Shown: one piece after another, positions 1 to 64,000 of the stretch
How the letters are laid out: every line of letters begins with the position of its first letter
How positions within the stretch are numbered: the stretch's first letter is position 1
Assembly: GCF_963675165.1 (NCBI RefSeq)
Contig: NC_087380.1
Location: 1,851,803-1,915,802, forward strand
Length of the DNA: 64,000 nucleotides
Source of the DNA: Halichondria panicea
Taxonomy: Eukaryota > Porifera > Demospongiae > Suberitida > Halichondriidae
Direction of reading: 5' to 3'
Notes under the pieces: generated by a model
The model's input: the letters and a program-made list of their open reading frames with translations, nothing else
The model's database searches: none
What the model was told of the DNA's origin: nothing
Translations under genes and position numbers: made by a program

Positions 1-151
1 AACAGAATGACTAACTTGAGCTCTCAAATAACAACTCAAAGACTCTATCCACACAAAATGATGAGCTACATGTATATATAAGAACTTGTAACTAAACATA
101 ATCATTGAAAGGTTGTCCTGAGAGTTACCTAACGAACAACCCCCCCACACA

Positions 152-806
152 TTACACAGATGTATCTTTAATCACTGGAATCTCCGCCACTAACGAGTGT
201 TCACCTGTGAGGTGGAGACTGGACGAGAGGTCTCCCACTGTTCTCAGAGTGACGTACTTCTTCAGGTTGAGTCTGTCCGCTACCGTAGGTCCACGATCAC
301 CTGCATGTGCCGTGGGGAAACATACAGCTAATGAATCTGAGTCAAAAGTATTTTACCAAGTGAGTTAAAGCATGCAGCAACTATCAAATGTATTACTAAG
401 AGTGCTATGGAGAAAAGAGTTGTATGCCTGGTAGATTTGTATGTAGTATTTTATGGCTTTCCAAGACCTCATGAAAATAATGGGATTTTGCCAAGGATCT
501 CATTTCAGAATGAGTAACAAAGCCCCACAATCACAAAAATTACACGTTTACATTGTATGCCCACAACCATACCCACCCTTCTGATGTGCTGAGGTGTCAA
601 ACAGAGGTCTTGTGAGTTCCTCATACTCGACTAGTAGCCGCACCCTTTCCCAGGGGAAGCTCTCTCCCCCGCACAAGCTGGCCACCGGGACCACCAGACA
701 GTGGTGGGTCTGGAATACTTCCTCCACTGTCCTCTGATAAAGCTGGGAGGATTCTGGTAACATTGAGAACACACACGCCTTCATATCTGAGTGTGTGTGT
801 GTGTGT

Positions 807-859
<53 letters not shown>

Positions 860-3800
860 TGTGCGTGTGTGTGGAGAAAGGAGATAATAGGAGCTTTGCT
901 CAAATGAAAGCATTATTATTATTATTATGAGATTTTACCAGAGCCAATCACTTTGAATGCACAGTCACATTGAAGTAGAGATATGTTTCTATGACTGAAT
1001 ATTGCACGGAATCTCACCTGGCACAGATTGCAGTATATCGAGGATCTCCACTGAGAGAGTTGGGAACTCTGTCTCCACCACTATCACAGCCTATAACACA
1101 CACACAAAGCACAAGTGCCCCACAACACAGTTGTATAAATCAGCTTCTATATACCGTAAACGTTGAAATTTTCGACGGGTGTTTAATTTCGTTTTTTTCG
1201 TCCTTGGACTCAATGCACGAAATTAAATATATACGTGGGTGTACGTGTACGTGGTAGCCACACCTACGTTAATATAACGGACGAAAATTTATGCGCACGA
1301 AATTTAAGAATTGTGGGCCTAGTGCAGAAAGTGCAAAATTTTGATGCGTCGAAAATTTCAACGTTTACGGTATTGAAAGTACTCGATCGTTACAAAATAC
1401 TGGCCACTATAGTATAATATGCTCCCACAGTATATCCTTGTATACACATAGCTTGCTACTATAGTCTCCTACGTACCTTCTCCCCTCTGCCCCCCTCTCT
1501 CCTCCACCCACTCAACAGTCTAACCAACTCCAATAGTTTGGGGTGGGTGGTCTGACAGACTAGCGGCAGTTCCAACAGTTCCCTCTTGACTGCCCCAGCA
1601 CCATCACGCAACACGTGCTGGTACTTGTCACACAGAGACGTCACCTTGGCTGCAGAGGAGGGGTGATGATGGAATGATCACTGTAGCTCATAATGTACTA
1701 GAAATATATTGGAGCAGGTTTTAAGGCTCTGAAAACGTTATGCGTATACATTTGAGCAATTAACTTAATTATTTCCTCGATTAAATGGAGATTGTACAGG
1801 CCTCGAATTTAAAAAGTATATGCGATATGACTGCCACTAGCATAAATAGCAGTAGTTATCAAGCATTGATTTCTAGCATTAGATTGCCATGATGTGCCTC
1901 ACCTAGGGCCACTCCCAGACTGCAATGGACGAGTGCATTGTACACCGAGGCCGTGAGGTAGAGGGTGGCAGTCAGCTGACAGGAACGCACGTAGTAGTCT
2001 GAACACATGGAGGAAGACATAATTACACGTGCATGTGATGGGAATACAGAAATAGCAAAAATTGTGCAACTACCACAGCTTTAATATTGCCCAAGCATAC
2101 ATTGTATATACATGTACGTACAATAGCTCAGTGGGGTAGACGGCTGGTGGGTAAATTTATCCTGTATACCTGTCTTAGAGGGGTTGGTGTTGTCCTGAAG
2201 AGCTTTCTGTTGCTGCTTGAGTAGGAACTTGAGGGAGTCTAGAGACCCCCCACTGGTGGGCACTCGAAGACCCCCTCTGGTGAGCTCCCCTCGGAGGTCA
2301 CGCATCAATCCATCCAGCTTTGTCACAGTGGAGAGGTAAGACCCTGTATTCAAGAGCAATACACAATGTACTATGACTTCTGTGGATGTACGCAAGTACC
2401 TATCAATTACTTTTGACCAACTATAATTACATTCATTTCATTGAGTAATTACACAGACAAATCACTAGCAGTTGCAATCGAGCACTTTTAATACTTGCAC
2501 GGCCAAATATATGAGCTCTGGTAGTCAGTATATATATACTGTACCTGACAGACAGACGTCCAGGAATGCTGATGTGGCAGTTCTCTCGATGAGCTCCAGT
2601 TCCATCAGAGAGTCATCACCCAGCTCCTCCACAACTAGTGGCAACAGACAGACAATACAGTGATACAATCAGGACAAATAACAAGTGGGACAGTACGTAC
2701 ACATGTGGAGTGAAAGTGCAAAAAAACAAAATATCGTCTCCTCAAGACAATAAGTTTTGTGAGCTTGTAAGTCACACTTTACACACTAGTATTTGCTAGC
2801 TAACACAAAACACATACTTGTACTTGTTACAGAAGGTGGTACTAATAATAGCATGTAGAATCGTAACTAAGGGTACCAGTGGATCATGATGTAGCTGTGC
2901 AGATTATATGTAATTATTCTCACTTTTCTTTCTATGTGGAGCACCCTCTGTCTCTTCGTTCAGTGACCTTTTGACCCCAGTGGACATGGTCATTTTGGAG
3001 CGTAGCATTAAGAATGCTTCCAATCCATCACACTTGTCCATCACTGAGGGGACGCTCTTTCGGGAGATCCCATTGGACGTTGATCTGGTGACATCATCGG
3101 ACATTCTTCTAGAAACAGTATTGGCTGGTGGGTTGTTGCTGCGAGTGATCTGATTGGACGGTTCCCTCATACGAGTGGAGGCTGACTGTAGCAGCAAGTT
3201 CCAAGCTGCGTCCTTTGGATGGACACTTGCCAATGGTTGAGACAATCGGGTTTCCTCAATAACACGAGAATCCATCGATTGACCTATGGAAGACAAAAAT
3301 AACAGAATTAAAATATTAATTATACCGTGCTACTAGAATTTTTGCGAGCATCAAACATATGCGAGGATTGATCAATTCGCAACATTAAAATTACTTAGTA
3401 CTGGTAAATAAATACAATCCTTGCCATAATGCAATAGTTAGATCGCAAAGGGTCTATTTTTCTGCTGATTTGGCTCTTTTTCATCTGTAAAATATTCTAG
3501 TAATACGGTAATTGTTCTGAATCTCTCACGCACTCTCAAGCACATCCAAGTTCCTCCAACTGCTGTCTTGTGCAGTCGATAGACTTAACGGTATCTCAAT
3601 AGCAACTTCTTCATTGAGTACGTGTTTCGAGAACTCCTCTCTCCCTTGAGGGCGTGTGTGAGGTGTGAGGGTGTGTGGGGAGTGTGAAGAGTGGGGATGT
3701 CGGGAAACGAGACTCTTCTCTGCCAGCTCCATCAGATGGTAGGACTGGAAGAGAGGGTCCCAGTCCAACTCAAGCTCACTACTGCATCAAGATGAATTAT

Positions 3801-6800
3801 ACGTATAGAAGAATCAATACTACTTTTCAGAGCAGTTACTAGAAGACTCCCAGACTAAGGACAAGTCAGACTAAAAATGTACAAGCTTGCAATTGTGTTG
3901 AAATCTTTACAAGTGATAAGCCATTCAATTCAAAGCTAGGTATTATTATTAGTTGTGTTGCTAGGAAGTTAGTTAGAGAGCTCTGCAATCATATGTACGT
4001 TCAGTGTTAGTGCTAGTGACTCACTCTCCACTCATCTTGACCTCTGTGACCTCCAGCAGCGAGATGAGCTCTGACACTGCACTGACCTCTAACCCACGCT
4101 CCACTACACCACCACCTGTGTCTGGGCCTGCAGTGAGCACAATCATAGTACACATTGACACATAATACTTGCACCTGGGACTGGTAATGGTTGGAACACA
4201 TCTAGTCTCAGAGGCTGATGATAGTACACATAATACCAGGAGTACATTAAGAATTAAAATAAGGATCTTAATGTACTCCTGATAATACTTATAGCTGGGA
4301 CTGGGAACACATCTAGTCTTAGAGGCTGAGCAATTAATTCAATCATATACATTACATTTTATTAACCGGTTACTGACTAAAGTATAAATGTTGTAATGGT
4401 TGCATGGAACACATCTAGAGGCTGAGTAATCAAGGTAGCTACATTACAGTTACTGATGGAAGTATAACTTAAATTACATGTACCACATAATGCTCAGATT
4501 GTTGTTAGTGGCTGAACTCACAGGATATTCTGTGAGCCAGAATGGTGTCAAACACAGTCTCCCTCTCCCACACTTCCCTCCTCAGCCTCAGCTCAGTACC
4601 CGGGCTCAGGAACACACTGCATCATGCATCAACACAGGGGGGGGGTAAAGGGGTGGGAGGGAAACCGCAATGAAAAAAACACACATGTAGTGGGAACAAA
4701 ACCATTCTTCTCCTAAAGTGTGTACTGATTTGGGTGTACAAAGGTCTAAAAGACTCACGATACTTTTATGTGGGTATAATTATTGTACCACACACGAAAA
4801 TTAGTAGAATTTTCATACTCACATTTCTCTGTCTGGAGAGGTGGGCATGGGTTCAAGACGTGCCAGCTGCTTGTTGATGAGTGGTGAGAGGGTGTGTGGT
4901 CTGTGGGGGAGGAGGGGGGACTCCAGGAGGGCGTGGCCAATACCAGAGTCATCAGAATCAATGCTCACATCTGACAGTGAACAAGAGGGTTAGTTTGGAC
5001 CATTTAAAACTAATACGTAGCTACGTACAATAATAATAATGTGCCTGAATCAGAGAGATTAGAGAGATTACACAAAACTTCATACTCCAAGCTAGGTGGA
5101 CACATGTGCTCATGCCAGCTAACGAGCCCTCACCTTGGTTGTTGAATGTGGGGAAGTCCAGTACTTTACTCCTGGTCTCAGTCACAGGGCTGAGGTCAGG
5201 AACAACCTCACTGGGCAGTTTAGTGAGGGACTTCTTAGACATCTCCTCCATGAGCAGCAGTAAGTCTGTGGACGGAAGTATGAGCACACAGCTAGTCATA
5301 TACACAGTGAGTGTGGCTATGCAGCAACACAGTGAAGTTTATAAATACAGAAATGCAATCTTACTTTTAAATATAAAAATAACAAAATAATTTCCATTGT
5401 GTGCATATGGCTTCAATACAATACCTTTAGAGTCATCTTTCATCTCTTCATTGTCGACAAGCTCCTCCATGAGTGGCAGCTCTACCTCGTTAGCCTGTAA
5501 CAAGAGGGGCTCCCCCTCGTTAGGCAGGGGCAGTGCAAACAGAGGGTCAAGGTCCGTGGTGTCCACACTCTCTGGCAGGGACTCGGGGGAGAACCTCTCT
5601 CTAATGGACGAGAGGGATACTACCACTAGAGGGTCATCAGGTTCAGAGTGCACCGGAGGGTCACCAGGTTCAGAGTGCACTGAAAGGTCATCAGGTTCAA
5701 AGTGGTCTAGTGATAAGTCAGACCTAATAGTAGAGAAATATAATAGTAGTGATACCTTAATAATATTACAGTGGGTAATTTTCGTTGGTGCAAATTTTCG
5801 TATAAACTAACAAGTGTTCTAAATACTCGTACAGCTCAAACATACAACCTATTGCGCATGAATATTTTCGGATGATGCTATACAACGTACACCATATGAA
5901 AACAACCTGCTATACGGGGTTTGTTTATAACTGTACACATTCAGTATAAATATAAACACGAGGTCGAGAACTAAGTGCTCTGTGTACAACACAACAGCCC
6001 TCACCTGGTGAGCCTCTCATAACAGTAGGCCTGACCCTGCTGATCAAGGAATGGGTCTTGTAAGAGCTTGGGCTTGAGTCTTCTGGCTAGATCCTCCACT
6101 CCTGGTAGCAGTGAGAGGAGTGTGTCAGTCGTGTTGGGGGACTCTGGACACTCAATCAGACACACACCTATAGAGTCTATGGGGGGGTGGTGGTTTAATG
6201 GTGAGCTGTGTCTCTCAGGTATGTACATTAGGCTGTATCTAGTAGAAGTGTGTGGATGGAGCAAAAATGTTTGCATGCTACAAAACTGTAGTGGAAACCA
6301 GTACAGTGTATTATCAAGGGCTTATGGGTATAGTGCAGACTACTACAGGGGAGGGGCAGTAAGTGATGTGCTCACTGGTGACTAAGTCTCTTCCCCTGTA
6401 CAGGGTATTGTGATTGTGTACAATTGCTTTTATATCAACAGTCTATAAATTTCCATTTTCAATTGCTAGTACACCACATTCAAGCAGTTTAAGTGTCCAC
6501 CCAACCCCACCCCCTCATATACCTTGAGGCAGTATGAGGTCCCAGTTGCCGAGGGTCTCCACTGGATAGTCCTTCCCCGTCCCCAGCTCACCCATGGCCC
6601 TGGCTATGTCTTGAGAGAACAGGTCCACCTCAGAGCCAACATCATCAAAATCACTACAAGGAGGAGAGTAGGTTCCAACATACCACCTGACATGTACTAC
6701 TAAAACACCTCTACTCCATGATACGCTAACAAAGAGTGACTCAAACTATTTTTTGCAATGGCTTGAAAAGACTGATTGTAATTGTACACTGGTAACTCTA

Positions 6801-7470
6801 CTTCAACTTAATGAGTCTTAGCATCATTCCAAACCCTGCAATTAATGGCTACTGTTTTGTTTTTGAAACTGTTAGCCTACAAAATCAGTTACTATAATTA
6901 TACCTTGATGTATTGAACATCTCCAGCTCCCCCCCTCCATTACAGTGGTGAGAGTAGCAGTTGACGAGGATGGCCATCTCCTTACCCATGGTCTCAGTGG
7001 AGCACGAGATGACCACATCCACTGGCGGCTCTGCATAGGAAGCAAGCAACCAATCGATGGATACACAAAGACCACCTGTATTTGCAAACCAAAATTATTA
7101 TTATATTGAAAATGAGTACATTGCATTCATATTCATCACTAAGTAAATAAAAGCACATTGGTATTTTCACAACAACAGACGCTTCTAATCTCATTTTCGG
7201 ACTACGACAAGACCACCCCATCTCTCACGATTATTTTTCCATGGTTGCCATAGCAATGACGAGGCCGGCAGCTGTCCCTGATGAATGTACGAGTCCACTA
7301 TCTCCATGTGACGAGGTGTGGTGATCAGCATCCCCTCCAGTTGGCACCGGCGATCACCCACTGCCTAAAAAATTAAGCAAGGAACTTGAAAATATAACTG
7401 CAACCTCCCATGCCCAAAGCATGCAGCCATTCACCTTGGAGAGATAGTCTAAGGCCAGGTATCTAGGCAT
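152..7470 (-). CDS. SHOC1: Candidate SHOC1/Zip2-like (XPF-related) meiotic protein, 19 exons
   Basis: Exons, 5' to 3' on the minus strand: 7470-7435, 7364-7217, 7030-6904, 6653-6523, 6176-6005, 5723-5425, 5265-5134, 4970-4823, 4616-4522, 4127-4025, 3781-3534, 3283-2924, 2634-2545, 2343-2170, 1998-1903, 1649-1477, 1090-1018, 786-577, 336-152. Introns are GT-AG and the exons sum to exactly 3,000 nt (999 aa). The protein starts MPRYLALDYLSK. An acidic, Leu/Glu-rich N-terminal half has two 'LLMEE/LPLMEE' stretches, followed by 'LEAFLMLRS'. The C-terminal third holds an alpha/beta region with 'VVVETEFPT' and 'FPWERVRLLVEYEE', resembling a degenerate XPF/ERCC4-type nuclease fold. Family knowledge: SHOC1/Zip2 pairs with SPO16 and promotes meiotic crossovers. 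The assignment rests on recalled pattern, not alignment; another XPF-like or unrelated protein is possible. The exon structure is much surer than the name. The 3' end is short, so further exons beyond the left edge cannot be excluded. Confidence 0.55.
790..873. repeat. (GT)n microsatellite
   Basis: An almost pure GT run with a few GGG/GC interruptions. It starts a few bases upstream of the acceptor of the exon beginning at 786 (minus strand), so it fills the pyrimidine/purine-rich side of that intron. Confidence 0.95.
1152..1372. mobile_element. MITE with 26-bp terminal inverted repeats
   Basis: The left end, taccgtaaacgttgaaattt (continuing to 1177), is perfectly inverted at 1347-1372. The ends read TA/CCGTAAACG, consistent with insertion at a TA dinucleotide. 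It is about 220 bp with no coding capacity and sits in an intron of the SHOC1-like gene. The CCGTA...TTTTCG end style recurs in other elements of this window. Confidence 0.75.
3323..3510. mobile_element. MITE, 'TACCGT..CTAGAAT' family (copy 1)
   Basis: The ends are inverted (taccgtgctactagaattt against aaatattctagtaatacggta). The interior matches, in opposite orientation, the interior of the elements at 19659-19869 and about 28030-28190, including the 'ttaccagtac' and 'gatcaattcgc' segments. It lies in an intron of the SHOC1-like gene and carries no ORF. Confidence 0.75.
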
Positions 7471-7968
7471 GGTGGACTTGCTAGGCTCCAGATATCACCT
7501 TCAGTTGTCTCTGTGGCTTGTGCATATATACACATTCATACAGGGCAGAGCCAAAGCTAGCTAGCGCTCTAGCAAGACCAAGATAGCCAAAAGACATCTC
7601 TTCTCTGGTCCACCTGCATGATGCACATGGCTGAGTTCTGGGAGTCCCCTTGCTCGACATAGAGGGGAGGGGCTCCTTTCCCACTACACCCACACAATTA
7701 CAACAACTAAGCTAGCTAGCTATTAGCATCTCTGCTATTAGTAACTGGCTTGTGCATATCTTTGGCTTGTGCTACCTTCTGTGCTGATGTTTTGACATAC
7801 TCAGTAAACATGAAAACATCTGCCATCAGGAAAACTAACATGGTAGAATAACAGAAATGATAAACTAAGCTAGCCTGTTCATAAACACACAACTGCATGG
7901 GCACATGAGCCAATAAATATGAGAGATTTCTTGCTACTAACTAGCTATGTATTGTCTCAAGACATATC
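7471..7968. other. Intergenic interval, no gene seen
   Basis: About 500 bp between the start of the SHOC1-like gene and the 3' end of the acidic-tail membrane protein gene, both on the minus strand. It must hold the 5' flank of the former and the 3' UTR of the latter. Small ORFs here show no splice-consistent or protein-like signal, and I saw no repeat. Confidence 0.6.
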
Positions 7969-9366
7969 TTACTTGCTACTATCTTCTGATTTATTGTCTT
8001 TTGTTACTTCGCTTGCAACTTCCTCTACTTGAGCTTTCTCTTCTTTCTTTTCCACTTCTCCAGTCGTCTCAGTTGATTTCTCGCTTTCTTTATCACCACC
8101 AGTTGGCTCCTCTGGTTTCTTTACCTCGTCTCCACTAGAATCTTTGGGCACCTCCGAAGTCTTGTCTTCAGCTTTAGTCTCCTCTTTTGGGGTATCTTTG
8201 TCAGCTTGTTCAGTGCTCTCTGGTTGCGGCTCCTTTGCCTTGTCTGAATCACAGCTCTCGGTTGAGGCATCTTTGTCAGTTTGTTCAGTGCTCTCTGGTT
8301 GCGGCTCCTTTGTCTTGTCTGACTCACAGCTCTCGGTTGGGGCATCTTTGTCAGTTTTTTCAGTGCTCTCTGGTTGCAGCTCCTTTGTCTTGTCTGACTC
8401 ACAGCTCTCGGTTGGGGCATCTTTTTTCTCGTCAGTTTCTGATTTCTCCTCTAGAGGTTTGCTGGGCTCTTCTTTTGGCTGCTCGGCATTTGCATCCACG
8501 GCCACTGCTTGATCGTCTGTCTTCTTTTCGGCATCTGGTTCTGCTTGTTCAGCATCACTCTTGGTAGCTGGTTGATCTTCCCCTTTTGGATCATCGGTTT
8601 GATCTTCAGTTTTCACTTCTAGTGGTTTGTCAGCTTTCTTTTCTACTTGATCTTCGGTTTTTGTCTCCCCACTATCAACTTTGGCTTCACTTTGAGTCTC
8701 GACCTCATTTTGATTTGTAGCCTTGGCTTCTCCACTCTGGTCTCCAGCAGCTTGGCCCTCAGCTGTCTCGGTCTTCTTGTTCTCAACTTGCTCAGACATC
8801 TCTACCTGCACTTTAGAACTATCCTGATCAATGTTTGCTTGTGTGCTTTCTTTATATTGTTGATCAAACTCTCCTCCCACAACTTTCAGTTCCATTTCCT
8901 CTGTTTGCTTAACTGTTTTGCGTATGGTGACTTTACGCCAAGTAGCAGGTGGTGGGGGGCTGCTCTCTGAATCACTCATGGTTTTCGAGGAGCCTTCTTT
9001 CTCAACTTCATCAAACATCAACTGCGCCCTCTGCCTGCATGTGTAAGAAAAATTAATGCACAAGCTTTTTATTAGATGCATACAAGAATCACTAGAAACC
9101 TACCTTTTGCTCGGTGTTGTGCGAGTATATAACAGCTTCAATAAGAGGATAACAACAATTATTCCAATGATAATGATTGGTAAGCTAACAGCAAGTATGC
9201 CACCAAGAACTCCACCAATCAGGACACTCAAAGAATTATCTGCTGTTGACATCGGTAGTGATGTAGTAGTTTCTGGACCAAGTGTTGTACCATCACCACT
9301 ACCGGTAGTAGCAATTACTCTAATAGAAGACATCATTACAACGGCTAACAAACTAATCGAAAGCAT
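7969..9366 (-). CDS. Small type I membrane protein with repetitive acidic cytoplasmic tail
   Basis: Two exons, 9366-9104 and 9034-7969, join in frame to give 442 aa. Residues 1-19 form a signal peptide (MLSISLLAVVMMSSIRVIA). A short Thr/Ser-rich ectodomain of about 28 aa follows, then one long hydrophobic segment (about 48-80, Ile/Val/Leu-rich), then a basic 'TRTTPSKR' stop-transfer. The remaining 360 residues are highly charged (Glu/Lys/Asp/Gln/Thr), low complexity and probably disordered. They include three 25-residue repeats containing 'ESCESDKTKE'. No known family is recognised. A truncated paralogue lies just upstream on the same strand (9742-10236). Possible roles are scaffold or mucin-like receptor; no function is assigned. 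Confidence 0.8.
8190..8425 (-). repeat. 75-bp in-frame tandem repeat (about 3 copies)
   Basis: The unit start recurs exactly 75 bp apart (8267 and 8342). It encodes 25-residue acidic repeats within the cytoplasmic tail, and each unit carries one Cys. Unit length is a multiple of three, so copy-number change keeps the frame. Confidence 0.9.
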
Positions 9367-9368
9367 CT

Positions 9369-9806
9369 CTCTTTACAATAGTCAAACGCTTGATCAACAA
9401 ATTCTCTATAGGCAAGCTAGAGGATTAGTATAATTATATAACATTCACCATCTGTAGAAATATGTTATTGTTGTTTGTATAAACACTCATAGTTTTTGTT
9501 CACTGAAACGTATAAGAATGCACCTGCATATAATCTATATGTATTGTAAATATAATATACTACCTCCTCCTCTTCCATATAGAGATACTGAGGTTCTTGC
9601 AGAGTCGTGTCCATTGGCAGAGCTTACCCCACAAGGAACCACTGCTGCTGCTGCTGCATGCATTTTGCACATGCACATAAATATACCTTGCAAAAGAGGG
9701 GTGGGGCTACAACAAAGAGTTACTCTCCCACGCATTTTTAGCTAATCATAACAGAGCCATGTCACAGAGAAGCACATGCAGCATCCAGGAGAGAGGACCA
9801 AGGTTG
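9369..9806. repeat. Left copy of a diverged direct duplication (about 0.45 kb)
   Basis: This stretch matches about 10250-10680 in order. It contains the upstream flank of the membrane-protein gene, the conserved 'gtgtccattggcagagctt' and 'ggggtggggcta' blocks, the 'cccacgcatttt' block and the first codons of the small plus-strand gene. The two copies differ by many substitutions and small indels, so the event is not recent. Confidence 0.8.
9759..9806 (+). pseudogene. Truncated duplicate of the first codons of the 10608-11042 gene
   Basis: It begins atgtcacagagaagcaca as at 10608, acquires a small insertion, resembles the original for about 45 bp, then runs directly into the 42-bp repeat array. 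It has no continuation of the gene. Confidence 0.75.
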
Positions 9807-9808
9807 TT

Positions 9809-10135
9809 GATGAGTTAGTAGCTCCTGTTGTTACTGCTGGAGTTGCCGTTGGTGAGTTAGTAGCTACTGTTGTTACTGCTGGAGTTATTGTTGGTGAGTT
9901 AGTAGCTACTGTTGTTACTGCTGGAGTTATTGTTGGTGAGTTAGTAGCTACTGTTGTTACTGCTGGAGTTATTGTTGGTGAGTTAGTAGCTACTGTTGTT
10001 ACTGCTGGAGTTATTGTTGGTGAGTTAGTAGCTACTGTTGTTACTGCTGGAGTTATTGTTGGTGAGTTAGTAGCTACTGTTGTTACTGCTGGAGTTGTTG
10101 TTGGTGAGTTAGTAGCTCTTGTTGTCACTGTTGTA
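9809..10135. repeat. 42-bp minisatellite, about 8 units
   Basis: Unit starts recur every 42 bp (9809, 9851, 9893, 9935, 9977, 10019, 10061, 10103). Inner units are identical or nearly so; outer ones are diverged. On the minus strand it encodes 14-residue Thr/Pro/Ala-rich repeats. Confidence 0.95.
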
Positions 10136-10607
10136 AAGTTACTTGGCATCATTGTACTAGTACTTATAGCCACAACTTCTGTTGTTACTGTTGGAGTTAT
10201 TGCTGGTGAAGTAGCTAAAACTCTAGAAACCATCATTACAACATCTAAAAAAGTAATCTCTTTACAATAAGCGAAGGATTGAACAACGAATTCTCTAACT
10301 ATTGATGGAAGGGATTAGCATATAGTATTCAACATCTGTAGAGCATGTTACTGTTATTTTTGTTTCTTTATACAAACACTCATAGTTCATAGCAGTTCAT
10401 ATAATAGTTTCTGTCCACCCAAACATAGAAACATGTACTGTTAAGTATTACCTCTATAGAGTTACTGAGATTCTTGCATAGTCATGTCCATTGGCATTGG
10501 CAGAGCTTCATCTACCAGCACATGCGCATAGAATTAGCAAAAGGGGGGTGGGGCTAGAATAACAATTCGTCCTCCCACGCATTTTTTAGCAACATTTTAG
10601 CGGAGCC

Positions 10608-11042
10608 ATGTCACAGAGAAGCACAGCATCCAACAAAGGTAAGGGGGCCGAGCAGAGAGGACTAAGGTTCTCCAATTACCACCCCTTGCTCCCAAAGAGG
10701 TATGTACCACCATGGCAACTGGACATGAAAAATAGAGCTGTGATTATTCAGGTAAAGGTACAATTTTTGCAGCTTCATAATTATTGTATATACTATCACA
10801 GAATGGCAAGATTTATGGGAGTGGGGAGAACTGGAAAGGACATGTCAGTTACTTTCTGCAAGGAAGAGGTCAGTAACTAAGTCTGTTGTATAGGTACTAA
10901 GTTATATAATTACTTTACTGCAGAACGTCTGAGTGCCACATCCCATCAACCCTATAGAAGAATGCTGGACTACACTCGCACACTCCAACCAAATGAATCT
11001 CATTTATCACGCTTCAACAGCGAACTCATAAAAATAGAATAG
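10608..11042 (+). CDS. Small conserved-looking protein, 3 exons, 109 aa, family not recognised
   Basis: Exons 10608-10751, 10802-10868 and 10924-11042 splice with GT-AG borders and keep one frame (327 nt plus stop). The product is basic at the N-terminus (MSQRSTASNKGKG), has an aromatic/proline block 'NYHPLLPKRYVPPWQ', then 'NGKIYGSGENWKGHVSYF', and ends charged. There is no signal peptide or membrane segment. It could be a small structural or ciliary-type protein, but I do not recognise it. Its 3' end converges on the PTB-adaptor gene (stops 11042 and 11223). The duplicated 5' fragment at 9759 supports a real gene start. Confidence 0.6.
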
Positions 11043-11222
11043 ATACGATAAATATGAAACATTGTACATAATTCTACAAATTCTAAATATGAAAGACAGA
11101 CTACATGATGTATATATAAATTCTACATTACAATAATGTGCTAACAATGCTAAAAACGTGCAATATAAATGCGTATAAAAACAATACTTTAAGGTACTTG
11201 ACACCTATTAACGATATACTAC

Positions 11223-14200
11223 TTAGAATGCTATCCACGGTGACGACGAGTTGGAGTTATCATCGCCTGGTTCTTTGTGGATAGAATCTGTCTCTGCAGT
11301 GTCCACACTAAGCGCTTTGAAACTATGTTTCTCCTTGTACAAATCGTTTAGAGACGGTCTTTTGGGTTGTAGTTTTGGCTGTGTGGTCTTAGGAGTTTCG
11401 TTAGTGGTAACAGGAGGTGCTTGTGGTTCTTCAATCTTCTTGCTTGTGTCTTTGCTCGGACTTAGTGCTAACGGAAGTAGCTCTGCAAATGGATCCGGTC
11501 CATTTATCACTGCCCTAGGGGGTGGGGCGGGGGGAGAGGCTGGGTGCTGAGCGTAACCGTTCATGCCTGGTGTTTGGGGTGTACTCGAGTGAATAGCATA
11601 TGGGGGTGAGCTAAATTCTCCGGCAAAGGGATTCAACGACATGTCTACAGCTTGATCGCTCATGAAGGAGTTTGTTTGCGGTGGAGAGTAGATTCCAGAG
11701 TCCATTTGGGGAGGATGTGCACGCATTACTGGTGGTTCTTGTACCGGGAGTTGATACATTGCCTGTGCATTGTCTTGTTGAAACATGTCCCCCTGTCCGT
11801 AGCCTTGAGCCGGGAAGGATTGCTGTTGCTGTGGAGCTACAGCGGGAGGAAAGGCTGCTTGCTGCTGATAGTTGTTACCACCCCAGCCTGGATCTACTGG
11901 AAAACTTTGTTGAGCTGGATCGATATATCCCAAGCTTTGATTACCAGGGAAATGAGAAGCCATTTCAGGCTGTACAGGTCCTGCTTGAAAAATAGCAGCC
12001 GGGGACTGAAGGTCACTCACACCCCAATTCAAATCAACAGGAAAGTTAGGAGGCTGTGCCCCAATGGCCTGAGTGGCAGTAAATGCAGTAGCATTAGGAG
12101 CTGGTGCTTCTGGTTGAAAAACACTGTTTGTGGTCTGTAGAGAGAATAAATCCGAGTTTATGCTATTGCTTGGACTTTGGAACGAACTTTGCTGTGGTAC
12201 CGTTGTATTGGTAACAGAGTCGCTAACTTTGCCACGAGATCGAGAGCGTGGATTTGAAGGGGGGCCTGCCAACAGCGGTCCTGGCTTAGCTGGTGCTGCT
12301 GTAGCAGTGGGTACATTCGCTGGTGGTTGGAAAAAATCTGCTTCAAACAATGTAGCTGATTCCAGTGTGGGAGCTGTGCTGGGAGCCAAAGGTGATGAAG
12401 TGTACGGGTCTTTCGGCAGCTCTGAGAAGACTGACTCAAATGGCACTGGGGTTGCTTGCACTTGTGATGGGGCTACACTTGAACTGATGGACGACTTAAC
12501 ATTTGAGGGAGGGGACAGTACGGGTGCTTCAAGTATCGGAGTTGATGTGGGCATAGGTATTGAAAGTTCGGAGAAACTTGCAGCATCAAATGAACTCGCT
12601 GTAATTGACAACGCAGAAACGTTGGAACCAGAGGATCTGCTTGATGGCCGCTGTCTTGAGGGAGGTGGGGGTGGGAGTGACCGCTCTCTTGGGGGAGGCG
12701 GGGGTGGCTGCTCTCTTGGAAGAGGTGGGGGAGGTAGTTCTGGTGGTGGACCAGAGGTGGCGGGCACTGGAGATTCGGAAAAGTTTGACTCGAATAAAAC
12801 TGCAGACAAAGGAGTTTCAGTGGTTGCAAAATTTGATCCAAAGTCATTGTTGCCCACAAATGTTGTTCCTGATGCGTTAGCGGTGGACGTTGTGATACTA
12901 CTGAACGGGTCTTCTGTTGATGGTGTCACAGTTGCAGTACTTGCGGAGTTTGCTGTAAACAGGTCAGATTCCGCTGTTGGAAAAGTAGGTGGAGCAATTT
13001 GGGTGGAGCCAGTAATAATAGGACTGCCGAAAGGATCTTCGAATGCTGCCAATTGTGATGGTTGACTATTGTTCACAGACGATGAAGAAGCTGATGTTGT
13101 AACGGGGCTTGAGAATGGGTCAGTTTGAGCTGGTTGTGGGGTCTCAGCAAATGAAGCGAAAATATCAACGTTTCCCGAGTTTTCTTGGTTTACAGGAGTC
13201 GTGTTGGATAAGCCGAAGGACGTTTGGAAGAAATTATCGGCAAAAGGATCTTCGTTAAATCCAGGTGAAAAGCTCACTTGTCCATCGAACGAATTTCCAG
13301 CATTGGAGTTCATATCAACACCAACCTCCTACAGAAAATAAATGCATAAATCCTCAACTAACAGAAAATTATAATTATACTTTGTACATAATTATACTAC
13401 ATGTATGTACATGGAAATGTAGCTCTTTTGTATTGTACGATAATTTATTCATGTAGATAATTTACCTGTGCCAAACTCTGCAATTCTCCTTCCAATGATC
13501 TCCACTCTCCCCACACGTCTGCCGTGCCCTATACAAAGCAATGAATAGTATCAATTAAATATCAATAATAATGCTCTTAGATAGAGACAGTGCCAAACAA
13601 GGAATGGGAGGAATGCTTTGATGGACATTCATTGAAAAGCTTGTGAACACGACGTATGAATGTCATCAACAATAGTAAAAGTATTCCAGTGAATGTACTT
13701 ACACAGCAAGCACATCTGTGCTAACTATATACATACATAAAACTTAGCGTATACAATCACCACAAAATTACCCACCTGTGTTGGTAGAGCAGACTCCACC
13801 CCAGTTGCTCCTGCTCCCTCAGTGTTAGCAGGTGACTGTGGCTGTGTAGAAGGTTGAACCGACTGAGCTGGCTGGGTTGCTGTTGGCCAAGCTTGTGCAG
13901 TAGGTTGTGAAGTAGCTTGAATCGACTGAGCTGGCTGGGTTGCTGTTGGCCAAGCTTGTGCAGTAGGTTGTGCAGTAGCTTGAATCGACTGAGCTGGCTG
14001 GGTTGCTGTTGGCCAAGCTTGTGCAGTAGGTTGTGCAGTAGCTTGAATCGACTGAGCTGGCTGGGTTGCTGTTGGCCAAGCTTGTGCAGTAGGTTGTGAA
14101 GTAGCTTGAATCGACTGAGCTGGCTGGGTTGCTGTTGGCCAAGCTTGTGCAGTAGGTTGTGCAGTAGCTTGAGCTGGTGAGGTAGTTATCTGCTCTTGGC

Positions 14201-16519
14201 TAGCCTGTCGTACTGATCCTCTTGGTCTAGGCACTGGACGAGAGCCAGGGGGTGGTCCAAGGCTGGGAAGAGAGGGTGTGGTTTGCTGACGAGCCGTGGG
14301 TTGAGGCCTGCTCCTGCCACTGGCTGTGGGTGAAGATTTAGGTGGAGGTGCAAGAACCACTGGTGCTGCTTGCACGCCCTCTGGTTTCTAGAGACAAAAT
14401 AATAGCATTATGTTATGAACATTATTTAATATTATACACAGAAACTATAAATGTACATGCAGGGGTATTATACCGAGCAGGATGCTTTAGTGATTCAATA
14501 TACTCTGCATGGTATCACATACCCGGTATTTGTCATTATTCTTGTGTGATATGGCAGCCTTGTATGAGGGAGGGGGAGCGGGTATCCCAAAACCAAGGAG
14601 GACGGGTGGATCTTCAGGTGGAGGACTCTCACTCTCATCCTTGGATTCTGTAATAGATATAGTTGAGAATGAGTGTGGTATTTCAAACAGCAGCTACATG
14701 ATACTGCTCGATTACACAAGTGCCCACCTACAAAATAACTAAAAGTTGGGTAATTGACAGGTGAAGGATTCTCTACATTATAGTATAGCTAGTTGAGTGT
14801 ATACCTTTACGGCCTGGCTGACTAGAGGTGCTGTCCTGCCTGCTGGCAGATCCCTGAGCAGCCTGAGTTTTCTGTCTCTTGGCTTGCATGATCTTATGGA
14901 CGAGTTGGAACACCTCGTTCAACGATCGAACAAAATTCACTGACTGCAAATCAACAAGCAGAAAGTACAACTATAAAATCACACACATGTAGCCTTCTAT
15001 GCAGTACAGTAAACTCCTCCACACGCATTATTATAGTACAGCTAGATCTCCTACGATTCAATCTGATTCAGTTTATAGATGTAGGGATAATTACGAGGTG
15101 GACTGAAACAATCTGTGAGACCTACCACTTTCTGCTCAGCCTGGTAGCAGTAGAGCTTGTATCCTACTGAGTCAGGCCTCTCAAATTGTACGATAATCGC
15201 AAACACTGAGTAGTCTTGGTGATCATGACACACAAACTTGACCTTCCTGATCGGCACAGAGAGGGATATGGCCTACAGATAGAATAAGTACGTGTTATGA
15301 TGCTCAACAATTTTGGCTACAATACTTATAATGGGGCTGATAATTATAGTTGCAATGACTAGTACATGGGCGAGGCGACTAATACATAGTCATGACAACG
15401 CTGCCGTACATGCCAATCATGTGCATCCTCAGTACTGTCACAATAACCTATTATCATCTCCAACACTGCAAGCTAATGACTATAGGCCTAAACAACCGGT
15501 AGACCAGAAATGATGATACCGTATATATATAGTGGGTTTTTATCGTATGATCTAAATCCGAAAATTAAAACAGACAACGGAGAAATTATTAACGGTACAA
15601 TAGGTTCTACGTCATACAATGCATGGATATTTAGAATACAAAATATTAAACTTGGTGGCTCATACGAACATTTTCACCGACGAAAATTACCCGCTATACT
15701 ACATGTAGGTAATTAATGGTTCAAAAACTAACCTTAACTTTCTCATCATAGACAGTTAGTTCCCTGAGTTGTATAGTGATGGTTGCCTTGACTTTGTTCT
15801 TCAGTCGAGAGCTGTCTTGTCTCAGTTTCCTGATAATCTCCTTGGCTGCCGGATCACCTGGTCTAAACTCGTACATCTCCTGGTTGCCAAGACACTGAAA
15901 CCAAAAATGTAGGTACAATATTAACAACTGTTCAAAATAACAACGTCATACGCACAGTAATAACTGTGCAGTGTTTTCTAAGTTGGTCACGGTTTATAAT
16001 AAGTCTTAGTCTTTTTCCTAGAATCAGTAATTGAATGCAATCGATACAGCGGGTCACTGAGTTTACAATCACATCTATATCTTGAGTATGTAGTCTTCTA
16101 TGGGTCATTGTACACTAAGAGCATGTCTTTGAATTCTCAAAGCACCAATTGTTCACGTTCTAGTTCATTGAATGCTATTAACAGTTAAGCACCTTTTTTA
16201 TATAACACAAAACCAGTGGGAGTGAAAGATGACTAAAATAACTTCACTTCTTTGACAGTGACAACAGAGGTAGCGAGTGCTTACCTTCACTTTAAACTTC
16301 TTCCCAGTGGTGTACTGGGCAATCATTTCCCTACTGTTCCTACCTGTAAAGATAAAATCTGCAGTAATTTGGGGGCGGGGCTCGTCGCTTCTTGTAGTTT
16401 TGCTTGTAAGTTTACAGAATGTTTACAAGCTCCTATAAGATTGTTTAGAGATGCTTACTTTGTGCTGGGGAACCACTAGAGCCGCTTGCTTGCCCCGATG
16501 ATCGAGTCCTGCTCGCCAT
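11223..16519 (-). CDS. PTB-domain endocytic-adaptor-like protein (Dab/Numb-type layout)
   Basis: Nine exons: 16519-16459, 16343-16285, 15894-15733, 15272-15126, 14943-14805, 14647-14523, 14387-13776, 13528-13466, 13328-11223. They total 3,474 nt, 1,157 aa. Residues about 20-190 form a PTB/PID-like domain: 'REMIAQYTTGKKFKVK' start, 'ITIQLRELTVYDEKVK' and 'VPIRKVKFVCHD' strands, and a closing helix 'NFVRSLNEVFQLVHKIMQ'. Then come a Pro-rich linker, five 21-residue repeats, a short helix and a 700-residue disordered C-terminus. That region holds several DPF motifs (EDPFADNF, EDPFGSP, PDPFAELL), one NPF (SLNPFAGEF), poly-Pro and Gln-rich stretches. DPF binds AP2 ears and NPF binds EH domains in known clathrin adaptors; PTB domains bind NPxY tails. 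Exact orthology (Dab, Numb, other) is not decided. Confidence 0.8.
13856..14170 (-). repeat. 63-bp coding minisatellite, five exact-length units
   Basis: Unit starts are at 13856, 13919, 13982, 14045 and 14108 and are nearly identical. They encode a 21-residue Gln/Ala/Pro/Thr repeat containing 'TAQAWPTATQPA' in the linker of the PTB protein. The frame is conserved. Confidence 0.95.
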
Positions 16520-16820
16520 TGCGCAGCTTTTAGACTTGACTTTTAGAAACTCAAAAGGGAGAAAGCTAGACTACTACTTCACGTGCAGTAGGTGGAGCGA
16601 CAGCATCCAGAACTAAGAAGCTGTCACGTGTTATTTTAATGTAGGAAATCAAAAACAAGGCAAGGCAATGAGGGCAGCAAGGAACTAAGCTTATAGCTGC
16701 TTCAAACAACCTATAAAGCCTACTCTGAAGTGTTGGATCTATCAATAAAGCTCCACTGATTTTGTAGAGGAAGCTCTTTGGAGGTGCAAAGGGTCAAACC
16801 CTGCTCAATATTGTCCTGGA
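16520..16820. promoter_or_regulatory. Shared bidirectional promoter region (PTB adaptor / p85)
   Basis: Only 301 bp separate the start codons of the two divergent genes. It contains two CACGTG E-boxes (16580-16585 and 16625-16630). No TATA-like element stands out at a usual distance. Promoter function is inferred from geometry. Confidence 0.5.
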
Positions 16821-19800
16821 ATGTCTGATCTCTCCTCCACCGTTAGCCCCCGGGGCCATGGCCCTCCAGGTGAGCTACCTATAATGTTGAGGTTATGAGC
16901 AGCTAGCATATGCATGGATATTGATAATCGTGTCTTTAGTAGACGTGTGGGAAGCTCACTAGTATTTCACTCAGCTCTACATGTTTTGCTGTCGCTATGT
17001 AAACAACCTGTTAGTATAATTTTAGTTGTGTGCTGTCTTGGTACATAATAGACGCTTGTTGAGTGTATGCTGTCACTTTCTGTCGCATTCCATTATAATT
17101 CTTGTGGTTGAAGCTTCTGCCCGCTAACGAGCAATTAAAAGGTGTTGTGTTTCTCTCTCATTGACAGTGTACAGTCCATACATTGTAATACGGTACAATC
17201 TGTCACTAGACTCACATAATTATAGGACTTTCATTGCTTTGTGGATTACCTTTTAGGCATTGTAACTTCCTCTATAGCTATGTCAGTGTGTGATATATGT
17301 TACTACTATCATTGTGGTGCTTGTATGGTCCCATCTCTGCACCCCCACTACAGTGACCCCTCCTCCTCTGTTTCTGTACTTAATACGTGACTTCCGTCAA
17401 TTTTAATGCTTACCAGTTCGTGAACCCTGTACACGATTAGATTAATCTATTGATAGCGGTTTGTGTGTTCCTATCGCGATTATCTGTACATAATGCAATG
17501 ACAGCTAACTTGTTACATGTATCACCGATTTGTGCAAGCATTGTGTTTTCATTAGTATTATAAATAATGTCCTCCTTGCAATAACTGCCAGGTCCACATG
17601 TGAATAATTATCAATTGGCTTGAAGTTGAAAGTGTATTTTTTCAGTGTGTTTTATCATCCCAATGGGAAAATTGATTACTGAGTGTTTTGTTAGGGAGAT
17701 GTGTTACTCATTGACCGTGTTGATCTTAGCAACTGAATACAAGCACAGATGTAAACACCTCACCGTGATGATGTAACTTCACACCACCTTACTTTCAATG
17801 ACTCACACTGTTTGCTGCCTTGCATATACATAGTAACATGCCTTGTTTTAGAATTATCTCACAATGTGGCAGGGAGTATTAAAGTACAACTCACACTAGG
17901 AACTATTATATCATTACTTTAGACCCTGCTTGAGTAGCTTCTCGTCCTGGTGAGTTCATTTTTATATCCTGGCTGGGTTATATCCTGACTGGGAAACCTG
18001 GTGTCTTATCTAGGTAATCATGAATGTACTGTAGGTGTCATACATGTACAGCTGCTTGGAAAGCAATCAAATTGCCTGTAGTGTACTGTACAGAGTTACC
18101 TCTCTATCAGTGTGCTCTCACTATCAGTGTGCTCTCACTATCAGTGTGCTCTCTATCAGTATGCTCCTCTATCAGTGTGCTCTCTCTGTCAGTGTGCTCT
18201 CTCTATCAGTGTGCTCTCTCTATCAGTGTGCTCCTCTATCAGTGTGCTCTCTCTATCAGTATGCTCCTCTATCAATATGCTCTCTCTATCAGTGTGCCCT
18301 ATCTATCAGTGTGCTCTCTCTATCAGTGTGCTCTCTCTATCAGTATGCTCCTCTATCAGTGTGCTCTCTCTATCAGTATGCTCCTCTATCAGTGTGCTCT
18401 CTCTATCAGTATGCTCCCCTATCAGTGTGTGTGTTTATTGTTGTCCTTATTGAGACCATTTCAGTATCTACAAAGCTTTGCCTATCTCTCAAGTGAAGCA
18501 CTAGTAGAGAGTTAGTGTGAGGTGTGGTGTGTGTGTGAGGTGTTAGCTGGTGTGTGTGAGGTGTTAGCTGGTGTGTGTGAGGTGTTAGCTGGTGTAGAGG
18601 TGTTAGCTGGTGTGTGTGAGGTGTGTTGTGTGGTGTTGAGTATGTAACAACTACTTAATTCATGTGCAAACACTTGCCATTGTTAGCATATTGTCACAAA
18701 TTCCATTCACTAATTGTTCCTCACACCACACACACACACACTCACCACCCACACACACACTCACACTCAAGTTTGATACATGTATTCACTATTCGAGCTC
18801 TAAGGACTTTAGGAAAAATATTGAATCCATAGCAATTCTTTCCATGCTGTTTTTATTAGTCATAATTCGTAGCTACTCTTGTTTCTAACTATGGTAGTGT
18901 TTGACTGTTATTGTTTCCCTACCTGTAGCCCCACCCCCTCGTCATCCCGGCCTGTCGCTAAGCAGCTGCCCACCCCTCCCCCCTCGAGTGGCCCCTCGTA
19001 GAGCCTCGGACGTCCCCACTCCACCACGACTGTCCTCCAACAGACCAGGTGAGGGTGACCTCTAGTGTGGGTGGTATCCATCAGGGGGTCAGCTTACAGT
19101 CGAATATTTGTCACTTACTGTGGATAAGAAAACAGTGTATTTGCACTACACATGGACCTGTACTATTGTTAGGTGTAGAATTACAAACATTTGGAGTATG
19201 ATTACCATAACAGCATGTGTGTGTGTGTAGTAGGTACTGTAGTGACCTTGGGCAGACTAACAACTAGCAGTGGCTGTAATGTAGAGGTGGTCTGCTAACA
19301 CAGGTTGAAGCATATAGTATGCTAGGCTTCTTAACACGGCTGTATGTATTATAGAGGATGTCGTAATTATGTATGTGGGGTGGCCTCGATCGCTCTTCAT
19401 TTTCAGTGTTGATTTTCCTATGTAATATAGCAAGAATTATTGGTGTACTAGTACTACCTGTACTAGTAGTGGTGTGTGTGTTACTAGGCATACTATCATC
19501 ACTACATCTTGTGGTCATGAGGAGGAGTGCTACCACACTGCCAAGTTGGCACACTTGCTCGGGAAATTAACACTGATTGATGTTGTATCTTAGGTTGATA
19601 CTCTGCAAGTATGCTTGGGAAGAGGCATGAACTAGAAACCAAGATTTCTGTATATAATTACCGTATTACTAGAATATTTTGCGAGTGAAAAACCTTTGTG
19701 AGTGATTTGCAAATCAGTAGAAAAAGTGACCCTTTGCGATCTAACTACTGTGTTCTGGCAAGGTGTGTATTTACCAGTACTAATTTAGGTTTTACGATTT

Positions 19801-21547
19801 TATTGTTGCAAATTGATCAATTCAACCCTCACAAAGTTCGCATATGTAGAACATTCTAGTAATACGGTATACCAAGCTTCTTAATACAATGGAATGTACA
19901 CTGTATGCAATAGCCGTCATTCTGTTTTCTTGGTAAAATCATTTTCTCTCTGTACATGTGCCAGTTCTCCTAATGATAATTATAACCCCCACCTCCTCCT
20001 CACACACCCACACACACACACAGTGATAAGTCGAGCTCTGACAGTGGACGATGAGATTGGCTATGGTCATCACAATAGGAACTCTCCGATGACTCCACCA
20101 CACCCCTCTATGGGAGGATCTGCCCCGCCCACTCCCAGTCGCCCCATGGCCACTCCTCGCAAGACGAGTATCGGCACACCCTTCGCTAGAGGGTCATTGT
20201 CTGGCCCAGTAGTGCATCCGGAACAGTGAGTGTAGAGTGTGTGTGCGGGGGGGGGTGTGGGTGGGTGAGGGGGGGTGTGGAGTGCCATTGCTCTCTCAAA
20301 AGAATTTTTTTAGTTTCCAAAGGCCAAATTTTGTTTTATTTTGAGCGAGTGTACTGGTAATTAAGTGTGTGTCCTGAATGATTGTGGCACAAGACACTAT
20401 TTGATAGTAGTCCAACAATGGAATCACTATAATTATGTAGCTATATAAGTCGATTTGTATGCCTCCATTTTTACCATGAATCTGTCTGTCATAGGGTGAC
20501 CAAAGAATAGACAAATTTCTCTCTATCGTTACATGTACAGCATGTGTAGTATACACGTAGTAGACTGAGTAGATATTCAGTTGACTGAGTTCTTTATTCA
20601 TTTTCAGGGATATGTACGTGACTACGGATCAGTTTGCCCCCAACTCGTACCACCCCACCCCCTCCCCCTCTGTGGGGGGTGTGCAGGCCGCACCCATGCA
20701 GACACAGGACTGGTACTGGCCAGACATCTCTAAGTGAGTCTGTGCTTCACTATTAAGTTTATCAAGTTTGTATACCTTTAGTTTTGGCCACCATGTTATA
20801 GCCTCTAGACTTTTATGCCATGCTGGTTTGTGTGTATGCTGAGTGTGTGTTTGTTATAGAACAACTATTATATCCCCTCACACACACATACACAAACACT
20901 GTGTAAACACTGCCTTGCATGTATATAATTACTGTATCATTAAGGCAGACTTTCACATACATACAACGTGTACATACATACACACACACTGTATCGAGTA
21001 TAGTAGCTGCATGTATCATTGAGCCCCACACACACACACACACACACACTTCCACCCCCCACACACACACTTCCACCCCCCACACACACTTCCACCCCCA
21101 CACACGCACACTTTTACTTCCACACGCACACACTTCCACCCACCCCACCCCCCCCACAGAGAGGAGGTGACGGAGATCATGAAGGACATGCCTGACGGAG
21201 CCTTCCTGGTACGAGACGCTGCACGGGTACCTGGCTACTACACTCTCACACTACGCAAGAGCGGCGTGAATAGACTCATCAGAATCATGCACCGTGACGG
21301 TCACTATGGTTTCGCCGAGCCCCTAGAGTTCCCGTCAGTCATGGCACTCATAGACTACTATCGCACGCACACGCTCGCCCCGTATAGTCCAAAGTTGGAT
21401 ATTACTCTGGGGATTGCTGTGTCTAAGGACGTGTGGTTACAGGCGAAGATGCCAGACGTGGGGGAGAACGGTGGGAGAGAGGTGAGTGTTGTGTGTGTGT
21501 GTGTGTGTGTGTGTGTAGGGGGCGTAGGGGAAGACGGCGGGAGAGAG

Positions 21548-21581
<34 letters not shown>

Positions 21582-24500
21582 GGGGCGTAGGGGAAGACGG
21601 CGGGAGAGAGGTCTGTGTGTGTGTGTGTGTGTGGGTGTGTGGGTGGGTGTGGGTTGAATACTGACAATCTGTCGCAATTGTTTCAGATCATTTTCAGCCT
21701 CTTACAATGTACATGGAGCATTCAGTTTTTGGTAGAAAGCTTGTCGACAGTAGTACTAGGCTGCATTTATAGGCGACAAACAAGAATTTAGTGACTTCAC
21801 CCATACCTCCCCCCTCCCTGACCCCTTTAGTCTGAGGTGACGGTTGAGAGGATGATGGAGACATTGCGTAACCTGGAGATAGAGTTGAAGGAGATGAGTA
21901 CAAAGTACAACTCACTCAAGCAGCAGTTCGAGGCGACCAATGAGGTCAGTTACACATCACCATGGTTATGGGAGTACCGAATAATGATCCCTTACTAGTT
22001 GTAGAACTCGAAAATTGTACATTTTATGATAATTTTTTTTTTGTTTAGTTTATAACTAGATACGGTTGACCTTAGATACATGTGCTACTGCATGTTGTTT
22101 TCTTAATTCGATTTTCGTGTGTTGCAATTTCCTTGAGTTGGTAGATCAACAGAAGCCTTTCCATGGCGACCCGCTTGTGCTTCAACTAAACACACTAGTA
22201 CTTGTGTGGGTTGAGAGGTTGTTTCTGTGACATTCTTGGTTTGCTAATTCCATGAGCAAGTCTTCCCTTGATATTAGGCTACCCTCGTTGATAGCTTGAC
22301 CTTTACTTTGGTTGGGCAGTAAGTATACGGTATTTATGCTTTTCCTTTTACCAGGAGTCCTGCTTTTACTAATAGCTAGCCAGTATCTCTGACTTTCTTT
22401 ATACATGTAATTGCATGTCTTATGGCGAGTATTTTTTCACTCCACCCCTCCCACCCACCCACACATACACAGGAGATCCGCAACATGCGTATCGACATTG
22501 CTGCTCAGAAAGAGATCATCACGATCATGGAGGATGGGCTACAGGAGCATGAGAGACACCACGCACAGTGCAGCCAGACACAGAAAGCATCGTGAGTCAG
22601 AGTCTGCATGGCTGCTTGTGGGAGCAAAACAATTGTTTACTTTGAGTGCCCATAACTTGAGTCTAGAGTGTCCAATTTCAAAACAAAAACATTCATTTTG
22701 TAGCTCTCAGGGAGCTCAATGATGCGTTTAAAATTATCCTTTCACTACAGAAAATGTTTCTGAGATAATTAAATACTTGTGGCTAATAATAAATTATTAT
22801 ATAGACTTGTATCTTCTCCTCCTCTAATCTTTATCTCTGTACCACACATTTGACAGGTTATTAGCGAATTTTGACCTCCTCCGCCGACGTTACCGTATCC
22901 AGAGAGACAGTCACGATGATCTCAACCAGAGGCTACGCCGCTCGGAGCTCACCAAGAACTATCTGGACATGGAGCTCAACAACCTCAAGCCTAGCCTCAA
23001 GAGATCACAGGCCGAAAAGGGCACGATACTCAGGTGGGTGTGTCACTCTGTGTGGGGTATGAGGGGGCGGTTGTGTCACTCTGTGGGAGGTATGAGGGGG
23101 CAGCTTTCCAGGGCACCCTTCAGGGGCGGGCCTAGAAATATAGAAAAGAAGCAAGACAATCCCACTTGAAACCCGAAATTTCACAGGGTGCATGGTAGGA
23201 GTTAGTTGGATGTGTTCAATAAGTTACAATCTATGAATATACGTCATGTATCTCATCCCATCCCCTCCCCTTGTAGGTTTCTCCAGCAGCGTGGTTGGCG
23301 TAACGATGAGATCAATGCTCGTATTGAGCGTATTGAGGCTGACTCTAGTGGAGTGGAGGAGGACGAGGGACTCTACGCCACCTACGCCATGCTGCACACC
23401 TATCGCAATGAGTGAGTGGGGGAGGAGGGACTGGGTACAGTGTACAACTGGTTATCTCGAAGCCTTAAAATTATTGATTAGTGGAAACAGGCTCTCGTGT
23501 TTATAGGGGAGGTGGGTATTTGTAGGTAAGACATTGATTTTATTGCTATTCACTAATTATTTCCCATATTTACGCGATCAGAGGCTAAATGTTTCATTTT
23601 GCTGGCAGAGGAGGCTGCAATTCGAGAGAGGTGTTTATTAGGCCTACTGGCACCCCAGCAAATTCAGTTATTTTCACCTGAACTCTAAACTCTGCCATGA
23701 GAAAGTCTTACTAAAGTACTAACAAGCTGCTATTTACCACGGAGTGATAGATACCAGTCAATGTTGCCACGTGCAGCAGATAGGGTCAAAGTTCACTACT
23801 AATTGAGAGCGTCTTCTATTGCACTAAAAATGGGCTGTAAGGAGGCTACTATTTGAGTGCGGCCTTTATACAAGAGCGGCCACTAATCAAGAAAATACGG
23901 AATGCTAGTGCTGTTTTTGCTCCATCACTTTTTGACTTTTACATAATATGTGTGTTTCACTTCACCTCCAGGTCCGACTACCAGCGGATATCCCAGGAGC
24001 TGAGAGAGCGTGGTGGGAAGAGACCACCCCCTCTGAGAGAGGACGACCCTCGGAGAGTGGGAGGGGCCAGACCAGAGACCACCATCACTACCCCACCGGT
24101 AGGAGCAATGAGAAGAATTTGTATGTAACTTTGTCCTTCCTAGGAACTTAACTAACATACATAATAACAACCTTTTTCACCTCACTTGAAATGTACATTT
24201 TAAAAACAAAAAAAGAATGTACCACTAATTGACCTCAGGTATGTGTACATATAGTAATGGTCAGAGCTGGGCATGCTCACAGTAAATGAATGATTGCAAG
24301 TAATAATGGGGGAACCTGGCTGTACAAAATCCTATAATCATTTGTATCTGAGGTGGAGAATGGTATGGCAAAAGCTTGTCAATTGCTGTACCATCGGGAA
24401 GCAGCAGATAGATTGTTTGTTGCTGAAGCTACTACATGTTTGGCCCGAGGGTTGTTGATAGATTTCAATTCACTGGAGATGTGTCGCTGCTTATAAAGCC

Positions 24501-27248
24501 AGCCCAAGGGAGCACTGTCTAGATGATCTCACGATGAATTGAAATAATTTGTGAAAAGCCGACTACCTAAAATTCAGACCCAATTGCTTCAGAAGTTCAG
24601 ATTACTGGTAGATCTAAAGTGCTGCCACATTATGCTGTCGACTTAAACGCCTAGGATTCACTTAAAGAAGGCTAAACACATCAATACAGTGGTTTTCCTT
24701 ACCTTTGCAGGCTATACTGCAAGAGCACTGCAACCACAATGTAGTAAATATAGTATTTTGGTTGGCTTCTGTTAGTAACAAGCCAACAAAATTACTTGCT
24801 ATTATTATGGCCTGCAAAATGCAAACTGTAACTGGTTTTAATTTGGCAATTTCAAAACTGCCAAATTAGTGGACCTAATTGCTGTAGTAGCCTAAGACGT
24901 CAAATTAATCAAATTCTAATAGCTCACTCGCCAAATAATTATAATAGCCACTAAATGTTCCAGGTGTCTCATATTTTGTCTGACTGAAGTGATGGTAGCT
25001 CTGATGGTAGCTCAGCTAACTTGTTGCTTGGTTCATTGTGGCAAAATGATATGAGCTAAAACTTGTATAAACTTGCTATAGGGAGTGGAGGGCCTGTATT
25101 TACTAGGCTCAAAATTGGATATTTCCGAAAGCAGCTTGTTGACCTCAAGCATTATATAGAAGGAGTGCTGTGAAAGTAGAGTAGTAACCCCTTGAGCTGT
25201 GTGAAAAGTCTGCAATAGCCAGTATTTAACCCAATTGATTTTTGTGATGTGGGTGGACTAAAATAACACAGACAGGTAATCACTACATTGTGGTTGCAGT
25301 GCTCTTGGAGTATAGCCTGCAAAGGTATGGAAAACCACTGTACAACGCTCTAAAAATAGATGTAGGTCTTGCACAACCAATCATTCATTTACAATATGAA
25401 ACTGTGAGCATGCCCAGCTCTGACCATTACTATATGTACACATACCTGAGGTCAATTAGTGGTAGTTTCTTTTTGTTTTTAAACTGATATTTTAAGTGAG
25501 GTGAAAAAGGTTGTAGACTAAGAGTGTAAATTCTAATCACATTTTTGTATTACTATATAAACACAATGAATGCTACAAGTTACACTTGTATTCTTCCCCC
25601 CCCCCCACCCCCCAGCGTGCCCTCCCCCCTGGTCCGAGTGAGAAGCCCCCTGCCATGAGACCGAGGGTGGCCACAGTTGCACAGTTACCACCACCCAGGG
25701 TCGTCGACTACCCTCACTTCAATGTGAGTCACTAGCACACACATAACTGTATGAATGGCCAGTAGTAGTCTAAATGATGCTGTGTACAACGGTGTGCTCT
25801 ATTAGTGTTCTGTCCTCATTGGTTGAATATACCCTAAACTGCTTGCCTTAAATCATTGCTTGAATGTCTATAGTTGTTCATTAGTTTGATAGAGAGTGTA
25901 CAGTGCTGCCTTGTGTACGTGTATGTCTCCTTCCTTGCAGTCTCAACAGCTGATCAGCTACAAGGATCTGAAGGTGTCACGTGACCTGCCGCACTTTTTA
26001 GAGTCAGCCTGGATGAACCCAAGCATCTCGTGAGTCAACCAATATCTCTTGGTGCAGTTATAGCTATACTGAGTATCCCTGTCAGTAATGATCCCCAAAT
26101 ATACATGTGCAATGCATGTGCACATTTGCTATGTATTTCCAAGTACAGTAGCCCACATGTATGTACCATCCAACCACTGTGTAGACCATAATCTAGTTAG
26201 CCTACCCCATTGGCTTGTACGAGAAGACATTCAGCTGTTCCAGGTGTTTTTACTTAGTGGTGTGTGGTTGCTAGCTTCCACATATCCAGTGTTAAATTAC
26301 CGTATAGCGCAAAATTTTCGAGGCACTTATGTTTCGTGGATTGGCCTCTAAAAGCCATTTCGTTGCACAATGTTTGTGGGATGGCTGCTTACCGGAAGCC
26401 ACGCCTTAAATCTTTGCACGTTATAGCAGGTAATTTAACAATTAATTTTTCGTGGACTTAATTTTTGTGACCCACGAAATCTGCGAAAATTCCGTGCTGT
26501 ACGGTATATCACATTGTAGCTATGTGTTCATTTTGAGCATTGCTTGTTGAGGCGATGTTTGGGCACCTTTCATACCGTATAGTGGTGGCATGGAGTGATT
26601 GTTGGTACCATTTACTTGTACAATAATGTACCTTATTTTGAAGTCACCCCCCCCCCCTCTCCTCCCTCAGGAGAGATGGTTCTCGAGACATGCTCACTGG
26701 TAAATCCAACGGGACCTTCCTGGTTCGACCTAAGGGTAATGTGGAGGAGTCCTCAACCATGCCTTGTCACACACACACCATCGACATTGTGTAAGTAAAG
26801 GAGAGACATAGTTCATTGCTGTGCCAGTGTGGTTTCTATATATATATAGAGAGAGAGGCCATTAGCTAGATGAAAATCACAATTAATTTATTTGTAACTT
26901 GACAATGAGCCTTAATCGGTAACTGTACACTGTACATGCATGTTGCTCTGAAACCCACTTATTACACCAATAGTTTGTTTTTGTACATTGTATACATGGT
27001 TGCTTGTATCAGATTATGTGATTTTTGATCACTTTCCTCTTTCTCCCCTGTGCAGAGATGGAGGCAGGTTCAAGAGGATCCCTGTGTACAGAGACCCTGC
27101 TGGGGGGTACGGATTTGCATCACCATTCGAATTTGACTCTCTGCTCAGTTTAGTTCTGTACTATGCCACCAACACGATGGAGAAACACAACCCTGAACTG
27201 GAGACAATGCTTAAATACCCTGCATTCCATGTGGACAGGGGCCGTTAG
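16821..27248 (+). CDS. PIK3R: PI3-kinase regulatory subunit, p85/p55-like
   Basis: Fourteen exons: 16821-16869, 18929-19048, 20024-20225, 20608-20733, 21160-21481, 21831-21944, 22473-22591, 22857-23033, 23277-23411, 23972-24098, 25616-25723, 25941-26029, 26671-26790, 27056-27248. They sum to 2,001 nt, 666 aa. A Pro-rich N-terminus (about 1-60) has a class II SH3 ligand 'PPLPPR'. The nSH2 starts at '[12 protein letters not shown]' with FLVR at 181-184. The iSH2 coiled coil spans about 274-455. A Pro-rich linker precedes the cSH2 with FLVR at 579-582 and a C-terminal '[19 protein letters not shown]'. In animals this subunit binds and restrains p110 through iSH2 and recruits it to phospho-YxxM motifs. 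The N-terminal SH3 and RhoGAP-like domains of vertebrate p85alpha/beta are absent, as in p55 forms. The next gene starts 165 bp after the stop. Confidence 0.93.
18100..18430. repeat. About 17-bp minisatellite in p85 intron 1
   Basis: Around twenty copies of a 'tctctatcagtgtgctc' motif with length variants. All three forward frames stay open, producing spurious Ser/Leu/Cys-rich ORFs. Confidence 0.95.
18505..18640. repeat. GT-rich 'gtgtgaggtgttagctg' tandem repeat
   Basis: Several imperfect copies of a roughly 21-bp unit immediately downstream of the previous minisatellite, still in p85 intron 1. Confidence 0.9.
19659..19869. mobile_element. MITE, 'TACCGT..CTAGAAT' family (copy 2, complete)
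   Basis: Both ends read taccgtattactagaat (inverted at the right end). The interior contains 'gcgatctaact', 'tttaccagtac' and 'gcaaattgatcaatt', shared with the copies at 3323-3510 and about 28030-28190. It lies in p85 intron 2. Confidence 0.8.
21025..21145. repeat. CA-rich tandem repeat before p85 exon 5
   Basis: (CA)n with interspersed 'cttccaccccc' units immediately before the acceptor at 21160. It provides an extended C-rich tract. Confidence 0.9.
21485..21655. repeat. GT microsatellite with a duplicated piece of exon 5 end
   Basis: Three (GT)n blocks alternate with two copies of 'ggggaagacggcgggagagaggt', which resembles the last bases of p85 exon 5 plus its donor (21465-21487). The donor region was apparently amplified twice, creating decoy donor-like sites within the intron. 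Confidence 0.85.
24166..25515. mobile_element. Non-autonomous DNA element with long nested inverted repeats
   Basis: The left arm (about 24166-24290) and right arm (about 25390-25515) are inverted copies, sharing 'acaacctttttcacctcact', 'ttgacctcaggtatgtgtac' and 'gagctgggcatgctcaca'. A second inverted pair lies inside (about 24690-24745 and 25276-25343). No transposase ORF is present. It lies in p85 intron 10. Confidence 0.75.
26298..26506. mobile_element. MITE, 'TACCGTATAGC..ATTTTCG' family
   Basis: Inverted ends of about 23 bp (taccgtatagcgcaaaattt / aaaattccgtgctgtacggta). The interior carries 'cgtgga' and 'cacgaaat' pieces typical of this family here. It lies in p85 intron 12. Confidence 0.7.
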
Positions 27249-27372
27249 TAACTGAACTAGCAGCTGTACAGTATTGTATGTGTATAGTGTAGGATTCTTT
27301 TTCTGTGGGTGCATGTACACTTTTTTGATGTGTGGAAATTTCAATTTAAACTTCCTGTTGTCATCATAATAT

Positions 27373-27378
27373 AATAAA
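27373..27378 (+). promoter_or_regulatory. Likely polyadenylation signal of p85 gene
   Basis: AATAAA lies 125 bp after the p85 stop codon and only 36 bp before the start codon of receptor A, so the p85 3' end and the receptor 5' end are nearly abutting. Confidence 0.5.
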
Positions 27379-27413
27379 GTCAACCAATAATTGAATGCAT
27401 GCATGAGGACAGC

Positions 27414-30400
27414 ATGAACAAGTTACAAGGTGGCTGTGGCTGTGTATTTTGGCTGGTATTTTTGACTGGAGCTGCTCAGCTCTTGCTTGTGTGTGGACAA
27501 AGTTTACCTGCAGCTGGTATGTTTACTTTCATGACCTCTGCCAGCATATATAGTGTATAAATGTTGCATGCATGCAGAAGTGTACTTATCTCTGGGATCA
27601 ACCAACATCACCACTAACAACACTGAGATCCCCATCACTGATATTGGAGAGGATGCTGTGGGTGGTCTGCCTTCTCTCATCTGTAACACTGTCTACGCTA
27701 CCTGCTGTAGAAGTAATGCTGAGAACAATGGTAACGGAGGTTTAGGACAGTGGACGTATCCTGATGGGAGAGTGATACTGAACAATGCTGGCTCAACGAC
27801 TGTTGGTGAGCAGTTCTACATTGTGAGGAATGCTCCACAACTGATCAGACTGGCTCGTAGACAGTCTAACAACCCTCTGAGTCCAACTGGGTCCTACTGC
27901 TGTACCATACCAACTACTGGAGGAGAAATGACCCTCTGTGCCAACCTGGGTGAGTGAGCTAGTACATGCTAGTACATGCAGTGCATGCATGATGGATACA
28001 TGTGCGTATGCGACAATAATTATGTATATACCGCAATAATTATTTTTCTGAAAACAAATGACCTTTCGCCATCTAGCTATTGCGTTCTGCCAAGGATTGT
28101 ATGTATTTACCAGTACATGCACAAATTTAGGTTTTGCGATTTTATTGTTGCGAATTGATCACCTCGCAAAGTTCGCGTATATGGTATAATAATTATGATA
28201 CATGCATGCATGCAGTTGTAGACTGTGGCCCGCCTCCCACTATTCCCAATGGATCTCCTGGGACACCAACCAGCACAACATTTGAAGGGACAGTGTCTTA
28301 CACGTGCAACAATAGATACCGTATGTCAGGATCAGCCACTGTAACTTGTGAGGCTAGTGGGAGTTGGAGCACAAAACCAACTTGCTCAGGTCTGTGAAAC
28401 ATAATTGTGGTGCCGTATAGTGGGAAATTTTCGCGGGTGAACGTTTTTGCCATATGGCTCAAGAGCCCTCAGAATAAATTTTCGCCATTTTCGTTTCAAT
28501 GCCAAAAAACCATCAATGCCAAAAAACCATCAATACAATCATATCAATAATATTATAATATACAAGCATTGCACAGAGACACTATTTTGAAAACTTCCTT
28601 TTGAGACTGTGTGAAAGTAATTTGCTATCTTGAAAGTATTGAGTTCAAACTTCCTTTTTGGACTATATGGAAGTAAAAACTTTCGATTCACCTTTTTAAA
28701 GCCAACACCCATGCATCAATAAAATATCCGTACATGGGAGTTTCTCCTAGTTTTGTGTTAGCTAATGGTGCATGTTAGCTAATGGTAGGGTCGTTTTTAG
28801 CTGCAGCTATTTTTTATATGCGGCCACCTCACTATTCCGACCAAGCTGCACTTCTCAAGGGTGGCCGGATTAACGAGAGTCCACTAATAACTACTCTTTC
28901 ACAAATCATAAGAAATGGAAAAACAGATCAAACAAAAACGTTGGTAGTGATAACGGATTACAGAACTATAATTATGCCGTAGGGTAAAGCTGACTGTGTG
29001 TGTCTGTGTGTGTGTGTGTGTGTATTCTAGCTGTAACTGCTCAACTGTTTACTAATGCGACGAAAACTAACATGTACAGTTTTGATAGGCTTCTAGCCAT
29101 GTCCATTTGGATTATAATTTGTAAAACTAAAGCTTCTTTCGGCTTTAGTTTTGCTTACTTGGAGGCCATTGAAGTCGCTCAGTTTAGACTCTTGCGTAGC
29201 AATATCTGTTAATTTATAGGATAGTAGTTGTTTCTGCATGCAGTAAAGCAAAAGTTACACTGCCTTGCAATATCCGTTGCATCAAGTTATTGCATCATGC
29301 AATGCTGCACATAGTACATGCCAACTTATAGTCTACCGCGTGCTGTTATTTTACTTTTAGCATCCGTTTCACAGTCATTCATTTCCTATCAATTATACTC
29401 AATTCATCACTGTGTGTGCAAACTTGAACTATTCGTTATTACAGCTGCTGTAACTGCAATGGTCTGTACTGATCTGATGGACCTAGTCAATGGAGGTATT
29501 GTTTATGATATGGAGACCAATGATAACAGACCAGTGAACACTGTGGCCACCTACACCTGTGACACTGGCTACACTCTCAATGGAAGCAGCACTACCAGGA
29601 CTTGTGGAAGTGATGGAGTGTGGAGTGGATCGGATCCAACGTGTGAAGGTTGGAGGCAACACGTTTACAGTCATGCACTCTGTGTTGAGCAGTATTAATA
29701 TTTCAAGTATTAATCTCTTACAGCCATTGAGTGTCCTCCTCTATCGGCCATTATCAATGGTACTATGATCTCCTACTCTCCTGATGTCACCCCGGACTAT
29801 GACCTGGGAACTAATGCAACCTACACTTGTGAGGCTGGGTTCCATCTTAAGGGTAATGGTGTACGAGTGTGTATGGACGATGATGGAATGGACGCCATTG
29901 GAGTGTGGAGTGATCAGGAGCCAAGCTGTGTCCGTAAGTTATCAATATTGTAGTGTATGTTTTATGTTTTGCAACAGAACATTTGTCCACTAAAATATTA
30001 TACATAATTATACGTATAGTACTTACTGTCAGCTATCTCTGATTGTGTAATAATTATTGGCAAAGACCAGAACAATTTATGCATGAGCTATTTCTTGTTT
30101 CCCCAGCCATCCCTCCTCCTGTACGCTCAGTGTTTTTCCAACTCAGACTCACCAACATCAACAACTGTCCTGACTGGGTGGTGAGTGCTAAGAATGTCCT
30201 AAAGCTAAAGCAAACTAACAATTACTTCTCTCTATATATATAAGGACCAGGACGGGAGGTTAGAAATTGTAACGAATGCGTTTGCTGCCGAGGTGGAGAG
30301 TCACTGTGGGTGTGGTTTCTCAAGCACGGTCATTACTGCCCCCCGCTTCCGCTGCTTCCCTGGGTCGGACAGAGCTGTCACATTCCGAGCCACTCTAACC

Positions 30401-31418
30401 GATTCCAGGCTCCTGACTCCCATACAGGACTGGATACAAACCAATGGATTCATTCCCATTCAGAATATACTGGTTGAGGTGGAAAAGTCTTGTCAGGTGC
30501 AGGTATCAAGCCTTGCAGACACAGAGTGCACCACCAACCAGCCTGTAGCTGCAGCGATCATTGACCTAGCCACTGTGGTTGGTGGAGTGGTGGGAGGAGC
30601 GGTGGGGTTGATCCTTCTGGTGGGTGTTGTTGTCATAGTGATTGCTGTACTGTTGTTGAAGAGTAGGAGACAGAAGATGATCGTCCACAGAACAACAAAG
30701 TAAGTGAATCAATAATTTTACTAGAGCATTGAAGTGCAAACCCTCGACGTTAATTTGTGATTTGATGTAGTCTACAGCCTCGAATCAAAGCCGTGTGTAC
30801 ATACATGTACATAGGCCACATGCAGCTTACTCACTTTTATTCGAAAACGAAACATCAAAAAATAGCTAGCCAACTTTACCTTGTTGTGTTGGGATAAAAA
30901 CAGTGCTATCTGAGTATACACAGAACGACAGACAGACTGAATGACCGACTATATACTATAAACCCGTGACGCCGCGGCGCACCTCTGGTTAATTATGTAT
31001 CTCTCTACTGTTCTGAATTTGTACAAATTAACTATATCTACTCCCCAGACATGACCTACCACCAGTGTCGCTAAAGGGTGTGGTCAGTACTGGTGAGATA
31101 CAATCATACAAGGTAATGGAAATGGGTCACGAATACGAGGAAGTGTCCAAGTTCCAACGAGCCATTGGTGGAACACCACCCTTACATACAACTGGCTCCG
31201 AAAGCAAGTATGTTATAAAGACTGAGTCATCACCACCCACTCCACCCACTCCACAACCCTCACAAGCGACTAAGGCTGCCGGAAATGATATTGAGTTTAC
31301 AGAGTGCGTTGCTTACAGCAGTGCACGACCACCCACAGTCACCCCCCACATCCCACAAGCTTATGAACTAATACCCAACCCCCTGTATGCTACTGTTGAC
31401 TATTTGCATACTGTATAA
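27414..31418 (+). CDS. Receptor A: Ig-like + 3 CCP + TM + YxxM tail
   Basis: Exons 27414-27516, 27578-27949, 28216-28389, 29445-29648, 29724-29933, 30107-30180, 30245-30699 and 31049-31418 give 653 aa with every phase matching. A signal peptide (MNKLQGG..LTGAAQLLLVCG) precedes an Ig-like domain (Cys in 'SLIC' and 'TCC', closing 'SPTGSYCC'). Three CCP/sushi domains follow, each with four Cys and a Trp near the end. A membrane-proximal Cys module ('HCGCGF', 'RCFPGSD') ends in a Val/Ile/Leu/Gly TM helix and a basic anchor. The tail of about 130 aa has YKVM (551-554), 'HEYEEV', Pro-rich 'PPTPPTP' and NPLY (641-644). YxxM is the p85 SH2 consensus; NPxY suits PTB domains. The acceptor at 30245 is AAG rather than the CAG of its paralogues. 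A PI3K-coupled surface-receptor role is inferred; the ligand is unknown. Confidence 0.88.
28030..28190. mobile_element. MITE, 'TACCGT..CTAGAAT' family (copy 3, partial)
   Basis: Shares 'cgccatctagctattgcgttctgcc', 'tttaccagtac' and 'gcgaattgatca' with the copies at 3323 and 19659. The outer ends are eroded. It lies in an intron of receptor A. Confidence 0.65.
28411..28500. mobile_element. Partial 'CCGTATAG..ATTTTCG' MITE end
   Basis: gccgtatagtgggaaatttt followed by 'cgcgggtgaacg' matches the left end of the same family as 26298-26506. No matching right end was found nearby. Confidence 0.45.
28790..28900. mobile_element. Fragment of pogo-like MITE (see 55975-56389)
   Basis: Contains 'cctcactattccgaccaagctgca' and 'ccggattaacgagagtc', matching the right part of the complete element in receptor C. 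It lies in receptor A intron 3. Confidence 0.7.
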
Positions 31419-31684
31419 TCTTGTCTAATGTTATTGCTTGCATGCATTTCATTTTGTATGGCATTGTCATCAATTTTACGCATCCTTGCTATTTGGACTC
31501 CACCCAACAACTGTGGATTATCATACCATGTCGTTGAATGTGGTTGTTATTAGCCGCTAAAAACTCATAGCAGCCTCTATTCCAGGCCATATTTCATCTA
31601 GCATTTGAAAAGCCGTTCTGGTGACAAATTAAAGTAAATGTGTGGTCTGGTGGCAGAGGAAGATAGTCAGTAATAAGTGTCAAT

Positions 31685-31842
31685 TAAATCTGCTTCCAGA
31701 GGACTTTAAAATTGCATTTCGATCGTCTACTCTTTCTTTATTACCTCCAATCACAGTGAAGTTTACAAGGGGGAGGTACTAAAGAAAGATTAGATGATAG
31801 GAATGCAATTAAAATGTCCTCCGAAAGCAGATTTTAACTTTG
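31685..31842. mobile_element. Palindromic MITE, about 160 bp, in the 3' flank of receptor A
   Basis: The two halves are inverted copies ('aaatctgctt', 'ggac', 'ttgcatttcgatcgtctac', 'tctttctttattacctcc' against their complements), forming one near-perfect hairpin. A second copy begins at about 63895 and is cut by the window end, in the equivalent flank of receptor D. Confidence 0.75.
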
Positions 31843-31979
31843 ACCTTGTGACTATCCAACTCGCGAGTATGAATCTAGCCGATAGGATCATTGAGAACGT
31901 ATAATAATATAAAACTGTGTCCCTCCTAGGGATCTTTGCACGGAGTGGGTATTGTAATGAGTTTCATACCATTATGACT

Positions 31980-32142
31980 ACAGTATAGTGAGACATTTTT
32001 GTGGGGTGCAACATTTCGTATTTTTCGAGGGCAGAGTAAGTTAACACGAAAATTAAAACTGGGATAAACTCCCACACGAAAAATTTTACTGAGGGCTCTA
32101 AAGTCAAATAGCGAACATTTCCCGCTATATATAAACGGTATT
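31980..32142. mobile_element. MITE, 'CCGTATAG..' family, diverged
   Basis: Left 'cagtatagtgagacattttt' and right 'aacatttcccgctatat' ends are imperfect inverted repeats, with 'cacgaaaatt' pieces inside. Confidence 0.5.
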
Positions 32143-32847
32143 AGAAAACACAATAATGTAGCTAGCATACTACAAGCTTATACTGTAGATTAACCCAAAC
32201 ATACTTATCATGAGTCAACCAACATCTCTAGCTCTTGAGTGTATAGTCGGCTATACTGAGTATATCCCTGTCAGCCCAACTTCCACCCCATTACTACCAA
32301 TACATGTACTATTTCTTAGGGCAGGTGCCCACATTGGTTTACCATTCCAACCACTGTAGACATACAGCTGTTTACTTGTGGGTATGTGTGTGTGTGTGTG
32401 CTTGCTTGCTTTCAATCTGATAGAGTGCTGAGTGTGTTTATTGTGAGCATTGCCTGTTGTGTTGTGCCTGAGGCAATGTTTGTGCACATAGCCTATAGGG
32501 CTGTGATAATTTAGGAACTCTAGCAAATGGTGCGCGTTGCCTTTGTTCATTTAATTGTCAATCTGCATGTTCACTGTGTGTGAAATACCTTAGTGTGGTT
32601 CATACATGTTACTGTAGCTGTAGTGTCTGTCTTCATAGAGGCTAGCAACATGTTCATTACAAACATATCTGTACTTGTCAATAGTCTAAATTGGTACTGT
32701 ACATGCAATGCTGTACGCTGTTCAGCCTACCATTTGACGCCAATAGCTTATTGTGCACATACAAAGTCTTGCAGTGAGAAATGCATCAGATTTATAATTA
32801 TATATGGGTGACCACATTTACATCGGTCATGGTATTCCCCCGTGCAG

Positions 32848-33031
32848 AGATGGAGGCAGGTTCAAGAAGATCCCCGTGTACAGAGACCCTGCTGGGGGTA
32901 CGGATTTGCATCACCATTCGAATTTGACTCTCTGCTCAGTTTAGTTCTGTACTATACCACCAACACGATGGAGAAACACAACCCTGAACTAGAGACAATG
33001 CCCTGCATTCCATGTGGACAGGGGCCGTTAG
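32848..33031 (+). pseudogene. Duplicated p85 last exon (copy upstream of receptor B)
   Basis: Preceded by a CAG acceptor, it matches p85 exon 14 (27056-27248) almost base for base. It lacks one G in the GGGG run after 'cctgct' and has an internal deletion near the end, so the SH2 reading frame is broken. Flanking sequence from about 32210 also matches p85 introns 12-13. No usable exon 13 copy was seen. Confidence 0.9.
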
Positions 33032-33677
33032 TAACTGAACTAGCAGCTGTACAGTATTGTATGTGTATAGTGTAGGATTCTCTTTCTGTGTATGTGGTGC
33101 ATGTATGTGGATCAATGTGGGTGCATGCTGGGTGCATGTACATTTTTTGATTGTGGAAATTGATAATTCAGACTTCCTGTTGTCACTGATCATAATTATG
33201 ATCACTAATAATTTGGAGCATGCATGCATGAAGACAGCATGAAGAAGTTACAAGGTAACTGTGTCTCTTGGCTGGTCTATTTGACTGGAGCTGCTCAGCT
33301 CCTGCTAGTGTGTGGAGAGGGTATGTTTTACTTGTGCATGATCTCTGCCAGCAATATTCACTATTGGATTCCATCACAATCTCTCTTCCATACAGAGATA
33401 GCAATCTGTTTTGATCTCAATCTCACCAATGGAAACATTGTCTACACTGCTGGATCTCCTGACAACAGACCTATCTTTTCTGGAGCTACCTCACACGTGC
33501 AATCCTGGCTACACTCTCGCTGGAGATAGCCCGAGGGTCTGTGTGAGTGGAGGGATCTGGAGTGGGTCAGCTCCAACTTGTCAAGGTGAGTTCTATTAAT
33601 TATAGACACTGTTTTTGGAGGTATCTATGAGTTAGAAGCCCAAAGGCACTGAATGCTGGCCGGTGACCAAGCCTTGC

Positions 33678-33971
33678 CAGGGCGTAACTAGCAATGAGGC
33701 AGAGGAGGTGCTTGCCTCCTGAATATCAAGTGTCATGTGACTCACTGGCTAGCTAACTTCTGGATAACTAGCCAACTAGGTATAATTATAGAATGAGCAG
33801 AAAATGAATTCTATCACTCTTGTTGATGAAAAAAGAGAAGAAAAGCAGGTAAAAAATAGCAGTTACTGCAATTTACCTGCTCGCATACACAATAATTAGT
33901 GGGTGTGATTTCTGGTTAAGTATTTTGCGGGGAGTTGCCTCCTTCCCGTATAATTTGTAGTTACGCCCCTG
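33678..33971. mobile_element. MITE with CAGGGGCGTAACTA-type ends and CTTGC target duplication
   Basis: Left 'cagggcgtaacta' and right 'tagttacgcccctg' ends are inverted, with further inverted 'gaggaggtgcttgcctcc'-like sequence. It is flanked on both sides by CTTGC (33673-33677 and 33972-33976). It lies in the large intron of receptor B. Confidence 0.85.
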
Positions 33972-34204
33972 CTTGCAGCTCTCTTCTCACTCTTGCAGCT
34001 ACCAATAGCTAGCATTCTAGTGCAGAGCTAACTACTAAGTAGAGTAGCAACACTCCATGGATAAGTTTTTCTACGCACTCTTCTGAAAAGGTTGCAATGG
34101 CATTCCAAGTAAGCTAAACTAGGCATAACTCGAGAACGAAGCATTATTTTGCAAATCCACGAATTAAACTCCAAGAAAACATGACTAGAAGCCTTATTAC
34201 ATTT

Positions 34205-34320
34205 ATTTATCCTTGAGCAGCTGTAGCAGTCTACACAGACACACCCACATACACAAACACATTACTGTATACCTCGCTTGTGCATGCACACCGAGGCATA
34301 ACTATACACACATATATACA
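34205..34320. repeat. Dispersed repeat, inverted relative to 54945-55020
   Basis: Contains 'gcagctgtagcagtctacac', 'acacatta' and 'cctcg..gtgcatgcacaccgagg'. The complement occurs at 54945-55020, next to the truncated CCP exon of receptor C. Confidence 0.6.
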
Positions 34321-34493
34321 TGTGTGAATGCTCTGGTACTGCTCATGGCTGTGATTATATCTGCACCAATTAACACTCCTGGATCATACACCTGATATAT
34401 CAACTTGCTGATGATAGAAGAGGATGTAAGCTTATTTATTTAGTTAATGACATCATTACTCGTATGTGCTAAGATATTTGGGTAATCATTAGC

Positions 34494-34701
34494 CAGGGTG
34501 TCACACAGGGGGAAAGGGGGTATATAGCTCCAATTTCCCCTCCCCTATATAATTTGCATTCAGGTACTAGTTGGGGTCCATAGCTGGCAAGTTTACATAC
34601 TAACAGGGTATTGAAATAAACAGTCAACCTTTTTTTAGCAACATTTTCTAGTTACTTTTCTTATTTCCCCCCTCTACTTCAAAATCCTGTATGACACCCT
34701 G
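34494..34701. mobile_element. 208-bp MITE with TTAGC target duplication
   Basis: The ends 'cagggtgtcacacagg' and 'cctgtatgacaccctg' are inverted, and TTAGC flanks both sides (34489-34493, 34702-34706). It has no ORF. Confidence 0.9.
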
Positions 34702-34792
34702 TTAGCTGTATGTCTGTATGAGACAAAAAGAGAATGTGTACTAAATCTGGTTTGAATTCAGAAGGCATTTGGAACGGAACCATACCTACGGT

Positions 34793-34960
34793 CCAGTGGC
34801 GGATCCAGGGGGAGATCCAAGGGAGCAAAGGAACCCCCCTTTTGCTCAGAATATTAGAATTGATTTTTAGCAATCTACAGTCATTTACAGTCATATTTTA
34901 CCTATTCTACAGATGTACTAAGGTCAATACCTGCATGCAGTCAACTCTAGAAGGAACAGA
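34793..34960. mobile_element. Possible transposon end starting CAGTGGCGGATCCAGGGGG
   Basis: This start is typical of many short inverted-repeat elements of animals. A partner end was not found, so only the left boundary is suggested. Confidence 0.35.
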
Positions 34961-35364
34961 AGCTAGCTAAACCCAGCTAGTGGCAGCTTCTTCTTTCTCA
35001 ACTGGATCTTCGCAAATAGCAATAGCAGCAAAATTGAGGGAAGCTCCCTGAACAGAGATGGGGATTTCCCTTATCCATTTGGTCATTAGACCAGACTCGA
35101 CTAGCTAGCTAGCTCTCTAGTTCTAGCTCTATGATTAATATTAGAGTAACGAAATGAGGAGAAGAGTTTAAACAGGAAGAGACCAAGTGTTGTAATGCCA
35201 ATCTCAAAGCAGGTAAAGTTGAAATGCAGCAGACACTGAGACAGTAATATACAATTACAATAACAATAATAACAAAAACTAATAACGAAAACAAGAATAG
35301 GCTCAGAGTCACAGGATGTAATATCAGCACTGCATGCAGTCTCCAAGATTAGAAAGCCTGCCTT

Positions 35365-35640
35365 GTTAGATGAGCTGGAATATACATGTATCATCCTACA
35401 TGCTGATGTTCCTGGACTGGAGCTATCACCATTATAAAGTGATCAATTTCACCATTTCTATGTACAGCACATTGTATGGCAGCCAAGACAGGTAATGAGC
35501 ATGCTGACTATAAAATAATCCCTTTGTAGTTTTAGCCACGCCCTATAACGCGGAGTGTTTCACGCAAAAATTTTCGTTTCCAATCCCCTTCCTTTTCAAT
35601 CTATGGTTAGATGCTCCTTCCCTTTATGTGCTCCTGTCTA
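35365..35640. repeat. Dispersed repeat segments shared with 39950-40050 and 43490-43620
   Basis: 35365-35450 ('gatgagctggaat..', 'ctggagctatcaccattata') recurs at about 39965-40045. 35493-35610 ('gagcatgctgac', 'cgcggagtgtttcacg') recurs at about 43495-43600. These look like fragments of one or two older repeat families. Confidence 0.7.
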
Positions 35641-35706
35641 TATGAGGCTTGACAACATCACGTGAGCACAAATATTGCTGAGTCAAGCAAATTTTTACAT
35701 AGACTA

Positions 35707-36793
35707 GCCTCGATCCCAGGCCGAGTTTTCGCTTTTATAACGGTTAGGCGAACAACTAGGCCTGGTACTAGTTGTCTGCGCACGCGTCAAATTTTCATTG
35801 TATTTGTGGTCGGCAAAATATTTAATAAATCAATAATCGAAATTTATACACAGAAAATGCACAGAGTGAGTACACAAAAGATGCACATAGGGAGCTGCTT
35901 CACAAGGGCCTGGGGAGTTGCCAGTTGTGCTGCAGCACGATTACAGTGACCCAGGGCAACTTCAAGATGATTGAATGCCTTCAAATTACGTTTCAAAACG
36001 ATTTAGCAGGCTGCTGGACTTCTCTGATTCTAGGCCCCAACTCGTAACTCAGTTAAACTTTGCTTGAGAAAATGTAGATTCTCTTGATGCCTCTGAGCTA
36101 CCCAGCAACGCTCAAACGAGCAGGTCATACTCCAGTCCTGTAAGTATAGGACAATATTAAAAGAAACCAAACACGGTTAAACCCTTACCTCAAACTGTCC
36201 AGTCTCGTCTGTTAGTATAGCCAAAAGGAACAATGTTGGGATAGCTGGATAGTAGCCATTGCTCTGTGTACAGAGAAGTAGACATTCAAAATACGTGTAG
36301 ATCTAATTTCTTGTATTAAACAGGTTATAGTGTCATTGTCGACGAGCTGATGATGGCAGCACCAAGTTCTCTAGCTCACACTCTTCACTTGATCCACCAT
36401 ATTAATGATGATACTATAGTCTATCTAGATCTTTAATACCAAACATAAACAAGACTTGATAGCATAGGGCCCACACAAAAATATCTGACCTTAACAAGCT
36501 TGACAAAGCTTTATACCTCTTCCCTTGCTGTTCAGTCTTCAGAATAATGTTTTCTAAGCTTCAGAGAAGAGAGAAGCTTCAGCTAAGAGCCATTCCAATC
36601 GATTCCAATAATGATAAAACGGGAACTGACTTCTAGTACACGATAGTACACGAATATAAATGTCACGAAAGTGAACGAGAATATCCATTCGTCAGAATCT
36701 GACCAACGATTGACGCATGCGCAGACAACTAGTACCAGGCCTAGTTGTTCGCCTAACCGTTATAAAAGCGAAAACTCGGCCTGGGATCGAGGC
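35707..36793. mobile_element. 1.09-kb element with 84-bp terminal inverted repeats, TA target
   Basis: The left TIR (35707-35790) starts gcctcgatcccaggccgag and matches the right TIR (36710-36793) with one mismatch. TA flanks each end. The interior has no transposase-sized ORF, so it is non-autonomous. Near-identity of the TIRs suggests recent insertion. Confidence 0.9.
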
Positions 36794-37083
36794 TATATAT
36801 ACATAGACATGCATTTGACTCTAGTCATAACAGTAGAATCTCTCTTTTAATATATAGCTCCATACATCGTAATAGTAGATCACAAAACTATTGGAACTGC
36901 TTACAATCTCAAGGATAGCTTCAGCACTGGTGCAAAACATAGATCTATGGATGTGCAAAGCCATACGCAAAGCTCTTTCCAAGGTTGATGTTCTGGAGAA
37001 AAATCGGCTCTTGTTACGTAATGGTCAGGTGATAGATACTTCCACTCTAGACAGTGCAAATGCAAGGACTCTGAAAACCGCTG

Positions 37084-37346
37084 TATAGCAGGTAATTTTC
37101 GGGGGTCAAAATATTCGTGGTTTAGCAATATTTAGCCATTCGTGGTTTTTTATTTTCGTGGTTGCTGCTTGCACTGCATGCAATCAGCTCACTGCATTAC
37201 CACAAAACCACAAAATCACCAACAATGTTGCTATGCAAACAACATGTAGTCCTGCTTCTAGCACTTCTACATGTATATTAAATGGGTACTTTTTGAGGGC
37301 TACAAAAATGGCTAATCTGCGAGACCCTCGAAAATTACCCGCTATA
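37084..37346. mobile_element. MITE, 'TATAGC(A/G)GGTAATTTTCG' family
   Basis: The left end tatagcaggtaattttcggg is inverted at the right end (cgaaaattacccgctata). Interior 'attcgtggtttt' and 'ttttcgtggttg' motifs are shared with partial copies at about 37905-37962 and 39697-39765. Confidence 0.75.
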
Positions 37347-38274
37347 AGGTGGTATCAAGTAAATGCTCTCACGATCTACTCTTGGTGGTATGGAAACTCA
37401 CATACAAATTATGGTGAGGATCTGAAGTGGAGAACGGGCTGGGACTAGCTTGCATATACCAGCAGATATGATATACATGTAGCTACTAAAAGAACCTCAA
37501 ACACTGACAGATCACAGTTTAAGCCTGCTGCTTATACGAGAAATGTGAAATATGTTCGAACTTGTTGGTCAAACCGATATACCGCAGTGAGCGAGTCAGC
37601 CATCTGCAGGTTCCTTAGCGTAACAGTTTTTCGTTCAGCATGCAAGACTCAGCACAAGGTGTTAATAGACCATTCTCCACTTCAAATCCTCCCCGGTTCT
37701 ATTAGTTTCCATAGTCTAGTTCTAGAAGCCATCATTGCTCTTTTTAATACTACATGCATGCTGATGCATGTACATATATTTATACTATTTGTTTGCATAG
37801 CAACATTGTATGGTGGTTTGTGGTAATGCAGTGAATGATTTAGTGTTTTGCAAGGTCTACATGTATGCAAACAGCTGTAAAGATAGGTAAGGTCGAGGTC
37901 GCTTCATTCGTGGGTAAAATATTAGTGGCTTCAACCACGAAAACCACGAATATTTGCCCCATGACTCTATACGTACTCGATAATCACTCCTATATATTCC
38001 TCACACACATGGTTTCTTATAGCAGAGGTTGTGTACAAACAGATCATACAAGATGATTTAATTAACCATTGTTACATGTGTACTGCAAATCAAATAGCTA
38101 TCCTACATAATTATACAAACTATAAATCTATAGGACACCAAATCCGGTTGGGAGCCCGGGAATCGCGGAGTCCACAGTGTCTGTACAGTCACCGGGGACT
38201 CGGACGCTGAGTCGGCACGGTTCCTGCATAATTATACGTAATCATAACATGCATGCATGGGACCGCACAATTCA

Positions 38275-39174
38275 TCAATCACCTTTTTGTCCAGGGGATC
38301 CCATAATTCCCCTTACTCCTTTCTGTCCTTTCTGTCCCGCAGAGCCAGTCAACCCATATTCTCCTTTTTGTCCTACAGACCCAGTGAGTCCTCTCGCCCC
38401 GTATTCTCCTTTCTGTCCTTTTGGTCCATGAATGCCCAGGTCTCCTTTAATTCCTTTCTTTCCTCTTTGGCCAGGGTCACCCATTGTTCCATTCAATCCT
38501 GCTTCACCAGAACAGCCCTTCTCTCCTTTTGGTCCAGATTCGCCTTTCAAACCAGTCTGTCCGTCCACTCCAGGATCTCCATCTTCTCCAGGTAATCCTT
38601 GCATACCACTACCTCCTGGTGTTCCAGGGGATCCAGGCAATCCAGATATTCCTTGGGAGCCTGGAATTCCAGGCATTCCTGGGGGACCACTGAGTCCAGG
38701 GTTTCCATCATCTCCAGCTTTACCTTTGTTTCCTTTTTTTCCTCTTTGCCCACGATTGCCTTGATCTCCTTTTTGTCCAGTGCGTCCACTAAGAGTTTCA
38801 CATTCAGTGAATTGTCCTTTTGAAAAGTTGCATTCGAAACCAATTTGTATTTTGTCAACAACAACTTGCTTGACAGCATTTTCCATTAACATTGAAGCGG
38901 ATACAATTTCTTCTTCATCACTTTCAGAGGTATTAAGACATTTAGACATGACTTCATAAAATTTACTTTTTACAGCTTGTCTAGAGCTTCTCTTATGAAT
39001 TTCATAATTTTGCTGTACATCTATCAAACGTTGATTTTTCAAGGCGTCTAATTTAGTTTTGGTGCTCGCCAAATCGTTCTTGGTATCAATGAGAACATAA
39101 ATCTGACAGCCGACAACAAAGAATAGAAGCAAAAACAAACCAAAAATAATACTTTGTCCTTTTTCCACCATCAT
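38275..39174 (-). CDS. Type II membrane collagen-like protein
   Basis: An open frame of 299 codons. Residues about 9-29 are a hydrophobic anchor (SIIFGLFLLLFFVVGCQIYV) with no preceding signal peptide, implying type II topology. A coiled-coil-like stalk (about 30-90) and a short Cys-containing region (about 95-130) precede about 55 Gly-X-Y triplets ('GPPGMPGIPG', 'GPKGEKG' and similar). The overall plan recalls membrane collagens such as MARCO-type scavenger receptors, but no C-terminal globular domain is seen in this exon. The frame ends at a possible donor ('AAAG|GTGATT'), and an acceptor near 38235 leads to a short stretch up to about 38130, so a downstream exon is possible. It lies antisense inside the long gap of receptor B. 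Confidence 0.75.
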   Translation of the reverse strand: MMVEKGQSIIFGLFLLLFFVVGCQIYVLIDTKNDLASTKTKLDALKNQRLIDVQQNYEIHKRSSRQAVKSKFYEVMSKCLNTSESDEEEIVSASMLMENAVKQVVVDKIQIGFECNFSKGQFTECETLSGRTGQKGDQGNRGQRGKKGNKGKAGDDGNPGLSGPPGMPGIPGSQGISGLPGSPGTPGGSGMQGLPGEDGDPGVDGQTGLKGESGPKGEKGCSGEAGLNGTMGDPGQRGKKGIKGDLGIHGPKGQKGEYGARGLTGSVGQKGEYGLTGSAGQKGQKGVRGIMGSPGQKGD

Positions 39175-39179
39175 CAGTT

Positions 39180-41260
39180 ATAATAGCATGCAGCTGAGAC
39201 AAGGAAATGTCTTTAGATTAATCTGTTTTATACAAAGGTGAGTATTCTTTTGTTTATAGTAAGCCTAACCAAAACATATATTTAATTATTGCACCACAAT
39301 CACATTGGTAAACCACCAGTAAATGTTCTCTACAAGGTTACAAGTACACCCATTGTCAAAAACGACATGTTTATTTTCCGCACAGCTTGAAACATCAAAC
39401 AAATCATACCACTGACATCTGGACAACATCCGCTACAATCAATTAATACCATCTATAGATCTGCCATCTGTGCACTAACCACTTGACTATTATGTGGGTT
39501 TTGGTACTGTAAATTGATTGCACATCTGCCATTTATACTGACTCCCTAAACTACAATGTACTAGGTGTATGCGGCAGCGCTAATGCCTATACATATACTT
39601 GCGCTAGAGCTGATGCCAGATAAAATGTCGAATCTAGATAATACACTCTTGTTGCCCAGTGAGTGGGCAGATCAAAGCAATCCAGTGCTCTGTTATACCG
39701 TATATAGAGGATAATTTTTCGTGGGGCAAAATATTCGTGGTTTTTGTGGTTGAAACTCACCATTCAAAACACATGTCTTTTTTTACAAAAAATTTACCAT
39801 CAAAAGAGTTTAACGTCATTGGGCAACAAGTTAGTTATTGCAGGCGGCCCTGGGCATTAATGTTTTTCCATGCAGTGCAATATATGGCTATGATCTAAGT
39901 ATCTCATCATTGGATGCAACTTTGGGGTTAGAGCAGATCAAGAAGGGCTGCCTTGTTTTATAGATGAGCTGGAATCTATACATGTATCATCCTGCTGCTG
40001 CATGCTGATGTTCCTGGGCTGGAGCTATCACCATTATAAAGCAGACATGCAACTGCGTGGGCCACATTCGAATGTAGACTACTAAGTAGTCAGAGGCTCT
40101 GCCCTCCTCTGGTAGTAGTCAGAGTAACTTAGTCTACGGTAAAGATCCATACATGAATACACTAAAAATGAAAATTAGTAATGCTGTATTTCTACAGACG
40201 ACCCTTTCCCGCTCAAGACAAAACCCCGGGAGTGACAACATGATTATGTCTCCTGAGGTTTTCCCTGGCTTTTTTGCTCCACATAAGATACATTTTCACG
40301 ATTGCTAATTTTTTTCTTTACGAAACCCTGTGTTATTATTGTGGCTGACGAGGGTCTTAAGGAAGCTTGTAGAGTTTATCGAGTCAGATCCCCCCTGGGA
40401 CCTCTGGTACATCCCATCCGTCAAGATGGGGTGGACAGTGGTGAATACCTACTCATTTTCAGGGCAAAGCTGAGAACTCCTTGCAGGAAAAGGTTTCTCT
40501 AGTACCTGTTCAGGTATAGTGATGTACATTGTGGGAAATCCATGCAAAATGCACATATTTGCTGGCTCGACATGTAGGGCAATTACTATTACATAACAAT
40601 CACGTGCTACGAATATTGTTAAGTCAGCAAAATATGTGTGGCTACGTTGATGCTCAATGCAGTGACCTTATACCTGAGAACTAACAGGCTAGCTACATAG
40701 AAGCGATCTTACAATTGCTGCCTGTAGTTTTTATTAGCCATAGGACTCTACAATGCTGAGTTTTCTGTATCTGACCGTATTTGCTGACTCAGCAAAAATT
40801 GCCAATTACATCTAATTGCTCCTGCATGTCATACCTCCTCTGAGAGGTACTCAATTACACAAGTCATGGCCACGCCCAATTGAGCATGCGCAATCAGCTT
40901 TGCCATTCCAATGTTGTTATGTAATGCATAATAGCTGATCAAGATCCTCTGCACTCTCCCAGTCACCTCTTGCTCCACTGAGAGATCTATGAAGCAATGA
41001 CTAACACTAGACTGACTGGACATCCCCATTGCAGTGATTGACCAGTTTGCTAGGATGTACCCCAGGAGAATAGTGCATGGAGATCCTACAAGATAACTGA
41101 CTCATGCATATTAAATTATGTCTTGATACTCTTATTATCACGCTATGCACGTAAAAGACGCGCCGCAATAAATGCGGGGGCATAAAATCGGCCCCATGTT
41201 TTCTGTGCTCTTGAGCACCCCCCTGCTTCAATCTCTAGAAATGCCACTGATATACGTGCA
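39180..41260. other. Gene-poor interval upstream of CCP exons of receptor B
   Basis: Holds the 5' flank of the collagen-like gene, a partial 'CCGTATA..TTTTCGTGG' MITE (about 39697-39765), the dispersed repeat at about 39955-40045 and unremarkable AT-rich sequence. No splice-consistent coding exon was found on either strand. Confidence 0.55.
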
Positions 41261-41946
41261 GTTTTGGACTGTGGCTTTCCTCCGACTGTTACCAATGGAT
41301 CTCCTGGGACACCAACATTTGGGACAACATTTGGAGGAACAATGTTTTACATGTGCAATAGCGATAGATACCATATGTCAGGATCAGCCACTGTGACCTG
41401 TGAGGCTAGTGGGAGTTGGAGCACAAGACCAACTTGCTCAGGTCTGTGAAACATAATTACAGTATAATTTGTGTGGTTACATGATTGTAATAGCCATCTG
41501 CAATGACCATCAAATTGAGAATGGTGACATCGACTATCATCCTGATATGACACCGAGAACAGAGGAAACCATTGCCTTGTACTCATGTGTATCTGGTTAC
41601 CAGCTGTCTGGTGTAATATTGACGACCTGTGTTGACAGTAAAAGTGGAATGGGTGGAGAGTGGACTGGATTAATGCCAAGTTGTATAGGTGAAAAAAGTA
41701 GCAATCTCCATTATTCGCTATTGTATGTATATTTCCAATGATGCAGCAATCTGTGATAGTCTCACCCCCAACCACGGAGTGATTAGCTATAGTCCACCTA
41801 CTACTCCCAGACTGGAGGGAGGTGTGGCTACACACAACTGTGATGAGGGATACGGACTGTCTCCTAGCGTGAGAACAAGAACATGTCAGCCCGACAGGAC
41901 GTGGAGTGGAGAGGAAATCACTTGCCAACGTAAACATTGGGTACCG

Positions 41947-42115
41947 TATAGCAGGTATATTTCGAGGGTATAAATGTTCACGGTTTTCGCTGATCAAGCA
42001 TGTACCACGAATTTAATATCGCATGCATGCATGCTACAGAAAGGCTACTAATCCGCGAAAATCTTTTTAACGGTCAATCCGTGAAAGTTTATACCCTTGA
42101 AATATACCCGCTATA
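41947..42115. mobile_element. MITE with 28-bp inverted ends (TATAGC family)
   Basis: Left tatagcaggtatatttcgag (continuing to 41974) pairs with the right end at 42088-42115 with two mismatches. It lies in an intron between CCP exons of receptor B. A related copy is at 61516-61699 in receptor D. Confidence 0.8.
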
Positions 42116-42914
42116 AGGTTTATCATAGATACTGCACTAATTTGTGTATTGCCCACAGGTATCAGGTGCTCTGCTCTCCGTAGTGTTATGAATGGAACCA
42201 TCAGTTTTCCTAGTGGTACTACTGCACCATATGACTATGAAACAACAGCTACGTATCAATGCAACCGTGGACATGTGTTAACAAATGGAAACAGAGTGAG
42301 GACCTCTTCTGGTGATGGTAGCAGTCCTACTGGTCAGTGGGATAGTACTGCTCCTCAATGTCCACGTATGTATATTGTATTGGTCGTATCACATGATAAT
42401 GTACACACACAGCTGTAGACTGTGGGACCCCTCCGTCTATTACCAATGGATCTCCTGCAGGGATACCAACAACCACAACATTCACAGGAACAGTGACCTA
42501 CAGCTGTAATGATGGCTATGCACTCTTTGGGATTGCTACAAGTACTTGTCAGGCAAATACAACCTGGAGCAGACCACCAGAATGCAGAGGTACATGTGCA
42601 CATTCAGTGTTTGTACTACATGATAATATTATACACTAATGCATGATTAATAGATGTACACTACATAAACTTAGTTGTTGACTGTGAGCCCCTATATTAC
42701 ATACTTATTGCAGCCAATGTAACTGCACTGGCCTGTACTGATCTGATGGATCTAGTCAATGGAGGTATCACTTACGATATGGAGACCATTAATAACAGAC
42801 CAGTGGACACTGTGGCCACCTACACCTGTAATACTGGCTACACTCTCATTGGAGGCAGTACCAGTACTTGTGGGAGTGATGGAGTGTGGAGTGGGTCACC
42901 TCCAAAGTGTGAAG

Positions 42915-44188
42915 GTTGGTGGTCTAGTTGTAGTACCATAGGCACGCGTTGTTAAGCGGCGGCACCTATAATCCGGGCCAGCCACAGGAAGGATATAAGC
43001 GTTTAAATTGAAGAGCGCCTAGAACAGGATAGGGATTGGAAATTACCCGACCTCCCTGTAAACAGTTAAAACACTCCGCGTTGTGATTTAGCAATCACGA
43101 ATATTTTCGTGGTTGATTATTCTGTGGTTGCATTTTAACTGTTTTTCTAGCTCTCCTATCCACCATATCCACTAGTGATCACTCAGGGGCTGGGAGACTC
43201 AGGTACTCTAGGTTTACACCACTGAGTCTGTTTTCTTTACTATTTTTGTTGAACCACTCTATGTCACTTTTTCTCTTTCCCTGCTGTGAAGCCAAAACAA
43301 AACAGCATAGGACGATATCTAAGTAGAATGGCTTCATGCTATAGATCAGCTGTACTGTTCATAAACGTTTTCAGTACAATATTATATATAGTCCTAGTCG
43401 ACCATTTAGAGTTAGATTATCTTTACTCTTTAGCATAATCAACATTGCACTGTTCAATTTCTATGTATGGCAGTCAAGAGTTAGACAGGTACATGAGCAT
43501 GCTGACAATAAATATAATCCTTCTAATAGTTTTAGCCACACCCTATAGCTAACGCGGAGTGTTTCACGTGCACATTTTGTTTCTAATCCCTGTTACTGTT
43601 TTATTTATGGCCTAAGAGATTGGAGCTGGACCTATTCTTATAACGGTGAGTGCCGCTTATATCAACAAATAGCGCCTAATAATGTTTGCCTATGGTATGC
43701 ACAGTACGTTACAATCATGGTACCATCAATGTACCAATACTCATTCTTCCCACACGCTGTAACTTTATGGAACAAACTTGTTAGTAAGTACAATATGTAT
43801 GGAATTTATTGATTAGCTATGTATATCATTATAATTACGTCACCACTGACTATCATTTTACTATCTATTTGTACAACATATCTTGTGCACGTCTGGTGAC
43901 TCAGTCTGCCACATGGATGATTATTAACAAAGTGAAGTGAAAGTGTTTAGTGAAGTATTAGAGTAGCAGTCAGCTAGAACTCCTGTCAGAGCCAGTTGAG
44001 AATCCTATACACAATATAGAAGATATTGTTACTGTCAGTGTGTTTAAATATTTTCTGTTTAGGATGCACTTTACATCTAGCTACTAGCTAATTGTGTAAA
44101 ACCTATGCTATATGCTGAATTATTATAAAAAAAACTAAAAAAAAAACTACTGTGTTGAGCAATATTAACAGGTCGTTTTCTCCTACAG
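42915..44188. other. Expanded intron of receptor B with old repeats
   Basis: Separates the CCP exons at 42714-42914 and 44189-44395. It contains a fragment matching 35493-35610 ('cgcggagtgtttcacg') and an opposite-strand 'acactccgcg' near 43070-43080. No coding signal. Confidence 0.5.
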
Positions 44189-44923
44189 TCATTATGTGTC
44201 CTCCTCTACTGACCATTACCAATGGCACCATCTCCTACTCTCCTGATGTCACCCCTGACTATGACCTGGGAACTGAGGCAACCTACACTTGTGAGGCTGG
44301 ATTCTATCTTGAGGGTAATGAGGTACGAGTGTGTATGGATGATGATGGAATGGACGCCATTGGAGTGTGGAGTGGTCAGGAGCCAAGCTGTGTCAGTATA
44401 AGTTATCCGCTTCTGTAACATGTGTGGTAATTATATTAACATCTACTTTGTACAGCCATTGAGTGTCCTTCTTTACCGGATATTACAAATGGTATGGTAT
44501 CCTACGAATCTGACAATTCGGATAACTTAGCCCTGAGAACTGTGGCCACCTACAGCTGTACCGCTGGGTTCTTCCTGGATGTGTCTGAAGGAGATGAAGT
44601 TAGGACCTGTTTAGACGATGATGGAATGGACACCATTGGAATGTGGAGTGGTCAGGAGCCAAGCTGTGTCTGTAAGATATCAGCCTAAGCAACTGCATTG
44701 TGTGTTTGGAAATTTCCACTATAATTATGTAGCTAGCTATCTAGTACTGTCCCTATCTCCCTGATCATAGAGTGAGGTAATTTGCAAAATGCCAGTCAAG
44801 TGATTCATGAGCTATTTCTTGTTTCCCCAGTCGTCCCTCCTCCTGTACGCTCAGTGTTGTTCCAACTCAGACTCACCAACATTAACAACTGTCCTGACTG
44901 GGTGGTGAGTTCAATCATGCAGG

Positions 44924-45140
44924 AGCAGATGAGGGGATGGAGCGTCTTACTACGCAGATTCTTTATATCTAGCTATGTACAAATTATGCCATATAATTAT
45001 GTCAAACCGCTAAGTGCTGCTAACATTACACTATTGTTAGATCAAAACGCGTTATCAGCCGCACATGTACATAGCACTTAGCACATTACAAACAAAGATA
45101 TAAGACGATAGTGAATCCGCAATAAGATCCCCTCATCTGC
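44924..45140. mobile_element. Small inverted-repeat insertion in a receptor B intron
   Basis: 'gcagatgagggga' at about 44925 is inverted at about 45128-45140. The equivalent introns of A, C and D lack this sequence and are 50-65 bp, so it is an insertion. Confidence 0.6.
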
Positions 45141-46062
45141 TATTGCTATTATATTTAACAATTAACGTTATCTGTAAATTTATAATTATTTCTCTCTCTA
45201 CAGGATCAGGATGGGAGGATAGAAGCTGTGATGAGTGTGTTTGCTGCCGAGGTGGAGAGTCACTGTGGGTGTGGTTTCTCAAGCATGGTCATGACTACCC
45301 CTTTCTTCCGCTGCTTCCCTGGGTCGGACAGAGCTGTCACATTCCGAGCCTTTCTAACCGATTCCAGGCTCCTCACTCCCATACAGGATGGATACAAACC
45401 AATGGATTCATTCCCATTCAGAATGTACTGATTGAGGTGGACAAGTCTTGTCCGGTGCAGATATCCAGCCTTGCAGACACAGAGTGCACCAATCAGCCTA
45501 CAGCTGCAGGGAGCAGTGACATAGCCGCTGTAGTAGGTGGAGTGGTGGGAGGAGTTGTCATTGTTCTTATCATTGTAGTTGGCATTGTTGTGATAGTGAT
45601 CGCTTATTTTGTGTTCAAGAACAAGAGAGAGAAGCTAACCGTCAACAAAACAGCTAAGTGAGTCAATAGTTGTATTACAAAGATTATGTGATTTTGCAAT
45701 TTACTATACCTCCCTCTCCCTCCAGACCTAACCTACCACCAGTGTCACTAAAGGGTGTGGTCAATACTAGTGAAATACAACCATACGAGATGATGGAAAT
45801 GGGTCACGAATACGAGGAAGTGTCGAAGTTCCAACAAGCCGTCGGTGGAGAGTACGAGATCATTAGAGCACCCTCACAGACAACTGGCTCCGAGAGCAAG
45901 GCTGCTATAAAGACTGAGTCATCACCACCCACTCCACCCACTCCACCCACACCACAACCCTCACAAGTGACTAAGGCTGCCGGAAATGATATTGAGTTTA
46001 CAGAGTGTGTTGCTTACAGCACGACCACCCACAGTCGCCCCCCACAGCCTACAGGCTTATGA

Positions 46063-46655
46063 ACTATAACATGAAACTGCAAACTGATAGTAATACTGTT
46101 GACTGCTCTATAGCAATTATTAATGATACGTTTATTTGCTTGTATTTGCATGCATGGGCCTTTCTTGGCTATTAAACTTTTATGTTCAAAGGTCTTTGGT
46201 CTGCATATATTTGCATTTACACGTTCTTGCATGGGTAATGTCATCACCAGTCCTTCGTGAATATGAACACATTGTCTAGTAGCCATTCCCACCGCTGTGT
46301 GTATATCGACACATTGGTATCATGAGACGATAGTTTTGACATTCAGTTGTGTGCTTAGAAGGAGTGGTGTGTGCTTGCTTTCAATATGATATAGAGTGCT
46401 TCAGTGTTTATTGTGAGTATTGCTTGTTGTCTTGTCCTGAGGCAATGATTGTCACTTCTTAATAGCCTATAGGGCTATGATAGTTTAGGAACTCTAGCAA
46501 ATGGTGCATGTTGCCTTTGCTCCAATATCAATCTGTGTTTGATAGCTGATACTATAGCATGTAGATCTATAGTGTCATGCATCTCATTTTAAACTATACT
46601 TCTATAGTGCAATCACTGAAGTCATGATTATAATAATGAACACCCTTCCCTTCAG
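46063..46655. other. 3' flank of receptor B, duplicated after receptor C
   Basis: Matches 57983-58575 in order ('aaactgatag', 'ttggctatta', 'tttgcatttacacgttcttgc', 'gtcatcaccagtccttc'). The latter part also matches p85 intron 12. It is the junction between one receptor copy and the next p85-derived segment. Confidence 0.7.
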
Positions 46656-46767
46656 AGATGGTTCTCGAGACATGCTCACTGGTGACCTTCCTGGTTTGAC
46701 CCAAGGAGGAGTAGATCTACTCAACTATAGCTAGATCTATGCCTTTTTTTCACACACACACACCATT
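46656..46767 (+). pseudogene. Degenerate copy of p85 exon 13 (upstream of receptor C)
   Basis: Begins after a CAG acceptor with 'agatggttctcgagacatgctcactgg' as in p85, but it lacks 'aaatccaacggga' and reaches an in-frame stop soon after; the FLVR arginine codon is lost. Confidence 0.85.
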
Positions 46768-47032
46768 GTAAGTAGAGTAGTTCATAGCTGCCGTGTTGTG
46801 TCTATATAGAGAGGCCATTAGCCACATGAGAATTAATTCCATTACAAGGATCGACAGTAGAATATAGAGCCCATGCAGTTATATATGCTAGATCTATATT
46901 CTCCTTAACCACTTGATGCCCTTTTCTTGTTTTGTCCATTGTATATGGTTTACATGCAAAGCCAAATGAATTATGCATTAGATGATTTTCGATCACTCTT
47001 TGCATTTACATATCTCTTATCCCCCCGTGTAG

Positions 47033-47223
47033 ATGGAGGCAGGTTCAAGAGGATTCCCATGTACAGAGACCCTGCTGGTGGGTACGGATTTGCATCACCA
47101 TTCGAATTTGACTCTCTGCTCAGTTTAGTGCTGTACTATGCCACCAACACGATGGAGAAACACAACCCTGAACTGGAGACAATGCTTAGATACCCTGCAT
47201 TCCATGTGGACAGGGGCCGTTAG
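47033..47223 (+). pseudogene. Open copy of p85 exon 14 (upstream of receptor C)
   Basis: Encodes the complete C-terminal half of the cSH2 ([19 protein letters not shown] ... [10 protein letters not shown] stop) with very few changes. It has an acceptor, but no functional exon 13 precedes it, so it is probably not translated as an SH2 domain. Its integrity suggests recent duplication or conversion. Confidence 0.8.
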
Positions 47224-47421
47224 TAACTGAACTAGCAGCTGTACAGTATTGTATGTGTATGTGTAGGATTATTTTTCTGTGTATGTATGTATATATGTGG
47301 GTGCATGTACACATTTGATGTGTGGAAGTTGCAATCACAATTTCAGACTTCCTGTTGTCATCTGATTAAAGTCATTGGTAAATTATAATTTGGAGTAGAT
47401 CTATGCATACATGAAGACAGC

Positions 47422-50400
47422 ATGAAGAAGTTACAAGGTGATTGTGTAGTTTGGCTGGTCTTTTTGACTGGAGCTGCTCAGCTCTTACTAGTGTGTGGAG
47501 AGGGTATGTCTTTCGTGACATCTCCAGCCACTCAGTATATAAATGTTATGTGATTGTGTGCAGGAGTGTACCTATCTCTTGGATCAACCAACATCACCAC
47601 TAACAACACTGAGATCCCCATCACTGATATTGGAGATTATTTTGGAAATGGTTGTCCCTCTCTCATCTGTCACACTGACCTCGTGGCATGTTGTACACCC
47701 TATGAGACAATGATGGCAAGAGGATTTGGACTCTGGCGCTATCCAAATGGGGCTCGTGTTCCTGGTATATCAGGACCCAACTCAGCATATCGACCGTTTG
47801 TGTCATTTAGAAATGTTCGATCTATTCAACTGATTCGTAGCGAATATTTTACCCCTCCTCCCCTGAGTCCAACTGGTTCCTATTGTTGTATTATACCAAC
47901 TATTGGTGGAGAGATGACCTTCTGTGCTAACCTGGGTGAGTGGTTCGACAATATTCACTATAAATCCATAATCTATTTTCCAGTTGTGTGCCTGTCTCTC
48001 CCTGCCCTGAAAAATGGAATAGTCTCATACAACGACTCAACACTGGGTCTGGACACTCTGGCCATCTACACCTGTGACACAGGCTACACTCTCGAAGGAA
48101 ACATTACCAGGACTTGTGAGAGGGATGGAGTGTGGAGTGGGTTAGCTCCATTTTGTGAGCGTAAGTGGAATGGATATTGTACTGTTTGTATATGTTTTCA
48201 ATTTCCATACAGAGATACTGATCTGTTCCGACCTCCCTCTCGTCACTAATGGAGACGTTTTCTACACTGCTGGATTCCCTGACAACAGATCTCTTTATTC
48301 TGGAGCTACCTACACGTGCAATCCTGGCTACACTCTCATTGGAGGGAGCACCACCAGGACCTGTGTGAGTGGAGGGAGATGGAGTGGGTCACCTCCAACT
48401 TGTCAATGTGAGTTTTGTAATTCGTACACAGTTTGCATTTCGTGTATAGACATAGGGCTCACTACTGCTCCACCCATCACCTGCTCTGACCTGATTAATC
48501 CGACCAATGGAACGATCGGCTATGATATGGGGACTGCTAGTTCAAGACCAGTGTACACGGTGGCCACCTACACCTGTGACACTGGATACACTCTCAATGG
48601 AGACACTACCAGGACTTGTAGGAGTGATGGAATTTGGAGTGGATCAAGTCCAGTTTGTCAGCGTAAGTACTAGCTTGTGGAATGGATTTTCTTTTTTTCA
48701 TGGTATGCATGGATTTCCATACAGAGATACTGATCTGTTCCGACCTCCCTCTCGTCACTAATGGAGACGTTTTCTACACTGCTGGATTCCCTGACAACAG
48801 ATCTCTCTATTCTGGAGCTACCTACACGTGCAATCCTGGCTACACTCTCATTGGAGGGAGCACCACCAGGACCTGTGTGAGTGGAGGGAGATGGAGTGGG
48901 TCACCTCCAACTTGTCAATGTGAGTTTTGTAACTCGTACACAGTTTGCATTTCGTATATAGACATAGGGCTCACTACTGCTCCACCCATCACCTGCTCTG
49001 ACCTGATTAATCCGACCAATGGAACGATCGGCTATGATATGGGGACTGCTAGTTCAAGACTAGTGTACACGGTGGCCACCTACACCTGTGACACTGGATA
49101 CACTCTCAATGGAGACACTACCAGGACTTGTAGGAGTGATGGAATTTGGAGTGGATCAAGTCCAGTTTGTCAGCGTAAGTACTAGCTTGTGGAATGGATT
49201 TTCTTTTTTTCATGGTATGCATGGATTTCCATACAGAGATACTGATCTGTTCCGACCTCCCTCTCGTCACTAATGGATACGTTTTCTACACTGCTGGATT
49301 CCCTGACAACAGATCTCTCTATTCTGGAGCTACCTACACGTGCAATCCTGGCTACACTCTCATTGGAGGGAGCACCACCAGGACCTGTGTAAGTGGAGGG
49401 ATCTGGAGTGGGTCACCTCCAACTTGTCAATGTGAGTTCTGTAACTCGTACACAGTTTGCATTTCGTGTATAGACATAGGGCTCACTACTGCTCCACCCA
49501 TCACCTGCTCTGACCTGATTAATCCGACCAATGGAACGATCGGCTATGATATGGGGACTGCTAGTTCAAGACCAGTGTACACGGTGGCCACCTACACCTG
49601 TGACACTGGATACACTCTCAATGGAGACACTACCAGGACTTGTAGGAGTGATGGAATTTGGAGTGGATCAAGTCCAGTTTGTCAGCGTAAGTACTAGCTT
49701 GTGGAATGGATTTTCTTTTTTTCATGGTATGCATGGATTTCCATACAGAGATACTGATCTGTTCCGACCTCCCTCTCGTCACTAATGGAGACGTTTTCTA
49801 CACTGCTGGATTCCCTGACAACAGATCTCTCTATTCTGGAGCTACCTACACGTGCAATCCTGGCTACACTCTCATTGGAGGGAGCACCACCAGGACCTGT
49901 GTGAGTGGAGGGAGATGGAGTGGGTCACCTCCAACTTGTCAATGTGAGTTTTGTAACTCGTACACAGTTTGCATTTCGTGTATAGACATAGGGCTCACTA
50001 CTGCTCCACCCATCACCTGCTCTGACCTGATTAATCCGACCAATGGAACGATCGGCTATGATATGGGGACTGCTAGTTCAAGACCAGTGTACACGGTGGC
50101 CACCTACACCTGTGACACTGGATACACTCTCAATGGAGACACTACCAGGACTTGTAGGAGTGATGGAATTTGGAGTGGATCAAGTCCAGTTTGTCAGCGT
50201 AAGTACTAGCTTGTGGAATGGATTTTCTTTTTTTCATGGTATGCATGGATTTCCATACAGAGATACTGATCTGTTCCGACCTCCCTCTCGTCACTAATGG
50301 AGACGTTTTCTACACTGCTGGATTCCCTGACAACAGATCTCTCTATTCTGGAGCTACCTACACGTGCAATCCTGGCTACACTCTCATTGGAGGGAGCACC

Positions 50401-53400
50401 ACCAGGACCTGTGTGAGTGGAGGGAGATGGAGTGGGTCACCTCCAACTTGTCAATGTGAGTTTTGTAACTCGTACACAGTTTGCATTTCGTATATAGACA
50501 TAGGGCTCACTACTGCTCCACCCATCACCTGCTCTGACCTGATTAATCCGACCAATGGAACGATCGGCTATGATATGGGGACTGCTAGTTCAAGACCAGT
50601 GTACACGGTGGCCACCTACACCTGTGACACTGGATACACTCTCAATGGAGACACTACCAGGACTTGTAGGAGTGATGGAATTTGGAGTGGATCAAGTCCA
50701 GTTTGTCAGCGTAAGTACTAGCTTGTGGAATGGATTTTCTTTTTTTCATGGTATGCATGGATTTCCATACAGAGATACTGATCTGTTCCGACCTCCCTCT
50801 CGTCACTAATGGAGACGTTTTCTACACTGCTGGATTCCCTGACAACAGATCTCTCTATTCTGGAGCTACCTACACGTGCAATCCTGGCTACACTCTCATT
50901 GGAGGGAGCACCACCAGGACCTGTGTAAGTGGAGGGATCTGGAGTGGGTCACCTCCAACTTGTCAATGTGAGTTCTGTAACTCGTACACAGTTTGCATTT
51001 CGTGTATAGACATAGGGCTCACTACTGCTCCACCCATCACCTGCTCTGACCTGATTAATCCGACCAATGGAATGATCGGCTATGATATGGGGACTGCTAG
51101 TTCAAGACCAGTGTACACGGTGGCCACCTACACCTGTGACACTGGATACACTCTCAATGGAGACACTACCAGGACTTGTAGGAGTGATGGAATTTGGAGT
51201 GGATCAAGTCCAGTTTGTCAGCGTAAGTACTAGCTTGTGGAATGGATTTTCTTTTTTTCATGGTATGCATGGATTTCCATACAGAGATACTGATCTGTTC
51301 TGACCTCACTCTCACCAATGGAGATATTGTCTACACTGCTGGATTCCCTGACAACAGATCTCTCTATTCTGGAGCTACCTACACGTGCAATCCTGGCTAC
51401 ACTCTCATTGGAGGGAGCACCACCAGGACCTGTGTGAGTGGAGGGATTTGGAGTGGGTCACCTCCAACTTGTCAATGTGAGTTCTGTAACTCGTACACAG
51501 TTTGCATTTCGTGTATAGACATAGGGCTCACTACTGCTCCACCCATTACCTGCTCTGACCTGATTAATCCGACCAATGGAACGATCGGCTATGATATGGG
51601 GACTGCTAGTTCAAGACCAGTGTACACTGTGGCCACCTACACCTGTGGCACTGGATACACTCTCAATGGAGGCAGCACCACCAGGGTCTGTGTAAGTGGA
51701 GGGAAGTGGGATGGTGCTGCTCCTCACTGTCCACGTATGTTCTATTATTGCAATTGGTCGCACTGTGTCACATGATAATGTACACAGCTGTGCATTGTGG
51801 GACTCCTCCGCCTATTACCAATGGATCTCCTGGGACACCAACAACCACAACATTCACAGGGACAGTGACCTACAGCTGTGTCAGTGGATACTGGATCTCT
51901 CGTGGAGTCACCACAGCAATTGCCACCTGTAAGGCTGACAATACCTGGGGACCTCTACCAACTTGTAAACGTATGTGAAATTGTTATATTATACTGCATT
52001 GACATTGCACTCAGTTGTGGATTGTGGCTCTCCTCCCCCTGGTATCAATGTCTTTCCTGTGGCTCCGATCAGAACAATCTACCAAGTGACAGTCCTCTAC
52101 ACCTGTGACAGTGGGTATGAGGTCTCTAATGGAGTCACCACAGCAACAGCTACCTGTGAGACTACTGGCGATTGGGAACCTCTACCAACTTGTACAAGTA
52201 TGGTTCAGGGAATTTGTTACTTCACAATTTTATCTACTACATATACAGTTGTGGACTGTGGTGAACCTCTCACTATTCCCAATGGATCTCCTGAGACACC
52301 AACCATCACAACATTTGGAGGGACAGTGTATTACACGTGTAACGTAAGATTTCTCATATCAGGATCAGCCACTGTGACTTGTGAGGCTAGTGGGAGTTGG
52401 AGCAAAAGACCAACTTGCTCAGGTGAGTGGCTCTGCATGAAGTAACTGAAATATGATTGATACTCATAGTGGTATGTTTTAACATTATATTTGTTGATAG
52501 CCATCTGCAATGACCAACAAATTGAAAATGGTAACATCATCTACAATCATGATACCACACCGAGATCAGAGGGAGCCATTGCTGTGTACTCGTGTATGTC
52601 TGGTTACCAGCTGTCAGGTGTGAGCACTAGGATCTGTGTGGACAGTCACAGAGGAATGGGTGGTGCGTGGACTGGATCAATACCAAGTTGTATAGGTATG
52701 AAAACAATAATTTATTAAGTAGCAATATCCATTCCGTATTATGTTACTTAATTGTACATTTCCAATCATGCAGCAATCTGTGATAGCATCACCCTCGCCC
52801 ATGGAGTGATCAGCTATAGTCCATCTACTACTCCCAGACTAGAGGGAGGTGTGGCTATACACAGCTGTGGTGAGGGGTACGGACTGTCTCCTAGCATGAG
52901 AGCAAAAACATGTCAGCCTGACAGGACATGGAGTGGAGAGAACATCACTTGCCAACGTAAATATTGGGTATATCATATAGATGATACACTTGTGTGTATT
53001 GTCCACAGGTATCATGTGCGCTGCTCTCCTTAATGTTACAAATTGGACCATTGATTACTCTAGTGGTACTACTGCACCGTATGACTATGGAACAACAGCT
53101 ACTTATCAATGCAACTATGGACATATGTTAACAAGTGGAAGAGACAGAGTGAGGACCTGTACTGGTGATGGTAGCAGTCGTAGTGGTCGGTGGAATGGAA
53201 CTGCTCCTCAATGTCCACGTATGTTCTAGATTATTTGTTCATATAATTTTATATCCCATTGCTACGTTGTTGCTAAGTGCAACATGCAGCATAATGCACT
53301 GCTGAAAGTCAAAATGTACTAACCACAAAACGCCTCTCTGGCATTAATTAGACAGACAATTAAATTAAATAATCATGAGAAATAACAAGTATCAAAGTAA

Positions 53401-56400
53401 GTCCAGCCATGCAGGAATGTTCAGCACTGCTGGAGTTTCTTCTTTGCAACCATGCAGGTTTCAAAGTTCGAAGATTCTGCGTTCCTAGACCTAGTCCTCG
53501 ACCTCGTGATGCATGTCAATTCTGCTTCACCATAGCACTATAGAAGCGGCTCTTTTTGCTGGGGGCTTGAGCTGTTTTGCAGCAGTGTAGAGGCGAGCTT
53601 CTTTGGCTTGGTTGTAAGGCCGAGGGTATAGACCACCGTGGAGGGCTGCTCGAGCAGCAGTTACACTGAGTAGTGGGGTGGGGCTGTCTCTTCGCAGCAG
53701 TAGTAAGTGGGGTGGGACTGTTTCTTTGCAGCAGTATAGTGAGGTGGGGCTGTTTTGCAGTGGTTTCAGCGTTGGAACTCCAACAATTTTGTGTCAAGCC
53801 ATTCGTCGGTCATGCCAATCTTGTACGCTGCAGATACTGGCGTCTAGAAGAGAAAAGAGATGGAGCTGTGCATGTCTAGAGTTAATTGTCTCTGTCATCT
53901 TTTTGTGCAGTGTTACTAAGATAGTGTTATGTTGCTATGCCCTCGGAATATAAACTATAGTTATAACACGTGCACTCGGGATGCATGGCATATATCCCTC
54001 ATGCCAGTGTTATATAACTATAACTTAATGTTGTATACACACAGCTGTGGACTGTGGGGCTCCTCTGTCTATTACTAATGGATCTCGTGGGATACCAACA
54101 ACCACAACATTCACAGGGACAGTGACCTACAGCTGTGTCACTGGATATTGGATCTCTCCAGGAGTCACCACAGCAACGGCTACCTGTATGGCTAATAGGA
54201 CCTGGGGACCTCTACCAACTTGTCAACGTATGTGAAATTTCTACCAAACTTCTGCATTGACATTGTTCTCACCCACATAGTTTTGGATTGTGGCTCTCCT
54301 CCCACTGTTCTCAATGCATCTCCTGGAACACCCACCAGAACAACCTACCAAGGGACAGTGACCTACACCTGTGACAGTAGATATAAAGTCTCCAATGGAG
54401 TCACCAAAGCAACGGCTACCTGTCAGGATAACGGAAACTGGAGACCTCTACCAACTTGTACAAGTATGGTTCAGGGATTCTTCTAACTTCAGAATTGTAA
54501 TTATATACATACAGTTGTGGACTGTGGCCTTCCTCCCACCATTATCAATGGATCTCCTGGGACACCAACCAGCACAACATTTGAAGGGACAGTGTCTTAC
54601 ACATGCAACAATAGATATTACATGTCGGGATCAGCCACTGTGACTTGTGAGGCTAGTGGGAGTTGGAGCACAAGACCAACTTGCTCAGGTCTGTGAAATA
54701 TAATTATAATAATTTAGTGGTGACATGATTGTTAATAGCCATCTGCAATGATAATCAAATTGAAAATGGTTACATCGACTATGCTCCTAATACCACACCG
54801 AAAACGGAGGGAACCATTGCTGCGTACTCGTGTGTGTCTGGTTACCAACTGTCTGGTGTGAAATTTAGCATTGATTACATGTGTACATGTACACATAATT
54901 ATAGTTAGCTGTTGACAGGGAGCCCTTACAAAATAATAATTATTCCTCGGTGCGCATGCGCTAGTGAGGTATACGGTAGTGTGTTTGTGTCTGTGTGTCT
55001 GTAGACTGCTACAGCTACTCAAGGATTAATGAAGTTCAAGTAAGAGTTTCTATTTCTCGTTATCTTAAAATTGAAGAGTGCCTTAAGAGACTGGAGCTGC
55101 ACTTATGCTTACAACGAGTGCCGCTTATACAAATCGTTTGCCTATGGTATGCATAAGTCATTTTCTCCTGCAGACATTGTGTGTCCTCCTCTACCAACCA
55201 TTACCAATGGTATGATCTCCTACTCTCCTGATGTCACCCCTGACTATGACCTGGGAACTAATGCAACCATCACTTGTGAGGCTGGGTTCTATCTTGAGGG
55301 TAATGAGGTACGAGTGTGTATGGATGATGATGGAATGTGGAGTGGTCGGGAGCCAAGCTGTGTCCGTAAGTCATCCGCTTGAACCAACTGTAACATGCAG
55401 CATGTATTTGCAGAGCCTAAGTAACTGCCTGGTACTCTAATTCAAGCATTCACTGGTGCACTAGCTAGTGTAAGCATTATTCTCACTACACACAGCCATT
55501 CAGTGTCCTCCCCTTGAACTAAATTGATCATGCAGCTATTGAATGTCCTCCTCTACTGACCGTTACTAATGGAGTTATCACCTACGCTCCCGGCAACACA
55601 CCTGCCTATGGTCTGGGTATTGTGGCCACTTATGCCTGTGACGCTGGGTTTGTTCTGGACCTCTCCCTGGGAGGATCTGAGATGAGAACTTGTGTTGATA
55701 ATGGACTGGATGCTATTGGAATTTTTGATAGACTGGCTCCAATATGTGCCCGTAAGCTAAGTCATTAGCTACCTTATTGATTATAAACGGGTACTAATTT
55801 TAGCGAATTTGTATTTAACGCTAAATTAAGTACGTTTAATAAAACGCAATTAAAAAATTATGAATCTCATTTAAAAAAAATGTTTTTCCCTTACAATAAT
55901 GTAATGTAATGGAAAGCTAGCTTTTTTTCATCTGTATCTGACTCCAAACTTTCCATTCAACCTTAAAACTCATACAGTAGACTCTCGCTATTCCGGCTCC
56001 CTGAAGTACGGCCACCTCGATATACCGGCCATTTGCCTTGGCACGGAATGCTAGCTATATGTTTACTGCACAAAACTCACCCTGAAGTACGGCCACTCGC
56101 TATTCCGGTTATATACCGGCCAGTGCCAAACAAGGTTTTCAATGTAATTTTATACGTGTATTACGGCCGGATATGACGTTTTGGGTGTGGTTTAGCAAAT
56201 AAAATTGAATTACACTTAAATAGAGAACAAAATGATTCATTATCCTACATTATCCTCGAGACAAGAACCGCAAAAATAGTTATTAGATTCGAGGTAAGGT
56301 CGTTTTTAAGCCGCGGCTATTTCCTGAGCTACAGCCACCTCGCTATTCCGGCCAAGCTGCATGGTCACCGGATTAACGAGAGTCTACTGTACTTGTACCC

Positions 56401-57982
56401 TAAAAACAGAGAAAAATTTGAAAAATTACTACCCGTCTATAATAGTAACATTAAGGTAGTCTAAAAAAGTTTTTGTATTTCATTCATATCTTTATTTTTA
56501 ATTGGTGATTATTTTACTGTTAATATCCACTTTGTACAGCCATTGAATGTCCTTCTTTACCGGATATTACAAATGGCATGGTATCCTACGAATCTGACAA
56601 TTTGGATAGCTTAGCCCTGGGAGCTGTGGCCACCTACAGCTGTACCGCTGGGTTCTTCCTGGATGTTTCTGAAGGAGATGAATTTAGGGTCTGTTTGGAC
56701 AATGATGGAATGGGCACCATTGGAGTGTGGAGTGGTCAGGAGCCAAGCACCATTGGAGTGTGGAGTGGTCAGGAGCCAAGCTGTGTCTGTAAGATATCAG
56801 CCTAAGCCGTTTAGCAATTGCATTGTGTGTTTCGCAATATTTTTACCTAGCTATCTAGTATCTTTACGTTTCGCATGGTAATATTATCGCTATCTAGTAC
56901 TTTCCAGTCAAGTGATTCATGAGCTGTTTGTAATTTTCTCAGCCGTTCCCCCTCCTGTACGCTCAGTGTTGTTCCAACTCAGACTCACAAACATCAACAA
57001 CTGTCCTGACTGGGTGGTGAGTGCTAAGAATTTCCTAAAGCAACAGTAATATTTTTCTTTATAATTTATGCAGGACCAGGATGGGAGGATAGAAGCTGTA
57101 ATGAGTGAGTTTGCTACCGAGGTGGAGAGTCACTGTGGGTGTGGTTTCTTAAGCATGGTCATGACTGCCCCTCTCTTCCGCTGCTTCCCTGGGTCGGACA
57201 AAGCTGTCACATTCCGAGCCACTCTAACCGATTCCAGGCTCCTCACTCCCATACAGGACTGGATACAAACCAATGGATTCATTCCCATTCAGAATGTACT
57301 GATTGAGGTGGACAAGTCTTGTCCGGTGCAGGTATCCAGCTTTACAGACACAGAGTGCACCAACCAGCCTACAGCTGCAGGGAGCAGTGACATAGCCGCT
57401 GTGGTTGGGGGAGTAGTGGAAGGAGTTGTAGGAGTGGTCATTGTCCTCATCATTGTGGTTGGTATTGTTGTCATAGTGATTGCTGTACTGGTGTTCAAAA
57501 GCAGGAGAGAGAAGCTGACCGTCAACAAAACAACGAAGTGTGTCAATCAAACATTTTATCATTCATTTCTCTATACTTATAGTTTATTGTGTTACAAAGG
57601 TTATGCCATTCTGCAATTTACTATCCTGCCATTCCCTCTCAGACCTGATCTACCACCAGTGTCACTAAAGGGTGTGGTCAACACTGGTGAGATACAATCG
57701 TACGAGATGATGGAAATGGGTCACGAATACGAGGAAGTGTCCAAGTTCCAACGAGCCATCGGTGGAGAATATGAGATCATTGGAGCACCCTCACAGACAA
57801 CTGGCTCCGAGAGCAAAACTCTTATAAAGACCGAGCTATCACCACCCACTCCACCCACACCACAACCCTCACAAGCGACTAAGCCTGCCAGAAATGATAC
57901 TGACTTTACAGAGTGCATTGCTTACAGCAGTGCACGACCACCCACAGTTGCCCCCCACACCCTACAGGCTTATGAACTATAA
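47422..57982 (+). CDS. Receptor C: giant Ig-like + 27 CCP + TM + YxxM receptor
   Basis: Signal peptide exon 47422-47503; Ig-like exon 47564-47935 (same 372-nt length as in A); CCP 47984-48160. Seven two-exon CCP units follow: 48213-48407 and 48450-48662, then the same pair at +512-bp steps, the last being 51285-51476 and 51519-51734. Further CCPs: 51788-51970, 52015-52197, 52249-52422, 52501-52695, 52774-52956, 53009-53218, 54045-54227, 54281-54463, 54515-54688, 55174-55365, 55536-55751, 56540-56788. Then 56943-57016, 57074-57537 (Cys module, TM) and 57643-57982 (tail). The total is 6,690 nt, about 2,229 aa, if the half-exon at 54739 is skipped. Every CCP exon is phase 1-1. The tail carries YEMM (57701-57712), 'HEYEEV' and 'GEYEII'. 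CCP arrays act in adhesion, complement regulation and recognition; which applies here is unknown. Confidence 0.85.
48213..51796. repeat. 512-bp tandem array, seven units, each with two CCP exons
   Basis: Unit starts are at 48213, 48725, 49237, 49749, 50261, 50773 and 51285. Units 1-6 differ at only a handful of positions; unit 7 is more diverged at both ends. Variant sites repeat with a three-unit period: units 1/4, 2/5 and 3/6 share GRWSG/cgtgtatag, GRWSG/cgtatatag and GIWSG/cgtgtatag respectively, suggesting a 1,536-bp block duplication. Confidence 0.97.
53219..54044. other. Enlarged intron of receptor C with a GC-rich tandem repeat
   Basis: Contains three or four copies of a roughly 35-bp 'gtggggtggggctgttt..gcagcag' unit (about 53670-53765) and a region resembling neither neighbours nor CCP. 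The small ORFs here are repeat-derived. It may be a SINE-like insertion; no boundaries could be fixed. Confidence 0.45.
54739..54858 (+). pseudogene. Truncated CCP exon in receptor C
   Basis: Has an acceptor and the first half of an 'AICND' type CCP (compare 41494-41688 and 52501-52695), but the sequence diverges after 'GYQLSGV', losing the last two Cys and the donor. The dispersed repeat (54945-55020) follows closely. Skipping it keeps the 1-1 phase. Confidence 0.8.
55975..56389. mobile_element. Pogo/Tigger-like MITE, 415 bp, TA target
   Basis: The ends cagtagactctcgctattcc and its complement (taacgagagtctactg) are flanked by TA on both sides. The end sequence resembles Tc1/mariner pogo-type elements. 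No transposase ORF. It lies in a receptor C intron. Confidence 0.85.
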
Positions 57983-58574
57983 CATGAAACTGCAAACTGA
58001 TAGAAATTGTGTTGACTGCTCTAGCAATTTAATGATACAGCTTGTATTTGCATGCATAGGCCTTTTTTTTGGCTATTACAAACTTATGTTCAAAGATCTT
58101 TGGTCTGCATTTGCATTTACACGTTCTTGCATGGGTAATGTCATCACCAGTCCTTCATGAATATGAATATGACAAGGTTTCCTCATTGTAGTAGCCATTC
58201 CCACCACTGTGTGTCTAGACACATTGGTATTTGTGAGAAGATAGTTTTTTGACAATCAGTTGTGTGCTTAAGCAGAAGGAGTGGTTTGTGCTTGCTTTCA
58301 ATATGATAATTATAGAGTGCTCTAAGTGTTTATTGTGAGCATTGCTTGTTGTGTTGCCTTGAGGCAATGATTTTGCACCTCTCAATAGCCAGGGCTGTGA
58401 TAAGATATAGAACTCCAGCAAATGGTGCATATTGCTATTGCTCCATCCTAGTCAATCTGCTGATACTATATACCATGTAGATCTCATATATATATAGACT
58501 ACCTGTATACTATAATTATTGTGTTGGCCAATCATATATTTTCATAATTATAACCACCCATGCACCCCACCTCA
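57983..58574. other. 3' flank of receptor C leading into p85-derived sequence
   Basis: Collinear with 46063-46655. No gene is seen. Confidence 0.65.
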
Positions 58575-58696
58575 GGAGGAGATGATTCTCGAGACATGCT
58601 CACTGGCATGGTAAACCTTTCCTGGTTCGACCCAAGGATAATGTGGAGGAGTCCTCAACCATGCCTTGTCATACACACATACCACCGACATTGTAA
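58575..58696 (+). pseudogene. Degenerate copy of p85 exon 13 (upstream of receptor D)
   Basis: Retains 'ctcgagacatgctcactgg', 'cctggttcgacc' and 'gtggaggagtcctcaacca' from p85 exon 13, with indels that break the frame. The exon 14 copy expected about 300 bp downstream has been deleted; only its 3' flank ('tgtgggtgcatgtac', 'acttcctgttgtcat') remains near 58950. Confidence 0.85.
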
Positions 58697-59069
58697 GTTA
58701 AAGGGAAGAGCAGTGCATTAATTGCATTGCTGTAGTGACTGTGTCTATAGAGAGAGGCCATATGAAAAATTGATTGACTACAAGTATGTATCTTGTACTG
58801 GTCAATAGAGCTTCAATTGGTACTGTACAGTTCTATGCCTTATATTGCTTTGAAAATTGATGCCAATAGCTTGTTGTATGATATGATACAGAGTCTAAAT
58901 GATTTTCTTTCTGTGTCTATGTGCTCAAGAGTCCTCTTATGCATGCATGTGGGTGCATGTACATTTTATACTTCCTGTTGTCATTAATTAAAGTGAATAC
59001 ATGTAGTCTACATGTAGATTCTAATAGATCTACACTAGAATTACCAATAACTGCATGCAAGAAGACAGC

Positions 59070-62000
59070 ATGAAAAAGCTACAAGGTGACTGTGTCTCTT
59101 GGCTGGTCCTTTTCACTGGAGTTGCTCAGCTCCTACTAGTGTGTGGAGAGGGTATGTTTTAACTGACCTGCTATAAATGAACATAGACTGTACATAATGA
59201 TATGCATACAAGAGTGTACCTGTCTCTGGGATCAACCAACATCACCACTAACAACACTGAGATCCTCATCACTGATGTTGGAGATGATGTTCGGGATGGT
59301 CGTCCTTCTCTCATCTGTCACACTGACCTTGTGGCCTGTTGTACACCCAGTGAGACAATGGCAAAAGGTATTGGACTTTGGCGCTATCCAAATGGGACTC
59401 GTGTTCCTGGTGGATCAGGAGCATCTCGTCCGTATGTGTCATTAAGAAATGTTCAATCCATTAAACTGGCACGTAGAGACAGTGTTAACCCCCCTCCCCT
59501 GAGTCCAACTGGTTCCTACTGTTGTACTATACCAACTACTGGAGGAGAGATGATCTTCTGTGCCAACCTGGGTGAGTGGTTCTGTAATCTTGGATTCCAT
59601 CCACAAATCTGATTCTGTTTCCAGTTGTGTGCCTGTCTCTCCCTGCCCTGAACAATGGAATAGTCTCATACAGCCACTTAACACTGGGTCTGAACACTGT
59701 GGCCATCTACACCTGCAACACCGGCTACACTCTCAATGGAGGCACCACCAGGACTTGCGAAAGTGATGGAGTGTGGAGTGGGTCAGATCCATCTTGTCTT
59801 CGTAAGTGAATATTCACTTTTGTGCTGTTTGAATGTTTTTTTGTGTTTCATACTGAGATAGCAGCCTGTTCTGACCTCACTCTCACCAATGGAGACATTG
59901 TCTACACTGATGGATCCCCTGACAACAGACCTATCGGCTCTAGAGCTACCTACAGCTGCAATCTTGGCTACACTATCACAGGAGGGAGCACCACCCACCA
60001 GGACCTGTGTGAGTGGAAGGATCTGGAGTGGGTCACCTCCAACTTGTCAAGGTGAGTTCTGTAACTCGTACACAGTTTGTATTTCAAATAATTATGTATA
60101 GACACAAGATCGACTGTTGCTCCACCCACAACGTGCTCTGACCTGACTAATCCGACCAATGGAATGACTGCTTACAATATGGGGACTGCTAGTCCAAGAC
60201 CAGTGGACACTGTGGCCACCTACACCTGTGTCACTGGCTACACTCTCAATGGAGTCACCACCAGGACTTGTGGGAGTGATGGAGTGTGGAATGGGTCACC
60301 TCCAGTGTGTCAGCGTAAGTGGAATGGAATGTGGACATTTTTATTGAGTGTACCTGCATGCTTCTCTACAGGTATCTGCTCTGACTTACCCTTACTGACC
60401 AATGGGATGATTGGTGGATCCACTAACAAGAGACCAGTGGACACTGTGGCCATCTTCAGATGTAACACTGGATACACTCTCAATGAAGACGCTACTAAGA
60501 CTTGTGGAAATGGTGGAATGTGGAGTGGGTCATCTCCAACATGTGAAGGTCATAATTATTAGTTAAGTGGTAGTACATGCACCGTGACTCCAGCTTATTC
60601 CTACAGCCATTATATGTCTTCCTCTATGGGCCATTACCAATGCCATGATCTCCTACTCTCCTGATGTCATGCCTGACTATGACCTGGGAACTGAGGCAAC
60701 CTACACTTGTGAGGCTGGGTTCTATCTTGAGGGTAATGAGGTACGAATGTGTATGGATGATGATGGAATGGACGCCATTGGAGTGTGGAGTGCCAAGATG
60801 TGTCCGTAAGTTATCAGTGAAAGTGTGTAGGTCACTGGTACTGTACAAACCCGAATATGTGTATATTGTTTGGTCATATGCAATTAACTTATCACAGCCA
60901 TCACTTAATTGTCCTCATCTCCTTGTTCGTACCAACACTTCAATATCTTACCCTCCTCGCACTAGTTCACTTTTCCCCTATGGAACACAAGCAATCTACT
61001 CCAATAATAATTGTATTGTCCGCAGGTATCACATGTTCTGCTCTCCCTGATATTATGAATGGGACCATCAATTACCTTAGAGGTACTACTGCACCATATG
61101 ACTTTGGAACAACAACTACTTATCAATGCAACTATGGACATGTGTTAACAAGTGGAGACAGTGAGAGGACTTGTACTGGTGATGGTAGCACTCCTAGTGG
61201 TAGTGGTCTGTGGGATGGTGCTGCTCCTCAATGTCCATGTATGCTATATTATTGCATTATCGGATTACATGATAATGTACACAAACAGCTGTGGACTGTA
61301 GTACTCCTCCGTCTATTATCAATGGATCTCCTGGGATACCAACAACCACAACATTCACAGGGACAGTGACCTACAGCTGTAATGATGGCTATGCACTCTT
61401 TGGGATTGCTACAAGTACTTGTCAGGCAAATGCAACTTGGAGCAGACCACCATGAATGCAAAGGTATATGTGCACATTCATTGTTTATATGTGCATATTA
61501 CATGTACCATACACTACCGTATAGCAGGTATATTTCCAGGTTATCAACTTTCGCGGAAATGCCTTTAGAAATGTTTTCGCAGATTTAATTTTCGCGGAAT
61601 AGCAGCATTTATGAAGCATTATGCATGCATGCAATATTGGATATAAATGTTCGCGGTATGCTTAATCAGCGAAAACCACGAACATATATACTGGCTATGC
61701 AATACAAAAATTTACCTGGTATATAAGCATGGCTTGTATTTAATATAGTAGCTGCAACTGATTATATATAGCGGTTGACTGTGAGCCGGCCCTTACAGTT
61801 TCTATTAACTGATTGTACACATTACAGGCACTGTACATTTATTAGTCTGTCCTGATCTGATGGATCTAGTCAATGGAAGTATTGCTTATGATATGGAGAC
61901 CAAAGATAACAGACCAGTGAACACTGTGGCCACCTACACCTGTAACACTGGCTACACTCTCATTGGAGACAGCACTAGGACTTGTGGGAGTGATGAATTG

Positions 62001-63584
62001 TGGAGTGGATCGGATCTAACGTGTGAAGGTTGGTGGAAAACGTTTACACTGTGTAGTAACAAGTGTTGTTTCTCCTATAGTTCTTATGTGTCCTCCTCTA
62101 CCGGCCATTACCAATGGCATAATCTCCTACTCTCCTGATGTCCCCCCTGACTATGACCTGGGAACTGAGGCAACCTACACTTGTGAGGCTGGGTTCTATC
62201 TTGAGGGTAATGAGGTACGAGTGTGTATGGATGATGATGGAATGGACGCCATTGGAGTGTGGAGTGGTCAGGAGCCAAGCTGTGTCCGTAAGTTTAGGAA
62301 CTGTATTATTTCCCCAGTCGCCCCTCCTCCTGTACGTCCAGTGTTGTTCCAACTCAGACTTACCAACATCAACAACTGTCCTGACTGGGTGGTGAGTGCT
62401 AAGAATGTCCTAAAGCTAAAGCAAACTAACAATTACTTATCTCTCTATACAGGACCAGGATGGGAGGTTAGAAATTGTAACGAATGCGTTTGCTGCCGAG
62501 GTGGAGAGTCATTGTGGGTGTGGTTTCTCAAGCACGGTCATGACTGCCCCTCTCTTCCGCTGCTTCCCTGGGTCGGACAGAGCTGTCACATTCCAAGCCA
62601 CTCTAACCGATTCCAAGCTCCTCACTCCCATACAAGCCTGGATACGGATTCATTCCCATTCAGAATATACTGATTGAGGTGGACAAGTCTTGTCAGGTGC
62701 AGATATCGAGCCTTGCAGATATAGAGTGCACCACCAACCTGTAGCTGCAGCGATCATTGACCTAGCCACTGTGGTTGGTGGAGTGGTGGGAGGAGCGGTG
62801 GGGTTGATCCTTCTGGTGGGCGTTGTTGTCATAGTGATTGCTGTACTGTTGTTGAAGAGTAGGAGACAGAAGATGATCGTCCACAGAACAACAAAGTGAG
62901 TGAATCAATAATTTTACTGGAGCATTGAAGTGCAAACCCTCGGCGTTAATTTGTGATTTGATGTAGTCTACAGCCTCGAATCAAAGCCGCGTGAACATAC
63001 ATATATACATAGGCCACATGCAGCTTACTCACTTTTATTCGAAAACGAAACATCAAAAAATAGCTAGCCAACTTTACCTTGTTGTGTTGGGATAAAAACA
63101 GTGCTATCTCAGTTTACACAGAACGACAGACAGACTGACTGACCGACTATATACTATAAAACTCGTGGCGCCCGCGGCGCATCTCTGGTTAATTATGTAT
63201 CTCTCTACTGTTTTGAATTTGTACAAATTAACTATATCTACATTTCCCCTCCCCAGACATGACCTACCACCAGTGTCGCTAAAGGGTGTGGTCAGTACTG
63301 GTGAGATACAATCATACGAGATAATGGAAATGGGTCACGAATACGAGGAAGTGTCCAAGTTCCAACGAGCCGTTGGTGGAACACCACCCTTACATACAAG
63401 TGGCTCCGAAAGCAAGTATGTTATAAAGACTGAGCCATCACCACCCACTCTACCCACACCACCAACACCACAAACCTCACAAGCGTCTAAGGCTACTAAA
63501 AATGATACTGAGTTTACAGAGTGCATTGCTTACAGCAAGTGCACGGCCACCCACAGTTGCCCTCCACATCCCACCAGCTTATGA
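59070..63584 (+). pseudogene. Receptor D: decayed Ig-like + CCP receptor
   Basis: By homology to A and C it has a signal peptide (59070-59151), Ig-like exon (about 59213-59573), CCPs near 59626-59802, 59860-60051, 60103-60315, 60372-60549, 60607-60807, 60896-61020, 61027-61240, 61290-61461, 61829-62028 and 62082-62288, Cys module (62316-62391, 62454-62897 with TM) and tail (63257-63584). The lesions are independent: the Ig-exon acceptor is shifted by one missing base; a 4-nt insertion lies near 59993; there is a deletion with stop near 60790, an extra base near 61452, and a deletion with frameshift near 62635. The tail frame is open and keeps YEIM (63315-63326) and 'HEYEEV', but its end is frameshifted relative to A. 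Probably a pseudogene; expression of fragments is possible. Confidence 0.8.
61516..61699. mobile_element. MITE, TATAGC family, in receptor D intron
   Basis: Starts accgtatagcaggtatattt and contains repeated 'ttcgcgg' blocks and 'aaccacgaacatatatactggcta' as a diverged right end. Related to 41947-42115. Confidence 0.6.
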
Positions 63585-64000
63585 ACTAACCCAACCCCCT
63601 GTATGCTACTGTTTGACTATTTTGCATACTGTATAATCTTGTCTAATGTTATTGCTTGCATGCATTTCATTTTGCATGGCAATTCTCATAAATTTTACGC
63701 ATCCTTGTTATTTGGACTCCACCCAACAACTGTGGATTATCATGCCATGTCGTTGAATATGGTTGTTATTAGCCGCTAAAAACTCATAGCAGCCTCTATT
63801 CCAGGCCATATTTCATCTAGCATTTGAAAAGCCGTTCTGGTGACAAATTAAAAAGTAAATGTGTGGCCTGGTGGCAGAGGAAGATAGTCAGTGTCAATTA
63901 AATCTGCTTCCATTAAAATTGCATTTCGATCGTCTACTCTTTCTTTTTTACCTCCAATCACAGTGAGTTTACAAGGGGGAGGTACTAAAGAAAGATTAGA
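63585..64000. other. 3' flank of receptor D, duplicate of the receptor A flank
   Basis: Nearly identical to 31400-31790 ('tgtatgctactgt', 'ttattgcttgcatgcattt', 'cagcctctattccaggcca', start of the palindromic MITE). This indicates that the duplicated block continues past the window. Confidence 0.85.

Follow-up and report, generated by a model that had tools for sequence, protein, structure and literature searches.

A tandem array of CCP receptors with tyrosine-rich tails beside a p85 gene in the sponge Halichondria panicea

In the window, that is the whole 64-kb stretch of Halichondria panicea DNA analysed, a p85 gene is followed by four CCP receptor units, as the first-pass annotation had claimed, and these four are the first members of a larger array in which the 3' end of p85 has been duplicated together with the receptors. 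The locus is probably a lineage-specific array of tandem Ig-like/CCP receptors bearing multi-phosphotyrosine (YxxPhi) tails, along which the p85 3' end has hitchhiked. Its members would be type I receptors composed of a signal peptide, in most units an Ig-like exon, a variable number of CCP/sushi repeats, a SEA-like domain next to the membrane, a transmembrane (TM) segment and a tail of ~110 aa. The array would have arisen next to p85, with a duplication unit running from inside the 3' half of that gene through the first receptor, so that the units inherited the last p85 exons. The p85 linkage looks like a by-product of duplication; the receptors probably act in recognition or adhesion, immune or allorecognition, and perhaps a subset is coupled to PI3K.

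The gene at the array edge is a p85 PI3K regulatory subunit with nSH2-iSH2-cSH2 order, and the earlier statement that it keeps both FLVR arginines is correct. Its features are:

21155..21472, + strand: N-terminal SH2 exon (FLVRDA), Pfam SH2 E 1.3e-11, best PDB matches p85-alpha chains at E 1.3e-33
21837-21950, 22473-22592, 22849-23031 and 23278-23412, + strand: inter-SH2 exons, the first three by PF16454 matches all below the curated Pfam cutoff, the fourth without a Pfam match and assigned from position only
26666-26791, + strand: cSH2a, first part of the C-terminal SH2 (FLVRPK)
27051-27245, + strand: cSH2b, last exon, stop at 27246

At a distance of ~60 kb, and not part of the array, there is a second p85 gene whose nSH2 is 54% identical; no complete second p85 was seen within the 264 kb examined. 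Upstream, a minus-strand neighbour gene (11223-13328) contains DPF/NPF-type motifs; its reading as a PTB gene was dropped, having no Pfam support.

The receptor units of the window are:

27414..27516, + strand: signal-peptide exon of receptor 1 (MNKLQGGCGCVFWLVFLTGAAQLLLVCGQ...), starting ~165 nt 3' of the p85 stop, splice end predicted from GTATGT
27578..31418, + strand: unit 1, putative Ig-like exon, 3 CCP matches, SEA-like/TM exon (open), tail 31047-31418 with YKVM at 31107
32843..46062, + strand: unit 2, p85 relic ~32843-33030, signal peptide 33239, 9 CCP matches, tail 45724-46062 with YEMM at 45784
47029..57982, + strand: unit 3, p85 relic ~47029-47223, putative Ig-like exon 47566-47943, 20 CCP matches including a 512-bp two-CCP tandem (48221-51475), SEA-like/TM exon 57071-57538, tail 57641-57982 with YEMM at 57701
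58570..63584, + strand: unit 4, p85 relic (cSH2a region) 58570-58855, putative Ig-like exon 59214-59579, 10 CCP matches, SEA-like exon with a stop, tail 63255-63584 with YEIM at 63315

All four YxxM motifs begin with TAC and are read in frame with their tail exon. They are kept, as had been noted, even in disrupted copies, namely unit 2, whose SEA-like exon is split over two frames, and unit 4, with a stop in that exon.

The sushi domains score above the Pfam cutoff and are accompanied by a signal peptide, called by pattern, and a TM segment, read off the sequence as a hydrophobic stretch, as expected of CCP/sushi cell-surface receptors. The two other extracellular assignments are tentative, being drawn from sequence pattern and low-confidence models. 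The N-terminal exon has an Ig-like GSYCC pattern and beta strands in a weak model (pLDDT 43), with no Pfam Ig match; the SEA-like exon shows the order helix-strand-strand-helix-strand (pLDDT 46), with no Pfam SEA match and no Foldseek hit for the model at E <= 0.001. There is no sign of positive selection at the exon level: whole-exon omega, from a codon model that logged kappa 1.000, is 0.37-0.57 for array exons and 0.54 for the Ig-like exon.

A genome search, whose counts are lower bounds (one search scored 150 of 279 candidates), found at least 25 receptor tails across 311 kb, all in the same orientation, and at least 8 further tails on the same contig, 1.0-1.8 Mb from the array, the eighth being P0012, i.e. 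C4:233969. At least 40 unit heads are present, all on C4:1.879-2.602 Mb, two of them, near 2.6 Mb, on the minus strand. A 684-kb database contig, which may come from the same individual as the genome, carries 12 listed tails, every one identical to an array tail from 1.897 to 2.193 Mb; the array is thus not a scaffolding join. Related tails occur in the database down to 38-53% identity; the family is that of the PPVSLKGVVSTG-tail receptors.

The last exon of p85 is found at 35 loci or more, p85 itself included, and lies at most 0.9 kb upstream of 32 of the 40 unit heads, which raises the question of why a p85 exon is retained at most of them. In 19 of 20 loci examined (p85 included) a signal-peptide match, in some cases partial, follows within 700 nt on the 3' side, and of the 24 last-exon loci in the 264 kb, 15 are followed by an ectodomain exon after 0.3-0.5 kb. 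The earlier claim that receptors and p85 were duplicated together therefore stands for the 3' part of p85 and fails for the whole gene, since the copies are 3' fragments. In fact, exons iSH2a-c are single-copy in the 264 kb, where the cSH2 exons and two extra iSH2d were copied; 13 weaker nSH2 matches there (35-47% identity) fall on or adjoin cSH2b matches. A genome-wide Pfam SH2 search gives one match in the array region, and p85 intron and inter-SH2 pieces survive in a few units.

The inherited exons would have mostly decayed, leaving the edge p85 alone complete in the stretch examined. The FLVR arginine is lost in 12 of 19 cSH2a copies, five times by CGA to TGA, and 10 of 19 cSH2b copies were classed as broken by frame-breaking indels or stops (20 loci, 19 copies and p85, out of 25 rows, short ones dropped); on these grounds translation of most cSH2b copies as SH2 proteins is unlikely, though the other 9, roughly in frame, may be translated. 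Against simple decay, nonsynonymous differences from p85 in the pooled cSH2b copies number 106 and synonymous ones 74, and this ratio of 1.43 compares with 2.94 expected without constraint (non-independent copies), so some coding constraint is possible.

A possible, if doubtful, reason for this retention is that the receptor promoter lies within the p85 last exon and 3'UTR, a copied coding exon now being regulatory DNA that duplicated units had to keep. The receptor ATG lies beyond an AATAAA, the spacing from last exon to ectodomain exon is kept in many heads, and within the unit-head stretch 26946-27520 the most conserved block is 27051..27275 (+ strand), which comprises the last p85 exon and continues past the stop codon into the first 30 nt of the 3'UTR. 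This block has 0.04-0.63 changes/site/10 sequences vs 0.8-3.3 in the flanks, and its conservation exceeds that of the signal peptide of the receptor itself (0.20-0.25); moreover, broken copies show no codon-position signal (p1/p2/p3 differences 0.031/0.055/0.054). However, in roughly in-frame copies the third position is slightly in excess (0.031/0.035/0.061), and the left edge of the block is an exon edge. The remaining exons of the array are likewise near-flat over codon positions (tail 75/77/89 changes, SEA exon 38/38/58) and much better conserved than introns, as gene conversion on the scale of exons would give. In a comparison whose means come from 72 pairs chosen for an alignable intron with <20% divergence, a choice that biases intron divergence down, exons and introns of the two closest pairs differ to about the same extent (0.010 v 0.015-0.018). 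Scanning the spacer between p85 and receptor for bacterial-type promoters gave 1 site vs 1.1 expected, under a bacterial model that is uninformative for this host. Such a promoter is compatible with the hitchhiking array and would add a reason for keeping the relics. We consider it quite unlikely that the p85 last coding exon and 3'UTR became the neighbouring receptor's promoter and were spread by tandem duplication before ~40 recognition receptors; were this so, the repertoire would be under cis-control derived from a signalling-adaptor gene, and roughly half of the tails could be read by the SH2 domains of that adaptor.

Under the preferred reading of an array with hitchhiking p85 ends, the tails would be multi-site phosphotyrosine docks, with a fixed HEYEEV site, which we take to be a Src-SH2-like consensus, and in most tails another site of YEII type. 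The ECxAY tyrosine is also fixed (one S for C), whereas a Y-x-x-[MIV] site varies and would be a ligand of p85-type SH2 domains only where +3 is Met. The anatomy, the co-duplication of the p85 3' end and the constraint pattern are shown by the sequence; phosphorylation, SH2 partners and biological role are inferred. All 32 of 32 tails scored in this genome have YEEV, the database exceptions being P0095, which lacks the tyrosine (KCEEA), and P0081 (YEKV). The conservation of YxxM proposed earlier fails outside the window: the motif is found in 15 of 25 array tails, and the other 10 and all 8 non-array tails of the same genome lack it. At the +3 codon, 5 nonsynonymous changes are counted vs a mean of ~2 per column (M15/I14/V1); its S=0 is uninformative, Met being encoded by one codon only. 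By contrast, the 13 codons after it, block EMGHEYEEVSKFQ, picked after seeing the data, are strongly constrained (N2:S15 vs N254:S150 elsewhere, Fisher p 3e-5). These counts cover 30 of 33 tails, leaving out the split T1937078, the partial T847671 and C4:234053. A single shuffled tail yields at least one YxxM with probability 0.075-0.125, and since the four window tails are copies of one another they represent one mildly improbable event, not four.

Among database tails, YEMM occurs in 7 of 9 scorable ones (P0080, P0088-P0093) out of 10 rows below 55% identity to every genome tail, P0087 being set aside as it starts inside the motif; P0096 (YEMT) and P0099 (YATY) lack it, and P0082, at 56% identity, has lost the Tyr (GEMI). 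Of all 55 database rows, 17 were unscored because they begin at the motif or beyond it, or have no such motif. Among the 19 tails of the 264 kb, YxxM goes with the lack of an adjacent second-type Ig exon: 11 of 13 such units have it, against 0 of 6 units with that exon adjacent (Fisher p 0.001, relatedness ignored). These units run tail to tail and may contain more than one gene; unit 2113733, where such an exon lies 20 kb upstream, and unit 2043211, with a 23-aa piece of one, were both scored as not adjacent.

The variable site could instead be an endocytosis signal of the YxxPhi type, the AP-2 mu class, rather than a phosphotyrosine dock, any bulky hydrophobic residue serving at +3. This agrees with M, I or V at +3 in 23 of 23 array tails keeping the Tyr, and with the DPF/NPF-type motifs of the minus-strand neighbour; it is nevertheless unlikely, given that the fixed YEEV surroundings and ECxAY tyrosine are unneeded by a bare YxxPhi and that YEMT and YATY occur in distant tails.

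Improbable, judging from the sequence, is a dedicated PI3K-coupled system with selected linkage to its own p85 adaptor and YxxM as key docking site: although the YxxM counts in array and distant tails, the split by second-type Ig exon and the adjoining p85 with both FLVR favour it, the +3 codon is not conserved, the copied p85 pieces come from the 3' end and are in many cases broken, the second p85 gene stands outside the array, and the tails at C4:122-234 kb, without a p85 last exon, are all YxxI. These same-family receptors, at a distance of 1.7 Mb and with no p85 last exon found there, indicate that p85 linkage is not inherent to the receptor type, contrary to the proposed genetic link. From the PI3K proposal of the first-pass annotation, the tandem CCP receptors, partial p85 co-duplication and Tyr-rich tails survive without YxxM conservation; the PI3K-docking claim is narrowed to a subset, and YEEV becomes the tyrosine site to consider first.

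Sponge recognition receptors are poorly defined, and the array offers a concrete contiguous Ig-like/CCP set, with testable tyrosine sites and with tails of a family also represented among diverged database sequences. An immune receptor transcriptome of H. panicea describes Sushi and Ig domain genes, and the words 'PI3K' and 'tandem' are absent from its main text (PMC8242945). A search of titles and abstract openings found no such array named. With respect to PIK3R, the edge gene has the nSH2-iSH2-cSH2 order, unlike the fragmentary array copies. Hydractinia Alr receptors have Ig-type ectodomains and, to our knowledge, no CCP repeats, unlike the sponge array. These candidate allorecognition genes share tyrosine tails with the array; theirs are described as ITAM/ITIM-type (PMC12065747). 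According to excerpts of two reports, the Botryllus schlosseri FcoR/fester genes of the fuhc locus are comparable, being clustered type I receptors that mix Ig and sushi domains and have long tails, with an SCR/sushi exon in fester (PMC3549757) and ITIM, hemITAM and a 'core' Y-x-x-I/L/V motif in FcoR (PMC12065747); the same excerpts do not mention p85 relics. Botryllus belongs to a different phylum, and the likeness is one of domain make-up and tail motifs. In contrast to FcoR, no ITIM ([SIVLT]xYxx[ILV]), nor an ITAM (YxxL/I-x6-12-YxxL/I), was found in the 32 match-trimmed tails of this genome; among the minority of C-terminal extensions examined, however, that of T2162465, identical to P0067, has an ITIM-type VDYLHI and an ITAM-like pair.

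The p85 gene of the window (C4:1851803-1915802, C4 being contig NC_087380.1) is a genuine PI3K regulatory-subunit gene: the best matches of its nSH2 exon are p85-alpha chains, pieces of the inter-SH2 domain lie 3' of that exon, and the cSH2 domain is spread over two exons (cSH2a and cSH2b) with a stop codon at 27246; both FLVR arginines are intact, as the first-pass annotation had claimed. Genome-wide searches (131 Mb, 39 contigs) located a second p85 gene on the opposite strand, about 60 kb upstream, with 54% identity in nSH2.

This p85-type gene lies at C4:1811396-1812823 (minus strand) and has nSH2 and inter-SH2 parts.

On the minus strand, positions 11223-16570 of the window hold a gene with a 701-aa exon and many DPF/NPF-like motifs; its short upstream exons were PTB-like by eye only, and this reading was abandoned, Pfam giving no match. 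An open frame upstream of p85 (13725-14387, minus strand) repeats TAQAWPTATQPAQSIQA-like units in frame.

The receptors 3' of p85 belong to a tandem array whose tail exon was found by genome search in 25 copies of a single orientation (C4:1.8828-2.1936 Mb), and related tails lie beyond it at C4:122-234 kb (seven, the distal cluster) and C4:847 kb (one). Detailed reading of 264 kb of the array, with 19 tails, showed a signal peptide in most units, an Ig-like exon in 16 of the 19, from 1 to 28 CCP matches per unit, and SEA-like and TM exons followed by the tail. The Ig-like exon has at least 150 genome matches, most of them on C4, which makes the array a single branch within a wider expansion. 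More clusters of Ig-like N-terminal exons occur at C4:276-480 kb, C4:1.10-1.15 Mb and C14:2.94 Mb; at none of these places did the tail search give a hit of the array's family. SEA/TM exons were found outside the array in four places at 76-80% identity and, with the same tail family, in four others at 43-58%. The CCP number of the third receptor unit is raised by a tandem repeat of about 512 bp (window 48221-51475), whose near-identical copies have two CCP exons each; a comparable one-CCP repeat of about 243 bp lies at C4:2074395-2078269. Inside the array, flanked by the unit 1 and unit 2 tails, the minus strand has an open frame for a collagen-like protein with a TM-like start (38275-39177). 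A scaffolding artefact is opposed by a 684-kb database contig, possibly from the same individual, all 12 of whose listed tails are identical to array tails.

The proposed co-duplication of receptors and p85 stands for fragments, not for the whole gene: of the inter-SH2 exons, the first three are single-copy within the 264 kb, whereas cSH2b is repeated ahead of receptor after receptor. Across the genome cSH2b was located at 35 loci, p85 among them, and every one falls within C4:1.8788-2.2956 Mb if the nSH2 match and a match of 48% identity at C4:3.67 Mb are left out. The stretch from the p85 3'UTR to the receptor leader marks at least 40 unit heads, all in C4:1.879-2.602 Mb, and cSH2b lies at most 0.9 kb upstream in 32 of 40. 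The last inter-SH2 exon has also left two copies, and some p85 intron fragments survive; these relics indicate that duplication started inside p85 and extended through the first receptor. The relics are decaying. Of 19 cSH2a copies, 7 retain the FLVR arginine, five have a stop in its place (CGA to TGA), three Gln and one Leu, and three are shifted or rearranged there; among 19 full-length cSH2b copies, 10 are broken. Against full decay counts the ratio of 106 nonsynonymous to 74 synonymous changes between cSH2b copies and p85 (1.43 vs 2.94 expected, the copies being non-independent).

The most conserved part of the head, exceeding its flanks several-fold, is the block 27051-27275, composed of the last p85 exon and 30 nt beyond the stop. 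Its codon-position signal is absent in broken copies and weak in the remaining ones, and the receptor ATG lies about 165 nt downstream of the p85 stop. A promoter within the p85 exon fits this pattern. Homogenisation at exon scale also fits: tail, SEA and Ig-like exons too show little difference between codon positions and much stronger conservation than introns, and exon and intron divergence are similar in the two closest copy pairs. The data are compatible with either reading.

A sequence check found all four YxxM codons of the window where they had been annotated; YxxM arises in 7.5-12.5% of shuffled tails. In a tree of 30 tails the Tyr changed once and the +3 codon five times, against an average of about 2 nonsynonymous changes for a column. 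At +3 of the first Tyr, array tails have Met in 15 of 25, Ile in 7 and Val in 1, Tyr being lost in 2; the eight tails outside the array are all YxxI. Among nine scorable database tails less than 55% identical to all tails here, seven have YEMM, one YEMT and one YATY. YxxM is present in none of 6 units with a second Ig type adjoining the tail and in 11 of 13 otherwise (raw counts over related units). The EMGHEYEEVSKFQ block, chosen post hoc, contrasts with the +3 codon in showing 2 nonsynonymous vs 15 synonymous changes in the tree. Over the whole tail, omega comes to 0.56 for the array and 0.22 for the distal cluster.

SH2 specificities differ, p85 binding pYxxM, Src pYEEI and Grb2 pYxN. YEEV is present in 32 of 32 tails of this genome and YE[ED][VL] in all 12 database rows scanned for motifs, the exceptions at this site among database tails being P0095 (KCEEA) and P0081 (YEKV); the Grb2-SH2-like YxN occurs in 17 of 45 tail rows scanned, all distal-type or distant. 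The tails resemble phosphotyrosine docks with several sites, YEEV being the fixed element, and p85 coupling is plausible for a subset of the receptors.

The known counterparts of the array are receptor arrays at allorecognition loci, by likeness in working and not by membership. Botryllus FcoRs have Ig and sushi domains and tails with ITIM, hemITAM and Y-x-x-I/L/V (PMC12065747). In the sponge, the ITIM pattern is absent from the 32 trimmed tails and present in one C-terminal extension (P0067).
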